Source: an uncultured Bacteroidales bacterium
Lineage (GTDB): Bacteria > Bacteroidota > Bacteroidia > Bacteroidales > Muribaculaceae
Length of the DNA stretch: 64,000 bases
Direction: 5' to 3'
NCBI GenBank assembly: GCA_902782465.1
Contig: CACZNH010000013.1
Span: forward strand, 62,001 to 126,000
In this document: positions 1 through 64,000 of the stretch, piece after piece
How the letters are laid out: every line of letters starts with the position of its first letter
How positions within the stretch are numbered: position 1 is the first letter of the stretch
Notes under the pieces: generated by a model
Told to the model about the DNA's origin: nothing
Databases searched by the model: none
What the model saw: only the letters and a program-made list of their open reading frames with translations
Position numbers and translations under genes: made by a program

Positions 1-322
1 GATTTACAACACCATCGCCGATGCTCTAGGAGTGGAATTCAAGCCATATCACGTTGCCTCGACCACTCTGGCCCGACTGGCGCCCAAGGAATATGACGTC
101 GAAGGCAATCTGTTGGGTGACAAAGCCGTCTCGGTCGTGTTTGACTGCTCGAAGCTCAAGCGCGTTGTGCCGGGATTCAAGGCGACAGTACGCTATGACG
201 AAGGCGTGAGACGCTGCCTGGCCCATATACAGGAACATCCTGAATTGCAACGCGATGACCCAGCATTTGATGCCTGGTGCGACCACGTCATCGACACGCT
301 GGAAATGGCCATCAACAGCTAA
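1..322 (+). CDS. NAD-dependent epimerase/dehydratase family protein, C-terminal fragment
   Basis: The reading frame is open from base 2 and ends at TAA 320-322, so only about the last 106 residues are present; an internal GTG at 32 is not the true start. The fragment carries features of the C-terminal substrate-binding part of extended short-chain dehydrogenases that act on sugar nucleotides: GDKAVSVVFDCSKLKRVVPG followed by a FKATVRYDEGVR-type stretch, as in Bacteroidales NAD-dependent epimerase/dehydratase proteins. The Rossmann fold and the YxxxK active site lie outside the window, so substrate and reaction cannot be assigned. Confidence 0.65.
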   Translation, partial: IYNTIADALGVEFKPYHVASTTLARLAPKEYDVEGNLLGDKAVSVVFDCSKLKRVVPGFKATVRYDEGVRRCLAHIQEHPELQRDDPAFDAWCDHVIDTLEMAINS

Positions 323-647
323 TTAAACTAAACTATCGTCAACTTCTATGCAGATATGATGGAGATGTATGAGAGAGGGTGAGAATAGTGCCTCCGAGTC
401 TTAATACTGACATAATTACGCCGCAACCACCAATCAAAGTGGATCCAAACCGACATAAGTGCCATCAAATGGTGATTCACGGCGCCGGTGATTCGCTCAC
501 GGCATTGCCGCCATGACCTCAAGTGCCGACTATGTATATCTCATGGTGAAGATTCGCTTGGAGAAAAATAACTCGCCAAAAACTCACCAAAAATCAATTG
601 AAATTTTTCCTATATACTGATTATCAAGTATTTATAACTAAATATTG
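323..647. other. Non-coding stretch between epimerase and tRNA-Arg
   Basis: About 325 bases without a convincing gene. GGTGATTC occurs twice around 472-510 within short imperfect direct repeats, and the last 70 bases are AT-rich. No terminator with a clear U-tract and no promoter consensus was recognised. Confidence 0.5.
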
Positions 648-719
648 TGAACCCGTGGGGAGTCGAACCCCAATCGAAGGAACCGGAATCCTTTATTCTA
701 TCCATTGAACTACGGGTCC
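648..719 (-). tRNA. tRNA-Arg (anticodon CCG)
   Basis: On the minus strand a complete cloverleaf can be drawn. The acceptor GGACCCG pairs with CGGGTTC, the D stem is GTTC/GAAT, and the anticodon stem AAGGA/TCCTT encloses TTCCGGT with anticodon CCG. The T arm is TGGGG-TTCGACT-CCCCA and the discriminator is A at 648. CCA is not encoded. A TAATTTTGC box on the minus strand at 780-788 is the likely promoter, and an 8-bp hairpin (737-758) lies in the precursor leader. Confidence 0.95.
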
Positions 720-779
720 AAGTTGGGCATCGTGTGATGCCGCGCAATGGCGGCATCTTGTTTTTTCACGAAATGCGGG

Positions 780-809
780 GCAAAATTACTGCATTTTCTG
801 TAACTTTGC
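780..809. promoter_or_regulatory. Divergent -7 boxes for tRNA-Arg (-) and ung (+)
   Basis: Minus-strand TAATTTTGC at 780-788 and plus-strand TAACTTTGC at 801-809 both match the Bacteroidota -7 consensus TAnnTTTG. Neither has a clear TTTG at the -33 position. Confidence 0.6.
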
Positions 810-834
810 AACTGGTTAGACTAAAATCATCATT

Positions 835-1500
835 ATGGACGTACGCATCGAGGAATCGTGGAAGCATGTGCTTGCCGGTGAGTGGGAAGCGCCATATTTC
901 AAGCAGCTGACGGACTTTGTCCGCCAGGAGTACAGGTCGCGTCAGGTGTTTCCGCCGGGCGGGCAGATTTTTGCGGCGTTTGACGCGGCACCGTTCGACC
1001 AGGTGAAGGTGGTCATCCTGGGGCAGGACCCGTATCACGGCCTGGGGCAGGCCAACGGACTGTGCTTCAGCGTGAACGAGGGAGTGGCGATGCCGCCATC
1101 GCTGCTGAACATCTTCAAGGAGGTGCATGACGACACGGGGGCTCCGATTCCGGCCAGCGGCGACTTGTCGCGGTGGGCGCGCCAGGGCGTGCTGCTGCTG
1201 AACTCGACGCTGACGGTGCAGGCCCATCAGCCGCTGTCGCATCAGGGGCACGGCTGGGAGGTGTTTACCGACCATGTGATTGCCCACCTGGCCAGCGAGC
1301 GCGAGCACCTGGTGTTCATGCTGTGGGGCTCGTACGCGAAGCGCAAGGGGGAGTTTATCGACCGTAACCGGCACTTGGTATTGACGGCGGCGCATCCGTC
1401 ACCGCTGTCGGCGAACAGGGGCGGCTTCTTTGGGTGCCATCACTTCTCGCGCGCCAACAGCTACCTGGTGGAGCATGGCATGACGCCCATCGTGTGGTGA
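835..1500 (+). CDS. ung: Uracil-DNA glycosylase
   Basis: Family 1 uracil-DNA glycosylase of 221 residues, the usual length. It removes uracil from DNA in the cytoplasm and starts base excision repair. The water-activating motif GQDPYHG is at residues 63-69 (catalytic Asp65), and the minor-groove motif HPSPLS begins at about residue 187 with the catalytic His. The uracil-binding segment GLCFSV follows the first motif. The ATG at 835 lies about 25 bases after a TAACTTTGC promoter box, which supports this start. It appears to be a single-gene unit; the next gene on this strand is efp. Confidence 0.97.
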   Translation: MDVRIEESWKHVLAGEWEAPYFKQLTDFVRQEYRSRQVFPPGGQIFAAFDAAPFDQVKVVILGQDPYHGLGQANGLCFSVNEGVAMPPSLLNIFKEVHDDTGAPIPASGDLSRWARQGVLLLNSTLTVQAHQPLSHQGHGWEVFTDHVIAHLASEREHLVFMLWGSYAKRKGEFIDRNRHLVLTAAHPSPLSANRGGFFGCHHFSRANSYLVEHGMTPIVW

Positions 1501-1535
1501 CGGCCTGCCCTACCCCTGGCATACTATCCTTTTCT

Positions 1536-1586
1536 TTATAGACGCTATAGTTGCTATAGATGCTATAGATGAATTGCTATAGACGC
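1536..1586. repeat. Period-9 spacer repeat, CTATAG family
   Basis: Degenerate units of nine bases, each beginning CTATAG (CTATAGACG, CTATAGTTG, CTATAGATG), with one 14-base unit. CTATAG is a palindrome, so TAG occurs on both strands. It fills the gap between the ends of ung and rpmH. The same family is found at 7129-7148 and 51940-51985. Confidence 0.8.
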
Positions 1587-1672
1587 AACAAATGCCGCTA
1601 CGGTCCTGGTGGACCATAACGGCTTGATGCGTTGTAGTGCCGCTGTCTATCGCGGCAACCCTTCACAGGGGA

Positions 1673-1825
1673 TTACTTGTAAACGGTATCGCTGACAGTG
1701 AGGCTGTAGCGACCCTTAGCGCGACGACGGGCCAGCACCTTGCGGCCGTCGGCGGTGCGCATGCGATGACGGAAGCCATGCTTGTTGGCTTTCTTGCGGT
1801 TCGAGGGTTGGAATGTACGTTTCAT
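1673..1825 (-). CDS. rpmH: 50S ribosomal protein L34
   Basis: A short 50-residue protein read on the minus strand from ATG at 1825 to TAA at 1673. It begins [20 protein letters not shown] and continues with the Arg/Lys-rich L34 core ([18 protein letters not shown]), ending [11 protein letters not shown]34 is a structural protein of the large ribosomal subunit. Length and sequence are typical for Bacteroidales. Its promoter is the minus-strand TAATTTTGC at 1874-1882, divergent from efp. Confidence 0.97.
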
Positions 1826-1873
1826 TTCTATCTCTGTTTTTAGTTGTTCCGAAAAATTTTCGCAAAATGCGGT

Positions 1874-1964
1874 GCAAAATTAGTCCTTTTTTTGAAAATA
1901 CACAAATCCAAACGCATTTTTAGAGAAAAGTTTTTGTTTTTTTTCTCAAAAACACTACTTTTGC
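1874..1964. promoter_or_regulatory. Divergent promoters for rpmH (-) and efp (+)
   Basis: For rpmH, a minus-strand -7 box TAATTTTGC (1874-1882) lies about 20 bases from a TTTG at 1903-1906. For efp, a plus-strand TTTG near 1933-1936 is followed 19 bases later by TACTTTTGC at 1956-1964. Both match the Bacteroidota housekeeping promoter. Confidence 0.75.
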
Positions 1965-2025
1965 ACCCACAAAAGACTGAGAACAAACAATATTCACATA
2001 AAATAATAGCACAAACACTACAATT

Positions 2026-3732
2026 ATGATTAATGCTCAAGACATCAAGAACGGAACGTGCATCCGCATGGACGGCGATCTGTATTTCTGCATCGAATTC
2101 CTTCATGTAAAACCCGGTAAGGGCAACACCTTCATGCGCACCAAGCTGAAAAACGTGGTTGACGGCCGCGTGCTGGAGCGCCGCTTCAACATCGGTGAGA
2201 AGCTCGAGGACGTGCGCGTAGAGCGTCGCCCCTATCAGTATCTGTACATGGATGGCCAGGACGCCATGTTCATGAACAACGAGACCTTTGAGCAGATTCC
2301 CATCAGCAAGGACCTGATTACCGGCGCCGACTATATGAAGGAAGGTGACATCGTTGAGGTTGTCAGCGACGCTTCGACCGAGACCGTCCTGTTCGCCGAG
2401 ATGCCCATCAAGACCCAGCTGAAGATCACCTATACCGAGCCCGGCGTGAAAGGCGACACCGCCACCAACACCCTGAAGCCCGCCACCGTCGAGACCGGCG
2501 CCACCGTTCGCGTGCCCCTGTTCATCGACACCGACGAGATCATCGAGGTGGACACCCGCGACGGCAGCTACCAGGGCCGCGTGTCAACTGGCGCCCCTTG
2601 TTTTGTTTATATACCAATAATCATTTCGTTGAAGATGAAGAGGATACTTTTTTTGATATTGACGGCGGTGGTCGTGACTGCGGCCTATGCACAACGCGTT
2701 CAGGTGGTTGACGTGGATGGCATGCCCATCGGTGCCGTGTGCGTGACCAACGAGAAGGGTGCCCTGGTGGGCACGACCGACAACGACGGCTGGCTGGAAG
2801 ATGCCAAGGGTGTGAAGCACCTGTTCCTCTCTCACGTGGCGTTCAAGGACCGTGAGGTGAACATCGACACCATCCCCAGCCTGAGCGTGGTGATGCAGGA
2901 CGAGAACTTCGAGCTGAGCGAACTGGTCGTCAAACCCAAGGAACTGCTGTATGTGCAGACCTACTTCCGCTGCATCTATGTGTGCGACGATGGCCCCATC
3001 TACTTCCGCGCCGGCGTGGTGGACAACACCTATGAGCTGGCCAAGCAGAAGATTTCGGCCAAGACGCGCAGCGTGTCTAAAGGCATGAACGGTTTCATGC
3101 GTTTTATCCTGAGCTCGCTCGTGGGCCATGTCATCGACAAGTGGGCGCGCATCGACACGCTCACCACTTACAAGAAAATCCTGAAATATGTGGATGAGGG
3201 CAGCCTGTTCATTGCCGAGGACCCCTCGGGCCGTCGCGTCATGAGCGACACCATCTCGGACCTGGGCTATATTGTCGATGACTTGCAGGCGGGTCAGCGC
3301 ACCACCAACTTTAACATTTGGGCTTATCACGACCACAAGGAAGCTACCGAAGCCGCTGCCAAGGCCGCAAAAAGCGGTAAGCAGCCCAAAGAGAAAAAGA
3401 AGGAATACAAAGACGACAACCAGAGCTTTTACGAGGTCTATAACATCAACGAGAACGGGCAGTCGCGCGTCGATGACCTGGTGATGAAGCAGATTCTGGT
3501 ATCGGGCCACTTTGACCGCAGTGACCAGGACTACATCATCCTGCTGGAGACCTACACCATCGGGCGCGACTACATCGACAAGAAGGAGTTCAAGCAGACG
3601 CGCAAGGAGAACAAGGTCGATATGGACATCCACGAGCTGCGCCGCCTGGAGCAGAACCACCACATTCCGCCCCTGGCGCCCAACCTCAAGGCCGCCGTCG
3701 ATGAGCTCTTCAAGATAGAGGACAAAGACTAA
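2026..3732 (+). CDS. efp: Elongation factor P, stop codon lost and reading into the next gene
   Basis: Residues 1-186 are a complete EF-P: the KOW-like N-terminal domain with the tip PGKGN (Lys32, the residue modified in many bacteria) and two OB domains ending [11 protein letters not shown] relieves ribosome stalling at polyproline in the cytoplasm. EF-P proteins are about 188 residues long and should stop here, but codon 187 (2584-2586) is TCA. The frame stays open through a 17-residue hydrophobic linker into a secreted protein that has its own Met at 2635, giving 568 residues in all. TCA differs by one base from both TAA and TGA, so a point stop-loss or a sequence error would explain it. 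Confidence 0.85.
2635..3732 (+). CDS. Secreted protein with carboxypeptidase-regulatory-like domain, in frame with efp
   Basis: This is the natural second gene, 365 residues from ATG 2635. It opens with a classic signal peptide ([20 protein letters not shown]). A beta-sandwich of the CarboxypepD_reg type follows ([19 protein letters not shown] through LVGTTDNDG), then [10 protein letters not shown], the usual end of this domain in Bacteroidota outer-membrane proteins. The remaining 250 residues match no family I can name; they contain a Lys/Glu-rich segment around residues 235-260 and a charged C-terminus. No promoter is visible between efp and this start, so it is probably co-transcribed. 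Function unknown; export across the inner membrane is supported. Confidence 0.7.
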
Positions 3733-3852
3733 CTGCCGCCCTGAATGGCTGCCGCAGCAATGCGAAAAAGCTAGAAAAAACAAAAAAATGAGGCAGAATG
3801 GGGCGTGTTGGCAAAATTTTTGCTATCTTTACACGTTCAAAATAAAAAGCGC

Positions 3853-4413
3853 ATGGCAGCACGCGAGAAATATGACGAAGCACTTGTGGTCGAGCAGCTG
3901 CACGACCCCCAACTGTGCAAGACGGCATTCGGTAAGGTAATCGAGCACTACAGCTCGCAGCTTTACTGGCAGATACGTCGCATGGTCATCGACCATGACG
4001 ACGCTAACGACGTGCTGCAGAACACCTTCCTGAAGGCATGGACCAGCATTGACAACTTTCGCGGCGATGCCAAGCTCTCGACGTGGCTCTACAAGATTGC
4101 CATCAACGAGAGCATCACGTTTGTCAACAAGAAGAAGGTGATGAACCAGCTTTCCATCGACGATGACGAGAGTTTCCTGGTCAACCAGCTGGAGAGCGAC
4201 GAGTGGTTTGACGGCGACCAGGCTCAAATCAACCTGCAGAAGGCCATCGCCACCCTACCCGAGAAGCAGCGTCTGGTGTTCAACCTGCGCTACTATGACG
4301 AGATGAAGTATGATGAAATGAGCGAGATTCTGGGCACCAGCGAGGGGGCCCTGAAGGCGTCCTATCACCATGCTGTCAAGAAAATTGAACAGTATTTGGG
4401 AGAAACGGAATAA
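3853..4413 (+). CDS. ECF-type RNA polymerase sigma factor (RpoE/sigma-70 family)
   Basis: About 186 residues with sigma region 2 (DHDDANDVLQNTFLKAW, then FRGDAKLSTWLYKIAINES) and region 4 (LPEKQRLVFNLRYYDEMKYD, then the SEGALKASYHHAVKKIE recognition helix). This is the layout of extracytoplasmic-function sigma factors. An upstream in-frame Met at 3805 is unlikely to be used, because a promoter-like TATCTTTA lies at about 3823-3830; the ATG at 3853 gives the usual length. Two genes downstream on the same strand encode a one-TM protein and a small exported protein, the common sigma / anti-sigma-like / periplasmic partner arrangement of Bacteroidales. Confidence 0.9.
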   Translation: MAAREKYDEALVVEQLHDPQLCKTAFGKVIEHYSSQLYWQIRRMVIDHDDANDVLQNTFLKAWTSIDNFRGDAKLSTWLYKIAINESITFVNKKKVMNQLSIDDDESFLVNQLESDEWFDGDQAQINLQKAIATLPEKQRLVFNLRYYDEMKYDEMSEILGTSEGALKASYHHAVKKIEQYLGETE

Positions 4414-4465
4414 TTTTATCATCACCGATTAAACTTTTTTGACATCCACGAGTCAAATAGGCGTT

Positions 4466-4867
4466 ATGAAACAGGACGACTCCACAATATTGAAGAAATA
4501 CGGTAAGGATCCGGGCTTTAAAGTGCCGGAGAATTACTTTGACGATTTCAACAAGCGCATGGCCGAGATGCTGCCCGATGTAGAAATCACGCCCGTTGAC
4601 GTCAAGCCCACGATGTGGCAACGCATCAAGCCGATTGTGTACATGGCTGCGATGTTTGCCGGTGTGTGGTGCATGATGCAGGTCTTCAGCAACTTCACCG
4701 ATTCAGGCAACCTGGACAGCGTTCGTGCCGTTGCCGAGAAGTTGCAGGATGACAAGAGCAACGTCGATGAGTTCATCATGAGCGGCGGCGTGAGTGATTA
4801 TGACATCCTCAGCTACGAGGACTCGGTTGCGATGAGCAACAAGGCCGACTCTACCGTGGATGAGTAA
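4466..4867 (+). CDS. Single-TM protein, possible anti-sigma factor
   Basis: 133 residues from ATG 4466 (the in-frame ATG at 4439 is closer to the sigma stop and adds an unlikely leader). The cytoplasmic part, FKVPENYFDDFNKRMAEMLP, is common at the N-terminus of small Bacteroidetes membrane proteins behind ECF sigma genes. One membrane span follows (IKPIVYMAAMFAGVWCMMQV, about residues 56-75), then an acidic outer segment. No zinc-binding HxxxCxxC motif is visible, so it is not a classic ZAS anti-sigma factor. The anti-sigma role is inferred from position only. Confidence 0.6.
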   Translation: MKQDDSTILKKYGKDPGFKVPENYFDDFNKRMAEMLPDVEITPVDVKPTMWQRIKPIVYMAAMFAGVWCMMQVFSNFTDSGNLDSVRAVAEKLQDDKSNVDEFIMSGGVSDYDILSYEDSVAMSNKADSTVDE

Positions 4868-4888
4868 TGTAGAAAGGAGATTTTAGAG

Positions 4889-5329
4889 ATGAAAAGAATT
4901 GTTTCCATTTTGATACTTGTGCTGGCCGTGACATCGGCAGCCACAGCACAGAACAGCCGCACAAAGTTTGCGACCGACATGTATCAGGCCAAGCACGAGA
5001 TGATTATCCAGGAGTGCGGGCTGACCATGACGCAGCAGAAGCAGTTCATGCCGCTGTACGAGCAGATGGAACGTGAGATTTATCAGGTGAACCGAAATGC
5101 CCGAGCCCTGGCCAGCGAGGTGGAAAAGAAAAAGAATCCCACTGACAGCGAATATGAGGCCGCCGCATCGGCACTGTCAACAACCCGGATGCTCGAGGGA
5201 CAGATTGAAGCCAAATACTTCGAGAAATTCTCTAAAATCCTGAGCAAGAAACAACTCTTCCAACTCAAGCAGGCCGAGGTGAAATTCACCCGCGAAATGG
5301 TCGGCAAGAAAAAGAAGAAAAACAAATAA
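4889..5329 (+). CDS. Small exported protein, Spy/CpxP-like
   Basis: 146 residues with a clear signal peptide (MKRIVSILILVLAVTSAATAQ). The mature part is almost entirely helical and rich in Gln, Lys and Glu. It contains LTMTQQKQFMPLYEQMEREI and a later ILSKKQLFQLKQAE helix, resembling the LTxxQ repeats of Spy/CpxP-type periplasmic proteins. The C-terminus is a Lys tract. It is the last gene of the ECF sigma operon, which suggests an envelope-stress output; the chaperone role is inferred. Confidence 0.6.
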   Translation: MKRIVSILILVLAVTSAATAQNSRTKFATDMYQAKHEMIIQECGLTMTQQKQFMPLYEQMEREIYQVNRNARALASEVEKKKNPTDSEYEAAASALSTTRMLEGQIEAKYFEKFSKILSKKQLFQLKQAEVKFTREMVGKKKKKNK

Positions 5330-5358
5330 TCACTAAGGTTTTTTTTGGACACAAAACG

Positions 5359-5400
5359 AAATCCCCGGCATCACACCGATGTCAGGGATTTCTATTTTTA
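5359..5400 (+). terminator. Rho-independent terminator of the sigma operon
   Basis: An imperfect 14-bp stem, AAATCCCCGGCATC pairing with GATGTCAGGGATTT (5359-5372 with 5378-5391), is followed by a T-rich run (TCTATTTTTA). It lies 30 bases after the Spy-like gene. Confidence 0.8.
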
Positions 5401-5559
5401 CAGTAGGCCAAAAACCAGAATCATCTGCAACGGTGCTGCGAATTATCATGATTTAGAGCATGTGTTCAAGTCACCCGCTCATGGCAGGAGCAGATAGGAA
5501 AAATTGCACGGGCCGGGGGTACGGTCCGTGCAATTGTATTGAAAGGGGATGGGATTCTC

Positions 5560-5587
5560 TAATCACTAATCACTAATCACTAATCAG
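5560..5587. repeat. Period-7 spacer repeat, TAATCAC family
   Basis: Four head-to-tail heptamers, TAATCAC three times and then TAATCAG. TAA recurs every seven bases and so falls in each reading frame in turn. It lies between the convergent ends of the sigma operon and dcuB. Confidence 0.85.
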
Positions 5588-5609
5588 CATAGGGCACAGC
5601 CCCCTTGCT

Positions 5610-7073
5610 TTAAATCCAACCCATGGAGTGATAGAGGAAGGCGATGAGGTAACCGGCAACGCAGGCGACGACGGTGTGTACCAGGCCGGGCATCATGAAC
5701 GAGTGGTTCAAGAGGTACTTGCCGATGACGGTGGTACCGGTGCGGTCGAAGTTCACGGTGGCGATGTCCGAGGGATAGTTGGGGATAAAGAAGTAGCCAT
5801 ATACCGAGGGCAACACACCCAGCAGAATCCATCCGTCAATGCCCAATCCGTAGGCCAGCGGCAGCATGGAAACGACTACAGCGCCCTGTGAGTTGACAAG
5901 TACCGACACGAGGAAGAAGGCGAAGGCAATCGACCAGGGGTACTTCTCGACCATGCCGGCCAACATGTTCTGGATTTCGGGCAGGTAGTTGGCGAAATAG
6001 GTGTCGGCGAGCCATGCGATACCGTAGATGGCGACAACGGCAACCATACCGCTCTGCCAAACGGGACCTGCGATGGCCTTTTTGGGCTTAGCCTTGCAGA
6101 AGATAATCATCAGCGCCGCGGCGGCAATCATCACAATCTGGATGACGAGGTTCATTTTCAAGGGCGTCGGGACAGACTCGGTTATTCCTTCAACATTCAG
6201 GCCCAGCTTTGCCAACTGGTCGGCAGTGAGCGTGAGCTGGGAACCCATGAGTTCCAAACTGGGGGCATCCTTGATGGCCTTGATGGAATCGTAGGCAGGC
6301 AGGAGATCCTGGAAGATAGCGAAGAATACAATCACCAGCAGGGCAGCGAAGAAGATATATACGGCACGTTTGCTCTCGGGAGCAATCTTCTGGTCGAGGG
6401 TGGTGGCATTGCTGCCGTAGATGTACTCTCGCTGTGCGGGGTCGGCAATTCTCTTCTGGAACTCGGGGTCCTTGTCCAAGTCCTTACCGCGGCGGTAGGA
6501 GGCGATGGACGCTACGAGAATACCCAGCAGACAGGCGGGGATGGTAACCATGAGCACCTGGGGAATGGTGATGTTGTAGCCGTTGGCACCCGAGATGGTG
6601 ATAAAGGCTACCACGGCCGCTGCGATGGGCGAACAGGTGATACCAATCTGTGACGCAATGCTGGCGATACCACAGGGACGCTCGGGGCGGATACCCTTCT
6701 TGATGGCGATGTCGCAGATGATGGGCATCAGGGTGTACACCACGTGGCCCGTACCGACGAGCACGGTCAGGAAGAAGGTGCACAGCGGGGCGAGGAAGGT
6801 GATGCGGTCAGGATGCTTGCGCAACATCCTCTCGGCCAGCTGAATGAGCCAGTCCATACCACCCGAGGCCTGCATGATGCCGGCACAGGTGACGGCGGCA
6901 ATGATGATGTAAATCACGTCGGTGGGCGGGGTGCCCGGTTTCAAACCGAAGCCAAACACGAGGATGGCGAGGCCGATGCCCGAGATGGCTCCCAGGGCCA
7001 GGCTACCGTATCGGGAACCCAACCACAACGCTCCCAGCACAATGAGGAGCTGTAAAATCATGAGTAATGACAT
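5610..7073 (-). CDS. dcuB: Anaerobic C4-dicarboxylate transporter DcuB
   Basis: 487 residues of alternating hydrophobic spans. Segments match DcuB rather than DcuA: ASGGMDWLIQLAERMLRKHP, VGTGHVVYTLMPII, KKGIRPERP, RGKDLDKDPEFQKRI and the C-terminal YPSDIATVNFDRTGTTVIGK. Dcu carriers exchange fumarate, malate or aspartate for succinate across the inner membrane, which fits a succinate-producing fumarate respirer. A central insert (about residues 245-300) with a Leu/Thr-rich stretch makes it longer than the 446-residue E. coli protein. The outer-membrane porin gene lies upstream on the same strand. Confidence 0.92.
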   Translation of the reverse strand: MSLLMILQLLIVLGALWLGSRYGSLALGAISGIGLAILVFGFGLKPGTPPTDVIYIIIAAVTCAGIMQASGGMDWLIQLAERMLRKHPDRITFLAPLCTFFLTVLVGTGHVVYTLMPIICDIAIKKGIRPERPCGIASIASQIGITCSPIAAAVVAFITISGANGYNITIPQVLMVTIPACLLGILVASIASYRRGKDLDKDPEFQKRIADPAQREYIYGSNATTLDQKIAPESKRAVYIFFAALLVIVFFAIFQDLLPAYDSIKAIKDAPSLELMGSQLTLTADQLAKLGLNVEGITESVPTPLKMNLVIQIVMIAAAALMIIFCKAKPKKAIAGPVWQSGMVAVVAIYGIAWLADTYFANYLPEIQNMLAGMVEKYPWSIAFAFFLVSVLVNSQGAVVVSMLPLAYGLGIDGWILLGVLPSVYGYFFIPNYPSDIATVNFDRTGTTVIGKYLLNHSFMMPGLVHTVVACVAGYLIAFLYHSMGWI

Positions 7074-7082
7074 AAGTATAAT

Positions 7083-7150
7083 AAGTTTTAAGTTTCAGTT
7101 CTAAGTTGGCATCCGCATTCTATTATTGAAGCTATAGCGGCTATAGAATC
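7083..7150. repeat. Composite spacer: period-7 AAGTTTT family, hinge, CTATAG family
   Basis: Heptamer-like units AAGTTTT, AAGTTTC, AGTTCT, AAGTTGG (7083-7109) run into GGCATCCGC (7108-7116). A segment with inverted ATTCTAT/ATAGAAT ends and CTATAGCGG units follows. It fills the gap between dcuB and the porin gene. Confidence 0.65.
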
Positions 7151-7164
7151 TAAAGAAAGTATGG

Positions 7165-8286
7165 TTAATAGCGGATGGAGACTTGTACAAAGACGGTGCT
7201 GTAGTCGGGATCGGCAAGGGCACGGTCATGGGTGAAGCAATACTCGGTCTGGACCTCGAGGTACTTGCAGAAGCGGTAGTTGAGACCCACCTCATAGTTG
7301 GTCTTGGCTGCCACGCTCGAGGCAGTGGGACGATAGAGGTCGTAGCGGGCCTTGGCCATCAGTTTGTCCTTGACAACGGGGACGATGGCGAGGGCGTAGA
7401 TACCGTCGCTCTTGTCATTAGCCACCTCGTTGCCGTCCTTGTCGGTATAGGTCTTGATGGTGAGGTCGCTGGCATTGGCGGTATTCTGATAGGTGGTGGC
7501 GAAGCCGCGGCCGGTCGAATGGATATACTCGGTGCGCAGTTGCAGGTCACCCTTCTTGTACTCGGCACTGAAGGCGTAGCGGTGCTGACGCAGGCTCACA
7601 GTCTGGCCGCCGCCCTTGCGGGCATAGGAGCCTTCCCAACCGAAGGCACCCAGGCGCATGCCGTCGATGGGCATGACCCATGCGCCGCCGATGATGTCCT
7701 TGCGCTCATCCACGTCCTTGACGTTGATACCCTGGCCGTTGAACACGCCCACCTGGTAGTGCAGCAGGTTGCGGCCGCTGCCGTTCTTGAGGAAGTCGCC
7801 CTGGAACTGCAGACCGATGTCACGGCCGTTGCTCGCATGCATGCCCGTGCGGTCACTGAAGCCAGCCAGCTTGCTGACGGGCTGCGAGTAGCCCATAAAG
7901 CCCTGGTCGATGGGGTTCATCGGGTTCTCGTAGGTGAACGGGCGCTTGAACTGACCCAACTTCACGCGGAAGAAGTCCAGCTTCTGCCACTCCATGAAGT
8001 AGTCCACCAGTCGCGGGCTGCTGCCCAGTGTCGTGGTGTTGCCATTGATCTGGCCCTGAATCTTGTAATAGAAATCGCCCAGGATGCGGCCCTCGATAGA
8101 GGCCCTGACGAGCCTCAGGTCAAAGGAGTTGCTGTTGTTGCCGTCCTGGAAGGTCGCCTGATAAGACGCCATGGCAAAGCCGCTGAACTTGGGCTTTGTG
8201 AAGATTTCGGTCTTCTTCTCTTGCGCTGTCACGATGGGCAATAATACCAATGTCGCCATGACAAGGAGGAATAATCTTTTAATCAT
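7165..8286 (-). CDS. Outer-membrane porin, phosphate-selective porin O/P-like
   Basis: 373 residues from ATG 8286 (the upstream TTG adds only three residues). A signal peptide (MIKRLFLLVMATLVLLPIVTAQ) is followed by alternating beta-strands: FSGFAMASYQATFQDG, FDLRLVRASIEGRI, YYKIQGQING, then RVKLGQFKRPFTYENPM, a signature of OprO/OprP-type porins. The last strand ends in aromatic Tyr, as outer-membrane barrels do. The solute is not predictable from sequence. It is transcribed toward dcuB, 90 bases away, so the two may act together in dicarboxylate uptake or efflux (inference). Confidence 0.8.
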   Translation of the reverse strand: MIKRLFLLVMATLVLLPIVTAQEKKTEIFTKPKFSGFAMASYQATFQDGNNSNSFDLRLVRASIEGRILGDFYYKIQGQINGNTTTLGSSPRLVDYFMEWQKLDFFRVKLGQFKRPFTYENPMNPIDQGFMGYSQPVSKLAGFSDRTGMHASNGRDIGLQFQGDFLKNGSGRNLLHYQVGVFNGQGINVKDVDERKDIIGGAWVMPIDGMRLGAFGWEGSYARKGGGQTVSLRQHRYAFSAEYKKGDLQLRTEYIHSTGRGFATTYQNTANASDLTIKTYTDKDGNEVANDKSDGIYALAIVPVVKDKLMAKARYDLYRPTASSVAAKTNYEVGLNYRFCKYLEVQTEYCFTHDRALADPDYSTVFVQVSIRY

Positions 8287-8323
8287 ATCGGTCAATTTTT
8301 TGAAGGTTTTTACTCATTAGGCT

Positions 8324-8332
8324 GCAAATATA
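8324..8332 (-). promoter_or_regulatory. Porin -7 box
   Basis: TATATTTGC on the minus strand, matching TAnnTTTG and lying about 38 bases before the porin ATG. Confidence 0.6.
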
Positions 8333-8410
8333 ATAAAAAGGTGCAATAATCACACATTTATTATCAATAATCATTTACTATTATCCTAAATTATTGGAAT
8401 TGACCGCCTG

Positions 8411-8450
8411 GAAAACAACAAAAATCCCACGGATGGGCTGTCCGTGGGAT
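8411..8450 (-). terminator. Rho-independent terminator of the HTH/membrane pair
   Basis: A perfect 10-bp stem ATCCCACGGA / TCCGTGGGAT (8424-8433 with 8441-8450) with a 7-base loop. On the minus strand it is followed by TTTTTGTTGTTTTC, as expected for a transcript ending after the HTH gene. Confidence 0.85.
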
Positions 8451-8463
8451 GATGCTGTCAGGA

Positions 8464-8760
8464 TTACTCTTGGGAGTTGGGATTCAAATATTCGCGCAAG
8501 GTCTCGACATACTGCTCAAAGGCCTTGAGGCCTGTCGGGGTGATGCGGCACAGGGTGCAGGGCCGCTTGCCCTTGAAGGTCTTCTCGACGGTGATGTAGC
8601 CCGCAGTGGCGAGTTTGTCAAGCTGCACACTCAGGTTGCCTGCCGTGGCGCCTGTCTGTTCCTTGATGAAGGGGAACTCGGCCTCCTCGGTGCTGATGAG
8701 CAGCGACACCACCGCCAGGCGCAACTCGCTGTGCAATAAGGGGTCTAACGGTTTGAACAT
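8464..8760 (-). CDS. Winged-helix transcriptional regulator (ArsR/MarR-like, HTH_34 type)
   Basis: 98 residues from ATG 8760. It is a single winged-helix domain: helices LHSELRLAVVSLLI and FPFIKEQTGATAGNLSVQLD (recognition), then LATAGYITVEKTFKGKRPCT (wing) and a final helix. This layout is typical of small stand-alone regulators paired with a membrane protein. The gene begins 7 bases after its membrane-protein partner, so the two are one transcript, and control of that operon is the simplest guess. Ligand unknown. Confidence 0.8.
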   Translation of the reverse strand: MFKPLDPLLHSELRLAVVSLLISTEEAEFPFIKEQTGATAGNLSVQLDKLATAGYITVEKTFKGKRPCTLCRITPTGLKAFEQYVETLREYLNPNSQE

Positions 8761-8767
8761 GGCTCTG

Positions 8768-9394
8768 TTACTTTTTATTTTGAAAATAAACGATGAGGCC
8801 GGGGATGATAAGGCCAATGACAGCCACGGCAGCCATCACATACAGTTGCTCGACCCAGGGGAAGTGCATGGCCAGGAAATAGCCGCCCACGCCGGAGATG
8901 ATGCCGCACACCAGAAAGACGCGGTTCTTGAGGATGAAGCCCGTCATCGTTGAGGCCATGCCAAAGCACAAGCAGATGATGCTCGTGATGTTGATGTACA
9001 CATGCTGGTCAGGAACAACCCACTCGACAGGAATCAAACCGCAAGCGGCGATGAAGATGATCCAACCCACCAGCGAAGCGATGATGCCAAACGTGGCCCA
9101 CACCTGACCGATGGTCTTGCCGACAAAGGTCGTGGGCACCGTCTCTTTTTTCTTGTCGATAAACCGGTTGCCGATATAGCCGACAACCCACATCACGAAC
9201 CACAGGGCATTCCATGCGGGACCGCCATGATTCTGCCACAGATAAGCAATCAAAAATGAGAACACTACGATGAGGACGCCCCACCAAATCTGCGGCAGCG
9301 CCCAGTTCTTGGATAATGCACGCTGGCTGCGCTCAATCGACTCGCGGATGATTTCCAGACTGCGCTCGGCAGTCATATTCTTATTCTCTTCCAT
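8768..9394 (-). CDS. Multi-span membrane protein paired with HTH regulator
   Basis: 208 residues. A soluble N-terminal helix (AERSLEIIRESIERSQRAL) precedes about six membrane spans (beginning WWGVLIVVFSFLIAYLW and ALWFVMWVVGYIG). It resembles uncharacterised Bacteroidetes membrane proteins co-transcribed with small winged-helix regulators. No catalytic motif is seen. It is first in the two-gene operon and is preceded by a good promoter (9505-9537). Confidence 0.65.
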   Translation of the reverse strand: MEENKNMTAERSLEIIRESIERSQRALSKNWALPQIWWGVLIVVFSFLIAYLWQNHGGPAWNALWFVMWVVGYIGNRFIDKKKETVPTTFVGKTIGQVWATFGIIASLVGWIIFIAACGLIPVEWVVPDQHVYINITSIICLCFGMASTMTGFILKNRVFLVCGIISGVGGYFLAMHFPWVEQLYVMAAVAVIGLIIPGLIVYFQNKK

Positions 9395-9504
9395 AACAAC
9401 TAACTTTAATCAAATGCGTTAATAACCTGTTTGTTAATCTCTTGAGGCCTGTCCCCCACCCCTGCAGAAGGTCTGGAACGGACCATTTGTGTTCGAATCA
9501 CGAT

Positions 9505-9537
9505 GCAAAGATAAAGTAGTTTATTTTATAAACCAAA
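9505..9537 (-). promoter_or_regulatory. Promoter of the membrane protein/HTH operon
   Basis: Minus-strand TTTGG (9533-9537), a 19-base gap, then TATCTTTGC (9505-9513): a full match to the Bacteroidota housekeeping promoter. Confidence 0.8.
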
Positions 9538-9671
9538 TAATTTTATAAATAATTTCAACGAAGTCTTAAGATTTAACTTTTGTAAACATTTCACGGGTTT
9601 TGGACGATTACGTGAAACAGCACGCCCTCCACAATTTATATGCCTGCAACACATTATATATAACTATCTGC

Positions 9672-9703
9672 TTGCACAGTTGACAAAATGCCATTAACTT
9701 TGC
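9672..9703 (+). promoter_or_regulatory. Promoter of the ATP-grasp gene
   Basis: TTG at 9672-9674 and TAACTTTGC at 9695-9703 lie about 32 bases before the ATG. Confidence 0.7.
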
Positions 9704-9734
9704 AGGTGAAATAATCCATAATCAATCATCAACT

Positions 9735-10844
9735 ATGATTCTCAAGAGTACAATCGCTGCTCTGCGTATCAAGTTACGCGACAGATTTATACGCTTCTAC
9801 ACCGACGACTTGGTCCAGATATCCCGAAGACGTCAAGCCAATAAGGTTTTCAAACGCAATTTACCCTATTTACAGCCTCTGCAGCCCGACCAAAAACAAG
9901 AGATATTGTCCTTTTGGGAGCCCTACCGCAAGGTGAATAAGGAATTGGATTATTTCGCCTTCTACAATGCCAACTGCAGCGACAAGTCGCAGTTGAAATA
10001 CTACATTCCTGATGTCATCTTCCACAGCGAGATTGACAGGTACTTCACCGACGCCCGCCGTTGCGACCTGCTAGATGACAAGAACCTGTACGACCTGTAC
10101 TTCTACGACGTGAACAGGCCCCGCACTGTCATCAGGAGAATCAATGGCGAATTCTTTGACGGCGACTACCAGCGCATCACCCTCGACCAAGCGTTGAAAC
10201 TGTGCATCGAAGCCCAACAGGTAGTGAGCAAGGAGGCGATGCTGTCGCTGGGCGGTCATGGCGTACATTTCTTTGACATGACGCAAGACTCGGTTGAGGA
10301 ATTAAAGAAATGTTTGACCCGCACCGACAACATCAATGTCCAGCAAGTCATCACCCAGCACGAGAGCCTGAGCAAAATCCACGATAAGAGCATCAATACC
10401 ATCAGAATCATGTCGCTGTTCCTTGACGGCAAGGTGACCATCCTCTCGTCAGTTCTCAGGATGGGACGCGACGGTTCCCGGGTTGACAACGCCTGCAGTG
10501 GCGGCATCGTGTGCGGCATCAACGATGACGGAACGCTCAAGGAGTTCGCCTTCAACACCCGCGGTGTGCATTGGGACCATCACCCTCAGGGGCTCAAGTT
10601 CAAGGGCTACAAGATAGCAGGATATGAACGTTGCTGTGAGATGGTTGAGAAACTGTCAGGCCGCCTGTACACTGCAAGCCAGCTGGTTTCCTGGGACTTT
10701 GCCGTGGGCGAAGATGGCGAGCCCATCCTCATCGAGGTCAACTTCACCTGGGGCGAGATTGATTTCCATCAACTGTGCAACGGTCCCATCTTGGGCGACT
10801 TGACCGAGGAAGTTTTGTCAAGAGTATATCATCAATCAAAATAA
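9735..10844 (+). CDS. Sugar-transfer-associated ATP-grasp protein
   Basis: 369 residues. The N-terminal basic helices are followed by an ATP-grasp fold with the motifs of the capsule-linked ATPgrasp_ST group: NTIRIMSLFLDGKVTILSSV, VDNACSGGIVCGI, and the metal-binding end WDFAVGEDGEPILIEVNFTW (Asp, Glu and Asn ligands). Members are found with surface polysaccharide genes and are thought to couple ATP hydrolysis to joining a carboxylate and an amine. Here the neighbours are an M16 peptidase and, further on, another ATP-grasp gene. The substrate is unknown. Confidence 0.8.
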   Translation: MILKSTIAALRIKLRDRFIRFYTDDLVQISRRRQANKVFKRNLPYLQPLQPDQKQEILSFWEPYRKVNKELDYFAFYNANCSDKSQLKYYIPDVIFHSEIDRYFTDARRCDLLDDKNLYDLYFYDVNRPRTVIRRINGEFFDGDYQRITLDQALKLCIEAQQVVSKEAMLSLGGHGVHFFDMTQDSVEELKKCLTRTDNINVQQVITQHESLSKIHDKSINTIRIMSLFLDGKVTILSSVLRMGRDGSRVDNACSGGIVCGINDDGTLKEFAFNTRGVHWDHHPQGLKFKGYKIAGYERCCEMVEKLSGRLYTASQLVSWDFAVGEDGEPILIEVNFTWGEIDFHQLCNGPILGDLTEEVLSRVYHQSK

Positions 10845-10869
10845 CTAACTAATATCATTATTAATTCTC

Positions 10870-13776
10870 ATGAAATTTTCAAGATTAATGGTGTCATTGC
10901 TGGCAGGCCTGTTTTGCATGGGCATGGCGGCAACGACTCCCGCAGGGACGACAGTTCCCGGTGACCCTATGGGCACCCAATGCTACACGTTGAGCAACGG
11001 CCTCAAGGTGTTCCTAAGTGTTAACCACCAGAGCCCGCGCATCTCGGCCCACATCGCCGTGCGCACCGGCTCGCGTAATGACCCCGCCGAGACTACCGGC
11101 CTTGCCCACTATCTGGAACACTTGATGTTCAAGGGCACACAGAGTTTCGGCACAAGCAACTATGCCGCCGAGAAGCCCTTGCTCGACACCATCGAGGCAC
11201 GCTACGAGCAGTACCGTCTGGTGAAGGACCCCGAGCGCCGTCGCGTGCTTTACCACGAGATTGACAGCATCTCGCAGCTGGCTGCCAAGTACAACATCCC
11301 CAACGAGTATGACAAACTGATGGCTGGCATCGGCGGTATCGGCACCAACGCCTATACCAGCACCGACGTCACCTGCTATACCGAGGACATCCCCGCCAAC
11401 GAGGTGGACCGCTGGGCACGCATCCAGGCCGACCGCTTCCAGAACATGGTCATCCGTGGTTTCCACACCGAGCTGGAGGCCGTGTATGAGGAGTACAACA
11501 TCGGCATCGCCAACGACCAGTGGAAACTGTTCGAGGCCATGAACGCCAAGATGTTCCCCACCCACCCCTACGGCACGCAGACCACTATCGGCACGCAGGA
11601 GCACCTGAAGAATCCGTCGATTACCAACATCAAGAACTATTTCAACAACTACTACTGCCCCAACAACGTGGCCATCTGTATGGCTGGTGACTTTGACCCC
11701 GACGAGGTCATCACCATCCTGGAGCGCCACTTCGGCAGCTGGAAACCCAACAACAAGCTCACCCGTCCCGAGTTTGCTGCCCTCAAGCCCATCACGGCTC
11801 CTGTTGACACCACCGTTGTGGGTCAGGAGGCCGAATTCGTGGCCCTGGGATGGCGCTTCGGTGCCGGCAACAGCCTGCAGTGCGACACCATGGACGTCGT
11901 TGCCGAGATGCTATCGAACGGCACGGCAGGTCTCATGGACCTGAACCTGAACCAGACCCACGAGGTGATGATGAGCGGTGCCTACAGCGACGCCATGACC
12001 GATTACTCGATGCTCATGCTCATCGGCTACCCCAACGAGGGCCAGACCCTGGAAGAGGTGCGCGAGAAGCTGCTGGGCGAATTGGCCAAGCTGCGCGCCG
12101 GTGACTTTGACGACGACCTGCTCGTGAGCGTGGTGAACAACAACAAGCTCAGCTACCTCAAGTCGCTGGACAGCAACGGTTCCCGCACACGCCAGCTGGT
12201 CAACGCCTTTATCAACCACGTTGACTGGGCCCAGGAAGTGGGCAAGCTCGACCGCATGGCCGGCATGACCAAGCAGCAGGTTGTCGATTTTGCCAACCGT
12301 TACCTGAACAACAACTTCGTGTGCGTGTACAAGCGCATGGGCGAGGACACCACCGCCAAGAAGATTGACAAGCCCGCCATCACCCCCATCCCCACCAACC
12401 GCGACATGCAGAGCGACTTCGTGAAGAATATCCTCAGCGAAATCGTCGAGCCCATCCAGCCGCAGTTTGTGGACTACAGCAAGGAGATGACCGTCGATAA
12501 GACCAGCAAGAACCTGCCGCTGCTCTACAAGCAGAACACCCAGGACGACCTGTTCTCGTTGACCTATAAGTATGACTTCGGCAACACCGCTGACAACCGC
12601 TACGATATCGCACTGAGCTATCTGGACTACCTGGGCACCAAGAAGCTGACGCCCCAGCAGTTCAAGCAGCGCCTGTACAAGCTGGCCTGCAACATGTCGT
12701 TCAATGTGACCGACGACCGGACCTTTGTCACCCTGAGCGGTCTGAACGAGAACATGCCTGAGGCTATCAAGCTGCTCGAGGACCTGATGCAGAACGCCAA
12801 GGTTGACGAGACAGCCTACAAGAACATGGTTGACGTCATCCTCAAGTCCCGCAACGATGCCAAGCAGAGCCAGGACGAGTGCTTCGGCCGCCTGAATGAG
12901 TACGGCATGTACGGTCCCCGCAACTCCTACACCGACATAATGAGCGCCCAACAGCTGCGCGACACCAAGCCCGCCGACCTGCTCAAGCTCGTCAAGGGCA
13001 TGAAGGACATGCAGCACACCGTGGTTTACTACGGCCCGCTGAGCCAGCAGGAACTCGACAAGTGCCTGAAGAAGGCCCACAAGACCAGCAAGAACCTGGC
13101 CGCTGTGCCCGTCGGCGTTGACTACATGGAGCAGCTGACTCCGCAGACCGAGATTCTGATTGCCCCCTACGATGCCAAGAACATTTACATGGTTCAGTAT
13201 CACAACGAGGGCACCGCATGGACTCCCGAGCACGCAGCAGTCATCAACCTGTTCAACGAGTACTTTGGTGGTGGCATGAACGGTATCGTCTTCCAGGAGC
13301 TGCGCGAGGCCCGCGGTCTCGCCTACTCGGCTGCCGCCTACTACCGTCAGCCCAACGAGATGGGTCATCCCGAGTATGCCATGACCTACATCATCACCCA
13401 GAACGACAAGATGATGGACTGCGTCAACGAGTTCAACAACATCGTGGGCACCATTCCCCAGAGCGAGGCAGCCTTTGCCCTGGCCAAGGAGTCGCTGATG
13501 AAGAAGCTCGCCTCGCGCCGCGTCGTGCGCGGTGGCGTCCTGAACAGCTACATGCAGGCACAGCGCATGGGTCTGGACTACGACATCAACAGCAAGGTGT
13601 TTGAGATGCTGCCCAACCTCAAGCTCAGTGACATCGTGAACTTTGAGCAGCAGTCGATGGCTGGAAAGCCCTACCGCTACATCATCCTGGGCGACGAGAA
13701 AGAACTCGACATGAAGGCCCTGGAGAAGATCGGCCCCATCCACCGCCTCACCCTCGAAGAAATCTTCGGATACTAA
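10870..13776 (+). CDS. M16 family zinc metallopeptidase (pitrilysin-type), double domain
   Basis: 968 residues with a signal-peptide-like N-terminus. The first half carries the inverted zinc motif HYLEH (residues 80-84) with the downstream Glu in ELEAVYEEYN, so this half is catalytic. The second half repeats the fold without the motif (ILIAPYDAKNIYMVQYHN, then FQELREARGLAYSAAAYYR, the R/Y pair used for substrate contact). M16 enzymes cut medium-sized peptides inside a closed clam-shell chamber; location is probably periplasmic. It follows the ATP-grasp gene by 25 bases. Its TAA stop is the first base of the period-7 repeat that follows. Confidence 0.93.
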   Translation: MKFSRLMVSLLAGLFCMGMAATTPAGTTVPGDPMGTQCYTLSNGLKVFLSVNHQSPRISAHIAVRTGSRNDPAETTGLAHYLEHLMFKGTQSFGTSNYAAEKPLLDTIEARYEQYRLVKDPERRRVLYHEIDSISQLAAKYNIPNEYDKLMAGIGGIGTNAYTSTDVTCYTEDIPANEVDRWARIQADRFQNMVIRGFHTELEAVYEEYNIGIANDQWKLFEAMNAKMFPTHPYGTQTTIGTQEHLKNPSITNIKNYFNNYYCPNNVAICMAGDFDPDEVITILERHFGSWKPNNKLTRPEFAALKPITAPVDTTVVGQEAEFVALGWRFGAGNSLQCDTMDVVAEMLSNGTAGLMDLNLNQTHEVMMSGAYSDAMTDYSMLMLIGYPNEGQTLEEVREKLLGELAKLRAGDFDDDLLVSVVNNNKLSYLKSLDSNGSRTRQLVNAFINHVDWAQEVGKLDRMAGMTKQQVVDFANRYLNNNFVCVYKRMGEDTTAKKIDKPAITPIPTNRDMQSDFVKNILSEIVEPIQPQFVDYSKEMTVDKTSKNLPLLYKQNTQDDLFSLTYKYDFGNTADNRYDIALSYLDYLGTKKLTPQQFKQRLYKLACNMSFNVTDDRTFVTLSGLNENMPEAIKLLEDLMQNAKVDETAYKNMVDVILKSRNDAKQSQDECFGRLNEYGMYGPRNSYTDIMSAQQLRDTKPADLLKLVKGMKDMQHTVVYYGPLSQQELDKCLKKAHKTSKNLAAVPVGVDYMEQLTPQTEILIAPYDAKNIYMVQYHNEGTAWTPEHAAVINLFNEYFGGGMNGIVFQELREARGLAYSAAAYYRQPNEMGHPEYAMTYIITQNDKMMDCVNEFNNIVGTIPQSEAAFALAKESLMKKLASRRVVRGGVLNSYMQAQRMGLDYDINSKVFEMLPNLKLSDIVNFEQQSMAGKPYRYIILGDEKELDMKALEKIGPIHRLTLEEIFGY

Positions 13777-14041
13777 GGCGTTAGGCGATAGGCTTTAGGT
13801 TTTAGGCTTTAGTATTGACGCCCGAAGGGCGACCCTCTGAGTAACCCCCAGTAAAAGCGATGACCGAGCGATAGCGAGGGATTCGGTTTCACTGGGGGTT
13901 GTTCGATAACGTAAGCTGACGCCCGAAGGGCGACAGGGTGTGTGCATGTCATAGCCCCCAGTGAATCAGCCTCACTCGCTTGCGCTCGCTCGCCTGATTT
14001 ACTGGGGGTTACTCAGGAGGTCGCCCGTCGGGCGACTGCTA
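13774..14041. repeat. Period-7 repeat plus inverted pair of REP-like palindromes (REPIN-like)
   Basis: From the stop codon to about 13813 run heptamers of the TTAGGCG/TTAGGTT family. Two copies of one roughly 115-base element then follow in opposite orientation. Each has a GCCCGAAGGGC-type hairpin at its edge (13818-13834, 13919-13935, and GTCGCCCGTCGGGCGAC at 14020-14036). Each also has an inner pair CCCCCAGT/ACTGGGGG enclosing a GCGAGCG-rich loop (13847-13900 and 13954-14009). CTGAGTAAC appears in both, in opposite directions. Such paired palindromes fit a REPIN. Confidence 0.75.
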
Positions 14042-14045
14042 ATGG

Positions 14046-15005
14046 TTAATTGCTTTCTTGCAGTTTCTTGAGGGCTTTCTTGCAGATGCCCTCGTGGCGA
14101 AGCACCATGTAGATGAGCAGGATGTTGAGCACCACGATTTCAAAGGCAAAGTACAGCCAGGGGATGTTGATGAGCACGGCTATGAAGCAGGCAATGGTGC
14201 GCGTGTTGAAGGTCAGGATGTTGGTGTACTTCATCAGCGGCAGACTGAGCTGGCGGAAGTACTCGCGGAACTCCTGCGTGGGCACGCCGTCCTCGCCATA
14301 ACGCTCCGTGAGGGCGGCACGCAGGCGCTGCATCTTGGGCGTCATGTGCTCCTGATTGGAGGTGTAGCCGCGATAGAAGAACAGCGGCATCTTGCTCCAG
14401 AAGTTGCGGCCCCACTCCAACTGGTGGTACTGCTCATTGAGCTTGGCGGTGCTGTCCAGTTCACTGCCCTGCTGTCCCTTGAGGAAGAACAGGTGGAACT
14501 GGCGGTAATAATCGGCCATGGCAGCCTGCAGGGCATGGCTGGCGCCGGCGGCGATGCCCAGTGCCCAAATCTGCCACTCATGATTGGCGAAATATAAGGA
14601 ACCCGTCAGCCTGTCGCCAAAGTCCAGTTCCCTGAAGACGATAGCGAAGCAGATGGCTGCAAACCACAGGTCACCGCTCACGCCGTCCAGGATGCGTCCC
14701 ATGCGGGAATACTGCTGCGTCATGCGCGCCAGCTGTCCGTCGGCACTGTCAAAGGTGTCGGCCCACGTGATGAGCAACATGCCCAGCCAGTTAATCCAGG
14801 CCAACTCACGCTGACCGAAATACAACATCGCACCACCAATCACGCCCATAAAAATGCTGGCGACAGTGATGGCATTGGGGCTCACGCCAATCTTTTCGAA
14901 CAACTTAGCCCACAGGAAACCCAGGGGGCGATGAAAATGCAGGTCGAACCACTCCTCGGTGTCCGATGACTTTAGTGACGACTGGTATTCTTCTTTTAAT
15001 GTCAT
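14046..15005 (-). CDS. CDP-alcohol phosphatidyltransferase family protein
   Basis: About 319 residues from ATG 15005 (an upstream TTG adds three residues). The family signature lies around residue 85: DSADGQLAR, eight residues, G, RIL, D, then a final Asp after GVSG, one residue later than the usual spacing. Six or so membrane spans surround it. These inner-membrane enzymes swap CMP of a CDP-linked lipid or alcohol for a second alcohol. The protein is longer than PgsA or PssA and carries a soluble central insert (about residues 175-235), so its alcohol is unknown. It is second in an operon behind an ATP-grasp gene. Confidence 0.85.
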   Translation of the reverse strand: MTLKEEYQSSLKSSDTEEWFDLHFHRPLGFLWAKLFEKIGVSPNAITVASIFMGVIGGAMLYFGQRELAWINWLGMLLITWADTFDSADGQLARMTQQYSRMGRILDGVSGDLWFAAICFAIVFRELDFGDRLTGSLYFANHEWQIWALGIAAGASHALQAAMADYYRQFHLFFLKGQQGSELDSTAKLNEQYHQLEWGRNFWSKMPLFFYRGYTSNQEHMTPKMQRLRAALTERYGEDGVPTQEFREYFRQLSLPLMKYTNILTFNTRTIACFIAVLINIPWLYFAFEIVVLNILLIYMVLRHEGICKKALKKLQESN

Positions 15006-15025
15006 GTTTTTCAATTTTTCATTTG

Positions 15026-15091
15026 TTCTAGAAGTTCTAGATAATCTAGATAATCTAGAGGAATCACCCCTAACTTCTCACTCCTAACTAA
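15026..15091. repeat. Two-family spacer: period-9 TCTAGATAA and period-7 GTTAGGA
   Basis: On the plus strand, nonamers TCTAGAAGT, TCTAGATAA, TCTAGATAA, TCTAGAGG (15027-15061) are followed by a short hinge. A stretch whose complement is the AGTTAG/GAGTGAG/AAGTTAG heptamer family (15069-15093) comes next. It spans from the stop codon of the ATP-grasp gene almost to the start of the next gene. Confidence 0.75.
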
Positions 15092-15961
15092 TTACAGTCC
15101 CATGTGGGCCTTGGCGAGTGCCAGCACGGCCTTGGCGATGTGCGGTGCCGACTCGTTGCGGCAGGGCGCGAAGCTGGGCCAGTCGTTGAAGTCGATGATG
15201 CGGATGGTGCCGTCGGGGTCCACGATGCAGTCACCGCCGTAGATGACGATGTTCAGTTCCTCGGCAGCGCGGGCACAGATTTCCTTCAAATTGTTCAGGT
15301 CGATGTCGATGCCCTGTGAGTGGCCGTTCACCTCTTCCCAGCCATACTTGCTGTGGCCCTCGTCAAAGGGGTAGAACCAATAGAAGAACTGCGAGTCCTT
15401 GACGCCGTAGAACTTCACCAGGTCACCCACGAGGTGCGTGTTGATGACTGCACGCGTGATGCCGCGGTAGAAGTACTCCTGCAGCACCTCCTGAGCCTCC
15501 TCGGGATGGCGCACATAGCTCACGTCCTCCTTGTGCATGGCGTGGAAGTCGCCGCGCTTGATCCAGCACGACTTGAAGCCGGCCTTCTTGAGCTGGTCCT
15601 TGATGTTCTCGTTGGTGTTGACAATCAGGCTCTCGGGATAAGGGATGCCGTTGCCCAGCAGGATGCGCGTCATGCGCTCGCGGGTGCAGTTCTCGATACC
15701 GTAGCCCGAGTTGATGACCAGCTTGCCCTCGTTCTCCAGGCGCTGCAGCTTGGCGATGCTCTCGCGCTCACGGCACATGGCGAGCACGACGGGCTCCTTG
15801 ATTTCCTGACTGTTGAACTGGTCCTCGCTATAGACGTTGACCTGGCAACCGCGTTTGCGCAGCTGCTCGGCAACAAGGTTGAAAATGGCGGTGTCATTGC
15901 CGATGTGGTTGGGCGAATAGGCCCCGGCACGCATGACACCTGCAATAGTGATGTCTGCCAT
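15092..15961 (-). CDS. ATP-grasp family protein (RimK-like), substrate unknown
   Basis: 289 residues starting MADITIAGVMRAGAYSPNHI. The pre-ATP-grasp part is followed by CWIKRGDFHAMHKEDVSYV (nucleotide-binding Lys region), YWFYPFDEG, and the metal-binding end GGDCIVDPDGTIRIIDFNDW with Asp and Asn ligands. It is probably a cytoplasmic carboxylate-amine ligase or a related ATP-dependent enzyme. It is the first gene of an operon with the CDP-alcohol transferase, separated by a repeat spacer. A TATCTTTGC promoter box lies 50 bases upstream. No closer family could be recognised. Confidence 0.7.
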   Translation of the reverse strand: MADITIAGVMRAGAYSPNHIGNDTAIFNLVAEQLRKRGCQVNVYSEDQFNSQEIKEPVVLAMCRERESIAKLQRLENEGKLVINSGYGIENCTRERMTRILLGNGIPYPESLIVNTNENIKDQLKKAGFKSCWIKRGDFHAMHKEDVSYVRHPEEAQEVLQEYFYRGITRAVINTHLVGDLVKFYGVKDSQFFYWFYPFDEGHSKYGWEEVNGHSQGIDIDLNNLKEICARAAEELNIVIYGGDCIVDPDGTIRIIDFNDWPSFAPCRNESAPHIAKAVLALAKAHMGL

Positions 15962-16011
15962 TGTTTTTCTGTTTTTTTATTTAAACGGACAACCCTGCCC
16001 GTTATTGGGCT

Positions 16012-16020
16012 GCAAAGATA
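16012..16020 (-). promoter_or_regulatory. -7 box of the ATP-grasp/CDP-alcohol operon
   Basis: Minus-strand TATCTTTGC, about 51 bases before the ATG. No clear -33 TTTG. Confidence 0.6.
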
Positions 16021-16134
16021 CAAAATTTTGTAATAGCGATACTTAAAACGCCCGAAAAAAGCCATTGTGCAACACTTTACCGACTTTTTTTTGAAAAAAC
16101 ACGCAAAAATGCTTGCAGGTATCAAAAAAAGCAG

Positions 16135-16143
16135 TACCTTTGC
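16135..16143 (+). promoter_or_regulatory. -7 box of tRNA-Ser
   Basis: TACCTTTGC, 35 bases before the tRNA. It suggests that the damaged tRNA-Ser region is still transcribed. Confidence 0.65.
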
Positions 16144-16177
16144 AGTCGCTATTGAAAAATACTTTCAGCTAGCTTCC

Positions 16178-16264
16178 GGAGAGGTGGGTGAGTGGCTGAA
16201 ACCAGCAGTTTGCTAAACTGCCGTAGGGGTAACTCTACCGCAAGTTCGAATCTTTTATAGTCCA
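16178..16264 (+). tRNA. tRNA-Ser (anticodon GCT) with an abnormal 3' side
   Basis: The 5' half is an ordinary class II tRNA-Ser: acceptor strand GGAGAGG, a D arm closed by GGT/ACC, anticodon stem GCAGT/ACTGC around TTGCTAA (anticodon GCT), and a long variable arm. The T loop TTCGAAT is present. The T stem, however, is GCAAG against CTTTT, with only three pairs, and the 3' acceptor strand reads ATAGTCC instead of CCTCTCC, with only the terminal three pairs. The change begins at about 16254, where a hairpin-rich segment starts. It may be a pseudo-tRNA, a recombined end or an assembly join. Confidence 0.6.
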
Positions 16265-16500
16265 TCGCCAAGCTTGCTTGAGCGGTGGGCTATAAAAAAC
16301 AACCAAAAGATTGCGCAGCAATCGGTTGTTCAAAGGCAGCGGCCCCGCGGGAGCGCACAAGATGCACGAGTACAAATGTCGTGCAAATGAGCGCAGAGTG
16401 GAGCGAGCTCCAACTATGCCGAATGCCGCCGACATTCAACGCAGCCCCTGCTGCGTTAATCTTGTCGCCACCGCTGCTCACGCACTCCCGTTCTAATCCC
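16253..16500. other. Hairpin-rich non-coding segment after tRNA-Ser
   Basis: At least five stem-loops lie in a row. TTTTATAG and CTATAAAA pair around 16253-16297, and AACAACC with GGTTGTT encloses GATTGC-gca-GCAATC (16299-16330). TGCACGA/TCGTGCA lies near 16362-16385, GGAGC/GCTCC near 16401-16413, and AACGCAG/CTGCGTT near 16438-16457. Apparent short reading frames here overlap the stems and look spurious. The stretch 16501-16600 beyond shows nothing recognisable. It could be a structured RNA or an element remnant inserted at the tRNA. Confidence 0.5.
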
Positions 16501-16600
16501 AACTCCAGATTATCCTAAACTGTTCGGCACTTGCACTACTGACGAATTATTAACACATAGACAGCTAATAATCAATCTCGAATGTTGTGTAAAGGCGGGT

Positions 16601-17116
16601 TTATTTCTTATCTGTGAGTTCTCGTAGTTGCTCAATAATATCCTTTTCTTTGCGATACCACAATGGGCCACCAGAATAATACATGATGATTACAGTGATT
16701 ACAGTTGCAATTGCCATACCTATAATCAACCCATAATCGATACCACGTCCGACAAAGGGGATGCCAATAATAAATACCAAAGAAAAAAGCCAAGCAATCA
16801 AATTGTATCGGTGTTTCTTTTCAAAGCAATACAATAACCGATCTGGAGTGTCAAAGTTGCCAACTTTCTTGAGAAACCAACAGTCGTAGAGGAACAACCC
16901 TACAGCCAAGCTAACCAAAACAATCCATAGTATGGTGTATAACATGTTTTTGGGATTATATAGTCTTACTCCGGCGAAGATTAAGAGCAGTATTACCAGA
17001 AACCAGGCTACCAGTCCGCAGTAGAGGTCACGTTTTACAATTGATTTACACTTGTCCTTGAGTTCCTCGAACAAGTCCGTTCTGTTCAGGTTTTCTAATT
17101 CTTGAGTTTCCATCAT
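16601..17116 (-). CDS. Four-span membrane protein, unknown function
   Basis: 171 residues. A short soluble N-terminus with an acidic helix (LFEELKDKCKSIVKRDLY) precedes four membrane spans (GLVAWFLVILLLIFAGV, then LYTILWIVLVSLAVGLFLY, IAWLFSLVFIIGIPFVG and YGLIIGMAIATVITVIIMYY). The C-terminus is a charged tail (KEKDIIEQLRELTDKK). Start choice between the two adjacent ATGs (17116, 17113) is open. Its base composition is AT-richer than that of its neighbours, which may reflect acquisition. No family recognised. Confidence 0.6.
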   Translation of the reverse strand: MMETQELENLNRTDLFEELKDKCKSIVKRDLYCGLVAWFLVILLLIFAGVRLYNPKNMLYTILWIVLVSLAVGLFLYDCWFLKKVGNFDTPDRLLYCFEKKHRYNLIAWLFSLVFIIGIPFVGRGIDYGLIIGMAIATVITVIIMYYSGGPLWYRKEKDIIEQLRELTDKK

Positions 17117-17226
17117 GCCACATATTTAATTGGTTAGTTTTTTTACTCTTTAGACGCACGAGAGTACCTAAAAACTACATGAAGACAGCTATTTTTTTAC
17201 AAAACACTTCAAATTCCCAATATAAA

Positions 17227-17272
17227 ACAGGCGGTTGAGTTACCCGACTAGAATGGTGACTCAACCGCTTGT
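17227..17272 (-). terminator. Terminator downstream of the lipocalin-like gene
   Basis: A strong stem GCGGTTGAGT / ACTCAACCGC (17231-17240 with 17259-17268) is extended by ACC/GGT. On the minus strand it is followed by TGTTTTATATTG. Confidence 0.8.
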
Positions 17273-17300
17273 GATTTGGGGAACCGTAAAGTAAGGGCTC

Positions 17301-17831
17301 CTAGTGCTTAATGGCGGGGATACGCATCAATCGCATCGTTTCGCCGTTGGGATCAGTGAGTTCGAGCATTGAACCGGTCATCTTGACCGTGAAGGCTTCA
17401 TTCTTCAGTTCATTGGCAATTTTCTTCTTGGTGTCACTATTGTTGAATGCGCCATTGAACAGGGAAATGGCCTCGGGCTTATCAATTACCTTGCCGTTTT
17501 CCGAGATGCTGGTCACGTCCAATTTAAAAGTCTTCATATTGAACTTCAGCACCAGTTTCTCGCCTTCCAGCTTATAAGTGCCCGAAACACTAGAAGAGAG
17601 CGCGACCTCCCTCTCCATCGTGCGCGAAGGCTGGGTGGAATAGGTGATATCGCATGCATTGACAAATGTACCATCCTCATTGAAGGTGTACACGTCAGTA
17701 ATCGTTGAATGAGTACCATCATCCAGGTTTTTGACCTTGGGCTGCATACTCTGCCAAGAACCGCAAATAGATTGAGCCTGGACAGCCATGACTGCCATCA
17801 GGGCAATGAATAAACACAAAAACTTTTTCAT
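17301..17831 (-). CDS. Small exported lipocalin-like protein
   Basis: 176 residues from ATG 17831, chosen because it begins the signal peptide MKKFLCLFIALMAVMAVQAQ; the longer frame adds an unlikely 20-residue leader. The mature part has the GSWQSMQP start and the YTFNEDGTFVNACDITY / GTYKLEGEKLVLKF strand pattern of lipocalin-like (DUF4488/DUF5004-type) Bacteroidales periplasmic proteins, which form a small beta-barrel. Ligand unknown. It stands alone, with its own terminator. Confidence 0.65.
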   Translation of the reverse strand: MKKFLCLFIALMAVMAVQAQSICGSWQSMQPKVKNLDDGTHSTITDVYTFNEDGTFVNACDITYSTQPSRTMEREVALSSSVSGTYKLEGEKLVLKFNMKTFKLDVTSISENGKVIDKPEAISLFNGAFNNSDTKKKIANELKNEAFTVKMTGSMLELTDPNGETMRLMRIPAIKH

Positions 17832-17995
17832 AATCAGTATGATTTTATCATTAATAAGTGCAAAGATATCACATTCTCTCAATATCATCACTATGATTCA
17901 TGTTTTTTTAGAAGGTTTTATCAACCTTTGCCTCTTTGCAACACCGAAAACAGTGGGAATTCCGTTAAAGTGTGTTAAATAATTGGAGAAAGCCA

Positions 17996-18025
17996 TTGTC
18001 GGTACAAAAATTGCACATATCTTTG
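17996..18025 (+). promoter_or_regulatory. Promoter of the SPFH operon
   Basis: TTG at 17996-17998, a 19-base gap, then TATCTTTG at 18018-18025. The leader to the ATG is about 58 bases. Confidence 0.75.
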
Positions 18026-18087
18026 TGATATCATTTTGATATTATTTTAAACAAAACTAAATACTAACTTTTTCAACTTTTACGATT

Positions 18088-19056
18088 ATGGAATCCAAGG
18101 AATTTAATTTCAAAGGCTTAACCGTCAACGGTTTCTTGATGTTGTTTGTGGTTATCGCTATGCCGATTCTCGCTGTGTGGTGCATTTACAAGGGCATCGT
18201 TCTGTACGACCTGTCTAACCAAGACTGGATGGCAACAAGCCTGATCATACTGGGCGTGGTGCTCGCCATCATCACCTTAATTTTCTTAGGCGGCTTCTTG
18301 ATGCTTGAGCCCAACACGGCCCGCGTGACCACCTGGTTCGGCAAGTACAGCGGTACCTTTACTAAAACCGGTTTCTACTGGATCAACCCGTTCTACGGCA
18401 CCAAGAAAGTGTCGCTGCGTGCCCGCAACCTGGATGCCGAGCCCATCAAGGTCAACGACAAGGTGGGTAACCCCGTGATGATCGGTCTGGTGCTGGTGTG
18501 GAGACTGAAGGACACCTACAAGGCCCTGTTTGAGGTTGACTCGCAGACCATGGCATCGACCGACGGCACCCTGAGCGGCAACGCCAAGGGCCTGATGCGT
18601 GCCCTGGAGGCCTTTGTGAGCGTCCAGAGCTATGCCGCCCTGAGGCAGGTAGCCGGCCAGTATGCCTACGACGACAACGACGAGGACACCAAGGAACTGA
18701 CCCTGCGCTCGGGTGGCGAAGAAATCAACGAGCAGCTTGAGGGCAAACTCAACGAGCGTCTGTCGCTTGCTGGCATCGAGGTGGTCGAGGCCCGCATCAA
18801 CTACCTGGCCTACGCTCCCGAAATCGCTGCCGTGATGCTGCGCCGCCAGCAGGCCAGCGCCATCATCACCGCCCGTGAGAAGATCGTGGAGGGCGCCGTG
18901 AGCATGGTGAAGATGGCCCTTGACAAACTGTCGGCCGACGACATTGTCGAGCTCGACGAGGACAAGAAGGCCGCTATGGTGAGCAACCTGCTCGTCGTGC
19001 TGTGTGCCGACGAATCGGCCCAGCCCGTGGTCAACACCGGCACCCTGAACCAGTAA
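18088..19056 (+). CDS. SPFH/Band 7 domain membrane protein
   Basis: 322 residues. Two N-terminal membrane spans ([20 protein letters not shown] and [19 protein letters not shown]) are followed by a Band 7 domain starting [19 protein letters not shown], with [31 protein letters not shown] and [21 protein letters not shown] helical tail ([20 protein letters not shown]) follows. These proteins form large rings or scaffolds in the inner membrane and often influence proteases or other membrane proteins. A ribbon-helix-helix gene follows directly, a pairing common in Bacteroidales. It is the first gene of the 18-24.6 kb run. Confidence 0.9.
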
Positions 19057-19062
19057 CCAATA

Positions 19063-19150
19063 CAGTTTTTCAGCTCTCAGTTTTCAGTTTTCAGCGGCAT
19101 CCGCGTTCAACTGAAGACTGAAAACTGACAACTGAAGACTGAAGACTGAG
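19063..19150. repeat. Inverted period-7 repeat with GGCATCCGC hinge
   Basis: Heptamers of CAGTTTT type (19063-19094) run into the mini-hairpin GCGG-CAT-CCGC (19094-19104). Heptamers of the complementary ACTGAAA/ACTGAAG type (19107-19150) follow. The two arms can form one long imperfect hairpin inside the operon, between the SPFH and ribbon-helix-helix genes. TGA recurs every seven bases on the right arm. Confidence 0.85.
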
Positions 19151-19168
19151 AATTAAACAAAGCAGACT

Positions 19169-19384
19169 ATGGCAAAGAAAACGACAAAAAGTTTTATCCT
19201 GCGTGTCGATAGCGACACGATGGATGCCATCGAGAAATGGGCAGCCGACGAGTTCCGCTCGACCAACGGTCAGTTGCAGTGGATCATCACCGAGGCGCTG
19301 CGCAAGGCCCGCCGTCTGCCCAAGAAGAAACGTGAACCCGATAACCAGCAAGAGGAAGGAGAGTGGCATTATGAAAATGAGTAA
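19169..19384 (+). CDS. Arc-type ribbon-helix-helix protein
   Basis: 71 residues. SFILRVDSDTMDAIEKWAAD gives the beta-strand and first helix, and STNGQLQWIITEALRKARR the second helix, of an Arc/MetJ-like DNA-binding domain. The basic, acidic tail is disordered. Such proteins bind DNA as dimers of dimers. Its place directly behind the SPFH gene and its 14-base overlap with the next gene suggest regulation of this operon, but no operator could be pinpointed. Confidence 0.85.
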   Translation: MAKKTTKSFILRVDSDTMDAIEKWAADEFRSTNGQLQWIITEALRKARRLPKKKREPDNQQEEGEWHYENE

Positions 19385-20024
19385 AAAGACAGCAAATGCA
19401 ACCATCTGGGTCTGCATCATAGTGATGATGGCCGTCGCATTGTATCTCGTTTGGATCAAAGTCCTCGATAACGGATGGTTATTCCCGATATTCCTCATCG
19501 GAACCACAGCCATCACCGGTGTCGTGATGTTCATCCAGTCGCGCATCGACCCTGAATCGCACAAAGCGTGGAAAGCCGAGTTGCTGAAGGAGGCCGAGGC
19601 AGATGAAAAGGCCGAGAAGGAAATCAAGAGTATGCAGATCAGGCGCACCATTGGCGGTACCATCTGCGAGTTCATCACGTTGATGATGCTCATTGTGAGC
19701 TGGATACTGATTTTCCACAAACAGTTGTTTGAAGATGACATTTTCAAGTTAGGCATCGCGCTGACAATCGGAGCCATCTGGTTCCTGGTGACCGCCTATT
19801 TCCACAGGGTAATGGGTTTCAAGCCGACGACCGTCAAGCAGCTCCATCTGGGCATCTACCGCAAACGGGCATTATCCATCGGCTGCGCCCTGTTCCTATT
19901 GATTGGTGTACTGTTTCTCAATGTCGAACTCGGCAAAGTCGCTGAAGGACTGCTCATCGCTTACGGCCTGTTATTCGTACTGCTGTTTGGATCAAAGTTT
20001 GTCATCAACTCCTTCAAGAAGTGA
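19371..20024 (+). CDS. Membrane protein with one copy of the repeated module
   Basis: 217 residues from ATG 19371, overlapping the ribbon-helix-helix gene by 14 bases; a longer upstream frame is only that gene read out of frame. Two N-terminal spans and a charged linker (KAELLKEAEADEKAEKEIKS) precede a module with IRRTIGGTICEFITLMMLIV, SWILIFHKQLF, IGAIWFLVTAYFHRVMGF and RKRALSIGCALFLLIGVLFL. The same pattern recurs in the next two genes. No catalytic residues are evident and no named family recognised. Probably inner membrane. Confidence 0.6.
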   Translation: MKMSKKTANATIWVCIIVMMAVALYLVWIKVLDNGWLFPIFLIGTTAITGVVMFIQSRIDPESHKAWKAELLKEAEADEKAEKEIKSMQIRRTIGGTICEFITLMMLIVSWILIFHKQLFEDDIFKLGIALTIGAIWFLVTAYFHRVMGFKPTTVKQLHLGIYRKRALSIGCALFLLIGVLFLNVELGKVAEGLLIAYGLLFVLLFGSKFVINSFKK

Positions 20025-20026
20025 CT

Positions 20027-21181
20027 ATGAAACCTCGATTTGACAATAATGGATTGAATATCCTGTATTACGCCCTGTTCTACGGGTCTGGCATTGCGAC
20101 AGCAATCGCCCTGGTCGCGTACAAAAAGGGCATACTCAGCTTGGCAGCAGTGGTAGCCATCGGTGCAGTGTTCGTGTTCATGACCATTTTCCACTGTGGA
20201 TGGATTTACTTCTGGAACAAAGAGAACAAACAATTGATTGAGGAAGATGCTGCTGGCGACGACACTACAACGTCGGGCATCGACATCAATGAGGCCAAAG
20301 CGGCCACCACGCCCAAGAGACTTTTCTTGGGGTTGCTGACGGTGCTCATCCTCCTCATTTCGTGGGGTTGGGCATGGTCACAGCACGTGTTTGAAGGGGT
20401 ATTCTTTATGGACACTCCTTGCAGCACCTACATTTGGGCGACGCTCTTTTCGCTAGGTATGCTTTTGGCAGCGTTTTTCCCGTTCTTGCAGGATGAAGAC
20501 CGCTTTAAGAACAAGACCCATCTCGATTTGTCTATCAGCAGGAAGCTGACCTATGGGATTTTTATTGCCCTGGGCCTAATGTGCTATTCCTTTCTGAAGG
20601 ACATACCTGACGGAACCCCGTGGCGCACCATCAGCGTTCTCGTTCTGATTTATATCTGGATCAGCTTCTTCATCTATTATCAAGACCGCATCAGCAATGT
20701 GCGCAAAGCAGAGGATGCAGTGAGTGACTCGAGAGGCAACCACGACGTTCCAGAATTAAAGGCCCACCGCACCATCGTGTGGGCCATAGTCGAGATTTTC
20801 ATCCTCATCCTTTTGGCCGTAGCATGGTACATCAAGCTGTCGGCAGAGGGGTTGAGCCTCACGAGCATTTTCCAGTCGCCGCTGACGACGCTTATTTTCA
20901 CGCTACTGGCCATTGCCTGGCTGGTGGTCGCCTACCATCCCGTCTGGTTCTTCAGCAAGATCAAAGAATCTGTGACCGATAAGCAAATCTCCTCATTTGT
21001 GAACACCGGGCGGTGCTGGGCAGTGTTCCACGCCATGCTGGCGGTGCTGAGCAGCCTTCACGATTACTTGCACTATGAGGAGTCAAACCGGATTATCGTT
21101 ATAGGCACCGTCATCATGTTTGGCGTCATCGGCTGGTTCTTTGGCGGACTTGACAAACACAAGGAGAAAAAGAGCAAATAA
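20027..21181 (+). CDS. Membrane protein with two copies of the repeated module
   Basis: 384 residues from ATG 20027, 2 bases after the previous stop. An N-terminal pair of spans and an acidic linker (about residues 68-84) precede two modules. Module one includes LLTVLILLISWGWAWSQHVF and ISRKLTYGIFIALGLMCYSF. Module two includes HRTIVWAIVEIFILILLAVA, LAIAWLVVAYHPVWFF and GRCWAVFHAMLAVLSSL. The shared order is R-T, a Glu-containing span with SW or AW, a span ending AY.P..F, and an R-containing third span. Function unknown; it probably assembles with its neighbours. Confidence 0.6.
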   Translation: MKPRFDNNGLNILYYALFYGSGIATAIALVAYKKGILSLAAVVAIGAVFVFMTIFHCGWIYFWNKENKQLIEEDAAGDDTTTSGIDINEAKAATTPKRLFLGLLTVLILLISWGWAWSQHVFEGVFFMDTPCSTYIWATLFSLGMLLAAFFPFLQDEDRFKNKTHLDLSISRKLTYGIFIALGLMCYSFLKDIPDGTPWRTISVLVLIYIWISFFIYYQDRISNVRKAEDAVSDSRGNHDVPELKAHRTIVWAIVEIFILILLAVAWYIKLSAEGLSLTSIFQSPLTTLIFTLLAIAWLVVAYHPVWFFSKIKESVTDKQISSFVNTGRCWAVFHAMLAVLSSLHDYLHYEESNRIIVIGTVIMFGVIGWFFGGLDKHKEKKSK

Positions 21182-21209
21182 CCTTTTTAATCATTTAAAA
21201 GCAAAAACA

Positions 21210-21641
21210 ATGGACAACAATTTTGATATCAAGAAAGTCAAGGTGCCCCGCACGACCGAGGGGACCATTATGGAAGCCATCGCTGTGCTGCTGCTTATCA
21301 TCACGTGGGTAATCGCCCTGGCCAGGCATCAGTTTGTCGGTGCTACAGGTAAGGATTGGCTGATTGGTCTCGCTTTCATTTCCATTGCCATCATCTTTCT
21401 TTTTGTGGCGTGCTATCTCCCAAGGTTTTTCAATAACGCACATCGGCTGCGCAACATGCGCCAACTCCTGCTCACTATACGCTGCAGTCGTGTGATAGCT
21501 ATTGAGTTTGCGCTGATGGTAATGTCTAATGCGCTTTTGGGTAACGTGATGGATATTCATCCCGAATGGATTTGGCTTCCTCTCATCATTATTCTAATCA
21601 CAAGTTTAACATTCACATTACTCATTTACAAAGCAAAATGA
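21210..21641 (+). CDS. Membrane protein consisting of a single repeated module
   Basis: 143 residues from ATG 21210 (the longer frame would start inside the preceding gene). It is essentially one module: PRTTEGTIMEAIAVLLLIIT, WVIALARHQFVG, ISIAIIFLFVACYLPRFF, then CSRVIAIEFALMVMSNALLG and a final span. The stop overlaps the ATG of the hydrolase gene (ATGA), so translation is coupled. Function unknown. Confidence 0.6.
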   Translation: MDNNFDIKKVKVPRTTEGTIMEAIAVLLLIITWVIALARHQFVGATGKDWLIGLAFISIAIIFLFVACYLPRFFNNAHRLRNMRQLLLTIRCSRVIAIEFALMVMSNALLGNVMDIHPEWIWLPLIIILITSLTFTLLIYKAK

Positions 21642-22564
21642 AAAGATCACTCATTCTATCATCGCTTATCGCCATGCTGGCATTGACCGCTGCGGCTCAA
21701 AACCGCCCGCAGATGCCTCAACCGCCATTCCCCTATCAGACCGAGGAAGTGACTTTTGCCAACGACGAGGCTGGCGCTACCTTTGCCGGGACGCTCACGG
21801 TGCCCGCCGACGCCAAGTGCGTCCTGCTGATGGTGACGGGAAGCGGACTGCAGAACCGTGACGAGGAACTTCTCGGCCATAAGCCCTTTGCCGTGATTGC
21901 CGACCGCCTGGCACGCCACGGTATCGCCACTTTGCGCTACGATGACCGCGGCTTTGGCGAGTCCAAAGGTGGCGAACTCATGATGGCCACGACCCGTGAT
22001 TTTGCTGACGATGCTGCTGCAGGCATCGCATGGCTGCGCCAGACCGGGCGCTTCCAGCAAGTGGGCATCATCGGCCACAGCGAGGGCGGCACCATCGCCT
22101 TTATGCTGGGAGGTAAGGGGGTGGTTGACTTCATCGTCAGCCTTGCCGGTACCACGGTATCGGGCGACAGCATCCTGCTTGAGCAGAACCGAGCGTTGTA
22201 TGGTGAGTTGGCCAAGGACTTGACCATTGACGACATCCGCAACAATCCGCAAATCAAGCAGATACCCTGGTATCAGTTCTTCCTTACCTACAACCCGCAG
22301 GATGACATTACCAAAATCACCTGCCCCGTGATGGCCGTCAATGGCGAGAAAGACGTCCAAGTTCCCGCCGACATGAACCTGAATGCCCTGCGCCGCACCC
22401 TGCCGGCCGACCAACGTCACCTCATCAAGTCCTATCCCGACTTGAATCACCTGTTCCAGCACTGTGAGACCGGTATGCTTGACGAATATGAGGCTATCGA
22501 GGAAACCTTCTCGGAAGAGGTCATCAGCGACATTGCCGCCTGGATTCAGAGTATCACAAATTAA
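21638..22564 (+). CDS. Exported alpha/beta hydrolase
   Basis: 308 residues from ATG 21638, which begins the signal peptide MKRSLILSSLIAMLALTAAAQ and overlaps the previous stop by four bases. The nucleophile elbow GHSEGG, the oxyanion region MVTGSGLQNRDEELLGHKPF, the RYDDRGFGESKG loop, the acid in AVNGEKDVQVP and the His in YPDLNHLFQ give a complete catalytic triad. The form is like periplasmic esterases or acyl-peptidases of Bacteroidales (S9/DUF-type short hydrolases). Substrate unknown. Confidence 0.85.
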   Translation: MKRSLILSSLIAMLALTAAAQNRPQMPQPPFPYQTEEVTFANDEAGATFAGTLTVPADAKCVLLMVTGSGLQNRDEELLGHKPFAVIADRLARHGIATLRYDDRGFGESKGGELMMATTRDFADDAAAGIAWLRQTGRFQQVGIIGHSEGGTIAFMLGGKGVVDFIVSLAGTTVSGDSILLEQNRALYGELAKDLTIDDIRNNPQIKQIPWYQFFLTYNPQDDITKITCPVMAVNGEKDVQVPADMNLNALRRTLPADQRHLIKSYPDLNHLFQHCETGMLDEYEAIEETFSEEVISDIAAWIQSITN

Positions 22565-22593
22565 TTCATCACCATCCACTAAAACAAGCGACT

Positions 22594-22770
22594 ATGAACC
22601 GAAAAAAAGCATTAATCATTCTGGCCATCATAGAGGGCTTGCTCAACATCCTTCTTATCGTGCTTCTAGTGATAGGAAAATTGAGCGTGACAGGATTCCT
22701 CATCTCCTTTGGCATCGTCACGCTGCTCACGATGCTAGCCATCTTCATCATCATCAAGAAAACGCAGTGA
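22594..22770 (+). CDS. 58-residue two-span membrane peptide
   Basis: A small frame from ATG 22594 to TGA 22768-22770. It begins MNRKKALIILAIIEGLLNIL, continues with a second hydrophobic stretch (VTGFLISFGIVTLLTMLAIF) and ends IIIKKTQ. Positive residues at both ends suggest a hairpin in the inner membrane with both termini inside. It lies 29 bases after the hydrolase and 7 bases before the nuclease, so it is probably co-translated with them. Such short genes are easily missed. Function unknown. Confidence 0.6.
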   Translation: MNRKKALIILAIIEGLLNILLIVLLVIGKLSVTGFLISFGIVTLLTMLAIFIIIKKTQ

Positions 22771-22777
22771 TGGCCCC

Positions 22778-23614
22778 ATGAAAAGGCGGTTGGAGCGGTT
22801 TTGGCAGCGATGGGGCGATGCCGTCAGGTTCACGCTTTGGGGCCTGGCGGTGGGTTTGGTATGCTTTTTGCTGTACAAGGTTGCAGTGAGAAGTTCAACC
22901 ACGCATATGGAGCCACTGAGTGCTGGAGAGCGCGACAGCCTGATGACGGTTGCTGTGCCCCGTGGCATGAGCGACACACTGGTGAAGTATGACGCCTTTG
23001 AGGTGCATTTCAACAGCCAGCAGGGCATCGCCAACTGCGCTGCCTACGAGTTCGTTATCAACGAACTCAACGGAACAGCCGAGCGTGACGGTTCCTTCTT
23101 GCCCGATACAGGGGTCAAGGGCTGTCCGATGCCTGCCGACTATGCGGGCAGTGGCTTTGACCGCGGGCACCTGGTTCCTGCTGGCGACCTCAAGTGGAAC
23201 ACCGACGCGATGCGCCAATCGTTCCTGCTGACCAACGTGTGTCCGATGCACAAGGCACTCAACGGGGGAGGCTGGGCGAAGCTCGAGGAGAAAGTGCGCG
23301 AGTGGACAAAGCGCGACAGTGCGCTGCTCGTATTCTCGGGGCCGGTCGTCAGCGAGGGCGACACCACACTGACCGGCGGACGGGTGAAGGTGCCAAGCGC
23401 CTACTTTAAGGTCATCATGGCACCGTGCGTGAGGCCCAGGCGGGCCATCGCATTCATCTACCCCAACGGCCACAGCGGAGGACGGCTACGGCAGTATGCC
23501 GTGAGCGTCAACGAGGTGGAACGCCGCACAGGGCTGGACTTCTTCCCCACCCTGTCCCAAGATGAACAGCAACGGCTGGAGACGCCCGTCAACCTGGACG
23601 CGTGGACGAATTAG
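22778..23614 (+). CDS. DNA/RNA non-specific endonuclease (NUC family), membrane-anchored
   Basis: 278 residues. One N-terminal membrane anchor (about residues 19-36) is followed by the NUC (beta-beta-alpha metal) domain. The catalytic motif FDRGHLVPAGD places His131 as general base, preceded by KGCPMPADYAGSG. LTNVCPMHKALNGGGW carries the metal-binding Asn helix, and VFSGPVV lies beyond it. These enzymes cut single- and double-stranded nucleic acids with Mg. With the anchor the domain probably faces the periplasm. A second NUC gene lies directly downstream. Confidence 0.88.
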   Translation: MKRRLERFWQRWGDAVRFTLWGLAVGLVCFLLYKVAVRSSTTHMEPLSAGERDSLMTVAVPRGMSDTLVKYDAFEVHFNSQQGIANCAAYEFVINELNGTAERDGSFLPDTGVKGCPMPADYAGSGFDRGHLVPAGDLKWNTDAMRQSFLLTNVCPMHKALNGGGWAKLEEKVREWTKRDSALLVFSGPVVSEGDTTLTGGRVKVPSAYFKVIMAPCVRPRRAIAFIYPNGHSGGRLRQYAVSVNEVERRTGLDFFPTLSQDEQQRLETPVNLDAWTN

Positions 23615-23652
23615 ATAATAGATATTTGATATTAGATAACAGATATTAGATG
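23612..23652. repeat. Period-7 spacer repeat, AGATATT family, stop to start
   Basis: AGATAAT, AGATATT, TGATATT, AGATAAC, AGATATT, AGATGAG in strict register of seven. It begins with the TAG stop of the first nuclease and ends with the ATG of the second lying inside the last unit. Confidence 0.85.
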
Positions 23653-24570
23653 AGGCAAACAGTTAAGATTTGGGTGCTGATTGCGGCAATGGTGATGGGC
23701 GGTGCCCTGCCGCCGCAAGTGATGGGTGACAATGAGGTGACCATGCAGTGGTGTGCCCAGGCCAAGAGCAAGAAAAAGTCAAAGAAAAACAAGAAGAAAA
23801 AGAAAGGGACAGCCTCATCGCTGGTGAGCGTTCCCACCATCAGCAAGACGACGGCCGCAACCAAGGGAACAACCGCTGTGGCGCAGCAGAACACCAACGC
23901 GCTGCTGGCAGTGAACATCCCCAAGGGGGTATCCAACCAGGTGCTGAACTACCAGACCATCAGGGTGAATTTCAATCCATCGCTGAGGATTCCCAACTGC
24001 GTCGCCTACGAACTGACGGCGACGATGGTCGATATGGCCGACGCCCCAGGGCACGAGAACCGCAAGAGCTACAACTATGCCCGCGACGGCAAGGTCAAGG
24101 GCTGCCCAGAGAATTGGGAATACCGCGGCAGCGGCTACAGCCGTGGCCACATGGCGCCCGCGATGGACATGCGCTGGGACAAGACCGCGATGACGCAGTG
24201 CTTCTACATGACCAACATGTGCCCGCAGGACACCAAACTCAACAACGACCACTGGCGCGTGCTGGAAGAGAAAGTGCACCACTGGGCAAAGCGCGACAAG
24301 CGCATCCTGGTCTTTACCGGCCCCATCATGGGCAAGAATCCCAAGATGATTGGCAAGGACAAACAGAACATTGCCGTCCCCGATGCCTTCTTCAAGGTGC
24401 TGTACGCCCCCGGCCAAAATCGTGCCATCGCCTTTATCTATGACAACAAGCCGTGCCCCGGCAATATCAGCAAGTATGCCGTCACCGTCGCCGAGGTAGA
24501 GCGCCGCACAGGCCTCACTTTCTCCAGCGCCATCCCCAAGCGTCAATGCAACCTCGCCGACTGGGAATAA
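23650..24570 (+). CDS. DNA/RNA non-specific endonuclease (NUC family), exported
   Basis: 306 residues, paralogous to the gene before it. A signal-like N-terminus is followed by a Lys tract (residues 39-52), a Thr/Ala-rich linker, then the NUC domain: RNFNPS-like strand, KGCPENWEYRGSGYSRGHMA with catalytic His167, and FYMTNMCPQDTKLNNDHW. The first residue of the usual DRGH is Ser here (residues 164-167), a change also known in active family members. Probably a periplasmic or secreted nuclease for scavenging nucleic acid. The start codon lies inside a spacer repeat. Confidence 0.87.
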   Translation: MRQTVKIWVLIAAMVMGGALPPQVMGDNEVTMQWCAQAKSKKKSKKNKKKKKGTASSLVSVPTISKTTAATKGTTAVAQQNTNALLAVNIPKGVSNQVLNYQTIRVNFNPSLRIPNCVAYELTATMVDMADAPGHENRKSYNYARDGKVKGCPENWEYRGSGYSRGHMAPAMDMRWDKTAMTQCFYMTNMCPQDTKLNNDHWRVLEEKVHHWAKRDKRILVFTGPIMGKNPKMIGKDKQNIAVPDAFFKVLYAPGQNRAIAFIYDNKPCPGNISKYAVTVAEVERRTGLTFSSAIPKRQCNLADWE

Positions 24571-24594
24571 TTGAAACTACGAATTGCACGAATT

Positions 24595-24692
24595 GGCATC
24601 CACTTTTCAACAACTGAGAAGTCTGAGGTTTCTGAGGGGCATCCGCACTCAGAAATCTCAGACTTCTTCAGACGATTCAGTTGTTAAATGAT
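24595..24692. repeat. Inverted repeat with GGCATCCGC loop; convergent terminator
   Basis: Left arm CTGAGAAGTCTGAGG... (24613-24637) and right arm ACTCAGAAATCTCAGACTTC (24647-24666, extending to about 24682) pair almost fully. GGCATCCGC (24638-24646) forms the loop. A related GGCATCCAC lies at 24595-24603. It sits between the converging second nuclease and the C10 peptidase and probably terminates both. Confidence 0.8.
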
Positions 24693-27542
24693 TCAGTTGG
24701 CCAGTATCCAGTTGATGATGGCGTTGATGTCGGTGATGTTGACACTGCCGTCCTCGTTCACGTCGTAAATGGCGCTGCGATTGCCGTTCAGGATGGCCCC
24801 GATGAGGGCGTTGATGTCGGCGATGTTGACGCTGCCGTCGGCATTCACGTCACCCGGCAGTTTGTTGTGGATGTCAATGCCAAGGATATTCTCGAAGTTT
24901 TTCCAGTAATCGGCCTGGCGGTAGTCCTGTTCAGTTCCCTTGGGCACCTGCAACGTTGCATTCTTGTAGGCGTCATTATTGAAACAAGCCGCACCCGCCA
25001 ATTGCGGTACAACCTTAGCCTTACAAGTCACTGTGGTCACAGCACGGCATGAGTAGAACGCCATGGTTCCGATGGTCTCAACATGGCTGCCGATGACGAT
25101 GTCCTCAAGGCCCTTGCAGCCATCACACATATCCTTACCGATCGCTTTTATACCCTCACCAAAGACGATATACTTCATTGCGGAACAGTTGGTGAATGCA
25201 CCGTTACCGATGGACGTGACGCAGTCGGGGATGGTCATGCCGGTCAACGAAGTGCAACCCTTGAGGGCATTTTCCCCAATATGCTGAATCCCAGCATTCA
25301 AGGAGAGCGCCTTAAGGTTGCGGCAGCGCATAAACGCACCGTCGCCGATGAGCGTGATACCAGCGGGAAGGTCAACCTGCTTCAAATCCATGTCGCCGGC
25401 AAAGGTGTAAGACGATATTTTATCGATGCCCTCCGGCAGGATAAGCTGTTCAATGGTCTCTCCGTTCAAGTAGAGGTGGCCGGCGCAATACAGCGGATTG
25501 GCGTTCTCTTTATCAAACCTGATGCGGCACCATGCCTCCAAGTCGGAAATGCGCACGGCGTTCAACGCCTCGCAAGCCTCAAACGCCTGTTCGCTCACCG
25601 ATGTAACCGAGGCAGGGAAGGTCACCTCCTGCAATGCGGCACAGCCGTAGAACGCTGCCAGGCCTATCGTCTGCAAGCCTTGAGGCAACTCGATGTGCGG
25701 CAATGAAGTACACTCGTAGAACGTCGACCTGCCGATAGCGGTCAACGTCGAAGGCAAGGACACTGAAGCCAAATTGTCGCAGTAGCAGAATGCGGAACGC
25801 TCCAACGACTGCACGCCCTCCTCGACAACGAGTTCACGCAGCGAGGTGCAGTTGATGAACGCTGAACGGCTCACCACAGCCACACTTGACGGAATGACCA
25901 GCTTGTTCACCTCCTTGCCGTTGAGCGTCAGGTGTCGGGCAAAATACAGGGGATTGGAGTTGTTGTTGGGGAAGCGGACAGCACACCAGGCGGCAACATC
26001 GCTGATGGATACATTATTCAGTTTCACACAACCCTCAAAAGCATCAAAGCCGAACGAAGTGACCGATGCAGGAATGGTAATCAGCTCCAAAGACACACAA
26101 TGTGCAAACGCCTGCTCGCCGATGTCGGTAACATTATCAGGCACCATCACGCGGGAGAGGTTCATGCAGTTCCTGAAGGCCTTCCTGCCAATGGTTTTCA
26201 CGGTAGAGGGCATCGTCACACCCGTCAAGCCGGCACAGTTCATGAAAGCGCCGTCGCCAATCGCGGTGACAGTGATGCGCTGACCATCTACAGTGACGTG
26301 GTCGGGGATGACCACATTACCAGAATAGGAATTATGTCCCGAATCCTTGCTGACCACGGCCAGTTCAGTGCCGTTCAGCTTGTAATAGATGCCGTCCTGC
26401 TCCAGGTCATAGTCCTCGACAGGGGTGCCGCCACTGCCCGAGGGCGGTCGTACGTTGGTGAGCATTCCCTGGTCAGAATTAAAGCGGTAACCCTCGACAT
26501 TGAAGGCATCCAAGGCAAAGTATCCGTTGCCGGTTCCCGCCCATCCCCAGTTGATGTGGAACATGTTGTCATGATATCCGTCGATGACAAAGGCGTGGCC
26601 GCCACCGTTGGCCTGGGCGGTATAGAGGATGGGACGCCCTGCATGTAATTCCTCGAGCATCATGGTGGTCCAGGAACTTGCCGAGTAGCGGTCCCTATCC
26701 CTGCTGCCAATGCCGTTGACATAGCCGAATTTGACCAATGCTCCCCGCTGGCTCGCCATATAGGAGCCGCTGCCGTCAATGCCATACATCATGTGGCAAC
26801 CCTGGCCACAGTAGCGCATCAGCACGGCCACTGCATTGGCCTGTGTCTCGTTATACTCTCCCAGATACTGATCCAGCATGTTGTCCCAATCGACAGTGCA
26901 GGCCGGCAGGTCCTCCAACGTGAAAATCTCATAGCGATACCCCTCAACAGCAGGCAGGCGGGAGGGATAACGCCAATAGTACATCACCTGTGCCATCGCT
27001 GTGGCGATACAACCCGTGACGGCATGGTTACCAAAGGCATCGGTGGGGCACATGTTATAGTAGGGCGCGCTTTGGGACCAGCTGCACGTGAGCAGGGGCA
27101 TTACCGAGTCTTCGCTGGGTGCCTGCTGCTCCTCCTCGGCCAGTACCTGGGCCTCGGGATGGGCGGCAAGCCACTCCAGTTGCTCCTTGTACTGCTCAAG
27201 CATGCACGACAGGTTGCAGGGCAGGTTGTCCATATCGAGCTGACCGTCGCCATAGGCCAACACTGCATGGGCACGGTCATCGCCGGCAATAATGGCAAAC
27301 GAACCGGCATCACTGGCATTGAACACATAGTAATCCACCATGCCAGGCAGCACGCTGGAGGCCTCGACATGCGTCAGGGTCATGGTTACGCCGCTTGCCG
27401 CCGCCCTACCCTGGACGCGGTGCTGGAGCAAGCCGGCTGCGGTAGCGCTAGCCTGGTCAATGCCGACGGGAGCCGCAAGAGCGGTCAGTGACAATATGGC
27501 CAAGACAGCCGTAACGATTGATTGCTGAAAAAAGTGTTTCAT
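24693..27542 (-). CDS. C10 peptidase (streptopain family) with LRR domain and dockerin-like tail
   Basis: 949 residues. A signal peptide (to about residue 23) and the C10 propeptide (FAIIAGDDR, LAYGDGQLD) lead to the catalytic domain. Cys178 lies in TGCIATAMAQVMYYW and His316 in GGGHAFVIDGYHDNMFHINW, as in SpeB. About 400 residues of BspA-like LRR_5 repeats follow (IP.SVT.IG..AF..C). The end has two EF-hand-like dockerin repeats, GDVNADGSVNIADINALIG and DVNEDGSVNITDINAIINWI. The enzyme is a secreted cysteine protease, and the LRR part probably binds protein or glycan. It lies 51 bases from a paralogue. Confidence 0.92.
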   Translation of the reverse strand: MKHFFQQSIVTAVLAILSLTALAAPVGIDQASATAAGLLQHRVQGRAAASGVTMTLTHVEASSVLPGMVDYYVFNASDAGSFAIIAGDDRAHAVLAYGDGQLDMDNLPCNLSCMLEQYKEQLEWLAAHPEAQVLAEEEQQAPSEDSVMPLLTCSWSQSAPYYNMCPTDAFGNHAVTGCIATAMAQVMYYWRYPSRLPAVEGYRYEIFTLEDLPACTVDWDNMLDQYLGEYNETQANAVAVLMRYCGQGCHMMYGIDGSGSYMASQRGALVKFGYVNGIGSRDRDRYSASSWTTMMLEELHAGRPILYTAQANGGGHAFVIDGYHDNMFHINWGWAGTGNGYFALDAFNVEGYRFNSDQGMLTNVRPPSGSGGTPVEDYDLEQDGIYYKLNGTELAVVSKDSGHNSYSGNVVIPDHVTVDGQRITVTAIGDGAFMNCAGLTGVTMPSTVKTIGRKAFRNCMNLSRVMVPDNVTDIGEQAFAHCVSLELITIPASVTSFGFDAFEGCVKLNNVSISDVAAWCAVRFPNNNSNPLYFARHLTLNGKEVNKLVIPSSVAVVSRSAFINCTSLRELVVEEGVQSLERSAFCYCDNLASVSLPSTLTAIGRSTFYECTSLPHIELPQGLQTIGLAAFYGCAALQEVTFPASVTSVSEQAFEACEALNAVRISDLEAWCRIRFDKENANPLYCAGHLYLNGETIEQLILPEGIDKISSYTFAGDMDLKQVDLPAGITLIGDGAFMRCRNLKALSLNAGIQHIGENALKGCTSLTGMTIPDCVTSIGNGAFTNCSAMKYIVFGEGIKAIGKDMCDGCKGLEDIVIGSHVETIGTMAFYSCRAVTTVTCKAKVVPQLAGAACFNNDAYKNATLQVPKGTEQDYRQADYWKNFENILGIDIHNKLPGDVNADGSVNIADINALIGAILNGNRSAIYDVNEDGSVNITDINAIINWILAN

Positions 27543-27593
27543 CTAGGTGTAAATAAACTGATTGGGTTATGAAGTCAGGGACCACACGGCACA

Positions 27594-29741
27594 TCACGGT
27601 GTGCTCAAGATGCGGTTGATGATAAAGTTCACGTCGGCGATGTTCACACTACCGTCACCATTCACGTCACAAGCGGTGGTTGATGCACCGCTCAGGATGT
27701 CGTTGATGACAAGGTTCACATCGGCAATGTTGACGGCTCCGTCAAGATTAGCGTCACCTGGCAGGACAGCAGGTTCAACGACTTGATGATCGAACAGGGT
27801 CCACACGTCACAACAGTAGTAGTCCACCCAAGCACACTCGGGGACATACAGCGTTGCCTGGTGGTAGACATTCTCGGGGAAACAGTTCTCATCAGCTACC
27901 AGCGGCGGGATATCGGGCAGTTTCTTGATGGTTTTGATTGCCGTACAACCGCTGAATGCCATCGGTGCAATGGAATCGACATTGGCACCCATGTTTACCG
28001 TGGCAAGTGACCAGCATTCCGAGAAAGCCCCCTCACCGATGGTCTTCACATGATTGCCCAGGTTCACCGTATTCAGCCCCGTGCAGTAGTAGAATGCCTC
28101 ATCAGGGACACACTCCATGTCGATAGACAAGTTTTTCAGGCCAGAGCAGACGAAGAAGGCATCCGGGTCGATGCGCTCCACCGAGTTGGGAAGGTCCAGA
28201 TTCTTGAGTCCAGCACAATAAGTGAAGGCATAGCCCTCGATATTTTTCACGCCTGGGTTGAAAGTGAAAGTCCTAATAGCATTGCAATCCTGGAAGGCGG
28301 CCCAGTCGATAGACTCGACCCCCTCGGGCAAGGTCATCGCTGTCAACATCTTGCAGCTCTTGAAGGCATATTTTTCGATTCGTTTCAGGGTCTCGGGAAG
28401 TGTTACGGCCCGCAGCTGTTTGCAGTTCTTGAAAGCGCTGTTGCCGATGGCGGTGACCACACAATCCTGACCGTCGACAGTGACGTGACTGGGGATGGTG
28501 ACATTGCCGCTATAGGTATTGTCAAATTTCTCCCTGCGGGTTACGGTCAACTCATTGCCGTGGCGACGGTAGGCGATGCCGTCCACTTCCACGTCATAGG
28601 GCTTGGATTCTTCCGTAGGAAAGACATTGATGAGCATCGACTGGTTGAAACTGAAATCATAATATCCATAGGCTGTAAAAGCATCCAACGCGAAGTAGGC
28701 GTTGGCAGATCCTTCCCACCCCCAATTGATATGGAACTTGCTGCCGTCATAGCCGTCCACGACAAAGGCATGTCCCCCTATATCACCACTTCCGCTATAG
28801 AGGATGGGGCGATTGGCCGTAAGCTCTTGCAGCATCAGCGCTATCCAATCTTCGGCGGTGTAGTTGTCACGATGCTTTTCCAGTATCCCATTATAATATC
28901 CGAAGTCACACATCGCCGTCATCTGGTTCCAGCTGAGCGCACCGCTCTCATCGACACCGTAACCCATCTTGGTTGCCTGTCCACAATAGCGCATCAGCGT
29001 GGCGACCGACTGGCCTTGCGCCTCGCTGTAAAGCATCTTGTAGGAGCCGTCGAGCATATAATAGCTGTCAAGCATATCGTCCCAGTTGAGCGTCGTGCCC
29101 GGCAAAGCCGGTACGTCGATGGCCCCAGTGACATATGCGGGATAGTCGGGCAACACTTCAGGGTATTGCCAATAGTACATTACCTGAGCCATCGCCGTAG
29201 CGATACAGCCCGTGAGGCAATGTTCGTGACGGTATTCGGGGCACAGGTCGTTATAAGGCGTACTCTGAGACCAGGTGCAGGTGAGCAAGGGCTCCACCAC
29301 AACAGCGGGTGCATGAAGCGGTTCAGCAGCAACAGCGGCAGTGGGATGGTCAAGCAGCCACTCCATCTGCTTCTTGTAGTGGCCGAGCAAGCACTGCAGG
29401 CCACAGGGCAAGTCGTTCATATCCAGCCGACTGTCGCCATAAGCCAAGATGCCGCAGGCACGGTCATCGCCACTGACGATGACAAAGCCGTTGTCCTCGC
29501 CATCCTTGAAGACAAAATAGTCCGTCGCCAGTGCATTGACGGTCGAGGGCTCGGCATGGAGCAGGCTCAACGGGGCGGCTGCGGCTGATGGAGCCATCCT
29601 GGCGCCTTGACGCGTGAGCAGGAAGGCCGAGGCTTTGGCCTGGGCCTGTTGTTGGTCCACAGGTGCAGCCATGGCAGCAATAGGCATCATCACCATCAAC
29701 AATGCCGCCAACAGCAATTTCTTGTAAACGTTTCTCATCAT
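27594..29741 (-). CDS. C10 peptidase (streptopain family) with shorter LRR domain and dockerin-like tail
   Basis: 715 residues, paralogue of the downstream gene. The signal peptide is followed by the propeptide (FVIVSGDDRACGILAYGD) and the catalytic domain. Cys179 lies in LTGCIATAMAQVMYYWQYP and His324 in GGHAFVVDGYDGSKFHINWG. About 230 residues of LRR_5 repeats follow. The C-terminus has GDANLDGAVNIADVNLVIN and DVNGDGSVNIADVNFIINRI. It is the first gene of the pair; the promoter at 29819-29850 has ideal spacing. The difference in size comes from the number of LRR units. Secreted protease (family knowledge). Confidence 0.92.
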   Translation of the reverse strand: MMRNVYKKLLLAALLMVMMPIAAMAAPVDQQQAQAKASAFLLTRQGARMAPSAAAAPLSLLHAEPSTVNALATDYFVFKDGEDNGFVIVSGDDRACGILAYGDSRLDMNDLPCGLQCLLGHYKKQMEWLLDHPTAAVAAEPLHAPAVVVEPLLTCTWSQSTPYNDLCPEYRHEHCLTGCIATAMAQVMYYWQYPEVLPDYPAYVTGAIDVPALPGTTLNWDDMLDSYYMLDGSYKMLYSEAQGQSVATLMRYCGQATKMGYGVDESGALSWNQMTAMCDFGYYNGILEKHRDNYTAEDWIALMLQELTANRPILYSGSGDIGGHAFVVDGYDGSKFHINWGWEGSANAYFALDAFTAYGYYDFSFNQSMLINVFPTEESKPYDVEVDGIAYRRHGNELTVTRREKFDNTYSGNVTIPSHVTVDGQDCVVTAIGNSAFKNCKQLRAVTLPETLKRIEKYAFKSCKMLTAMTLPEGVESIDWAAFQDCNAIRTFTFNPGVKNIEGYAFTYCAGLKNLDLPNSVERIDPDAFFVCSGLKNLSIDMECVPDEAFYYCTGLNTVNLGNHVKTIGEGAFSECWSLATVNMGANVDSIAPMAFSGCTAIKTIKKLPDIPPLVADENCFPENVYHQATLYVPECAWVDYYCCDVWTLFDHQVVEPAVLPGDANLDGAVNIADVNLVINDILSGASTTACDVNGDGSVNIADVNFIINRILSTP

Positions 29742-29818
29742 CCTAAAAACTAATTAGATTATTAAACAAATAGGTATCCTTTATCAGCGGCCACGCAGAT
29801 GCGCGACCAAACTATGGC

Positions 29819-29850
29819 GCAAAATTAATTCTATTATTCTAAAAAACAAA
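29819..29850 (-). promoter_or_regulatory. Promoter of the C10 peptidase pair
   Basis: Minus-strand TTTG (29847-29850), a 19-base gap, then TAATTTTGC (29819-29827), about 78 bases before the ATG. Confidence 0.75.
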
Positions 29851-29870
29851 GTTTTGGGCGCACGCATTCG

Positions 29871-31613
29871 CTAGATTCTCCATTCCCCGAAACAGATGTA
29901 GTCAATGATGGCAACGATGTCCGAGATGGTGATTTCGTCATCCCTGTCAGCATCGGCTCCATCAAGGCTGATGATATAGGGGTCGTTCATGATCAGATAG
30001 TCGATGATAACGGTGATGTCGGCAATCGTCACCTCGCCGTCACCGTCGGCATCACCACGCAGGGCAGCTACCCCTTGCATATACCAGAAGCCAGCAATCT
30101 GCAGCTCGCTGTTGACAGTCATGCCCGTGATGGGCTTGTTCATATAACCACCGGTGAAGACCTCTGCTGCGGGCACCGAATTGTTGGTCAGAGAGTCCAG
30201 ACTGCCTTGGGGCCACAGGTCGGTGCGGTTATTTATACTAGACAGCACATTATCGGCGGGGATGAGCGTCATGCGCTGGTGGTTGGCATTGTTGTTGGGG
30301 CAGTTGTTGTCCCAGGCATTCTTGTCATAATCGACGTGCAGAATCATGATGCCCTCGGCCGACAGATACTCGTCCCAGCCGCTCTTGACACGGTATTCCA
30401 GCAGGTAATACTCGTCGGGATTTGCATCGTTGACGACCTTGACCGCCGCTCCGCCGCTGCCCAGCGGCGACAGCGAGTAGCGGGTATTCACCTTGGGGTC
30501 GATGAGGTTCATCCAACCCATAAAATGCCGCTCGTAGGAGGTGTATCCCGCCGGACGGTGGCCATTATTCAGGTAGCAGCCGTGGTCCATGATGTCCCAA
30601 CTGCTCATGCCGTAGGAACTGCCGCCCTCGGTGTTGTAGAAGTCGGGGAGTCCCAGGCAATGCCCGAACTCATGACAGAAAGTGCCCACACCATCGATGG
30701 ATGTACTGCTGTTGGTGCCGCCCTCCAGTTCATTGAAGACGGCAAACTTGTCGATGGTGACGCCATTGAGCTGGAAGGGACCAGTGGTACTGCATCCCCA
30801 CTGATAGGCCTCACGCATGTCCCACTGGCAGGGCCACACGCTCTCGGGCACAGCACGCCATGCCTGGGCCTCGCCGACGCCGGCATAGAGCACGACCACC
30901 ACATCGACATAGCCGTCGTTGTCATTATCGTAGTTAGAGAAATCCACGTCCGGCAGTCCCGTGCAGGCATCGTAAATCATCGTTCCCAGCTGCTGGTCAA
31001 CCTCAGTGCCATGCTTGCGGATATTGTCACCGTAGAATTCCCGGTTCTGCGGCAGTTCCACGGGGCCGAGGATATCGAATTGCGGCGAGAACATGCCGCG
31101 TGACTGGTCCTCAAAATAGTGCAAACAGCTGTATTGCTTCTCGTTGAACTGGTTCTCGAAGGTTGCGATGGGGTCGGTGCTGATGAACTTCACGTCATCG
31201 TAGTTGACCAGGATAATCGGGATGCGCGGTGACCCGATGGTGGGCACCTGGGGCGTTGGGGGTTCCTCCTCGCGACGCGGCATGCGGCTGACGCCCGCAC
31301 CCAGTGTCATCTGCCCGCCATAGGCGGTGATGAAAGCCATCTCCTCGATGCTTCGCTGTCCCTCGTCATGGGCAAGCACATCACTGAGGGCTCCACCCAC
31401 GACATAGCAGTAGTCGCCGCTGGCTGTCGGCTGCACCGTCAGCCCGTCGAGGGTTGTCAGCGAGTGAATGCGTTCACCGCCCTGCATCACCAGCGTCACG
31501 GTAGTGCCGTCGCTCTGGGTGTGGACAAAGGGGTCGGGTTTGGCGGGAGCCGCCAGCATCATGGTCCAGCAGGTTGCCAGCGCCACGATGGTCAAGAGCA
31601 ATCTGTTCATCAT
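29871..31613 (-). CDS. M6 family metalloprotease with dockerin-like tail
   Basis: About 580 residues from ATG 31613 (the upstream TTG is not needed). Signal peptide to about residue 22. Residues 35-105 resemble the propeptide of immune-inhibitor-A-type enzymes. The catalytic domain has CHEFGHCLGLPDFYN (HEFGH 314-318), a third ligand region DIMDHGCYLNNGH, and several Asp-rich calcium loops (DFSNYDNDNDGYVD). The end carries dockerin-like repeats GDADGDGEVTIADITVIIDY and DADRDDEITISDIVAIIDYI. It is a secreted zinc protease, 21 bases behind a lipoprotein gene in the same transcript. Confidence 0.9.
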   Translation of the reverse strand: MMNRLLLTIVALATCWTMMLAAPAKPDPFVHTQSDGTTVTLVMQGGERIHSLTTLDGLTVQPTASGDYCYVVGGALSDVLAHDEGQRSIEEMAFITAYGGQMTLGAGVSRMPRREEEPPTPQVPTIGSPRIPIILVNYDDVKFISTDPIATFENQFNEKQYSCLHYFEDQSRGMFSPQFDILGPVELPQNREFYGDNIRKHGTEVDQQLGTMIYDACTGLPDVDFSNYDNDNDGYVDVVVVLYAGVGEAQAWRAVPESVWPCQWDMREAYQWGCSTTGPFQLNGVTIDKFAVFNELEGGTNSSTSIDGVGTFCHEFGHCLGLPDFYNTEGGSSYGMSSWDIMDHGCYLNNGHRPAGYTSYERHFMGWMNLIDPKVNTRYSLSPLGSGGAAVKVVNDANPDEYYLLEYRVKSGWDEYLSAEGIMILHVDYDKNAWDNNCPNNNANHQRMTLIPADNVLSSINNRTDLWPQGSLDSLTNNSVPAAEVFTGGYMNKPITGMTVNSELQIAGFWYMQGVAALRGDADGDGEVTIADITVIIDYLIMNDPYIISLDGADADRDDEITISDIVAIIDYICFGEWRI

Positions 31614-31634
31614 AGTCTTCAAGTTTTAGTATTT

Positions 31635-32171
31635 TTATTTATTGTCTTTCAGATAATCCTTCATGTTGGCCTTCCAATCAACGCCGCGTGAGGCATCAAC
31701 GAAGTTGTCAATTTTCCAGCCGTCATCCTCAAGCACCATATCCAAGCGCACCACGGTCACGCTGCCGCAGTTGTGCAGGTTGAGTTCGGCGGTTGCCGTC
31801 GAGTCGGTCATCGCAATGATACGGACATCGCTCACCGACAAGTCATCCCAATCCTGGCCCATAATCCAGTAATCGGAATCAAAGAAGCCAATCATGCCCT
31901 CGGCTGCCAACGCCGAGTCGGCCCGCTCCACACGCGACGTCAAGTCCTTCCAGTCACGGGAGCAATACAGGCTGTCGGCAGTCGCCATGACGTCAGGAAC
32001 TGCCTTATCTCCTCCGCCATAGCGGTTAAAGGCATCGGCATAGATATCATTGACACGCTGCACCAGCGCTGCAGTGTCGGGCACGGCATCCTTTTCAGTG
32101 TTATCCACTTTGCCCTGGTTGGAGCAAGCCAGCATGGCCACAATTATCGGTAATAACAGTAATTTCTTCAT
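31635..32171 (-). CDS. Lipoprotein, DUF3828-like
   Basis: 178 residues. The leader MKKLLLLPIIVAMLAC has a lipobox-like MLAC with Cys16. The mature part has a short helical region (VQRVNDIYADAFNRY), a middle with DSDYWIMGQDWDDLSVSDV, and strands ending VRLDMVLEDDGWKIDNFVDA. This matches the small DUF3828 fold, which resembles NTF2/cystatin-like lipoproteins. It is first in an operon with the M6 protease, so it may act with that enzyme, for example as inhibitor or chaperone; that is inference from position only. Confidence 0.7.
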   Translation of the reverse strand: MKKLLLLPIIVAMLACSNQGKVDNTEKDAVPDTAALVQRVNDIYADAFNRYGGGDKAVPDVMATADSLYCSRDWKDLTSRVERADSALAAEGMIGFFDSDYWIMGQDWDDLSVSDVRIIAMTDSTATAELNLHNCGSVTVVRLDMVLEDDGWKIDNFVDASRGVDWKANMKDYLKDNK

Positions 32172-32201
32172 AATTATCGTCTTAATTGTTCTTGCGATGT
32201 G

Positions 32202-32210
32202 GCAAAGGTA
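32202..32210 (-). promoter_or_regulatory. -7 box of the lipoprotein/M6 operon
   Basis: Minus-strand TACCTTTGC, 30 bases before the lipoprotein ATG. Confidence 0.6.
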
Positions 32211-32240
32211 GTAAAATTTTTTTAATTATGCCTTGCAGTG

Positions 32241-32312
32241 AAGGTAGGCAGCGCGTCGGGATAAAAAAAGAATGAATTCTTTTTGTTCTCCACTCGGCTT
32301 GCACTACCTTTG
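32241..32312 (+). repeat. Portable promoter repeat, single copy, before lysO
   Basis: It shares about 70 bases with the tandem at 54541-54707: GAAGgTAGGCaGCG, then an AT-rich palindrome (AAAGAATGAATTCTTT), TTTG (32282-32285), the same 19-base spacer, and a -7 box TACCTTTG (32305-32312). The conserved block is thus a full housekeeping promoter. The lysO ATG lies only 8 bases further on. Confidence 0.85.
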
Positions 32313-32320
32313 TCACCGAT

Positions 32321-33277
32321 ATGTTGAAGTTTGTTGCCATCATATTGAGCGGTATGGCTGTCGGTTTCTTGCTCAGGAAACGGCAGTTGCAGGTCATGCC
32401 CCACGTGGTGACGGTGCTCATTTGGCTCTTGCTGTTCTTCCTGGGTGTTGAGGTCGGTGAAAACCCGCAGGTCATCAACGGAATCAGCCGCCTGGGGATT
32501 GAAGCCCTGTGGCTGTCGCTGGCGGGACTCACGGGCACGATACTGTTCTCATGGGCATTGTGGCGATGGGTGAGCACCGGTAAAGACCGCGCCAAGCGCA
32601 TGCCAAGCGATACGCCGTCGCAGGGGCAATCCACTTCCAGCGGGAAAAGTGAACGTCAGGGAACAGGGCAGGCTATGAAAGGCAGCCTGATTATCGTGGG
32701 CTTTTTCGTGCTGGGCGTCGTTTGTGGCGTGATGCACTGGCTACCGGACCTGAACGCCTTTGGCAACGTGAGTTTCATCACCCTCTTCGCACTGCTCTTC
32801 TGCGTGGGCATTACGGTGGGCAACAATGCGACGTTGCTCAAATCGTTCACCAAGCTGGACCCGCGCCTGATGCTGCTGCCGCTGATGACCATTGTCGGCA
32901 CACTCGCCATCACTGCCATCGCTTCGCTCGCCCTACCCCACCGCAGCCTGACGGACAGCCTCGCCGTGGGCTCGGGTTTCGGCTACTACTCCCTGTCGAG
33001 CATCCTGATTACCGAATACCGCGGTCCCGAATTGGGCACTGTAGCCCTGCTGGCGAACATCATCCGCGAGGTCTTCACCCTGCTGGCGGCACCGCTGCTG
33101 GTCAATTATTTCGGGCCGTTATCGCCGATTTCCTGCGGCGGTGCGACGACGATGGACACCACGCTGCCCATCATCACCCGCACCAGCGGCCAGGACTTTG
33201 TGCTGCTGAGCCTGTTCCACGGTTTCCTGGTGGACTTCTCGGTCCCCTTCCTGGTCACGTTCTGGTGCACGCTGTGA
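32321..33277 (+). CDS. lysO: Lysine exporter LysO family protein
   Basis: 318 residues, matching the E. coli LysO (YbjE) pattern throughout. Short N-terminal spans come first (IILSGMAVGFLLRKRQLQ). A basic cytoplasmic linker (about residues 88-115) leads to the conserved core: FALLFCVGITVGNNATLLKS, GSGFGYYSLSSILITEYRGP, ELGTVALLANIIREVFTLL, CGGATTMDTTLPIITRTSGQ and HGFLVDFSVPFLVTF. LysO exports lysine (and thialysine) across the inner membrane. The start aligns with known members and lies 8 bases after a -7 box, giving an almost leaderless mRNA. Confidence 0.92.
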   Translation: MLKFVAIILSGMAVGFLLRKRQLQVMPHVVTVLIWLLLFFLGVEVGENPQVINGISRLGIEALWLSLAGLTGTILFSWALWRWVSTGKDRAKRMPSDTPSQGQSTSSGKSERQGTGQAMKGSLIIVGFFVLGVVCGVMHWLPDLNAFGNVSFITLFALLFCVGITVGNNATLLKSFTKLDPRLMLLPLMTIVGTLAITAIASLALPHRSLTDSLAVGSGFGYYSLSSILITEYRGPELGTVALLANIIREVFTLLAAPLLVNYFGPLSPISCGGATTMDTTLPIITRTSGQDFVLLSLFHGFLVDFSVPFLVTFWCTL

Positions 33278-33320
33278 CGGAACTGGGAGCGGGACTAACG
33301 GAGATAACGGAAGGAACGGA
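33275..33320. repeat. Period-9 spacer repeat, AACGGA family
   Basis: From the lysO stop: CGGAACTGG, GAGCGGGAC, TAACGGAGA, TAACGGAAG, GAACGGAAT. It lies in the gap to the converging LRR gene. Confidence 0.65.
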
Positions 33321-33332
33321 ATACACTATTTA

Positions 33333-34994
33333 TTAGTGGGTCAGGATATAGTTGATGATGGCGTTGATATCGCTGATGTTGACCACGCCGTCGCCGTTCA
33401 CGTCACCCTTGTCACTGTGATGGCCTGACAGGATGATGTCAATGACCTGGTTCACGTCGCCAATATTCACGGCGTTGTCACCATTCACGTCACAATTCGG
33501 TCCCATTTCCACAATCCATCTGAAATAAGGATACCATGAGAAAGAAGAACGGTATTGTTCGGCTGTTCCTGCCGGTACATGCAGCGTGCGTTTCAAATAG
33601 TTATCATTGAAGTCCTCGAAGATTCTTTGGCCAAGATTCACTTTGGCCAAGTCTGTAATGTAGGAATAAACGTCTTTCAGCTCACTACAAAATGCAAATG
33701 CGGTGTAACCGATGCGGGTTACAGAATTGGGGATAGTGATGCTTGTCAAGCCACGGCAGTTATAGAATGCGCGTGTATCTATATTGGTCACTGAATTGGG
33801 GATAGCGATGCTCGTCAGACCGCTACAATTCTCAAACGCACTATTATTGATTGAGGTGACCGAGTTAGGGATGATGATGTCCGTCAAATCACGGCAGTTA
33901 GAAAACGCATAATCACCAATGGTGGTCACAGTATTGGGGATAATTGTATTCCTGCAACCAACTATCAGCATATCGCTCGGCGTCACGATGATGGCATTGC
34001 AATTGTCTCGCGAATCATAGCTTGGGTTACCGTTTTCGACCTCTATGCTCGTTAGTCCGCTACAAGCACGGAACGCATATTCTCCAATGGAGGTGACAGA
34101 GTAAGGAATGGTCAAGCTCGTCAAGCCGCTACAGTTGTCGAACGCATAATCACCAATGGCGACTACAGTGTTGGGGATGGTCACACTCTGCAATCCGCTG
34201 CAGCCATTAAACGCATATTCACCAATGGTGACTATGGTGTTGGGGATAATTGAATTTTGGCAGCCAACTATCAGTTTATTGCTCGCCGCCTCGATGATGG
34301 CATTGCAGTTGTCTCGGGAATCGTAGCATGGATTGCCACTGTCTACCAGTATGCCCATCAGAGATTTACAGTTCCTAAACGCCATATATCCGATGGAAAT
34401 GACAGAGCTAGGAATGGTCAAGCTTGTAAGAGCAGTACAGCCATCGAACGCGAAAGGCCCAATGGCGGTGACAGAGTTAGGGATAATTAAGCCCGTCAGG
34501 CCGCTACACCGCTGAAATGCGCCATTGCCAATGGCGGTGACCGTGTTGGGAATAATTGTGTTTTGGCAGCCAGCAATCAGCGTATTGCTCGCCGTCTCGA
34601 TGATGGCATTGCAATTGTCCCGCGAATCATAGCTTGGGTTACCGTTTTCAACCAATATGCTCGTCAGACCGACACAGCCGTATAACGCATCATCACCGAT
34701 TGAGGTGACAGAGCTGGCGATGGTCAAGCCCGTCATGCCGCTACACTGCCAAAAAGCATAATCGCCAATCGAGGTGACCGCAAAGGTCACACCATCTTCA
34801 GTGACGGTCTTGGGTATCGTGACTTCACCTGTGTACCTATTGTTGTCAGTGTAGTAATAATCTCCTTTATAAGTGACTTCGGCTTCGTTGTCGCCTGTGA
34901 TGTTGTAGTAGATGCCGTCGACCTCGAAGTCGTGGGCACCTGCAGTGGCGGCGGCAAGCAGGAGCAGTAGGCAAAAAATAGGTTTTAGTTTCAT
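33333..34994 (-). CDS. BspA-like LRR protein with dockerin-like tail
   Basis: 553 residues from ATG 34994, which begins the signal peptide MKLKPIFCLLLLLAAATAGA. The N-terminal FEVDGIYYNITGDNEAEVTY strand block is common before LRR_5 domains. About 17 LRR units follow (IPNSVT.IG..AF..C.GL). Three of them belong to 102-residue super-repeats that include NPSYDSRDNCNAIIETASN, repeated at the DNA level every 306 bases. The end carries CDVNGDNAVNIGDVNQVIDI and GDVNGDGVVNISDINAIINY. Surface or secreted; BspA relatives bind matrix proteins, but the ligand here is unknown. Confidence 0.88.
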   Translation of the reverse strand: MKLKPIFCLLLLLAAATAGAHDFEVDGIYYNITGDNEAEVTYKGDYYYTDNNRYTGEVTIPKTVTEDGVTFAVTSIGDYAFWQCSGMTGLTIASSVTSIGDDALYGCVGLTSILVENGNPSYDSRDNCNAIIETASNTLIAGCQNTIIPNTVTAIGNGAFQRCSGLTGLIIPNSVTAIGPFAFDGCTALTSLTIPSSVISIGYMAFRNCKSLMGILVDSGNPCYDSRDNCNAIIEAASNKLIVGCQNSIIPNTIVTIGEYAFNGCSGLQSVTIPNTVVAIGDYAFDNCSGLTSLTIPYSVTSIGEYAFRACSGLTSIEVENGNPSYDSRDNCNAIIVTPSDMLIVGCRNTIIPNTVTTIGDYAFSNCRDLTDIIIPNSVTSINNSAFENCSGLTSIAIPNSVTNIDTRAFYNCRGLTSITIPNSVTRIGYTAFAFCSELKDVYSYITDLAKVNLGQRIFEDFNDNYLKRTLHVPAGTAEQYRSSFSWYPYFRWIVEMGPNCDVNGDNAVNIGDVNQVIDIILSGHHSDKGDVNGDGVVNISDINAIINYILTH

Positions 34995-35148
34995 AACGGT
35001 ATCGTTTATAATGTTTGTGAATAATAATCTATAAATTTTAGAAGGCAAAATGCGCGTGAGGCCACTTGCCACGGTGTAAAATTACTACATAGATAATGAT
35101 ACTGCAAATTGTTTAGGGGCAAAAACGGAGATTGTCAACAATATTTAC

Positions 35149-35175
35149 AGAAAAGTGTCCAATAATTGGACACTT
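35149..35175 (-). terminator. Terminator of the Fur/mtgA unit
   Basis: A perfect palindrome AAGTGTCCAA-TAA-TTGGACACTT (35153-35175), followed on the minus strand by TTCTG and AT-rich sequence. It lies about 33 bases after the mtgA stop. Confidence 0.75.
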
Positions 35176-35207
35176 CACATGATAACAGTGGGTTGTTTTG
35201 ACAGCGG

Positions 35208-35900
35208 TCAGTCGGCGCAGAGGTCGCGGGGGAACTGGTCGATTTGGGTCATGCGTTTCTTGATGGTGTTGTGGGCCTTTTTCATCCAGGCGGTGGGATG
35301 GGCGCTGTCGCGTTCACGAGGGTTGGGCAGCGACACGGCAATGTAGGCGCACTGGTCCTTGGTCAGGCGGTCGGGCGTGGTGTTGAAGTTGATGCGGGCC
35401 ACAGCCTCGGCGCCATAAATGTTGCGGCCCATCTCGATGGAGTTGAGATAGACTTCCATGATGCGCTCCTTGCCCCAGATTTTCTCGATAAGGAAGGTGA
35501 AATAGGCCTCCAGCCCCTTGCGCAGCCACGAGCGTTGCTGCCACAGGAAGACGTTGCGGGCCGTCTGCTGGCTGATGGTGCTGGCACCACGCTGGCGCTT
35601 GCCCTGCTGTGCCTCGATTTGTGCCTTCTGGATTTGTTCCAGGTCAAAGCCGCTGTGCTTGAGGAACAGGTTGTCCTCACTGGCCATCACCGCCTGCGGC
35701 AGGTTGTGGTCGATTTTCTCCAGCGGCACCCAGTGGTGGTTGATGGCGGGTTCCTTGCCATCGATGACCGCCTCGACACAACGGATGAGCATCAGCGGCG
35801 TGATATAGACAGGGATATACTTCAGTATCACCACGGCGAGTATCGTCGAGGTGAAAAAGAATATCAATATGTTGCGCAACCAGCGTGTTATATTCTTCAT
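35208..35900 (-). CDS. mtgA: Monofunctional biosynthetic peptidoglycan transglycosylase
   Basis: 230 residues. One N-terminal membrane anchor (residues 10-32) is followed by a single GT51 domain with MASEDNLFLKHSGFD (catalytic Glu), RGASTISQQTARNVFLW, KIWGKERIMEVYLNSIEMG (second Glu) and GAEAVARINF. It polymerises lipid II into glycan strands at the outer face of the inner membrane, without a transpeptidase domain. The length is typical of MtgA. It lies downstream of a Fur-family gene, the 45-base gap being filled by spacer repeats. Confidence 0.95.
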   Translation of the reverse strand: MKNITRWLRNILIFFFTSTILAVVILKYIPVYITPLMLIRCVEAVIDGKEPAINHHWVPLEKIDHNLPQAVMASEDNLFLKHSGFDLEQIQKAQIEAQQGKRQRGASTISQQTARNVFLWQQRSWLRKGLEAYFTFLIEKIWGKERIMEVYLNSIEMGRNIYGAEAVARINFNTTPDRLTKDQCAYIAVSLPNPRERDSAHPTAWMKKAHNTIKKRMTQIDQFPRDLCAD

Positions 35901-35948
35901 TCAGTTGTCAGTTTTCAGCAGCAGCCATCCATTATCTAATATCTATTA
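35901..35948. repeat. Two-family spacer between the Fur-family gene and mtgA
   Basis: Read on the minus strand: the Fur TAA stop lies inside AGATAATAGATATTAGATAA (the same family as 23612-23652). A hinge GGATGGCTGC comes next, then CTGAAAACTGACAACTGA (the family of 19106 and 52502) up to the mtgA ATG. Confidence 0.85.
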
Positions 35949-36386
35949 TCTCTTGACAGCGCACTCGGGGCAGAGGCCCTTGAGGACATAGTTGATGCTG
36001 TGCACCTGGAAATTGCCGGGTAGGGCGACCAGCGGCACCTGCGTTGTCTGCAGGCAGAAGGTACGGCCGCAGCGCTCACAGTTGAAGTGGGCGTGCATGT
36101 GGTCGATGGTGCCGTCATCCTCGCCACAATGGCAGTCGGGGCTGCACACGGCATACTTGAACATGCCCGAGCCGTCGTCGATGGCATGGATGAGGTGATG
36201 GGTCAGGAACAGGGTGATGGTGCGGTAGATGGTCGATTTATCCACCGTGTCCAGCTCATCTTCAAGGCTCTGGAGCGAGAAGGCATCGTCGTGCGCCATC
36301 ATCGTGCGCAACAACAGGATGCGCATCGCCGTGGGCTTCACGTCGTGCTGCTCCAGTCGGGTGATATATTTACTCTCGTCCTTCAT
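35946..36386 (-). CDS. Fur family metal-responsive repressor
   Basis: 146 residues. A winged-helix DNA-binding domain (TAMRILLLRTMMAHDDAFSL, then VDKSTIYRTITLFLTHHLIH) is followed by a dimerisation domain with DHMHAHFNCERCGRTFC (His cluster and CxxC) and a second CPEC near the end, the structural zinc site. Whether it senses iron, zinc or peroxide cannot be told. It could regulate the SusCD operon or the mtgA gene on either side; no operator was identified. Confidence 0.85.
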   Translation of the reverse strand: MKDESKYITRLEQHDVKPTAMRILLLRTMMAHDDAFSLQSLEDELDTVDKSTIYRTITLFLTHHLIHAIDDGSGMFKYAVCSPDCHCGEDDGTIDHMHAHFNCERCGRTFCLQTTQVPLVALPGNFQVHSINYVLKGLCPECAVKR

Positions 36387-36418
36387 CTCACATGTTTAAC
36401 CCTAAAAAACATTCCTAA

Positions 36419-38059
36419 TTAATACCCCGGATTTTGAGCGCTACCGCACGCTGTGAGCGTCTCGCCTGGGATGGGGAACACCAGGGTATAGCCATGGCGG
36501 TCGGCATCGGTCTGCGGCCGGTCAGTATAAGGCCGTGTGAACAAGCCGAAGCGGATAAGGTCGTTACGACGCCATCCCTCCCAAGCCAGTTCCAGCATGC
36601 GTTCCTCAAGCACATTGTCGAGTGTCGCCGTGCGTGCCGGCATCATGACACGTGCCCTGACCTGGTTGAGCAAGGCATCGGCCGCCACTCCTGCCCTGCC
36701 GTCGCGCAACATCGCCTCACACTGCATCAGCAGCACGTCGGCATAACGGAACAGCACGATGTCGTTGCGGCGCAGTTGTCCGTCGCTCATCGCCGCCTGG
36801 TCAACTTCATATTTGTACATCCTCGCACCAGCCGTTTTCTCATACGGGTCGTTGGAGAGGTCGAGTTTCACCGCCAGGGGATAGTATATCAGCGGCGAGC
36901 CGTCATCGAGGGTGACCGTCGCCCCCGTCCTGTCGTTAAAGACCTGATCATAAAAATAGGTCCAGAACAGGCGGGCGTCGGCATCCACCCCCTTCTCGTA
37001 GCCGAAGGCCTTCATCGCCTCGATGGTCGCACACGGGCCATTCTCGCCATTCAGTCCCAGTGCGGCAGCATGATTGTAATGCAGCGAACGGAACTGCTGG
37101 GTGAAACGGTTGGTGCAGTTGTAGATGTCCATGGGAATGGTGAAAATCAGCTCGGGCGACTCCTCGTTGCTGATATCGAAGTTGTCTTTGAACTCATCGG
37201 CCAGCGCGTATCCACATGACCCGATAATGACGCAGTAACGCTCCACAGCCTCCCAGGTATTCAAGATTTCGTCATCCACCGTCCATTTCATCGCCGAGGC
37301 GTCAGGGCGCTGGTCGTCGGTCCAGTCATCATCGGCATAGACCTCGGCATTCAACAGTACCTTAGCCAGCAGGAAGTCCACCACGTCGCGGGTCATGCGG
37401 CCGTAGTACGCACCCAGTTGCGAGCTGTGCACAACGGGAAGATAGCCTTCGGCGGCCTGCAGTTCATCAACGATGTGGCGGAACGCCACCGAGCGGTTCT
37501 GAAGCTTCATCTCCTCGACCGTGGGGGTGGAACTCATGAACAAGGGCACACGGCCATAGAGGTCCATCGCGTAGAACAGGAACATGGCACGCAAGGCACT
37601 TGCCTCGGCACGCATCTCGTTCAAGTCTTCGCCAGGATGGGAGTGGGCATAGGCATCGATGCGCTCCAGGGCGCGGTTACAGGCCAGCACCTCCTTGAAA
37701 AGGTAATTCCAGGTATCGCCCGTGAAATCCACATTGCCAAAGCGGTGCAGAAACAGATTCTGCCATATACCGCCGTCATACCAATCGGCGCCCCTGGTGG
37801 GAATCATCGCCTCGTCGGTCGAGAACGTGTTCAGGTCCCACACGCCGCGGGCTGTGCCCTGCAGTCCCTGGGACGGGGCATTGCCGCCAATGTTGAGGTA
37901 AATGCTACCCAATGCGTTGTTCCACAGGTCATTCTGCGTATTGTAAGCCTCATCCTCGGGCAGACGATCTGTCGGATTATCCTCGAGGAACTTTTCGCAC
38001 GAAGCCAGCATTAAAACAGCGGCGAGCGACGTAAGGCTATAGATGATAAATCGTTTCAT
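36419..38059 (-). CDS. SusD/RagB family nutrient-binding outer-membrane lipoprotein
   Basis: 546 residues. Lipoprotein leader MKRFIIYSLTSLAAVLMLASC with Cys21, followed by EKFLEDNPTDRLPEDEAYN, the usual start of SusD homologues. TPR-like helices with ALRAMFLFYAMDLYGRVPLF come next, and the C-terminal NDLIRFGLF. SusD proteins lie on the cell surface as a lid over their SusC porin and bind oligosaccharides or peptides. The gene directly follows its SusC partner (13-base gap). No glycosidase lies next to the pair, so the ligand is unknown. Confidence 0.93.
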   Translation of the reverse strand: MKRFIIYSLTSLAAVLMLASCEKFLEDNPTDRLPEDEAYNTQNDLWNNALGSIYLNIGGNAPSQGLQGTARGVWDLNTFSTDEAMIPTRGADWYDGGIWQNLFLHRFGNVDFTGDTWNYLFKEVLACNRALERIDAYAHSHPGEDLNEMRAEASALRAMFLFYAMDLYGRVPLFMSSTPTVEEMKLQNRSVAFRHIVDELQAAEGYLPVVHSSQLGAYYGRMTRDVVDFLLAKVLLNAEVYADDDWTDDQRPDASAMKWTVDDEILNTWEAVERYCVIIGSCGYALADEFKDNFDISNEESPELIFTIPMDIYNCTNRFTQQFRSLHYNHAAALGLNGENGPCATIEAMKAFGYEKGVDADARLFWTYFYDQVFNDRTGATVTLDDGSPLIYYPLAVKLDLSNDPYEKTAGARMYKYEVDQAAMSDGQLRRNDIVLFRYADVLLMQCEAMLRDGRAGVAADALLNQVRARVMMPARTATLDNVLEERMLELAWEGWRRNDLIRFGLFTRPYTDRPQTDADRHGYTLVFPIPGETLTACGSAQNPGY

Positions 38060-38072
38060 GATTGCCTGTGTT

Positions 38073-40775
38073 TTAGAATGTTACGGTAACCCCCAAATAA
38101 TAGGAGCGGGTGACGGGATAGATGTTCTTGTCGTCAACGCCCAGCGTGCCGTTGACCGACGAGCTGTTGATGATGGGCGTCAGGCCAGAGTAGCCCGTGA
38201 TGGTACCCAACTCATCAATCGTGAGCGCAAGACGCAGGCGGCTGATGGTGCTTGCCAGAGTCTTGCCCAAAGGCACGTTCCAGCCCAATGTAAGATAGTC
38301 GAAGTCAACGTAGTCGCCGCGTTCCAGCCAGTAGTCGGTCGCCGTCTGGTCGTTGATGGCTTGGGCGGGGGCATCGGCCAGGACATTATAGCCCGGCAGA
38401 CTGTTCATGTTCATATAGGTCAACGCGGTGCCGTTGTAAATCTTGTGGCCAAAGGCACCGTTAATCTGCACGGTCACATCCCACTGCTTGAAACGGAAGT
38501 TGATGTTACTGCCCAGCAGCACCTTGGGCATCGCCTGACCGCACACTTGGCGGTCCTTGCCGTTGGCGATGTTGATGTCGCCTGAATTGTCAAGGTCGGC
38601 AATTTGGTACACATAGCCACCCCGCCCGTCACTCTTCAGTCCCGTGCAGTGCGGCAGATAGAACACGCCCAACGGCTGTCCCACCATCTGATAGACGATG
38701 TGGTTGTTTCCGCCATGGAAACCCGCGCCGTTGAGATTCACCAGGTCCACCTCGCCGGGTGCCTCGAGCCAGAAATCGTTGTAATAGCCGCTCAGGGAGA
38801 GCAGTTTGTTGTACTGGTAGGCGACATTGGCATTGATGTTCAACTCCATGTCACGGGTGGTGAGCGGCGACAGACCCAACGCCAACTCTACACCGCTATT
38901 GCGCATCGAGCCCAGGTTGTCGAGCAGTTTGTTGTAACTGAACGGCGGCACACCTACATTATAAAGGTAAAGCATGTCGGTCGTCTTGGACGTATAGAAA
39001 TCCAGCGAGGCAATGATGCGGTTACCCAGGAATGCGGCACTCACGCCAGTGTTGAAACTGCGCTTCACCTCCCACTTCAGGTCAGGATTGGCATTGAGCA
39101 AGGCATCGAGCGTCACAGCCAGTTTTTCGCCCACAAGGGGAATGCCGGCGGGCGTGAGCACGTTTTGCGCCATATAGCTGTCCACGGCGCCCTGATTACC
39201 CGCCAAACCGTAGCCGATGCTCCACTTGAGGTCATCGAGCCACTGCACATCGCTCATGAATGCCTCGTGGCCGATGTTCCAGGCCGCCGATACCGAGGGG
39301 AAGAAGCCCCACTTGTTGCCCGATGCGAACTTCGACGAGCCGTCGGCACGGGCGGCAACGGTCAACGAGTAGCGGTTGTCGTAGTCATAATTGACGCGTG
39401 ACATGAACGATGCCAGCGAGGGGGCGTTGCGGTAACTACCGGTACCCTCCCAAAGCGTCACCGAACCCGCCTGGATGGCATCGATGCCGATGGCGTTATT
39501 GGAGAAACCTGTTGTCGTGGTGTAGAATCCCGTGTGGACGTTACGCTCAACCTCGGCAAGTCCCATGACGTTGATGTGGTTGAGGCCCAGCATCTTGTCC
39601 CATGTCAGGATGGCATTGCCGAGCCATGACTCGGTCTTGGCGCTGCTGCGGTATCCCTTGCCGCCGCTCCAGATGCTCGTCGGCAAGAATTGTGCTATCT
39701 CTACCTCGTTGTGGCTGAAGGCTCCAAAGAACGAGAGCTTCCAGTTGGGCGTCAGGTCGAAGGTGAGTTTGGCATGGGTGCTCAGGTGAGTCGTCTTGTC
39801 CTGGGTGCGGCTATCCATCAGCGCCAGCGGATGGTTAATCTGGTTGGCGTAGGTAAATCCGTCCCAGCCACCGGTGCTGTTGCGCTCGGTGCCGAAGGTG
39901 GGATTCCATGCCTGGGCCGAGTAAAAGGTCTTCTGTACGTCATAGACGGCGGTCATGTCCTTTTGCACATTGCCGAACATGCCCACCTCGATGGTCAACA
40001 GGTCGTCAAACATGCGCTGATGCATGTTCATGTTGCTCGTCAGGTTGCGCAACTTGTCGTGCAGGATGACACCGTCGTGGTCCATATATCCCAACGACAC
40101 ACGGTAGCCCGAACGGTCGCCGCCACCCATGAAGGCCACATGATGGTCCTGAAGGAAGGCGGTCTGCTGGATGGCCTTCTGCCAATCGGTGTTATAACCC
40201 TTGTCAATGAGCATACCACCCTGGGCACGCACCGCCTCGCGGTAGCCCGCGGCATTGAGCATCTTTAGGTTTTTGCTCACATGGGAAACGCCCAGGCTGC
40301 CGTTATAGGTGACGGTGGCACGATGGGCGGCGCCCTTCTTGGTGACCACCTCGATGACACCCGATGCGCCGCGTGAGCCGTACTGGGCGGTCTCGCTGGC
40401 ATCCTTGAGCACCGTGAAACTCTCAATATCCGACGGATAAATCGACGACAGGGTATTCAGGTCACCGAACACGCCATCAACGATAATCAACGGGTCGTTG
40501 CCGCCCGTGACCGACGTGGTACCACGCACACGCACGGCATTCATCGCCGCTGCGCCGTTGTTGCTCTTCTGGATGGTCACACCGGCAACACGGCCATTGA
40601 TGGCTTCCAGGGGATTGGTCACCTGATGCTGGCTGACGACCTCGGCAGTGACCACTGTGGGCGACAGCAGGCGGGCTGTACTATCAGGGGGAACCAATGC
40701 CTGCGACAGCATTGGCAGTGCGGTCCACAACAGTCCCACAACAGTTACACACCTCAAGTAAAGACAGGTTTTCAT
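38073..40775 (-). CDS. SusC/RagA family TonB-linked outer-membrane transporter, short form
   Basis: 900 residues. A signal peptide is followed almost at once by the plug (EAINGRVAGVTIQKSNNGAA, VRVRGTTSVTGGNDPLIIVD, LKDASETAQYGSRGASGVIE) and a 22-strand barrel. The CarboxypepD_reg domain that precedes the plug in most SusC proteins is missing, so it is about 100 residues shorter than usual. It imports a ligand captured by SusD using TonB energy. Its ATG overlaps the rsmD stop (ATGA), an unusual coupling to an rRNA methyltransferase gene. Confidence 0.92.
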   Translation of the reverse strand: MKTCLYLRCVTVVGLLWTALPMLSQALVPPDSTARLLSPTVVTAEVVSQHQVTNPLEAINGRVAGVTIQKSNNGAAAMNAVRVRGTTSVTGGNDPLIIVDGVFGDLNTLSSIYPSDIESFTVLKDASETAQYGSRGASGVIEVVTKKGAAHRATVTYNGSLGVSHVSKNLKMLNAAGYREAVRAQGGMLIDKGYNTDWQKAIQQTAFLQDHHVAFMGGGDRSGYRVSLGYMDHDGVILHDKLRNLTSNMNMHQRMFDDLLTIEVGMFGNVQKDMTAVYDVQKTFYSAQAWNPTFGTERNSTGGWDGFTYANQINHPLALMDSRTQDKTTHLSTHAKLTFDLTPNWKLSFFGAFSHNEVEIAQFLPTSIWSGGKGYRSSAKTESWLGNAILTWDKMLGLNHINVMGLAEVERNVHTGFYTTTTGFSNNAIGIDAIQAGSVTLWEGTGSYRNAPSLASFMSRVNYDYDNRYSLTVAARADGSSKFASGNKWGFFPSVSAAWNIGHEAFMSDVQWLDDLKWSIGYGLAGNQGAVDSYMAQNVLTPAGIPLVGEKLAVTLDALLNANPDLKWEVKRSFNTGVSAAFLGNRIIASLDFYTSKTTDMLYLYNVGVPPFSYNKLLDNLGSMRNSGVELALGLSPLTTRDMELNINANVAYQYNKLLSLSGYYNDFWLEAPGEVDLVNLNGAGFHGGNNHIVYQMVGQPLGVFYLPHCTGLKSDGRGGYVYQIADLDNSGDINIANGKDRQVCGQAMPKVLLGSNINFRFKQWDVTVQINGAFGHKIYNGTALTYMNMNSLPGYNVLADAPAQAINDQTATDYWLERGDYVDFDYLTLGWNVPLGKTLASTISRLRLALTIDELGTITGYSGLTPIINSSSVNGTLGVDDKNIYPVTRSYYLGVTVTF

Positions 40776-41326
40776 TGGTCAGCGTTGGTATTATCGATTT
40801 CAAACAATGTAAAATTGACCTTGCCATAGATGCGCTGCTGCGAGTAGTGGGGCAAGGCACTGAAGTCATGTTCGCGGGGATGCTCCATGATGAACAGCGT
40901 GCCGGCATGCACCAGCGGGGAGTCGAGCACCAGCTTGGGGATTTCGCCAAAGCGCGGCAGGTCGTAGGGCGGATCGGCAAAAATCACGTCAAACGACTGG
41001 CGGCACGAGTTGATGAACTTGAAGACGTCGCCTCGCACCAGCGTCAGGTTGGGGTCACCCAACTGCTGCTGCACCCGCTTGATGAAGTCGGCCTGGACAC
41101 GCGCCTTCTCGACCGAGGTGACATGGGCAGCGCCGCGGGAGAGGAACTCAAAACTCATCGCTCCCGTGCCGGCAAACAGGTCGAGCACCGTCTTGCCCTC
41201 GAGGTCGATGAGGTTAGCCAGCACGTTGAACAGGTTCTCACGGGCCATGTCGGTCGTGGGGCGAGCGGTGATGTTGGTGGGCACGTCAAAGCGGCGACGG
41301 CCATATTTTCCACTGATTATTCGCAT
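40772..41326 (-). CDS. rsmD: 16S rRNA (guanine-N2)-methyltransferase RsmD
   Basis: 184 residues. MRIISGKYGRRRFDVP at the N-terminus, RPTTDMARENLFNVL, the SAM-binding VLDLFAGTGAMSFEFLSRGA and the catalytic FADPPYDLP are the RsmD signatures. It methylates G966 (E. coli numbering) of 16S rRNA. It overlaps DUF3822 upstream by 10 bases and SusC downstream by 4. The DUF3822-rsmD pairing is standard in Bacteroidales. Confidence 0.95.
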   Translation of the reverse strand: MRIISGKYGRRRFDVPTNITARPTTDMARENLFNVLANLIDLEGKTVLDLFAGTGAMSFEFLSRGAAHVTSVEKARVQADFIKRVQQQLGDPNLTLVRGDVFKFINSCRQSFDVIFADPPYDLPRFGEIPKLVLDSPLVHAGTLFIMEHPREHDFSALPHYSQQRIYGKVNFTLFEIDNTNADQ

Positions 41327-42126
41327 AGGGCAAGCAATATCAAGTCGAGCGGCGCCTGCATCGCATTGTGTCCCAACTGCATCGCAGCCGTGGGGAACAC
41401 GGCAGGCATCACATGTTTCACATATTCGCGCAAGTCAGGAGTCACCTGGGCACACAGGTCACCGTCACCCATGAACAGCAGCTGGTCAGTGAGCTGGTTC
41501 AGTCCGTGGGCACGCCAGGCACTGAGGGCAAAAAATGCCGCATCCTGGGCGTTGGCAAAGGGATAGATGTTGGCACACTGCAAGGCCTCACCACGGTAGA
41601 TGGCCAAGTCCATGGCCTCGCCACGCAGGTGGAGGTACATCCGAGCAGCATCAGCCTCGTGGTCCTGTTTCCTGAAGTATTCACACAGCGGCATCAGATG
41701 GTGATACACCGCCGGATAGTTGAACGTGCGCCCCAAGAAGGCCTGCATGCCACGCGGCAACAGGTAGGCGATTTTCACGCCATGGGTCGGCATGGGACAC
41801 ACGGCAGTGTCGCCGTCATCGTCGGGGAAAGCCTGACGCACCAGCACTGCGCAGTCGTCATCGCTGGTATCCCCAGGCAACAGCACAAAGTGACGAGCGT
41901 GGACTACCACCCTCACCCGCTTGTACTCGTTCAGCAGCCGGGGCGTGTCGTAGATGGCATCCTCGAGCGCCTGTTGCGACGCATCAGGCAACTCCACGCG
42001 TCCCAACGTCAGCGAGTTAGCCACCGTCGGCGTGTACAAGGCATAGTCCACCTGTGTCTCGTCAACCGACACGAGCAGTTCCCACACCTCAGGATGTTGT
42101 ATGTCTATCACACTTTTGCCTTTCAT
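41317..42126 (-). CDS. DUF3822 family protein
   Basis: About 269 residues from ATG 42126 (a GTG one codon earlier is possible). Sequence such as RVRVVVHARHFVLLPGDTSD and LLFMGDGDLCAQVTPDLREY, together with the rsmD neighbour, matches the DUF3822 family of Bacteroidetes. That family has an actin-like/ASKHA appearance but no assigned activity. A -7 box TAATTTTGC lies on the minus strand at 42134-42142, only about 10 bases upstream, implying a very short leader. Confidence 0.8.
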   Translation of the reverse strand: MKGKSVIDIQHPEVWELLVSVDETQVDYALYTPTVANSLTLGRVELPDASQQALEDAIYDTPRLLNEYKRVRVVVHARHFVLLPGDTSDDDCAVLVRQAFPDDDGDTAVCPMPTHGVKIAYLLPRGMQAFLGRTFNYPAVYHHLMPLCEYFRKQDHEADAARMYLHLRGEAMDLAIYRGEALQCANIYPFANAQDAAFFALSAWRAHGLNQLTDQLLFMGDGDLCAQVTPDLREYVKHVMPAVFPTAAMQLGHNAMQAPLDLILLALCE

Positions 42127-42133
42127 CACAGCG

Positions 42134-42142
42134 GCAAAATTA
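42134..42142 (-). promoter_or_regulatory. -7 box of the DUF3822-rsmD(-SusCD) operon
   Basis: Minus-strand TAATTTTGC immediately before the DUF3822 start. The -33 spacing is poor. Confidence 0.45.
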
Positions 42143-42205
42143 CAAAAAAATCATGCACCCTGCCCACAAAATAAATGAAAAAGCAAGGCGACACTTCTTA
42201 TTCCA

Positions 42206-42220
42206 TCGCCCTACGGGCGA
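42206..42220. repeat. REP-like hairpin TCGCCC-TAC-GGGCGA
   Basis: A perfect 6-bp GC stem with a TAC loop in an AT-rich gap after the LuxR-type gene. It is similar in form to the CGCCCGAAGGGCG hairpins at 13.8 and 49.9 kb. It may serve as that gene's terminator. Confidence 0.5.
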
Positions 42221-42254
42221 GAAATTATGCAAATATTAGTTTAAAAAATGTCCA

Positions 42255-43019
42255 TCAGTTGATGAGGCGGTAGGTCATGGCGTAGTTGATGGCCTCGGTG
42301 ATGTTGTCGGTGTTGAATTTCTCGAGGATGCTCTTGCGGTAGCCCTTGACGGTGTCGAACGAGCGGCACATCAGGTCGGCAATCTCATGGGTGGTGTAAC
42401 CCATGGCCGAGAGCTTGATGACCTGAGTTTCCTGTTCGGTCAAGGTCAGGTGAGGCACTTTTCGCCACACGTTATGCTCCAAGTCCAGATCCCAGCGCTC
42501 GTTGGTGCGGTTGTTGAACATGAGAACCGTCTCGTTACCAGCCCTAGTGGGCAGCGATGCCACGCACATGGCCAGCCAGATAGTGCCGTCGGGCAACATC
42601 TTGAGGGGTGTGAGCAAGTGGTTAATGGTCTGCACCTTTTTGGATATGGTATTGATGACTCTGAAATTATAGGACAAGGTGTAGTGCCGTTTTTCTTCAG
42701 CGGGGATATTCCTTGAGAAGCGGAATCCGGCTTCGTTGATTTTCAACAGCCGCTCCACATCGTCCTGCGGGACATTGTCGATGTAAAACCTGTAGCCGAT
42801 TTCTTTGACCTCGCTGGCCGACAAGCCGCACAGGAAAAGCGGATTGTCACTGACATAGAGAAAGTTTTTCTTGAAATAGTCGATGATATAAACACTCTTG
42901 TAGGTCATGCGAGAGAAGGCAGCGACCGAATCCACGATGTCGCTGATGTTACGGTAGTCCTCAGGGGTAATCCCCTCGACCGCATTGTCCAAAATGAAAA
43001 AATCCTCTACTCGAGCCAT
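42255..43019 (-). CDS. LuxR-type regulator with PAS-like sensory domain
   Basis: 254 residues. The N-terminal two thirds look like a PAS-type sensor (FLYVSDNPLFLCGLSASEVK, GYRFYIDNVPQDDVERLL). The C-terminus is a LuxR/GerE helix-turn-helix: LTEQETQVIKLSAMGYTTHE, IADLMCRSFDTVKGYRKSIL. Bacteroidales have many such orphan regulators. A minus-strand TAATTTTGG lies upstream at 43035-43043. Signal and targets are unknown; the divergent LRR gene is one candidate. Confidence 0.85.
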   Translation of the reverse strand: MARVEDFFILDNAVEGITPEDYRNISDIVDSVAAFSRMTYKSVYIIDYFKKNFLYVSDNPLFLCGLSASEVKEIGYRFYIDNVPQDDVERLLKINEAGFRFSRNIPAEEKRHYTLSYNFRVINTISKKVQTINHLLTPLKMLPDGTIWLAMCVASLPTRAGNETVLMFNNRTNERWDLDLEHNVWRKVPHLTLTEQETQVIKLSAMGYTTHEIADLMCRSFDTVKGYRKSILEKFNTDNITEAINYAMTYRLIN

Positions 43020-43174
43020 AAAAAAGTTTTAGACACCCCAAAATTACTCATTTTTTGCAACAAAACCTTTCTCGTGAAGCCAAATTAATCCAAAATGAAC
43101 TTTTCTTTTTGCAACCATTTAATTATCAGCATTTTAATTTTGTCAAAATGAAGTCAGAATGTAGTTGGAATGTA

Positions 43175-43206
43175 TTGTTTATTCCAATTATTCTGAGTAA
43201 TTTTGC
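43175..43206 (+). promoter_or_regulatory. Promoter of the 43.2 kb LRR gene
   Basis: TTG at 43175-43177, a 20-base gap, then TAATTTTGC at 43198-43206, 28 bases before the ATG. Confidence 0.7.
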
Positions 43207-43233
43207 AAACGTCAAATCAAATACTCATCTGTT

Positions 43234-45240
43234 ATGAAATCATTAAGACGTTCAATCAGACACGCCACAACAAAATGCTTGCTGCTAACTCTAACCATGG
43301 TTGCCACCTTGCAAGCTAATGCACTGACATTTGAGTATGGCGAGTTCACATATGTCACCACCAGTGACACGACAGTTCGGCTGGCCTATCGCGGCTGGAT
43401 GAACCCTTACCATGTAACCGGACATATGGAGATTCCATCTACAGTTAGCTATGAGGGGGTTGAATATTCAGTTTCAGAAATATCAGACAATGCCTTTAGT
43501 AATTGTGGCATCACATCGTTATTCATACCGGGAACAGTTAAGAGAATTGGTGGAAATGCTTTCTATAGATGCCCATTAACCGAACTCATTTTGGAAGAAG
43601 GTGTTCAGCTGATTGATATAGGTGCCTTTGCTGGCTGCCACCAGTTAGAGACATTGACACTTCCAAGCAGTATTACGATAATTAAGTCTGGAGCTTTTAC
43701 CTGTCAAGCTTTGAAGTCAGTCTATATCAAAGGAGCTGCTTCTATTGATACATGGGCTTTCCAAACCTGTTCTGCTCTTGAACACGTAACTTTAGGTAAA
43801 GATGTCAGCGAGGTTAGTTCCAAAGCATTTACCCGTTGCTCAAAGCTCACAGAAATCACCATCGAAGATGGGGAAAATATATTTAATTGCGATAGCGAAG
43901 CCTTCGACGACGCCCCTATTACAACAATGTATATTGGTCGTGACCTTAAAAGTGCAATGCCTGCGAACCATTGCAACACACTTGAGCATGTAACCATTGG
44001 TCCAAGAGTGACCTATATTGTTCAGTTCATGTTCTCAGACTGCACAAAATTGACTGAGATTGTTATTCCTAATAGCGTAACAAGAATTCAAGAATACGCT
44101 TTTGAAGATTGTATTGGCTTGGAAGAAGTTGTTATTGGTGACGGCGTCGAGAAAATAAGTAATTATGCCTTTCAAAATTGTACGGGATTGACATCACTCA
44201 CAATGGGAAAGAACATCAAAAAAATAGGGCGAGGTGCTTTCTTGGATTGCACCGGCCTTTCATCCGAAGATGTGCAATTCCCTGAAAGCCTGGAAACAAT
44301 TAATGCCCATGCGTTCACGAATTGTACCGGTTTGACCGAGATTACCATTCCGAGCAATGTCAAAAGGCTGGCTGCCAGTGTATTCCAAGGGTGTAGCAAA
44401 TTGAAAAAAGTGGTCATTGATGACACTCCAGATGAAATCTACTTCGAATCCAATTCCGCCATAGAGAGAGGACTAGAATTTAAAGGGTGCCCACTTCAAG
44501 AAGTATATATGGGTCGGAATCAAGGGCGGAATACTTGTTTTGATAATGTCGACGATGATGATTGGCCTCTTTCAGACATTTCTGATGCTCCTTTCAGCGG
44601 TTTTAAGACCCTTAAGAAAGTCACCATCAGTGATCAAGTCACATGGATTCCCGAATATTATTATGCCTTTACTGGCATCTATACAGTTGTGATTCCCAAT
44701 AGTGTAAAAAGCATTCAGCGTAGTGCCTTCTCGGGTTGCTCTAACCTGAATGCCATTGTACTGGGCATGGGTTTGAATACTATCGATAATAGCGTGTTTT
44801 ATACTGAAAGCCTTATGGCCGTTTACAGCATGAAAATGGTTCCACCGACTCTTGCAAATCAAGTATTTCACTATTCCACTACTTCCGAAGGCACCCTGTA
44901 TGTCCCAACAGGTTCCAAAGCAGCCTACCAGTCGGCAATAGGATGGAAAGAATTCAGAAACATCGTTGAAATTGACAGCTTTGACGAAGCAATTGCCCAT
45001 CTGGATGAGATTTACGGTCATATCCCTGGTGATATAAACGGAGACGGTGTGGTTAACATTGCTGACGCCAATAGTGTTATTGAAGTCATCATCAACGGTG
45101 GTGGCAATGGTCACGGCCGTTCGCCTGACGGTGATGGTGAGTTCCAGAGCACTATCGTTTATGGTGACATTAACGGTGACGGGGTTGTTAACATTACCGA
45201 TATCAACACGCTTATCCATCTTATCTTGACAAAAGAGTAA
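43234..45240 (+). CDS. BspA-like LRR protein with split dockerin-like tail
   Basis: 668 residues. Signal-like N-terminus (CLLLTLTMVATLQANA), then FEYGEFTYVTTSDTTVRLAY and a long array of LRR_5 units (IPNSV.RIQEYAFEDC type). A short hinge (EGTLYVPTGSKAAYQSAIGW) precedes the tail. The tail has GDINGDGVVNIADANSVIEV and GDINGDGVVNITDINTLIHL, separated by a Gly/His-rich insert of about 25 residues. AT-rich codon use differs from the neighbouring genes and suggests separate ancestry. Predicted secreted or surface protein; ligand unknown. Confidence 0.87.
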   Translation: MKSLRRSIRHATTKCLLLTLTMVATLQANALTFEYGEFTYVTTSDTTVRLAYRGWMNPYHVTGHMEIPSTVSYEGVEYSVSEISDNAFSNCGITSLFIPGTVKRIGGNAFYRCPLTELILEEGVQLIDIGAFAGCHQLETLTLPSSITIIKSGAFTCQALKSVYIKGAASIDTWAFQTCSALEHVTLGKDVSEVSSKAFTRCSKLTEITIEDGENIFNCDSEAFDDAPITTMYIGRDLKSAMPANHCNTLEHVTIGPRVTYIVQFMFSDCTKLTEIVIPNSVTRIQEYAFEDCIGLEEVVIGDGVEKISNYAFQNCTGLTSLTMGKNIKKIGRGAFLDCTGLSSEDVQFPESLETINAHAFTNCTGLTEITIPSNVKRLAASVFQGCSKLKKVVIDDTPDEIYFESNSAIERGLEFKGCPLQEVYMGRNQGRNTCFDNVDDDDWPLSDISDAPFSGFKTLKKVTISDQVTWIPEYYYAFTGIYTVVIPNSVKSIQRSAFSGCSNLNAIVLGMGLNTIDNSVFYTESLMAVYSMKMVPPTLANQVFHYSTTSEGTLYVPTGSKAAYQSAIGWKEFRNIVEIDSFDEAIAHLDEIYGHIPGDINGDGVVNIADANSVIEVIINGGGNGHGRSPDGDGEFQSTIVYGDINGDGVVNITDINTLIHLILTKE

Positions 45241-45387
45241 AAAGATATTTATTATTGCACTACTGTCCACTAAAACTTTCAAACAATGGTGATGCATGAA
45301 ATAGTTTTTATTAAAGGCCTAAAAATCAATATGGTTTTTTCTTAATCATTTGATTCACTAATGTTATTATTGTGCAATTTAAAACGA

Positions 45388-45422
45388 CGAGAGGGCAACC
45401 CTGTCAATGGGTTGCTCTCTCG
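45388..45422. terminator. Convergent terminator
   Basis: A near-perfect 14-bp stem CGAGAGGGCAACCC / GGGTTGCTCTCTCG with loop TGTCAAT, between the converging LRR and DUF5074 genes. Confidence 0.85.
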
Positions 45423-45462
45423 CTTTGATTTAGGGAAATGCCGCAATGCGGCTAAAAGGTCA

Positions 45463-46728
45463 TCAATACAGCACCTTATTGGCTGCTGACGTTCCGTCGG
45501 TGTAACGGGTAACGACGATGTTGATGCCGTCGAACGGTTGCTGGCTCATTTGACCTGCCATGTTGTAGTAAACAACGGTCTTTACCTCTTTGTCCTTGGC
45601 CTTTACGTCATCGATAGCCGTGGGATTGCTGCTACTCATTGCCTTGATGACCTGTGACGGGAACCAGTAGTGTGCAGGCATTTGCAGACTGTTTTTCAAC
45701 TCACCGGTGTTTCCATCATAGATGTTGAACCAGTATTTCGTTGAGCTGTAACTCTGGAAGGTGCAAACAACCAAGTCTCCAGTCTCGAGGTCTGACAGAA
45801 CGACATGGCCATACATCTGCTGACGGCCGTCAAACACAATGAATTTCTCGGTGAACGTTTGCGTGTCGAAGTCATATTTGCACAGATAATTGGTGCCTTC
45901 ACCCGGGCTGTAGACAATGGCATTCTCACCCTTGACCTGAACGGGTTTGCAGGGCTTGGGGGTAAACCAGAAATAAGGTGATGCCATGGGTACAGTATAA
46001 ACTGTGCCTGCAGTGAAATCATCATTGATGAGCACAAACTGCTCGGTGTCATTCTCAGAGGGAGTTCCCCAAGTGCAACTGTTAGCTGCAGCATAGACTT
46101 TGCCGTCAACCTCAAATACCGAAACCGCATTACCGATAGCAACGGTTGTAACCAGAGCATTGGCGACAGGGTCAATGACCTGGATGCCATCGGGAGTAGC
46201 CACATAGAGGTAGCCATTGTGCGAAAGCATGTCACCCGACCCAGGGCTGTAGGTAGTACCTTCGATGGCGGTACCCTGAACAATGCCGACAGGTTCCAGC
46301 GTCGTTAAGTCGTAGGCATAAACGCCAAAATTGGTGCCCACAAAGAACCTGTTAGCCTCAACCACAGCCTCAACGCCACGCGTGTCGGCATTACCGTCAA
46401 TTTCCTTGTAATTGGCCAGGGTCTCCAGCGTCTTTGCATCGGCAACAACGAGACGACCACCAGCACCGAAGTTCTGCTTTGAACAAATGAACAGTTTACC
46501 GTCAGCCAGTGTTCCAAATTCGGCTGTCATACCGAGCGTACTGCCCTCATTGACTCCTTGATACACCTTAGTTGAGAACTCATTGTTCTCACTAGAGTAG
46601 AAGTTCAGCAGGCCGGGCTCGTTGCCATACTGTCCCTCGTTGATGATGAAATAACCGTCGGTGAACTGAGCCATTCCGCACATTGTGAACAATGCGCCAG
46701 CAATCAATAAAAAGAATTTTTTCTTCAT
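45463..46728 (-). CDS. DUF5074/YncE-like beta-propeller under B12 control, BtuG-like
   Basis: 421 residues. Signal peptide MKKKFFLLIAGALFTMCGMAQ, then repeated propeller blades (ADGKLFICSKQNFGAGGRLV, NRFFVGTNFGVYAYDL, NGYLYVATPDGIQVIDPVAN). This is the surface-protein fold of DUF5074 and of the B12-binding BtuG proteins of Bacteroides. A cobalamin riboswitch precedes it, which strongly suggests a role in corrinoid capture. There is no lipobox (TMCG lacks the usual residues). The C-terminus, VVYYNMAGQ...GINIVVTRYTDG, looks like a type IX secretion sorting domain. No btuB lies beside it. Confidence 0.8.
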   Translation of the reverse strand: MKKKFFLLIAGALFTMCGMAQFTDGYFIINEGQYGNEPGLLNFYSSENNEFSTKVYQGVNEGSTLGMTAEFGTLADGKLFICSKQNFGAGGRLVVADAKTLETLANYKEIDGNADTRGVEAVVEANRFFVGTNFGVYAYDLTTLEPVGIVQGTAIEGTTYSPGSGDMLSHNGYLYVATPDGIQVIDPVANALVTTVAIGNAVSVFEVDGKVYAAANSCTWGTPSENDTEQFVLINDDFTAGTVYTVPMASPYFWFTPKPCKPVQVKGENAIVYSPGEGTNYLCKYDFDTQTFTEKFIVFDGRQQMYGHVVLSDLETGDLVVCTFQSYSSTKYWFNIYDGNTGELKNSLQMPAHYWFPSQVIKAMSSSNPTAIDDVKAKDKEVKTVVYYNMAGQMSQQPFDGINIVVTRYTDGTSAANKVLY

Positions 46729-46904
46729 AATGTCTTTAAACTTTAAAAATTAATAAACACAAATAAATATTCACTTTTTAAAGCCTAAAGGGCACATTCA
46801 ATGCAGCACTCAGAGCCTCGCATTCAATACTCTTGTCAAGAAATGTCATCGGATTCTTGACTACATCATCATTTTTCCTGCCCAGTTCAAATACCACGTG
46901 AACA

Positions 46905-47095
46905 CCCATTAGGCAATGCGCTGTGGCAGGTCTTCTGACTCCGCCCCTTCGTTATTGCGCCTTCCCGGTGATGATGTAGTCGTTAGAGTGATTACTACCA
47001 GTGGCATAGTGCAAAACGATAGACTTGGGGCTTACAGCAGCGGGTACTGTTCAGGATTCTCACCTGATTCCCTTTTAATCCTCTGTCCCCATTGA
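46905..47095 (-). promoter_or_regulatory. Cobalamin (B12) riboswitch
   Basis: On the minus strand the conserved core is read in order: AAAAGGGAATCAGGTGAGAA, CCCGCTGCTGTAAG, GCCACTGG, CCGGGAAGGC, and the B12 box AGTCAGAAGACCTGCC (46925-46940). Binding of adenosylcobalamin would repress the downstream DUF5074 gene, whose ATG lies about 180 bases further. The expression platform was not resolved. Confidence 0.95.
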
Positions 47096-47158
47096 TGTTA
47101 GCACACTATCATCATCCATTGGGGACATCGAAACCAAGCACATCTTGTTTCTTGGGCA

Positions 47159-47189
47159 CAAAAATACAAAACTATCAGAAACCAGCAAA
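47159..47189 (-). promoter_or_regulatory. Promoter of the riboswitch transcript
   Basis: Minus-strand TTTG (47186-47189), a 19-base gap, then TATTTTTG (47159-47166), about 65 bases before the riboswitch core. Confidence 0.75.
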
Positions 47190-47296
47190 ACGTTATACCG
47201 TTTTTTTAGATGAAACGATGAGATAGATGACAAGAGTTTTTGTTGCTTGATGAAAAAATAGCATGAGGAAATATAGCAAGATTTAGAAGAAAATAG

Positions 47297-47304
47297 TATC
47301 TTTG
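47297..47304 (+). promoter_or_regulatory. -7 box of dnaX
   Basis: TATCTTTG, 33 bases before the dnaX ATG. Confidence 0.65.
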
Positions 47305-47336
47305 TGGCAAAGATAAACAGACCATTTTGTAATCCA

Positions 47337-49157
47337 ATGAGTGACAAGTATATCGTATCGGCGAGGAAGTATAGGCCCTCAACGTTTCGCAGCGTGGTGG
47401 GTCAGCCGTCGTTGACGCACACGTTGAAGACTGCCATCGCCAGCGGCCGTCTGGCTCATGCCTACCTGTTTTGCGGACCGCGCGGTGTGGGTAAGACGAC
47501 CTGCGCCCGCATCTTTGCCAAGACCATCAACTGTGAGCACCCCACGCCCGAGGGCGAGGCCTGCAACGAGTGCCCGTCATGCCGGGCGTTCAACGAGCAG
47601 CGCTCCTACAACATCAACGAGCTGGATGCCGCGTCCAACAACAGCGTGGACAACATCCGCGACCTGACGGAGCAGGTGCGCATCCCGCCGCAGACGGGCC
47701 GTTACCGCGTGTTCATCATCGATGAGGTGCACATGCTGTCGCAGGCCGCCTTCAACGCCTTCCTCAAGACGCTGGAGGAGCCGCCCGAATATGCCATCTT
47801 CATCCTTGCCACTACCGAGAAGCAAAAGGTCATCCCCACCATCCTGTCGCGCTGCCAGATTTATGACTTCGCACGCATCACCGTGCCCGACATCGTGCAG
47901 CAGCTGCAGTACGTGTGCGAGCAGGAGAACATTGAGGCCGAGCCCGCCGCTCTCAACGTCATCGCCCAAAAGGCCGACGGCGCCATGCGCGACGCCCTGT
48001 CCATCTTTGACCAGGTGGCCGCCTCGACCGAGGGGCACATCACCTACCAGAGCGCCCTCGACAACCTGAATGTCCTGGACTATGACTACTACTTCCGCCT
48101 AGTGGAAACGTTCCTCACGGGGAATGTCAACGAGGCGCTGCTCATCTATAAGGAAATCCGCGACAAGGGCTTTGACTCGCAGTTCTTTATCAACGGACTG
48201 GCGCAGCACCTGCGCGACCTGATGGTAGCCAGCACGCCCCAGACGCGCAAACTGCTGGAGATGAACGACGAGGTGGCTCAGCGCTACGGCGAGCAGAGCG
48301 CCAAGCTGGCTCCCGGCTTCTATTACCGTGCACTGGACCTGTGTAACAGCTGTGACCTGAATTACCGCAATGCCAGCAGCAAACAACTGCTGGTAGAGCT
48401 GACGCTAATCAAACTGTGCCAGCTGGTAGCACCCGTTGCCCAACAGCCCGCGGCACAGCCCCCGATGCAGAGAATCGCAGCGCAGCCGGTCCCACAACAG
48501 CGTCCAACGACGCCACCCACCCCAATATCTCCCGCAGCTAAGGCTGCTCCCCAACCAGTTCGGCAGGCATCACAGCCAGCCCAACAGGCACCTCAACCAC
48601 AACAGCCGCCAACGCCTCCGCATCCCGCGCAGGCGGCACCCGCCATGCCCCCACGGCCCGCTGCAACACCGATGACCGGTGCCAAGCCGATGCCGCGTGC
48701 AGCTGCCAGCGAAGCGCGCATCATGGTGAATGTACCCAACGCCACCGCCGCACAACAGCCGACGGCGGCCAGCAATGCACAGCAGCGCACACAGCCGTTC
48801 AGTGCCGAACAGCTGTTGGAAGCCTGGCAAAATTACATTGAACAGCATCCCCAGGAGCGGGCATTGGCAACGACCATGACCTACGCCACGCCAAAGCCCG
48901 GCGACCATGCCGAACATTACATCATGACGGTGGGCAGCCCCGCCGAGCAAAAGAACGTCGAGGAGCACAAGATTTCGCTGATGAAGTTCCTGTGCGACGC
49001 AGTCCATAACGACCGACTTGCGCTCGACATCAAGGTGAGTGACGTGCCCATCGACACGCCCAAGATTCTGTCGCCCCGAGAAGTCGTGGAGCAAATCAAG
49101 CAACACAACCCCAATTTCACCCAATTCCTGAAAGATTTCGACCTGGGACTCGCGTAG
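47337..49157 (+). CDS. dnaX: DNA polymerase III subunit gamma/tau
   Basis: 606 residues from ATG 47337 (MSDKYIVSARKYRPSTFRSV, the conserved start). The AAA+ clamp-loader domain has Walker A GPRGVGKT, a four-Cys zinc module (CEHPTPEGEACNECPSC), Walker B IIDEVHML and sensor ATTEKQKVIPTILSRCQ. Domain III follows. A Pro/Gln/Ala-rich linker (about residues 370-490) leads to a C-terminal domain that would contact the polymerase core. It loads the sliding clamp at the replication fork. The TAG stop lies directly before a period-7 repeat. Confidence 0.96.
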   Translation: MSDKYIVSARKYRPSTFRSVVGQPSLTHTLKTAIASGRLAHAYLFCGPRGVGKTTCARIFAKTINCEHPTPEGEACNECPSCRAFNEQRSYNINELDAASNNSVDNIRDLTEQVRIPPQTGRYRVFIIDEVHMLSQAAFNAFLKTLEEPPEYAIFILATTEKQKVIPTILSRCQIYDFARITVPDIVQQLQYVCEQENIEAEPAALNVIAQKADGAMRDALSIFDQVAASTEGHITYQSALDNLNVLDYDYYFRLVETFLTGNVNEALLIYKEIRDKGFDSQFFINGLAQHLRDLMVASTPQTRKLLEMNDEVAQRYGEQSAKLAPGFYYRALDLCNSCDLNYRNASSKQLLVELTLIKLCQLVAPVAQQPAAQPPMQRIAAQPVPQQRPTTPPTPISPAAKAAPQPVRQASQPAQQAPQPQQPPTPPHPAQAAPAMPPRPAATPMTGAKPMPRAAASEARIMVNVPNATAAQQPTAASNAQQRTQPFSAEQLLEAWQNYIEQHPQERALATTMTYATPKPGDHAEHYIMTVGSPAEQKNVEEHKISLMKFLCDAVHNDRLALDIKVSDVPIDTPKILSPREVVEQIKQHNPNFTQFLKDFDLGLA

Positions 49158-49222
49158 TTTTGAGTTAGAAGTTAGGAGTTAGGAGTGAGTAAGTCAGGAG
49201 TTAGGAGTTAGGAGTTAGGCTG
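49158..49222. repeat. Period-7 spacer repeat, GAGTTAG family
   Basis: GAGTTAG, AAGTTAG, GAGTTAG, GAGTGAG, one eight-base unit, then three more GAGTTAG, starting at the dnaX stop. The complement of this family recurs at 15069-15093. It abuts the left flank of the transposase element. Confidence 0.85.
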
Positions 49223-49230
49223 GTGGCGTG

Positions 49231-49920
49231 AGAATAAAAGTCCGAAGGACTGTAAAGATTACAGGCAGGCGGTGGAGCGAGCCAACGGCTCGCGCAACCC
49301 CTGCAAACGATGAGAACAGAATGAGCCCCGAAGGGGCGACAGAGTTATGGCAAGCACTCTAGTAAAAATAAATGTACACTTAGTGTTCCATGTCAAGAGC
49401 ACGGGCATCAATTTGAGAGAAGAAGACCTTGAACGGATTTTCGCATATATTGGAGGTATCATCCGCAATATGGGTGGTGCTCCCATTCAAATCGGAGGAA
49501 TGCCTGACCATATCCATATCCTATCATCATTGCCAAAACGCTATCGATAGCAGAATTTGTGAGAACGATCAAAGCTGATAGCAGTAAATGGATAAAGACG
49601 CTAGACAACTCCTACCAATCATTTGCTTGGCAAGAAGGTTATGGCGCTTTTTCAGTGAGTCCATCACAAATGAAAAACACAATAAACTATATTGTGCGAC
49701 AACCTGAGCACCATAAAAAACGGACATTTATTGAGGAATACAAACTGTTCCTTGAGGCATACGGCATCGATTACGATGAGCGGTTTGCGTTTAAAGATTG
49801 ATTCTTTTTCTGTCACCCCTTCGGGGTTTAGTTTTGGGGAATGACCTTAGCAGGGGTTCCGCGAGCCGTTGGCTCGCTTCACCACCTGCCTATAATCTTG
49901 CAGCCCTTCGGGCTTATTCC
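49231..49920 (+). mobile_element. RAYT-like element: IS200-type transposase between long inverted REP-like flanks
   Basis: The left flank (about 49231-49345) and right flank (about 49806-49920) are imperfect inverted repeats of some 110 bases. Both contain in order a CCGAAGG hairpin, GATTAnAGGCAGG, the palindrome GCGAGCCAACGGCTCGC, AACCCCTGC and CCCCGAAGGGG. Inside is one tyrosine transposase gene. Outside both flanks lie period-7 repeats. This fits a REP-associated tyrosine transposase (RAYT) and its REP palindromes. Confidence 0.75.
49347..49801 (+). pseudogene. IS200/IS605-like (Y1, RAYT-type) transposase, frameshifted
   Basis: Two adjoining frames together give about 151 residues. The first (49347-49550) has STLVKINVHLVFHVKSTG and the HUH motif GGMPDHIHILSSLPK. 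The second continues FVRTIKADSSKWIKTLDN, WQEGYGAFSVSPSQ (catalytic Tyr) and YIVRQPEHHKKRTFIEEY. Restoring one base near 49543, in the run CCAAAACGC, rejoins them as LPKTLSIAEFVRTIK. Otherwise every key residue is intact, so inactivation is recent, or the shift is a sequencing error or a programmed event. Confidence 0.85.
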
Positions 49921-49923
49921 AAC

Positions 49924-49982
49924 CTAGCACCTAATGCCTAAAACCTAATGCCTTAAGCCTAAAACCTAATGCCTTAAATCTA
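49924..49982. repeat. Period-7 spacer repeat, CCTAATG/CCTAAAA family
   Basis: CCTAATG, CCTAAAA, CCTAATG, CCTTAAG, CCTAAAA, CCTAATG, CCTTAAA in strict register, ending at the CTA that is the complement of the CotH stop codon. The complement (TTAGG units) matches the family at 13776-13813. Confidence 0.85.
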
Positions 49983-51917
49983 GGGGAGGGAGTTGATGGA
50001 GGCGGCCTTGGCGGTGAAGAAGTTGTCGTTGTTGTTCTTCAACAGGTTGTACTCGCTGTGGTTACCCCAAGAGGCGGGTTTGTCCTCGATAAAGGTGTCC
50101 TCGCCCGTGTCGTTGTCGATGTAGTCGGCTATCTTGTTCTGCCAGGCGCGGATGCGTGCCTGTGCCGTCGCACGGTCCATCATGGCATTACCCGTGGCAA
50201 CAAGGAACTTGAGATGGTTGACGTAGATAGCCTTGAAATCGTTGAACTTGAGGATGCGGGCGATGAGGCGGTTGTTGTCCACACCCCACTGCAGAGGATT
50301 CTGGCGTCCCGCATCATCCTGATTGCCACAGCGCAGGCTGGTGCCCAAGGTGTTGTCGTAGTCATAAGGGATGAAGTAGAACTTATAGCCCGTCAACCCG
50401 GTGTTGTTGAAGTAGAGATAGTAGTTGTTGGCATTGTTCCAATAGTCGTCCCACATGCCTACGGCGACGTTGACGGCATAGGTTTTAAGCAACAAATCGA
50501 CATCGGTCACCTGCTGAATCCAAGTGTAAAACTCATTATCGCTGAGGTTGGTGAGTTTGTTCATGAAATCGGTAAGCTGGAGACGTGCGCTGTCAAAGAC
50601 CTCGGTATTGGTCTCGAGGGTGTAGGCATGACGGTCGTCGGTGTCGTCATCATACCAGATGTCGCCATTGGGGTTGTTGAGGCCAGCAGCGGCGTTGCGG
50701 CACTTCCACAGGTTGCCCTTGTCGCTGCCGAAGAGCGCCTTACGGTCCTTGAGATAACGTTTGTCGATGGGTTCAAGCAACTCATACACACCATAATAGG
50801 CCTCGTTGCGGTCGCCCTCGACGTGGAGCCACAGGCGGCAGTAGTTGTCACGCACGGCGGTCCACACGCCGGCACGGCGGAAGAGCTCGTAGCAGAACAT
50901 CTCGCGCACATACATCGGGTCGTCCTTGAACCACTTGAGGTGCAGTTTGCGCACACCCTGGATGGTGTGGGCATTGTCCTCGACATATTTGCGCAGGTTG
51001 ATGCCGAAATGGGCGTGATGCCAGTCGGTGTTGTCGCGCTGGTGCATCTGGCCGTTCCAGCCCTCGGGGCGACGACGCGAAGTGTTGCCCTTGAGGCGCA
51101 GTCCCACGCTGTCGATGAATGTGGTCTCGCCCTCCTTGACAAAGGACAAACTGGCCATGACATACTTGGTGGTATAGGCATTGGCGTCATACAGGCCCAG
51201 GAGCCTGTTCCACTCGTTGAGGCTCACGTCGATGTGCAGCTCGGGCAGGGCGTCATCGTCCCAGACGTAGTCATAGCCTTCCTTGACACGTTCAGGCAAG
51301 CGGCCTTCTAAAATGTAATCAATGAGTACCGTAATGTCGGCGATATTCACCGAGTTGTCATAGTTGACATCGGCACGGTGCATCATGTCATAGTTGGCAA
51401 ATCCGCCCAAAATGATGTCAATCATCTGGGTAATGTCGCTGATGTTGATGCTGCCATCGCCATTCACGTCACCCACCTGGAGCGAATAGGGGTCAGGAAC
51501 CGGAGGTTCTGGCTCCTCATACTCGGCAACGCTGAAGGTGAGCTGCGACAGGTTGAAAGTGAACGTGTAGTCCTTTCCGTTGCCCGTGAACTTGTAGGAA
51601 TGGTTATTATTGCTCTTCTGGGTCGTATATTCACGGCCCAAAGTCACGTCCTGGCTGCCGTTGCCCGTGGGGCCATAACGGTAACTGGAATTGAAGACGT
51701 TCCAATCGCTGTCCTGGCCGTCGGCAAAGACAAACCACACCGTGCCGTTGATGTTGGCGGTCAACGAATAGATACCACCACCCTGGTCCATCATCTCGAC
51801 ACCGCCAGCAGGGTTCCAGTCACCAAAGGGGATGTTGCCGACAATATAGATGGCGGCCTGTGCCGGCAAAACCGCCAGCACAAGCGCCATGATAGTCAAA
51901 TAATAATACTTCTTCAT
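49980..51917 (-). CDS. CotH kinase family protein with internal dockerin-like pair
   Basis: 645 residues. Signal peptide to about residue 21. An N-terminal beta-sandwich (IYIVGNIPFGDWNPAGGVEM ... YKFTGNGKDYTFTFNLSQLT) resembles the SusE/SusF-type starch-binding modules. Dockerin-like repeats come next (GDVNGDGSINISDITQMIDI, ADVNYDNSVNIADITVLIDY; about residues 148-206). The CotH domain follows with RLKGNTSRRRPEGW, YCRLWLHVEGDRNEAYYGVY and FYFIPYDYDNTLG. CotH proteins are atypical secreted protein kinases; the target is unknown. It is last in an operon with pepP and the carbonic anhydrase gene. Confidence 0.87.
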   Translation of the reverse strand: MKKYYYLTIMALVLAVLPAQAAIYIVGNIPFGDWNPAGGVEMMDQGGGIYSLTANINGTVWFVFADGQDSDWNVFNSSYRYGPTGNGSQDVTLGREYTTQKSNNNHSYKFTGNGKDYTFTFNLSQLTFSVAEYEEPEPPVPDPYSLQVGDVNGDGSINISDITQMIDIILGGFANYDMMHRADVNYDNSVNIADITVLIDYILEGRLPERVKEGYDYVWDDDALPELHIDVSLNEWNRLLGLYDANAYTTKYVMASLSFVKEGETTFIDSVGLRLKGNTSRRRPEGWNGQMHQRDNTDWHHAHFGINLRKYVEDNAHTIQGVRKLHLKWFKDDPMYVREMFCYELFRRAGVWTAVRDNYCRLWLHVEGDRNEAYYGVYELLEPIDKRYLKDRKALFGSDKGNLWKCRNAAAGLNNPNGDIWYDDDTDDRHAYTLETNTEVFDSARLQLTDFMNKLTNLSDNEFYTWIQQVTDVDLLLKTYAVNVAVGMWDDYWNNANNYYLYFNNTGLTGYKFYFIPYDYDNTLGTSLRCGNQDDAGRQNPLQWGVDNNRLIARILKFNDFKAIYVNHLKFLVATGNAMMDRATAQARIRAWQNKIADYIDNDTGEDTFIEDKPASWGNHSEYNLLKNNNDNFFTAKAASINSLP

Positions 51918-51985
51918 CTTGAATTTTGGTTGAGTTTTTTATAGAAACTATAGTATTTTTTTAGTTGCTCTAGATGCTATAGGTT
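51918..51985. repeat. Period-9-like spacer, CTATAG family
   Basis: Between the gamma carbonic anhydrase stop and the CotH start, ATAGAAACTATAGTATTTTTTTAG and related CTATAG/CTAGATG units occur. It is less regular than the copy at 1536-1586. Confidence 0.6.
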
Positions 51986-52501
51986 TTAATCTTCGTACCA
52001 GGTGGAGTACATCAAGTAGTTCTTGGCGATTTTCACGTTGATTTCGCTGGCCTGCTTGGGGTCAACCATCTTTTTGAACTTCGCCGGGCTGCCTGCCCAC
52101 AGTTCGTGGGCGCCAACCTTGGTGCCACTCAGCACTACGCTGCCGGCAGCGATGATAGCACCCTCACCGATTTCGGCGTGGTCGAGGATGATGCTGCCCA
52201 TGCCGATGAGCGCCATGTCACCGATTTTGGCGCCATGGACAACCACGTTGTGGCCAATAGAAACATCATTGCCGATTTCGGTAACGGATTTCTCATATAG
52301 GGTGTGTATCACACTGTTGTCCTGGATATTCACGCGGTTGCCGATGGTGATGGTGTTCACGTCGCCACGCAGCACGGCATTGAACCAGATGCTGCAGTCT
52401 CTGCCCATGGTCACGTCGCCCACAACGACGGCGTTGTCGGCCAGGAAACAGTTCTCTCCAATCTTGGGCTCAAAGCCCCTAACTTTCTTTATAATAGCCA
52501 T
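51986..52501 (-). CDS. Gamma carbonic anhydrase family protein (YrdA/PaaY-like)
   Basis: 171 residues of left-handed beta-helix hexapeptides: NCFLADNAVVVGDVTMGRDC, SIWFNAVLRGDVNTITIGNR, VNIQDNSVIHTLY, SIGHNVVVHGAKIGDMALIG. The three zinc-binding His are in the DNSVIH, IGHNVVVHG region. Proteins of this group bind metal as trimers; many lack measurable carbonic anhydrase activity. It lies between pepP and the CotH gene, with repeat-filled spacers on both sides. Confidence 0.9.
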   Translation of the reverse strand: MAIIKKVRGFEPKIGENCFLADNAVVVGDVTMGRDCSIWFNAVLRGDVNTITIGNRVNIQDNSVIHTLYEKSVTEIGNDVSIGHNVVVHGAKIGDMALIGMGSIILDHAEIGEGAIIAAGSVVLSGTKVGAHELWAGSPAKFKKMVDPKQASEINVKIAKNYLMYSTWYED

Positions 52502-52600
52502 TTTCAGTTTTCAGTTTTCAGTCGTCAGTTTTCAGTTTTCAGTTGTAAGTTTTCAGTTGGTGGATCCCCCTAAAGCCTAAAGCCTAATGCCTAAAACCTA
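52502..52600. repeat. Two-family period-7 spacer between pepP and the carbonic anhydrase gene
   Basis: CAGTTTT-family heptamers (CAGTTTT, CAGTCGT, CAGTTGT, AAGTTTT) run from the carbonic anhydrase ATG to about 52558. A hinge GGTGGATCCCCC follows, then CCTAAAG, CCTAAAG, CCTAATG, CCTAAAA to the pepP stop (CTA at 52598-52600). The whole stop-to-start gap is repeat. Confidence 0.88.
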
Positions 52601-54379
52601 GATTTCGCGGGTCTTGTCGGCGAGCCAGGCGGCTTCGTCGGCGTTCAGCAGCGGGGTGATGCGGTCACGCACCATACGGTGGTAGTCATTGATTTGGGCA
52701 ACCTCCTCGGGAGTGAGCATCGAGCGGTCGATGAGCTGTAGGTCATAGGGGTAGAGCGTCAGCGGCTCGAAGGTAAGGAAATCGCCGAAGTCCTCGGTCT
52801 TTTCGGCCTCGACGACGAGCAGCAGGTTCTCGGTGCGGATGCCGTACTCGCCAGTCTTGTACAGACCGGGCTCGTTGCTGGTAATCATGCCGGGCACGAG
52901 TTTCACGTCAACCAGGTTGGTGCGGATACTCTGCGGTCCCTCGTGGCAGCCCAGGAAATGGCCCACGCCGTGACCGGTGCCATGGCCATAGGTCATCGCC
53001 TCCTGCCACAGCGGCAGACGGGCGAGCACGTCGAGTTGGCAACCCGTGGTGCCCACGGGGAACTTGGCGCGCTGCAGGGCGAGGTGTCCCTTGAGCACCA
53101 GGGTGAAGTCATGCTTCTCCTGCGCGGTGGGATTGCCTAGGCTGACGGTGCGGGTAATGTCGGTCGTGCCGTCAAGGTACTGGCCGCCACTGTCCACGAG
53201 AAGGATGCCCTCGCCGTGCAGGGTCGAGGCGCTCTCGTCGGTCGCCTCATAGTGCACGATGGCGCCATGCTCCTTGTAGCCGCAAATCATGGCGAAGCTG
53301 TCCTCACGGTACAGGTCCTGCTGGGCACGGAATTCCTTGCCCTTGGTCCACACGTCCACCTCGTTGATGGTGCCCTGGGGTGCCGTCTCCTCAATCCACT
53401 TGAACAAGCGTACCAAAGCGGCACCGTCACGTTCCATGGCGTTGCGGAAGCCCTGAATCTGCACCTCGTTCTTGATGCACTTGAGGTCGGTGATGGGCGA
53501 ACGGAAATAAACCTTCTGGCACTGCAGGGCGTTGGCCAGCGTGTCGCTCACGCGGTTGGGGTCGATGAGGACCACCTCATGCTCGCTCACGCGCTCCAGG
53601 AAGTGGACGATGTCGTCGTAGTTGCGCACCCTGACACCGCAGGCCTTGAGGTGCTGGCGCACCTCGTCGGTCACCTTGTTCTCGTCGATAAAGAGGTCCC
53701 TGTTGTTCTCGCCGATGTAGGCAAAGGCGATGGCGACAGGCGTGAAGTCCACATCACCGCCGCGCAGGTTGAGCAGCCAGGCAATATCATCAAGAGCCGT
53801 CACCAGCATGGCGGTGGCGTCGTTGTCTTCAAGCACCTTGAGCAGTCGCTCAATCTTGGTATTGGCATCCTCACCGGCATACTGCACGTCGTGGACAAAG
53901 GCGGGTGCGCTGGGACGCGCGGGTCGGTCAGTCCAAATGCGGTCGGCGGGATAAAACTCGGTGGCGAGCATAAAGCCGTTCTCACCGCAGAAACGTTCCA
54001 GCTGGTTGGCGGCCTGAGCGCTGTACAGGCGGCCGTCGATGGCAATGACCGAGTCCTCCTCGAGCACCTGTTGCAGCCACTCGTGGATGGTGGGGTCGTT
54101 GCCCATATTCTCCTTCATCATCACGAAACCACTGTCGGCCAACTCGATTTCGGCCTGCAGGAAATAGCGCGAATCGGTCCACAGGGCGGCCTGATCCAGC
54201 GTTACCACAGCGGTACCGTTACTGCCCGTGAAGCCGCTGATCCAGTCGCGGAATTTCCAGTGGTCACAGATGTATTCACTCTGGTGCGGGTCGGTGCCAG
54301 GTATGATGACGGCATCGACGTTCAGGCGGCGCATCTCCTCGCGCAGCGCCTCAAGATGAGGAAAAGTCTCTCTACTCAT
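52598..54379 (-). CDS. Aminopeptidase P family protein (Xaa-Pro aminopeptidase)
   Basis: 593 residues, the long three-domain form. Two creatinase-like N-terminal domains (DAVIIPGTDPHQSEYICDHW, GFTGSNGTAVVTLDQAALWT) precede the pita-bread catalytic domain. Metal ligands lie in ILLVDSGGQYLDGTTDITRT (two Asp), GTGHGVGHFLGCHEGP (His), NEPGLYKTGEYGIR (Glu) and the following RTENLLLV (Glu). It removes N-terminal residues before proline, in the cytoplasm. First gene of the operon; the promoter box TATCTTTGC lies at 54425-54433. Confidence 0.93.
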   Translation of the reverse strand: MSRETFPHLEALREEMRRLNVDAVIIPGTDPHQSEYICDHWKFRDWISGFTGSNGTAVVTLDQAALWTDSRYFLQAEIELADSGFVMMKENMGNDPTIHEWLQQVLEEDSVIAIDGRLYSAQAANQLERFCGENGFMLATEFYPADRIWTDRPARPSAPAFVHDVQYAGEDANTKIERLLKVLEDNDATAMLVTALDDIAWLLNLRGGDVDFTPVAIAFAYIGENNRDLFIDENKVTDEVRQHLKACGVRVRNYDDIVHFLERVSEHEVVLIDPNRVSDTLANALQCQKVYFRSPITDLKCIKNEVQIQGFRNAMERDGAALVRLFKWIEETAPQGTINEVDVWTKGKEFRAQQDLYREDSFAMICGYKEHGAIVHYEATDESASTLHGEGILLVDSGGQYLDGTTDITRTVSLGNPTAQEKHDFTLVLKGHLALQRAKFPVGTTGCQLDVLARLPLWQEAMTYGHGTGHGVGHFLGCHEGPQSIRTNLVDVKLVPGMITSNEPGLYKTGEYGIRTENLLLVVEAEKTEDFGDFLTFEPLTLYPYDLQLIDRSMLTPEEVAQINDYHRMVRDRITPLLNADEAAWLADKTREI

Positions 54380-54424
54380 TGTTATATTCGGTTATTGTTT
54401 GTTTAATGTCTATGTAACAGATTT

Positions 54425-54433
54425 GCAAAGATA
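54425..54433 (-). promoter_or_regulatory. -7 box of the aminopeptidase P operon
   Basis: Minus-strand TATCTTTGC, 46 bases before the ATG. Confidence 0.6.
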
Positions 54434-54533
54434 CTATATTTATCTTCAACAATGTGGCTAGTCGGAGGATTATTTGCATTTTTAGAGGATTAGAAATTGT
54501 TCGATAAAGTAGACAACTTTCAAACATTAGCAC

Positions 54534-54707
54534 TATCTTTGCCTGGCGGCGAAGATAGGCTGCGCCTCAGAATAAAAAAAAGAATGAATTCTTTTTGTTC
54601 TCCACTCGGCTTGCACTTCTTTGCCTGGCGGCGAAGATAGGCTGCGCCTCAGAATAAAAAAAAGAATGAATTCTTTTTGTTCTCCACTCGGCTTGCACTA
54701 TCTTTGC
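54534..54707 (+). repeat. Tandem 82-base portable promoter repeat before the S9 peptidase
   Basis: Two head-to-tail copies (54541-54622 and 54623-54704) of GCCTGGCGGCGAAGATAGGC..., the AAAGAATGAATTCTTT palindrome, TTTG, a 19-base spacer and the -7 box. Three -7 boxes result: TATCTTTGC at 54534, TTCTTTGC at 54617 (one A missing) and TATCTTTGC at 54699. The last, with TTTG at 54676-54679, should drive the peptidase gene. The copy at 32241-32312 is homologous. The remaining 54434-54533 holds nothing else recognisable. Confidence 0.9.
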
Positions 54708-54752
54708 CAAGAATTTACCAAAAACCTGAATTTACATCAACTTATCAACCCA

Positions 54753-56873
54753 ATGAGAAAAGAAAGGATTATACTCATGAGCAGTGTACTCATCGCAGCA
54801 TCGGCTGTGACAACGCAGGCTCGCATCAACTATCCCGACACCCGTCGCGTGGATACCGTGGACACTTACTTCGGCACCCAGGTGCCTGACCCCTACCGCT
54901 GGCTCGAAGACGACCGCAGCGCCGAGACCGAGGCATGGGTCAACGCCCAAAACAAGGTGACACAGAACTACCTGTCCAAAATCCCCTTCCGCAAGGACGT
55001 GAAAAAGCGCATCACCGAACTCGCCAACTACGAGAAGATGGGCGCTCCCTTCAAAGTAAAGGACAAATTCTACTTCTTCAAGAACAACGGTCTGCAGAAC
55101 CAAAGCGTACTCTATGAGTATGACAAGGACGGCAACCACAAGATGGTGCTCGACCCCAACACGTTGAGCGACGACGGCACGGTGGCCTTGCAGTCCCTCG
55201 ACTTCTCCAACGACGGTCGCTACCTGGCCTACGTCATCACGCGCAACGGTAGTGACTGGAACGAAATCTACGTCAAGGACCTCAAGGAGGACAAGGTGCT
55301 CGAGGACCACATCGTGTGGGCCAAGTTCACCGACGCCCAGTGGTTGGGCGACGGTTTCTTCTACAGCGGCTATGACGCCCCCGAGGATGCCAAATCGTCC
55401 AAGAACGAGTTCCAGAAGGTGTATTACCACAAGCTGGGTACCCCCCAAAGCGAGGACTACATCGAGTATCAGGACAAGGGTGAGCCCCTGCATTTCCACC
55501 AGGTGAGTGTGAGCGACGACGAGCGCTACGTCTTCCTGTGGAAGAGCGATGCCGAGGGCAACGACATCTACGTCAAGGACCTTAAGGACCGCAACCCGCA
55601 CTATGTGCAGCTCATTGGCGGCATGAAGTATGAGCGCGGCATCATCGGCGTTGACAACGGCAAGTTTTATGTGATGACCAACGAGGATGCCCCCAAGGGC
55701 AAAATCGTCACCTACGACGCCGAGCACATCTCGCCCGCAACGCTCGCCGAGTTCATTCCCGAGCAGGAATCGGTACTCACCGGCGCTGCCATGGCCGACC
55801 ACAAGTTCATCCTCGTCTATGACAAGGACGCTTCGAGTCACCCCTACCTGTATGACAAGAACGGCAAGCTCATCCGCGAGATTGAGCTGCCCACCTACGG
55901 CTCTGTAGGCTTCAGCTGCAAAAAGAACGCCAAGGATGTCTTCTACAGCTTCGCCAGCTACACCTTCCCCGGCGCCATCTACAAGTATGACCTGGAGACC
56001 GGCAAGAGCGAACTCTTCTTCCAGCCCAAGGTCAACCTCAAGAGCGACGACTACGTCACCGAGCAGGTGTTCTTCAACAGCAAGGACGGCACCCGCATCC
56101 CCATGTTCCTGGTTTACAAGAAGGGCCTGAAGCGTGACGGCCAACGTCCCACCTTCCTGTACGGTTACGGCGGCTTCAACGTGAGCCTCAATCCTGCCTT
56201 TACCTACACCCGCACGCTGTTTGCCATGATGGACTGCGGCGGCATCTGCGCCTATGTTAACCTGCGCGGTGGTGGCGAGTATGGCGAGGAGTGGCACCAG
56301 GCCGGTACCAAGATGAACAAGCAGAACGTGTTTGACGACTTCATTGCCGCTGCCGAGTGGCTCATCGAGAACAACTACACCAATCCCAAGAAGCTCGCCT
56401 GCAACGGTGCCAGCAACGGTGGCCTGCTCGTCGGCGCAGTAGTCAACCAGCGTCCCGACCTGTTCGCCTGCGCCGTGCCCCAGGTGGGTGTGATGGACAT
56501 GCTGCGTTACCACGAGTTCACCATCGGCTGGAACTGGGCTCCCGATTACGGCCGCAGCGACGACAACCCCGAGATGTTCCGTTACCTGCGTGACTACTCG
56601 CCCCTGCACAACATCAAGAACGACGGCACCCGTTACCCCGCCATCATGGTGACCACCGGTGACCACGATGACCGCGTCGTGCCCGCCCACAGCTTCAAGT
56701 ATGCCGCCGAGCTGCAGCACTGCAACACCGGCGACCAGCCCAAGCTCATCCGCATCGACAGCAAGGCAGGCCACGGCCACAGCAAGCCCATCAGCAAGAT
56801 TATCGACGAGTACACCGACATCCAGGCCTTCATCATGTACAACCTGGGCGTCAAGTACAAATACAAAAAGTAA
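54753..56873 (+). CDS. Prolyl oligopeptidase (S9A family)
   Basis: 706 residues from ATG 54753, placed 46 bases after the promoter; a longer frame would run through the promoter repeat. A short signal-like N-terminus is followed by the S9A propeller start (VDTYFGTQVPDPYRWLEDDR). The hydrolase domain has the nucleophile in CNGASNGGLLVGAV, Asp in VTTGDHDDRVVPAHSF and His in KAGHGHSKP. It cuts short peptides after proline. With aminopeptidase P next door on the other strand, it forms a proline-peptide utilisation neighbourhood. Confidence 0.94.
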   Translation: MRKERIILMSSVLIAASAVTTQARINYPDTRRVDTVDTYFGTQVPDPYRWLEDDRSAETEAWVNAQNKVTQNYLSKIPFRKDVKKRITELANYEKMGAPFKVKDKFYFFKNNGLQNQSVLYEYDKDGNHKMVLDPNTLSDDGTVALQSLDFSNDGRYLAYVITRNGSDWNEIYVKDLKEDKVLEDHIVWAKFTDAQWLGDGFFYSGYDAPEDAKSSKNEFQKVYYHKLGTPQSEDYIEYQDKGEPLHFHQVSVSDDERYVFLWKSDAEGNDIYVKDLKDRNPHYVQLIGGMKYERGIIGVDNGKFYVMTNEDAPKGKIVTYDAEHISPATLAEFIPEQESVLTGAAMADHKFILVYDKDASSHPYLYDKNGKLIREIELPTYGSVGFSCKKNAKDVFYSFASYTFPGAIYKYDLETGKSELFFQPKVNLKSDDYVTEQVFFNSKDGTRIPMFLVYKKGLKRDGQRPTFLYGYGGFNVSLNPAFTYTRTLFAMMDCGGICAYVNLRGGGEYGEEWHQAGTKMNKQNVFDDFIAAAEWLIENNYTNPKKLACNGASNGGLLVGAVVNQRPDLFACAVPQVGVMDMLRYHEFTIGWNWAPDYGRSDDNPEMFRYLRDYSPLHNIKNDGTRYPAIMVTTGDHDDRVVPAHSFKYAAELQHCNTGDQPKLIRIDSKAGHGHSKPISKIIDEYTDIQAFIMYNLGVKYKYKK

Positions 56874-56887
56874 AACCCTTATCGTCA

Positions 56888-58210
56888 ATGGAACCGAGTC
56901 GCCGAATCACACACGGCAGCCGTGGGGAAGTCATTTTCTCGTGGATGGTTACTGTGTTGTTCGGCGTCTCGGTTGCCGTAGGGTGCGTCAAGAATTTCAG
57001 GCCGCTGGGGCTTGATTTCGGGTCGTGGGAAATCAGCGACTGGCTCATCAACTATGAGGGAGGCCTTGTCAGGCGCGGGCTCATCGGACAGCTGCTGCTG
57101 GAACTGGAGCAGCTGCGCCTGTATGACGTGCGGCTGGCCATCGCGGGCATCTGCGCGGTCTGTTCGGTTGCCTTGTTGTGGATTGTGCTGCGTATCTTCA
57201 GGCGTGAAGGCTGGTCCTGGCTGATTATCCCGACGGGGCTGTGCCTGGGCTACACGTTCCTGAACCTGTGGGCACGTCGCGACATGCTGTCGCTGATCAT
57301 GACGTTCTTCATCTTCTTGAGCTATCGCAATGCCGTCTCACGACAGCGCAATTGGCTGTCATGGGGCGCATTTTACGTCCTGTCGGTTCTGCAGATACTT
57401 ATCCACGAGGCTTCGTTTTTCTACACGTTCCCCATCCTGATGCTCTATGAATTCCACCGTCAGCGCATGCGACAGCTCTCAATGGTCGCGAGTGCCGCCA
57501 AGTGCCTGCTGTTCTTCATGCCCGTGCTGGTGACCATGTGCATCGCCTGCCTGTTCAAGGGCGACCAGCAGACGGCCGAGGCCATCTGGACATCATGGGG
57601 CAAGGTATTTACCGCCTTCCAACCCGATGCAATCAATCAGTTGGGCAAGGGCGTTGAGGCCCTGGGATGGGATGCCGGACAGACCTTCTACAACCACCTG
57701 TACACGTCCCTTCTGGGCTGCGTCCACCCCTCGTACTGGGGCATCCTTTGGACCTTGTTCAACCTTGTAGCGACTTACTATCTGCTGACCAGGGTGGACT
57801 GTGTCAAGGCAGGGATTTATCCCCAAAGGGCGATGAGCCACACGACGATGAGCGACATCGCCCTGGTGCAGTATGTTGCCTTGCTGCCCATGTACACGGT
57901 GCTGTCCTGCGACTGGGGCAGGACCCTGCCCTATCTCGTGATTACCTCGGTGTTCTTCTACCATTTGTTCAAACAGGAGCAGCCCCTGTTCTCACATCGC
58001 CTGACCCGAGTGTCAACAAGTCTGCAAGGTGCCATCTCGGGCAACCGGGTGCTGACGCTGCCCGTAATTTACATCCTGCTGGTGCTGCTGACGCCCATAC
58101 CTCGCTATCACGTCCCGTTTGACAGCCTCAACACCTTCCAGCAGAAATTCTGGACCGAACTCATGCACATCATCAACCCATATCCCTTTCCTGACAATGA
58201 ACCGCACTAA
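56888..58210 (+). CDS. Multi-span membrane protein, possible GT-C-type glycosyltransferase
   Basis: 440 residues with about ten membrane spans. The first periplasmic loop contains DFGSWEISDWLINYEGGLVR followed by RRGLIG, a pattern seen in uncharacterised polysaccharide membrane proteins with an Asp-rich first loop (GT-C-like). Other features are LWARRDMLSLIMTFFIFLSY and LSCDWGRTLPYLV. It overlaps the next gene, a polyprenyl-phosphate pentosyl transferase, by 14 bases; use of the lipid-linked sugar made there is a reasonable inference. No family could be named with certainty. Confidence 0.55.
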   Translation: MEPSRRITHGSRGEVIFSWMVTVLFGVSVAVGCVKNFRPLGLDFGSWEISDWLINYEGGLVRRGLIGQLLLELEQLRLYDVRLAIAGICAVCSVALLWIVLRIFRREGWSWLIIPTGLCLGYTFLNLWARRDMLSLIMTFFIFLSYRNAVSRQRNWLSWGAFYVLSVLQILIHEASFFYTFPILMLYEFHRQRMRQLSMVASAAKCLLFFMPVLVTMCIACLFKGDQQTAEAIWTSWGKVFTAFQPDAINQLGKGVEALGWDAGQTFYNHLYTSLLGCVHPSYWGILWTLFNLVATYYLLTRVDCVKAGIYPQRAMSHTTMSDIALVQYVALLPMYTVLSCDWGRTLPYLVITSVFFYHLFKQEQPLFSHRLTRVSTSLQGAISGNRVLTLPVIYILLVLLTPIPRYHVPFDSLNTFQQKFWTELMHIINPYPFPDNEPH

Positions 58211-59093
58211 AAACTTCATACGCCTCCTGAGGCCGCAGCAATGGGTGAAAAACCTCTTTGTCTTCCTGCCGTTGTTCTTCGACAGGCACCTGTTTGACTT
58301 GGTATGCCTGCTGCCCTGCGTGCTCATGTTCTTCGCCTTCAGTTTCGCGGCCAGCAGCATCTATTGCTTCAACGACATTCACGACGTGGAGGCCGACAGG
58401 AAACACCACGAGAAGTGCAAGAGGCCCATCGCCAGCGGTGCCGTGAACATCGGGGCGGGCTATCTGCTGATGTTCCTGTGCCTCATCGTCGCTGTGGTGT
58501 TTTTGTTGGCGGTCATTTGGGTCAATCCTAGTTCCGCCCCCGCCGTTCTCCTGATTTTGGGGCTGTATGTCGTGATGAATATCGCCTACTCGATGAAACT
58601 CAAGCAGTTGGCCATCGTCGACGTATTCATCATCGCTATCGGCTTCGTGCTCAGAGTATTTGCCGGCGGTATGGCTGCTGGCATCACGCTCACCCACTGG
58701 ATTGTGCTGATGACCTTCCTGTTGACCTTGTTTCTGGCATTCGCCAAACGGCGTGACGACGTGGTGGTCTATGAGACGAGCGGCGTGGAGGTGCGCAAGA
58801 GCGTGAGCAGCTACAATGTCCCGTTCCTGAATATGGCCATCAGCGTCATTGCCAGCATCACGATGGTGTGCTACATCATGTACACCGTCTCGCCCGAGGT
58901 TGTCGCACGTTTCAACAGCTCATACGTTTATATCACGTCAATCTTCGTCCTGGCAGGCATCATCCGCTATCTGCAGATTACCATCGTCGAGACCCGTAGC
59001 GGCAGCCCCACCAAGGTGTTGCTCCACGACCGCTTCATCCACGGCTGCATCCTGTGCTGGCTCCTCGCCTTCACCCTCATCCTCTACCTGTAA
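58197..59093 (+). CDS. UbiA-like decaprenyl-phosphate phosphoribosyltransferase
   Basis: 298 residues from ATG 58197, overlapping the upstream gene. LLRPQQWVKNLFVFLPLFF and CFNDIHDVEADRKHHEKCKR followed by RPIASGAV are the signatures of DPPR synthases (the Rv3806c type), a UbiA branch that moves phosphoribose from PRPP to polyprenyl phosphate. The NDxxDxxxD motif binds Mg and diphosphate. Nine spans follow, with YSMKLKQLAIVDVFIIAIGF and FAKRRDDVV (second Asp motif). The product would be a lipid-linked pentose donor for envelope glycosylation. Confidence 0.87.
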   Translation: MNRTKNFIRLLRPQQWVKNLFVFLPLFFDRHLFDLVCLLPCVLMFFAFSFAASSIYCFNDIHDVEADRKHHEKCKRPIASGAVNIGAGYLLMFLCLIVAVVFLLAVIWVNPSSAPAVLLILGLYVVMNIAYSMKLKQLAIVDVFIIAIGFVLRVFAGGMAAGITLTHWIVLMTFLLTLFLAFAKRRDDVVVYETSGVEVRKSVSSYNVPFLNMAISVIASITMVCYIMYTVSPEVVARFNSSYVYITSIFVLAGIIRYLQITIVETRSGSPTKVLLHDRFIHGCILCWLLAFTLILYL

Positions 59094-59100
59094 TTTTTTT

Positions 59101-60258
59101 TCACAGATAATTCTCAATATCGCGATAATTAAAGTGACCAGCCATTAAGTCGTCACTATTATCTCGACCTGTATTTATGACCTGAGTCTGGCGAGTTTCC
59201 TGTTCAAACAACGACTTGAAATATTGCATGCTTTTATAGAAGTCTTTATGAATAACAGGTGATAATTTCACCTCGAATGCCCTTAATGAGTTAAGACCCT
59301 CATCAAGCACAATATCCACTTCGTGCTGACTGCGATCGCGGTAGAAATACACATTGTTGTCCAAGCCATGATTAAACTGGTGTTTCATCACCTCTGCCAC
59401 AACCATGTTCTCAAATATCTGCCCACGTAGCGGATGTGTTTCGAGTTGGTGGGCATCATTTATGCCCAATAAATAGCACACAAGCCCCACATCATAGAAA
59501 TAAACTTTAGGGGTTTTCACAAGCCTCTTGCCTATGTTGCGGTAAAAGGGCTGCAGCCTGAATGCGACATATGTCGCTTCCAGCACATTCATCCACTCTT
59601 GTATCGTGGGGAGTGAAACGCCCAACTCATTCGATATGCTTTTAGCATTAAACTCACATCCAATGCGCGAGGCACTGATGACGATAAACTTGCGAAACTC
59701 CGCCAGATGTCGAATGTTCATCACTTGCTGAATGTCACGCTGCAGATATGTGTTGTAATACTGACGATACAGGTCTTGTGGCGGTATGTTACCAGCCCAC
59801 ACCGCTGGGTAGAACCCGCGATGCATCATCCCAAAGTCATCGAGGGCTCGGTCGTCGGCCGTCAACTCAGCCACCGCAAACGGCAACAATGTCAGCATAG
59901 CAGTTCTGCCAGCGAGCGATTGGGTGACCTTTTGTGTCAGTTGCAAGTTGTTGCTACCTGTCAATACTATGTTGGCATGAGGATTAGCGTCAACCACAAC
60001 TTGAACCGCGTCCAATATCTCTGGCATACGTTGTACCTCATCAATAATCAGACCATTACAATGACGTTCGATAAAGCCCTTGCGGTTCAGTTCCATTTCG
60101 CTCACCGTGGTTTCATCTTCCAGATTCACATAATGGTAATTCGGGAACACCATTCTGCATAATGTCGTTTTCCCGGATTGACGCGGACCAGTGACTGTAA
60201 CCACACGAAATAGGCCTTTCAACCGCAATAATTCTTGTGATAATATCCTGTTATACAT
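59101..60258 (-). CDS. AAA family ATPase with DUF4143 domain
   Basis: 385 residues. An N-terminal AAA_14 domain has Walker A TGPRQSGKTTL, Walker B GLIIDEVQRMPE and sensor IVLTGSNNLQL. The C-terminal DUF4143 domain contains FYDVGLVCYLLGI and the nuclease-like core RDRSQHEVDIVLDEGLNSLR, FEVKLSP. Such proteins are numerous in Bacteroidales and are of uncertain function; some act with toxin-antitoxin or defence loci. It is AT-rich relative to its neighbours and stands alone, which may mean recent transfer. Confidence 0.88.
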   Translation of the reverse strand: MYNRILSQELLRLKGLFRVVTVTGPRQSGKTTLCRMVFPNYHYVNLEDETTVSEMELNRKGFIERHCNGLIIDEVQRMPEILDAVQVVVDANPHANIVLTGSNNLQLTQKVTQSLAGRTAMLTLLPFAVAELTADDRALDDFGMMHRGFYPAVWAGNIPPQDLYRQYYNTYLQRDIQQVMNIRHLAEFRKFIVISASRIGCEFNAKSISNELGVSLPTIQEWMNVLEATYVAFRLQPFYRNIGKRLVKTPKVYFYDVGLVCYLLGINDAHQLETHPLRGQIFENMVVAEVMKHQFNHGLDNNVYFYRDRSQHEVDIVLDEGLNSLRAFEVKLSPVIHKDFYKSMQYFKSLFEQETRQTQVINTGRDNSDDLMAGHFNYRDIENYL

Positions 60259-60376
60259 AACGATACGATTGTATTTGACAAAAGTAAAGTATTACTTTAT
60301 TTTTGGCAAAGATATATATTATCGTCATTATACACAAGAATAAACCGAAAAAAGTTTAAAAAAAGACTATTTGTTA

Positions 60377-62605
60377 TCAGTTGCCGGAGCGGAGGCCGCC
60401 CACCAGGTCGTCGTTCTCAACGGTCTTGTCAGTCTTCTTGACGCTCGTGTTGCTGGATCCGAAGCGGTAACTCAGCGTGAACGACACGTTGCGCTGGCTG
60501 ACGTGACCAACAGAACGGCTCAAATAGTCGCCCTGGGTGATGTAGTCCTTAGACACCTGGCACTTGTGCAGGATGGAGTTGGCGGCCAGACGCACGGTCA
60601 GGCGGTTGTCCTTGAGGAAAGATCGCGACAACCCTACCATAATTGTCGGGTCGGGCATGGTGCTGTAACCATACACGTTGCTCACATCATGGCCGATGCC
60701 AAACCACATACAGGTCGCCGTCGCCTGCAGGCGCCATGGCAATTGCTGTGTCAGTTGGGCATACAGATTACCGCCCCAGCCGCTGTTGGTCAAGTCCTGA
60801 GCGGGATTACGGTAACGCTTGTAGCAGCACTCGCCGTTCATGACCAGCGTGGTCTTGGGCGTCATCATCCACTGGAGGAAGCCGCTCATGCCCGCCATCA
60901 GGTAACGGCTGTCGTTGTCATAGGTATAGAGAACAATGCCGTCACGGGCCGAGCGGCAAAGCCCTATCAGGTTATTGGTGATGGTCACTGTGGGCTTGAT
61001 GTTAAAAGTCAGTTTGTTGCCCACATGCTGGAAAGTGATGCCCAGCATCGTGTTGCGGGCACTCGACAGGTGAGGATTGCCATATTCAACCGTGGTGGTG
61101 TAGCGTTTCACTGCAGGATTCAGGTACATGATACCCGGACGGTTCAGGCTCGTCGACCACGACAGGCGCAGGCTGTTGGACGGATTCATCTGCCAGTGCA
61201 CGCTTGCCGAGGGCACCACGTCATGCAGGTCGCGCCCAAAAGGCTCGCCGTCACCATTGGGATAGCTGGCCCTGAAATGGCTGTACTCATAGCGTACACC
61301 GCCACGCAGGGTCCAATCACCCACTTTGTAACGCCACGAGACGTAGGCGGCACCCACGTGCATATCGTGCTTGAAGCGGGTCTCGGTATCCAGTTCCCCG
61401 GCGCCGTCATACTGCATCGTGTTGTGGCTGCTGTTGAGGCGCAGGATATACTTGCCGCCCACCTCCAGCAGATGGTGGTTCCACAGGGGCAACTGGTAAT
61501 CCAACTGCCAGGTGTGCTCCACAAAGCGCTCCTTGCCCCACTTGCTGTAACTTGTGTAATCAAATTGCGGATTGACCAGATTGGTCAACGTGTCGTACTG
61601 CTCCTCATGCTGTCCTGTGGTCGAGAACATGTAGGAGGCCGTCAGCACCTCATCGGGGCGATTGGTGCGATGTTCCCAGTCGGCACGGCCGTTCCATGTC
61701 ATTCCGCCATAATAAGGTATATAATATGGATTGTCATAAGTCGTGAGCAGTTGTCCCATCGCATCGTGATACTCGATATGGCCGTTACCGTAGATTTTTA
61801 AGCCATAACGGTATCCGCCAAACGAGGCCGTTATCAGGTTGAGCGAATCCAGCTCATAGCTGGCATTCAAGTCGAGGTAATAGACCCAGGCGGGCTGCTT
61901 GTTGCGATTGAGGTAATACATCGTTGTACCCGAGTCCAAATAGGTCCGCCACGTCTCGTCCTCGGTGGCGAACTGGCGACGCATCTGCTTCTGGTAAAAT
62001 CCCGTCGCGCCCAGGGTGAATTTGCCCACACGGGCGGCGACATAGGCGCTGGCATTGGGCGACCCAAAGGTATTGACCGTGGCGGTCACCGTGCCGTTGA
62101 CGCCCTGAATGCGGGCACCCTCGACGGTGACGATATTCAGGATGGCGGTCGCTCCCTCGGCATCGTAGCGGGCACCAGGCTCGGTGATGACCTCAATGCG
62201 CTTGACCACACTGGCAGGCATGGCCCGCAGCACTTCCTTGGGGTTGGACGAGAGTGCCGGGTCGGGGTGACCGTTCTTGTAAATCTTGAAACTGCCGCTG
62301 CCGTTCACACGGATGTTGTCCTCGCCGTCCACGCTCACCAGCGGCACGCGCCGCAGCACGTCAATCAGGTTGCTCGTGCGTGCCTCGGGGTCGGCCTGCA
62401 CATTGTAATTCACACGGTCGTCGAGCGTTTTGACCAGCTGGCGCATGGTCACTACCTCAACATCCTTGAGGGCGATGGTGTCGTTGACACTCAACGTGAC
62501 ATTGTCCTGCTGCTGTTCTTCAACACTTCCTGCCCCATTCTGGGCGGCCATGCTGGCGGCAAGCATCAGACATGCCGCCAGCAACATCTTCATTCTTCTT
62601 TCCAT
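60377..62605 (-). CDS. TonB-dependent outer-membrane receptor, OMP_b-brl family
   Basis: 742 residues. Signal peptide (MLLAACLMLAASMAAQ), short linker, then a plug domain (SNLIDVLRRVPLVSVDGEDN, VKRIEVITEPGARYDAEGAT, AILNIVT) and a large barrel ending in a Phe/Tyr-rich strand (VSFTLSYRFG) plus a 25-residue tail. The usual N-terminal carboxypeptidase-regulatory domain is absent. Members are linked to metal or peptide responses in Bacteroidota. It is divergent from a histidine kinase gene, which may control it. Promoter TAATTTTGC at 62635-62643. Confidence 0.87.
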   Translation of the reverse strand: MERRMKMLLAACLMLAASMAAQNGAGSVEEQQQDNVTLSVNDTIALKDVEVVTMRQLVKTLDDRVNYNVQADPEARTSNLIDVLRRVPLVSVDGEDNIRVNGSGSFKIYKNGHPDPALSSNPKEVLRAMPASVVKRIEVITEPGARYDAEGATAILNIVTVEGARIQGVNGTVTATVNTFGSPNASAYVAARVGKFTLGATGFYQKQMRRQFATEDETWRTYLDSGTTMYYLNRNKQPAWVYYLDLNASYELDSLNLITASFGGYRYGLKIYGNGHIEYHDAMGQLLTTYDNPYYIPYYGGMTWNGRADWEHRTNRPDEVLTASYMFSTTGQHEEQYDTLTNLVNPQFDYTSYSKWGKERFVEHTWQLDYQLPLWNHHLLEVGGKYILRLNSSHNTMQYDGAGELDTETRFKHDMHVGAAYVSWRYKVGDWTLRGGVRYEYSHFRASYPNGDGEPFGRDLHDVVPSASVHWQMNPSNSLRLSWSTSLNRPGIMYLNPAVKRYTTTVEYGNPHLSSARNTMLGITFQHVGNKLTFNIKPTVTITNNLIGLCRSARDGIVLYTYDNDSRYLMAGMSGFLQWMMTPKTTLVMNGECCYKRYRNPAQDLTNSGWGGNLYAQLTQQLPWRLQATATCMWFGIGHDVSNVYGYSTMPDPTIMVGLSRSFLKDNRLTVRLAANSILHKCQVSKDYITQGDYLSRSVGHVSQRNVSFTLSYRFGSSNTSVKKTDKTVENDDLVGGLRSGN

Positions 62606-62634
62606 TGCTTGTAATCAGTTTTTCTATTGCGGCG

Positions 62635-62751
62635 GCAAAATTACCCCCATTCCCCCACTCCATCGCTGAAACGTGACTTACCAAGTCTTAACTAAAAACT
62701 TATTTAGTCTTAACGGTGTGACAGGGGAATGGGAATAATGTGTATTTTTGC
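62635..62751. promoter_or_regulatory. Divergent promoters of the receptor (-) and histidine kinase (+)
   Basis: Minus-strand TAATTTTGC at 62635-62643 serves the receptor gene. Plus-strand TATTTTTGC at 62743-62751 ends only 5 bases before the kinase ATG at 62757. Confidence 0.6.
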
Positions 62752-62756
62752 GGCTG

Positions 62757-64000
62757 ATGAACATGAAACTGAAATATATCGCGGCATTGGTGATTGTGGC
62801 ACTGCTAGGGGTATTTGCCTATCAGACCTACTGGCTCGTGCAGCTCTATCACACGATGAGCGAGCGCGTGGACAACGACATCCAGGAGGCCATGCGCGTT
62901 GCCGACCTCAAGGAGGTGTTCCTGAGGCTCAAGAGCATCGAGGAAAACGAACAACCTCATGGCTCAATGCATATCAACGCAGGAATCAGTAAGGACGGCA
63001 GCATCACTGCCAAAGCCGTCACAAGGACGCAAGTAACCCTGGACGGAGACACATATGAGCAAGCTACAGGCGTCGTCCTGCGATCTACTCCACAAGCCGT
63101 CAGCGATAGCGTGAAATCAGACGAAAATTCCTTCATGCACATGCTCGAAGAGCAGATTTCGATCACAGAACTCGCCCAAATGATCCAGCAAGGCCTGCAT
63201 CTGGGCGTTGACCGCTTTGAGGGCACCAGATATGAGAAATACGACACCCTGCTCACCGCTGGGTTGATAAAATTAGGTCTGAGCGGTAATCACCAGTTGG
63301 TATGCATCAAGACCGATACCGTTTACAAGAACACCACCATTGGCTACATTCCGTCAAGCCGCGCGCGGCAATATGAACACAACTGGACCGACTACGGCCG
63401 CTATGTATTGACTATAGAGCCCACTACAGGCCTGGTATTGCGCGAGATGGCGGGCATCCTGACCGCATCGGGGCTTATCGTGCTGCTGCTCGGCTTAGCC
63501 TTTTATTTCCTCATCAGCACCATCCTCAAGCAGCGCACACTCGACGAGATGAAGACCGATTTCACCAACAACATCACCCACGAGTTGAAAACGCCCATCG
63601 CGGTGGCCTACGCAGCCAACGACTCGCTGCTCAACTTCGGCTCGGACGAGGATGTTGAGAAACGCAAGAAATACCTCAACCTGTGCCGCATCCAACTGGA
63701 ACGCCTCAGCGGCATGGTGGAGCAAATCCTGTCAATGAGCATGGAGCGGCGACGCCAATTCAAGCTGAACATCGAGAAAGTCGATGTCACGGCACTGTTG
63801 CAACCCGTCATCGAGCAACAGCAGCTCAAGGCAGACAAACCCGTCACCATCACGACCCATATTGACCCCGAGGGTCTTACCGTCATGGCCGACCGGTCAC
63901 ACTTGAGCAACATCCTCAACAACCTCATCGACAACGCCATCAAGTATTCACATGACGAGGCCCGCATCGAGATTGATGCCTCGCCTGCGGCCATCAGCAT
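62757..64000 (+). CDS. Sensor histidine kinase, 3' end outside window
   Basis: The frame is open from ATG 62757 (or ATG 62763) to the window end, 414 codons. A first span (IAALVIVALLGVFAYQTYWL) precedes a periplasmic sensor of about 200 residues. A second span (TASGLIVLLLGLAFYFLIST) and the HisKA domain follow, with phosphoacceptor FTNNITHELKTPIAVAYAAN. The start of the HATPase domain has N box NILNNLIDNAIKYS. It resembles membrane kinases of two-component systems in Bacteroidales; the response regulator gene probably follows. It is divergent from the outer-membrane receptor gene. Confidence 0.92.
   Translation, partial: MNMKLKYIAALVIVALLGVFAYQTYWLVQLYHTMSERVDNDIQEAMRVADLKEVFLRLKSIEENEQPHGSMHINAGISKDGSITAKAVTRTQVTLDGDTYEQATGVVLRSTPQAVSDSVKSDENSFMHMLEEQISITELAQMIQQGLHLGVDRFEGTRYEKYDTLLTAGLIKLGLSGNHQLVCIKTDTVYKNTTIGYIPSSRARQYEHNWTDYGRYVLTIEPTTGLVLREMAGILTASGLIVLLLGLAFYFLISTILKQRTLDEMKTDFTNNITHELKTPIAVAYAANDSLLNFGSDEDVEKRKKYLNLCRIQLERLSGMVEQILSMSMERRRQFKLNIEKVDVTALLQPVIEQQQLKADKPVTITTHIDPEGLTVMADRSHLSNILNNLIDNAIKYSHDEARIEIDASPAAIS

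Follow-up and report, generated by a model that had tools for sequence, protein, structure and literature searches.

Many gaps between genes in the window (the whole stretch of DNA that was analysed, 64,000 nucleotides) hold degenerate tandem repeats of period 7 or 9, which raises the question of what these arrays are and how they came to lie there. The sequence-only reading named 14 such places, and at 12 of them the period-7 or period-9 self-match exceeded that of all 1000 dinucleotide shuffles of the 70 bases concerned; those at 15069 (15/1000 shuffles) and 33275 (10/1000) are weak. The strict register ascribed to the units holds within arrays. A known RNA family was rejected as their identity, the only Rfam matches at gathering thresholds in the window being a cobalamin riboswitch and a tRNA. 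The arrays and one core lying between two of them are as follows:

1537..1571, + strand: period-9 array CTATAGNNN, a palindromic 6-mer plus 3
5556..5586, + strand: TAATCAC heptamers, about 4 copies, in a convergent gap
7082..7107, + strand: degenerate TAAGTTT units, adjoining a copy of core A at 7108-7116
9711..9732, + strand: ATAATCA heptamers, immediately ahead of the start codon at 9735
13776..13812, + strand: TTAGGCT heptamers, beginning at the stop codon of gene 10888-13776
15036..15059, + strand: period-9 array TCTAGANNN
19067..19094, + strand: left arm of TCAGTTT-type heptamers, 3' of the stop codon ending at 19056
19096..19104, + strand: core GGCATCCGC of the element
19110..19149, + strand: right arm of ACTGAAA/ACTGAAG heptamers, ahead of the next gene
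23610..23651, + strand: AGATATT heptamers, in register with the stop TAG of the upstream gene
35901..35918, - strand: ACTGAAA-type units before the start codon of gene 35208-35900 (score 11, 0/1000 shuffles)
35927..35954, - strand: AGATAAT heptamers, overlapping the end of gene 35946-36386
49162..49219, + strand: AGTTAGG heptamers, past the stop codon of gene 47337-49157
49921..49977, - strand: TTAGGNN heptamers, past the stop codon of gene 49980-51917
52501..52558, - strand: ACTGAAA arm, flush with the start codon of gene 51986-52501, presumably gamma-carbonic-anhydrase-like (score 31, 0/1000 shuffles)
52569..52600, - strand: TTAGGCT arm, taking in the stop codon of gene 52598-54379

With gene boundaries set by our own simple codon-score caller rather than a curated annotation, 848 kb of this genome gave 501 gaps that are 10-1000 bases long. 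These gaps hold 119 period-7 segments, where 10 dinucleotide shuffles average 0.7, so that the signal stands above shuffled sequence; the 621 predicted genes hold 4. Apart from period 14 (90 segments), which is the double of 7, other periods are rare in the gaps: 24 segments for period 9, 10 for 8, 5 for 11, 4 for 12, 3 for 10, 2 for 6 and 1 for 5. The 693 kb of predicted coding DNA hold 37 period-9 segments, and the proposed confinement to spacers is therefore nearly true of period 7 only. Divergent gaps are poor in arrays (5/65 vs 77/355 tandem gaps, p=0.007). The commonest heptamer units are AAAACTG, AAAGCCT, AAAACTT and AACTCCT, and the tendency of neighbouring arrays to be more alike is weak (74/2000 permutations). 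A restriction of mismatches to certain unit positions was rejected: pooled mismatches are unevenly spread (610 vs 441 expected, max 540), yet just 10 of 60 arrays stand out individually. Array density varies by species, with 0 arrays in each of the genomes G018 and G003 (5-6 kb of gap DNA read), and a phylum scan for a single exact unit found it in 13 of 395 genomes, including this one.

Gaps with at least two arrays (31 of the 97 array gaps) typically run from stop codon through a T/G-rich arm, for instance (AGTTNTC)n or (TTAGGNN)n, a short core, e.g. GGCATCCGC, and an A/C-rich arm, for instance (ACTGAAA)n or (CCTAAAG)n, to the start codon; such inverted pairs around a core did not figure in the sequence-only reading. 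Stop-proximal arrays are T/G-rich (G>C in 45/61, C>G in 13) and start-proximal ones A/C-rich (C>G in 31/45, G>C in 7). Among tandem gaps of 30-200 bases, predicted folding gives a mean z of -3.6 for two-array gaps (n=23) vs -1.1 for array-free ones (n=150), and at the 19096..19104 core the 32 bases flanking each side are predicted to pair at -31 kcal/mol. At 25 intergenic core copies, own arms pair at a mean of -16.6 vs -10.4 for swapped partners, with 0/300 swaps as low. The own-partner effect is smaller at 200 randomly chosen gap positions (-9.6 vs -8.2; again 0/300).

The cores recur. Core A has 20 copies in the 88 kb of gaps (0.35 expected) and 23 in the 693 kb of genes; some of its gap copies have no adjoining heptamers. 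For a second core, GGCGATAGTAATCGT, 13 of 15 intergenic near-matches run directly into ACT-units, as do 0 of 15 in genes. Of two junction sequences, TTAGGTGGCATCCGC has 15 copies in this genome and GTCAGCGGCATCCGC has 21, with a reversed control at 0; respectively 5 and 9 of 41 genomes of the genus have them, the present genome counted in. In the 21-copy version, core, linker and arms are common to most copies, similarity fades about 38 bases to the left and 45 to the right of the core, and 18 of 21 copies have an open-frame ATG 34-58 bases right of the core, as against 29% of random tandem-gap points with such an ATG downstream. By predicted folding, both two-array gaps and the 21-copy version display the pattern of a dispersed, extragenic inverted-repeat hairpin. 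An argument for dispersal from shared unit order alone is weak: different gaps share unit order over 34 bases in 11 pairs (mean 5.0, max 8 in 40 unit-shuffled controls), and at 22, 26, 30 and 40 bases sharing is not above those controls.

Species were compared by one genome each. Between two close species, 12 of 14 array gaps have the array on both sides of the comparison, and indels that are multiples of 7 make up 7/24 in array gaps vs 5/144 elsewhere (p=0.0003), the remaining 17 of the 24 not being multiples of 7. Sizes of 7, 14 and 49 bp are among those seen, and two near-identical loci (L189 and L190) differ by one unit. Across the genus, occupancy is patchy: an orthologous gap may be short, or carry another arm family or another core, and in many relatives the same gaps are short and array-free though the flanking proteins are often >90% identical. 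The stretches from 12 relatives used for synteny are short, with only 10 gaps of this genome matched; the gap 49158-49979 holds three arrays here and arrays in 0 of 10 relatives, and the array gap at 8836-8902 (L017) has no array in the one relative compared.

Taken as a whole, we lean, with modest confidence, towards reading the two-armed arrays as small dispersed hairpin elements in the gaps between neighbouring genes, whose arms evolve by 7-bp slippage. Such an element would measure about 60-130 bp, with two degenerate tandem-heptamer arms around a short core; copies would spread by copying or transposition, and their arms would afterwards grow and shrink through 7-bp slippage. Native spacers being tiny and genes intolerant of insertions, copies would survive chiefly in the stretch from one gene's stop codon to the next gene's start codon. 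The RNA of the element may fold into an intercistronic stem-loop. The arm motif includes stop trinucleotides (TTAG/CTAA, CTGA), and an array that overlaps a gene end provides that gene's stop codon. Arrays with a single arm may be relics of such elements or may have grown in situ. More tentatively, these may represent a putative novel class of mobile element in Bacteroidales, very small and intercistronic, with a conserved core of about 10 bp and interchangeable heptamer arms, reoccupying the same operon gaps in different species, its commonest version oriented with transcription and its arms rewritten in 7-bp steps.

Several results count against the hairpin elements as proposed: (i) 66 of the 97 array gaps have one array only, and one-array gaps fold no better than array-free gaps (z -1.4, n=35); (ii) when arms were swapped among 27 two-array gaps, 9/200 shuffles paired equally well, and swapped arms pair as well as a copy's own within the 21-copy version (187/200 swaps as low); (iii) shuffling unit order in one arm barely alters pairing (16/200 as good), a mirror-image unit order between arms giving no clear signal. 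Core A in tandem gaps is oriented 9 times sense and 4 times antisense, and one of the 21 copies (L298) is without its right arm.

It is rather unlikely that the arrays arose by in-situ growth only, a 7-bp replication slippage bias amplifying sequence beside stop or start codons, with nothing moving and inverted arms kept alike by hairpin-templated copying. The 7, 14 and 49 bp indels and the one-unit difference between near-identical loci favour it, as do the register of the gene's own stop codon with the array (23 of 61 arrays, of 52 stop phases, p=2e-7) and the 7-nt polymerase footprint that Mrazek proposed behind heptamers, as described in PMC4679880; it leaves unexplained why 21 places share a core and, for the most part, linker and arms, and why cores differ within one orthologous gap. 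The arrays had been called unlike ordinary slippage; the whole 7-bp steps between close species do fit slippage, and it is the shared core and dispersed copies that do not.

An RNA device under selection, whose stem-loop would couple or insulate translation of the two adjoining genes or shield the mRNA, with the A/C-rich arm as an unstructured ribosome leader, appears improbable. The strong predicted folding of two-array gaps and the arms lying flush with stop and start codons are in line with it, and the predicted unpaired probability near the start is 0.60 behind arrays (n=26) vs 0.48 (n=182; p=1e-5), but in many relatives these gaps are short and lack arrays, despite the similarity of the flanking proteins.

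That the array is selected as an insulator terminating stray translation in all three frames is very improbable. A stop had been ascribed to each unit, which is nearly right: of the 471 complete units that lie in tandem gaps, 88% contain a sense-strand stop trinucleotide, above the column-shuffled control (57%, max 68%), the remaining units having no sense stop, and TAG is commoner as the stop of genes flush with an array (15/45 vs 83/576, p=0.002). However, antisense stops (71% of the same units) likewise exceed shuffled columns, which weakens the argument that stops shift through all frames; that argument also fails to explain the number 7, because periods 5, 8, 10 and 11 sweep the frames as well and are rare. 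Arrays are also missing from many gaps. Movement of REPIN-type elements by a RAYT (Y1_Tnp) transposase is scarcely credible and was rejected: Y1_Tnp matches occur in 55/61 genus genomes and the window has a broken Y1_Tnp (49362-49702) with an array on either side, but 0 of 20 further genes examined (2 of this genome, a contig 1 copy being left out, and 18 of others) have a period-7 array within 320 bp, one having a short period-9 stretch.

Heptamer repeats have so far been noted in a few scattered phyla and have no accepted origin. Here they are dense, fall into many unit families, often form hairpin arms round a shared core and differ by 7-bp steps between close species, and slippage, mobility and RNA function therefore become separable by experiment; the order Bacteroidales includes cultured gut bacteria. 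Should the elements prove mobile, their very small size would not keep them from shaping operon spacing.

The small dispersed repeats (SDR) of Nostoc, reported by Elhai in 2008, are reportedly tiny hairpin cores associated with tandem heptamers and considered mobile. Like the present elements they have a short hairpin core, many copies of which occur with heptamers, but they reportedly lie within arrays, whereas here two flanking arms are mutually inverted. REPINs (PMC3116915) are likewise dispersed, extragenic and built of two inverted repeats as a hairpin, but their repeats are 16-mer REPs, whereas the arms here are tandem heptamers and have no link to the examined Y1_Tnp genes. The cyanobacterial STRR parallel drawn earlier is a good one, and two other systems seem closer. 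TAACTGA direct repeats of marine Beggiatoaceae, some Cyanobacteria and five Bacteroidetes (PMC4679880) are also AACT-core heptamers with stops in all frames and possible overlap of a gene end, lie mostly just before start codons in one genome and show 7-nt indels between two Cyanothece strains; they have a single unit and one indirect repeat in the Maribeggiatoa genome, unlike the several families, inverted arms and cores found here, where exact TAACTGA gives 0 tandem pairs in 848 kb and 0 occurrences inside arrays. The heptamers of Xanthomonas and Nostoc, GGGAATC and GGGGA(C/T)T, are G-rich and quadruplex-forming (PMC4692102), whereas many A/T-richer units occur in one genome here and no tandem GGGANTN pair in the 501 gaps. 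Those heptamers are also degenerate, mostly intergenic, near the upstream gene's end and few in divergent gaps, often form inverted pairs in Xanthomonas, and mostly occupy the same gaps in two related species with varying length and sequence (PMC4692102); the arrays described here differ in the short conserved core between arms and in the arm families and cores that vary at one orthologous gap. In summary, heptamer repeats were already known from Xanthomonas, inverted pairs included, and as direct repeats from Nostoc and Beggiatoaceae, and the elements described here are a variant of them.

The period-7 pattern in the gaps between genes is real and strong: the arrays of degenerate tandem heptamers hold up, and 7 stands out among the unit lengths. 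The sample of 848,160 bases was made up of the window and another 40 stretches from its genome; a simple script based on codon scores called 621 genes in it, and 501 gaps measured 10-1000 bases. The gaps held 119 period-7 segments versus 0.7 per dinucleotide shuffle, and the genes held 4. Other periods gave 24 (period 9), 10 (period 8) and 1-5 gap segments (each of periods 4-6 and 10-13); period 14, the double of 7, gave 90. At a slightly lower threshold, 131 arrays were spread over 97 of the 501 gaps (one array in 66, at least two in 31), namely 28/143 and 49/212 tandem, 15/81 convergent and 5/65 divergent gaps. Of the 14 places named in the sequence-only reading as spacers made of period-7 or period-9 repeats, 12 gave a strong result in a shuffle test and 2 a weak one. 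The assembly that includes the window comprises 3.13 Mb in 45 contigs; among the named matches to one window protein, the best (92% identity) comes from an 'uncultured Prevotellaceae bacterium', with uncultured Bacteroidales and a Muribaculaceae genome next.

The same reading had each unit carrying a stop trinucleotide, which holds for most units and not for every one: a sense stop is present in 88% and an antisense stop in 71% of 471 units (shuffled-column control for stop-bearing units, 57%). The gene's own stop codon is in register with a unit in 23 of 61 stop-adjacent arrays. These in-register stops are taken as arrays that overlap gene ends and supply the stop, as is likewise noted for TAACTGA repeats in PMC4679880, and do not demonstrate selection for insulation.

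In co-directional gaps, stop-proximal arrays are T/G-rich and start-proximal arrays A/C-rich. Many gaps follow one order in gene orientation: stop, TTAGGNN/AGTTNTC units, a short core, CCTAANN/ACTGAAA units, start. The commonest core, GGCATCCGC, has 20 copies in gaps versus 0.35 expected, and 23 copies in the 693 kb of gene sequence. ACT-units directly abut 13 of 15 intergenic near-matches to a second core, GGCGATAGTAATCGT, and none of 15 near-matches in genes. At window 24595-24646, two GGCATCC-type cores occur within one convergent gap; the flanks of the second pair strongly and are non-heptameric.

The best reading of the two-armed arrays is that of small hairpin elements, dispersed and intercistronic, whose heptamer arms are prone to slippage; their mobility and function are putative. 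For 25 intergenic GGCATCCGC copies, arms paired better with their own partner than when swapped (-16.6 vs -10.4; 0/300 swaps); random gap positions had the same, weaker tendency (-9.6 vs -8.2; also 0/300), and about half of the 25 copies lack heptamers or have poorly matching flanks. The effect was weaker for 27 two-array tandem gaps, where 9/200 shuffles were equally good. Predicted folding placed two-array gaps well below shuffles, and did not differ between one-array and array-free gaps.

One version of the element is present in dispersed copies. GTCAGCGGCATCCGC occurs 21 times and TTAGGTGGCATCCGC 15 times in this genome, their reversed patterns not at all (one match, in one other genome). 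When all 21 GTCAGCGGCATCCGC copies were examined individually, 20 showed a right arm built of ACTGAAA-type units (absent from locus L298), and pairwise identity dropped to the background level at about 38 bases to the left of the core and 45 to its right. An open-frame ATG lies 34-58 bases right of the core in 18 copies, 3 of which also have one on the opposite side; the remaining 3 have it on the opposite side only. For random points in tandem gaps, the share with such an ATG at 34-58 bases downstream is 29%. In the lpxD-lpxC-lpxA operon, two copies flank lpxC/fabZ (gene names assigned from the protein sequences).

The closest species pair found (G445/G446; mean flank identity 0.945) allowed 87 of 148 gaps to be matched: 14 of them carry an array in one or both species (12 in both). 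Indels in multiples of 7 made up 7/24 in array gaps versus 5/144 elsewhere (Fisher p=0.0003). In one gap the array was seemingly swapped for another family, and at G445:C2 146853-146914 the G446 gap is 244 bases longer, the extra DNA being a heptamer arm plus hairpin-like block in about four copies. The lpxC-lpxA gap shows a 42-base (six-unit) length excess in one species (locus L318 of G446 vs L317 of G445). Over the genus, six orthologous gaps bear arrays in 9/19, 11/12, 11/21, 7/20, 7/20 and 13/20 loci (1, 10, 2, 1, 1 and 10 loci skipped, respectively; a few loci share one genome); array-free loci have gaps of 2 to 162 bases, many below 50. Within one orthologous gap, arm families and cores can differ from species to species.

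Other features of the window are as follows.
648-719, minus strand: tRNA gene (Rfam)
33903-34745, within a gene: 306-bp tandem repeat with a 69-bp sub-period
46908-47128, minus strand: cobalamin riboswitch (Rfam RF00174)
54530-54708, preceding the gene called at 54777: 82-bp unit in tandem, 97% matches
A RAYT-like transposase gene (Y1_Tnp, PF01797), broken and adjoined by palindromes (49362-49702), sits in an 822-base gap with a heptamer array on either side; the counterpart gap measures 12-192 bases in 10 relatives. At 51918-51985, period-9-like CTATAGNNN units combine a palindromic 6-mer with 3 free bases, and also occur in the orthologous gap of three relatives (G006, G020, G023).

Of 80 named loci retrieved around one gene, 56 offered 1 kb or more of gap DNA. 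A period-7 array is present in 21 of the 56 (a 22nd count proved to be N-masked sequence), and the units differ, e.g. AATTATG and TTGAAAA types; loci from Paenibacillus (two), Paraburkholderia (one) and Desulfarculaceae (one) had none. The exact ACTGAAA triple is dense in this genome, at 121 places, and a sample of 394 other genomes of the phylum has it in 12; ACTRAAR triples occur in 40 of 61 genomes of the genus, this one counted. Core-centred heptamer elements in Bacteroidales were not found described in a literature search that covered few subscription journals. Two closely related papers on heptamer repeats came up, PMC4679880 and PMC4692102; the latter describes heptamer pairs in inverted orientation, a low number of repeats in divergent gaps, and repeats that differ in length and sequence between two Xanthomonas species. 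The kind of element is already known; the variant looks new.
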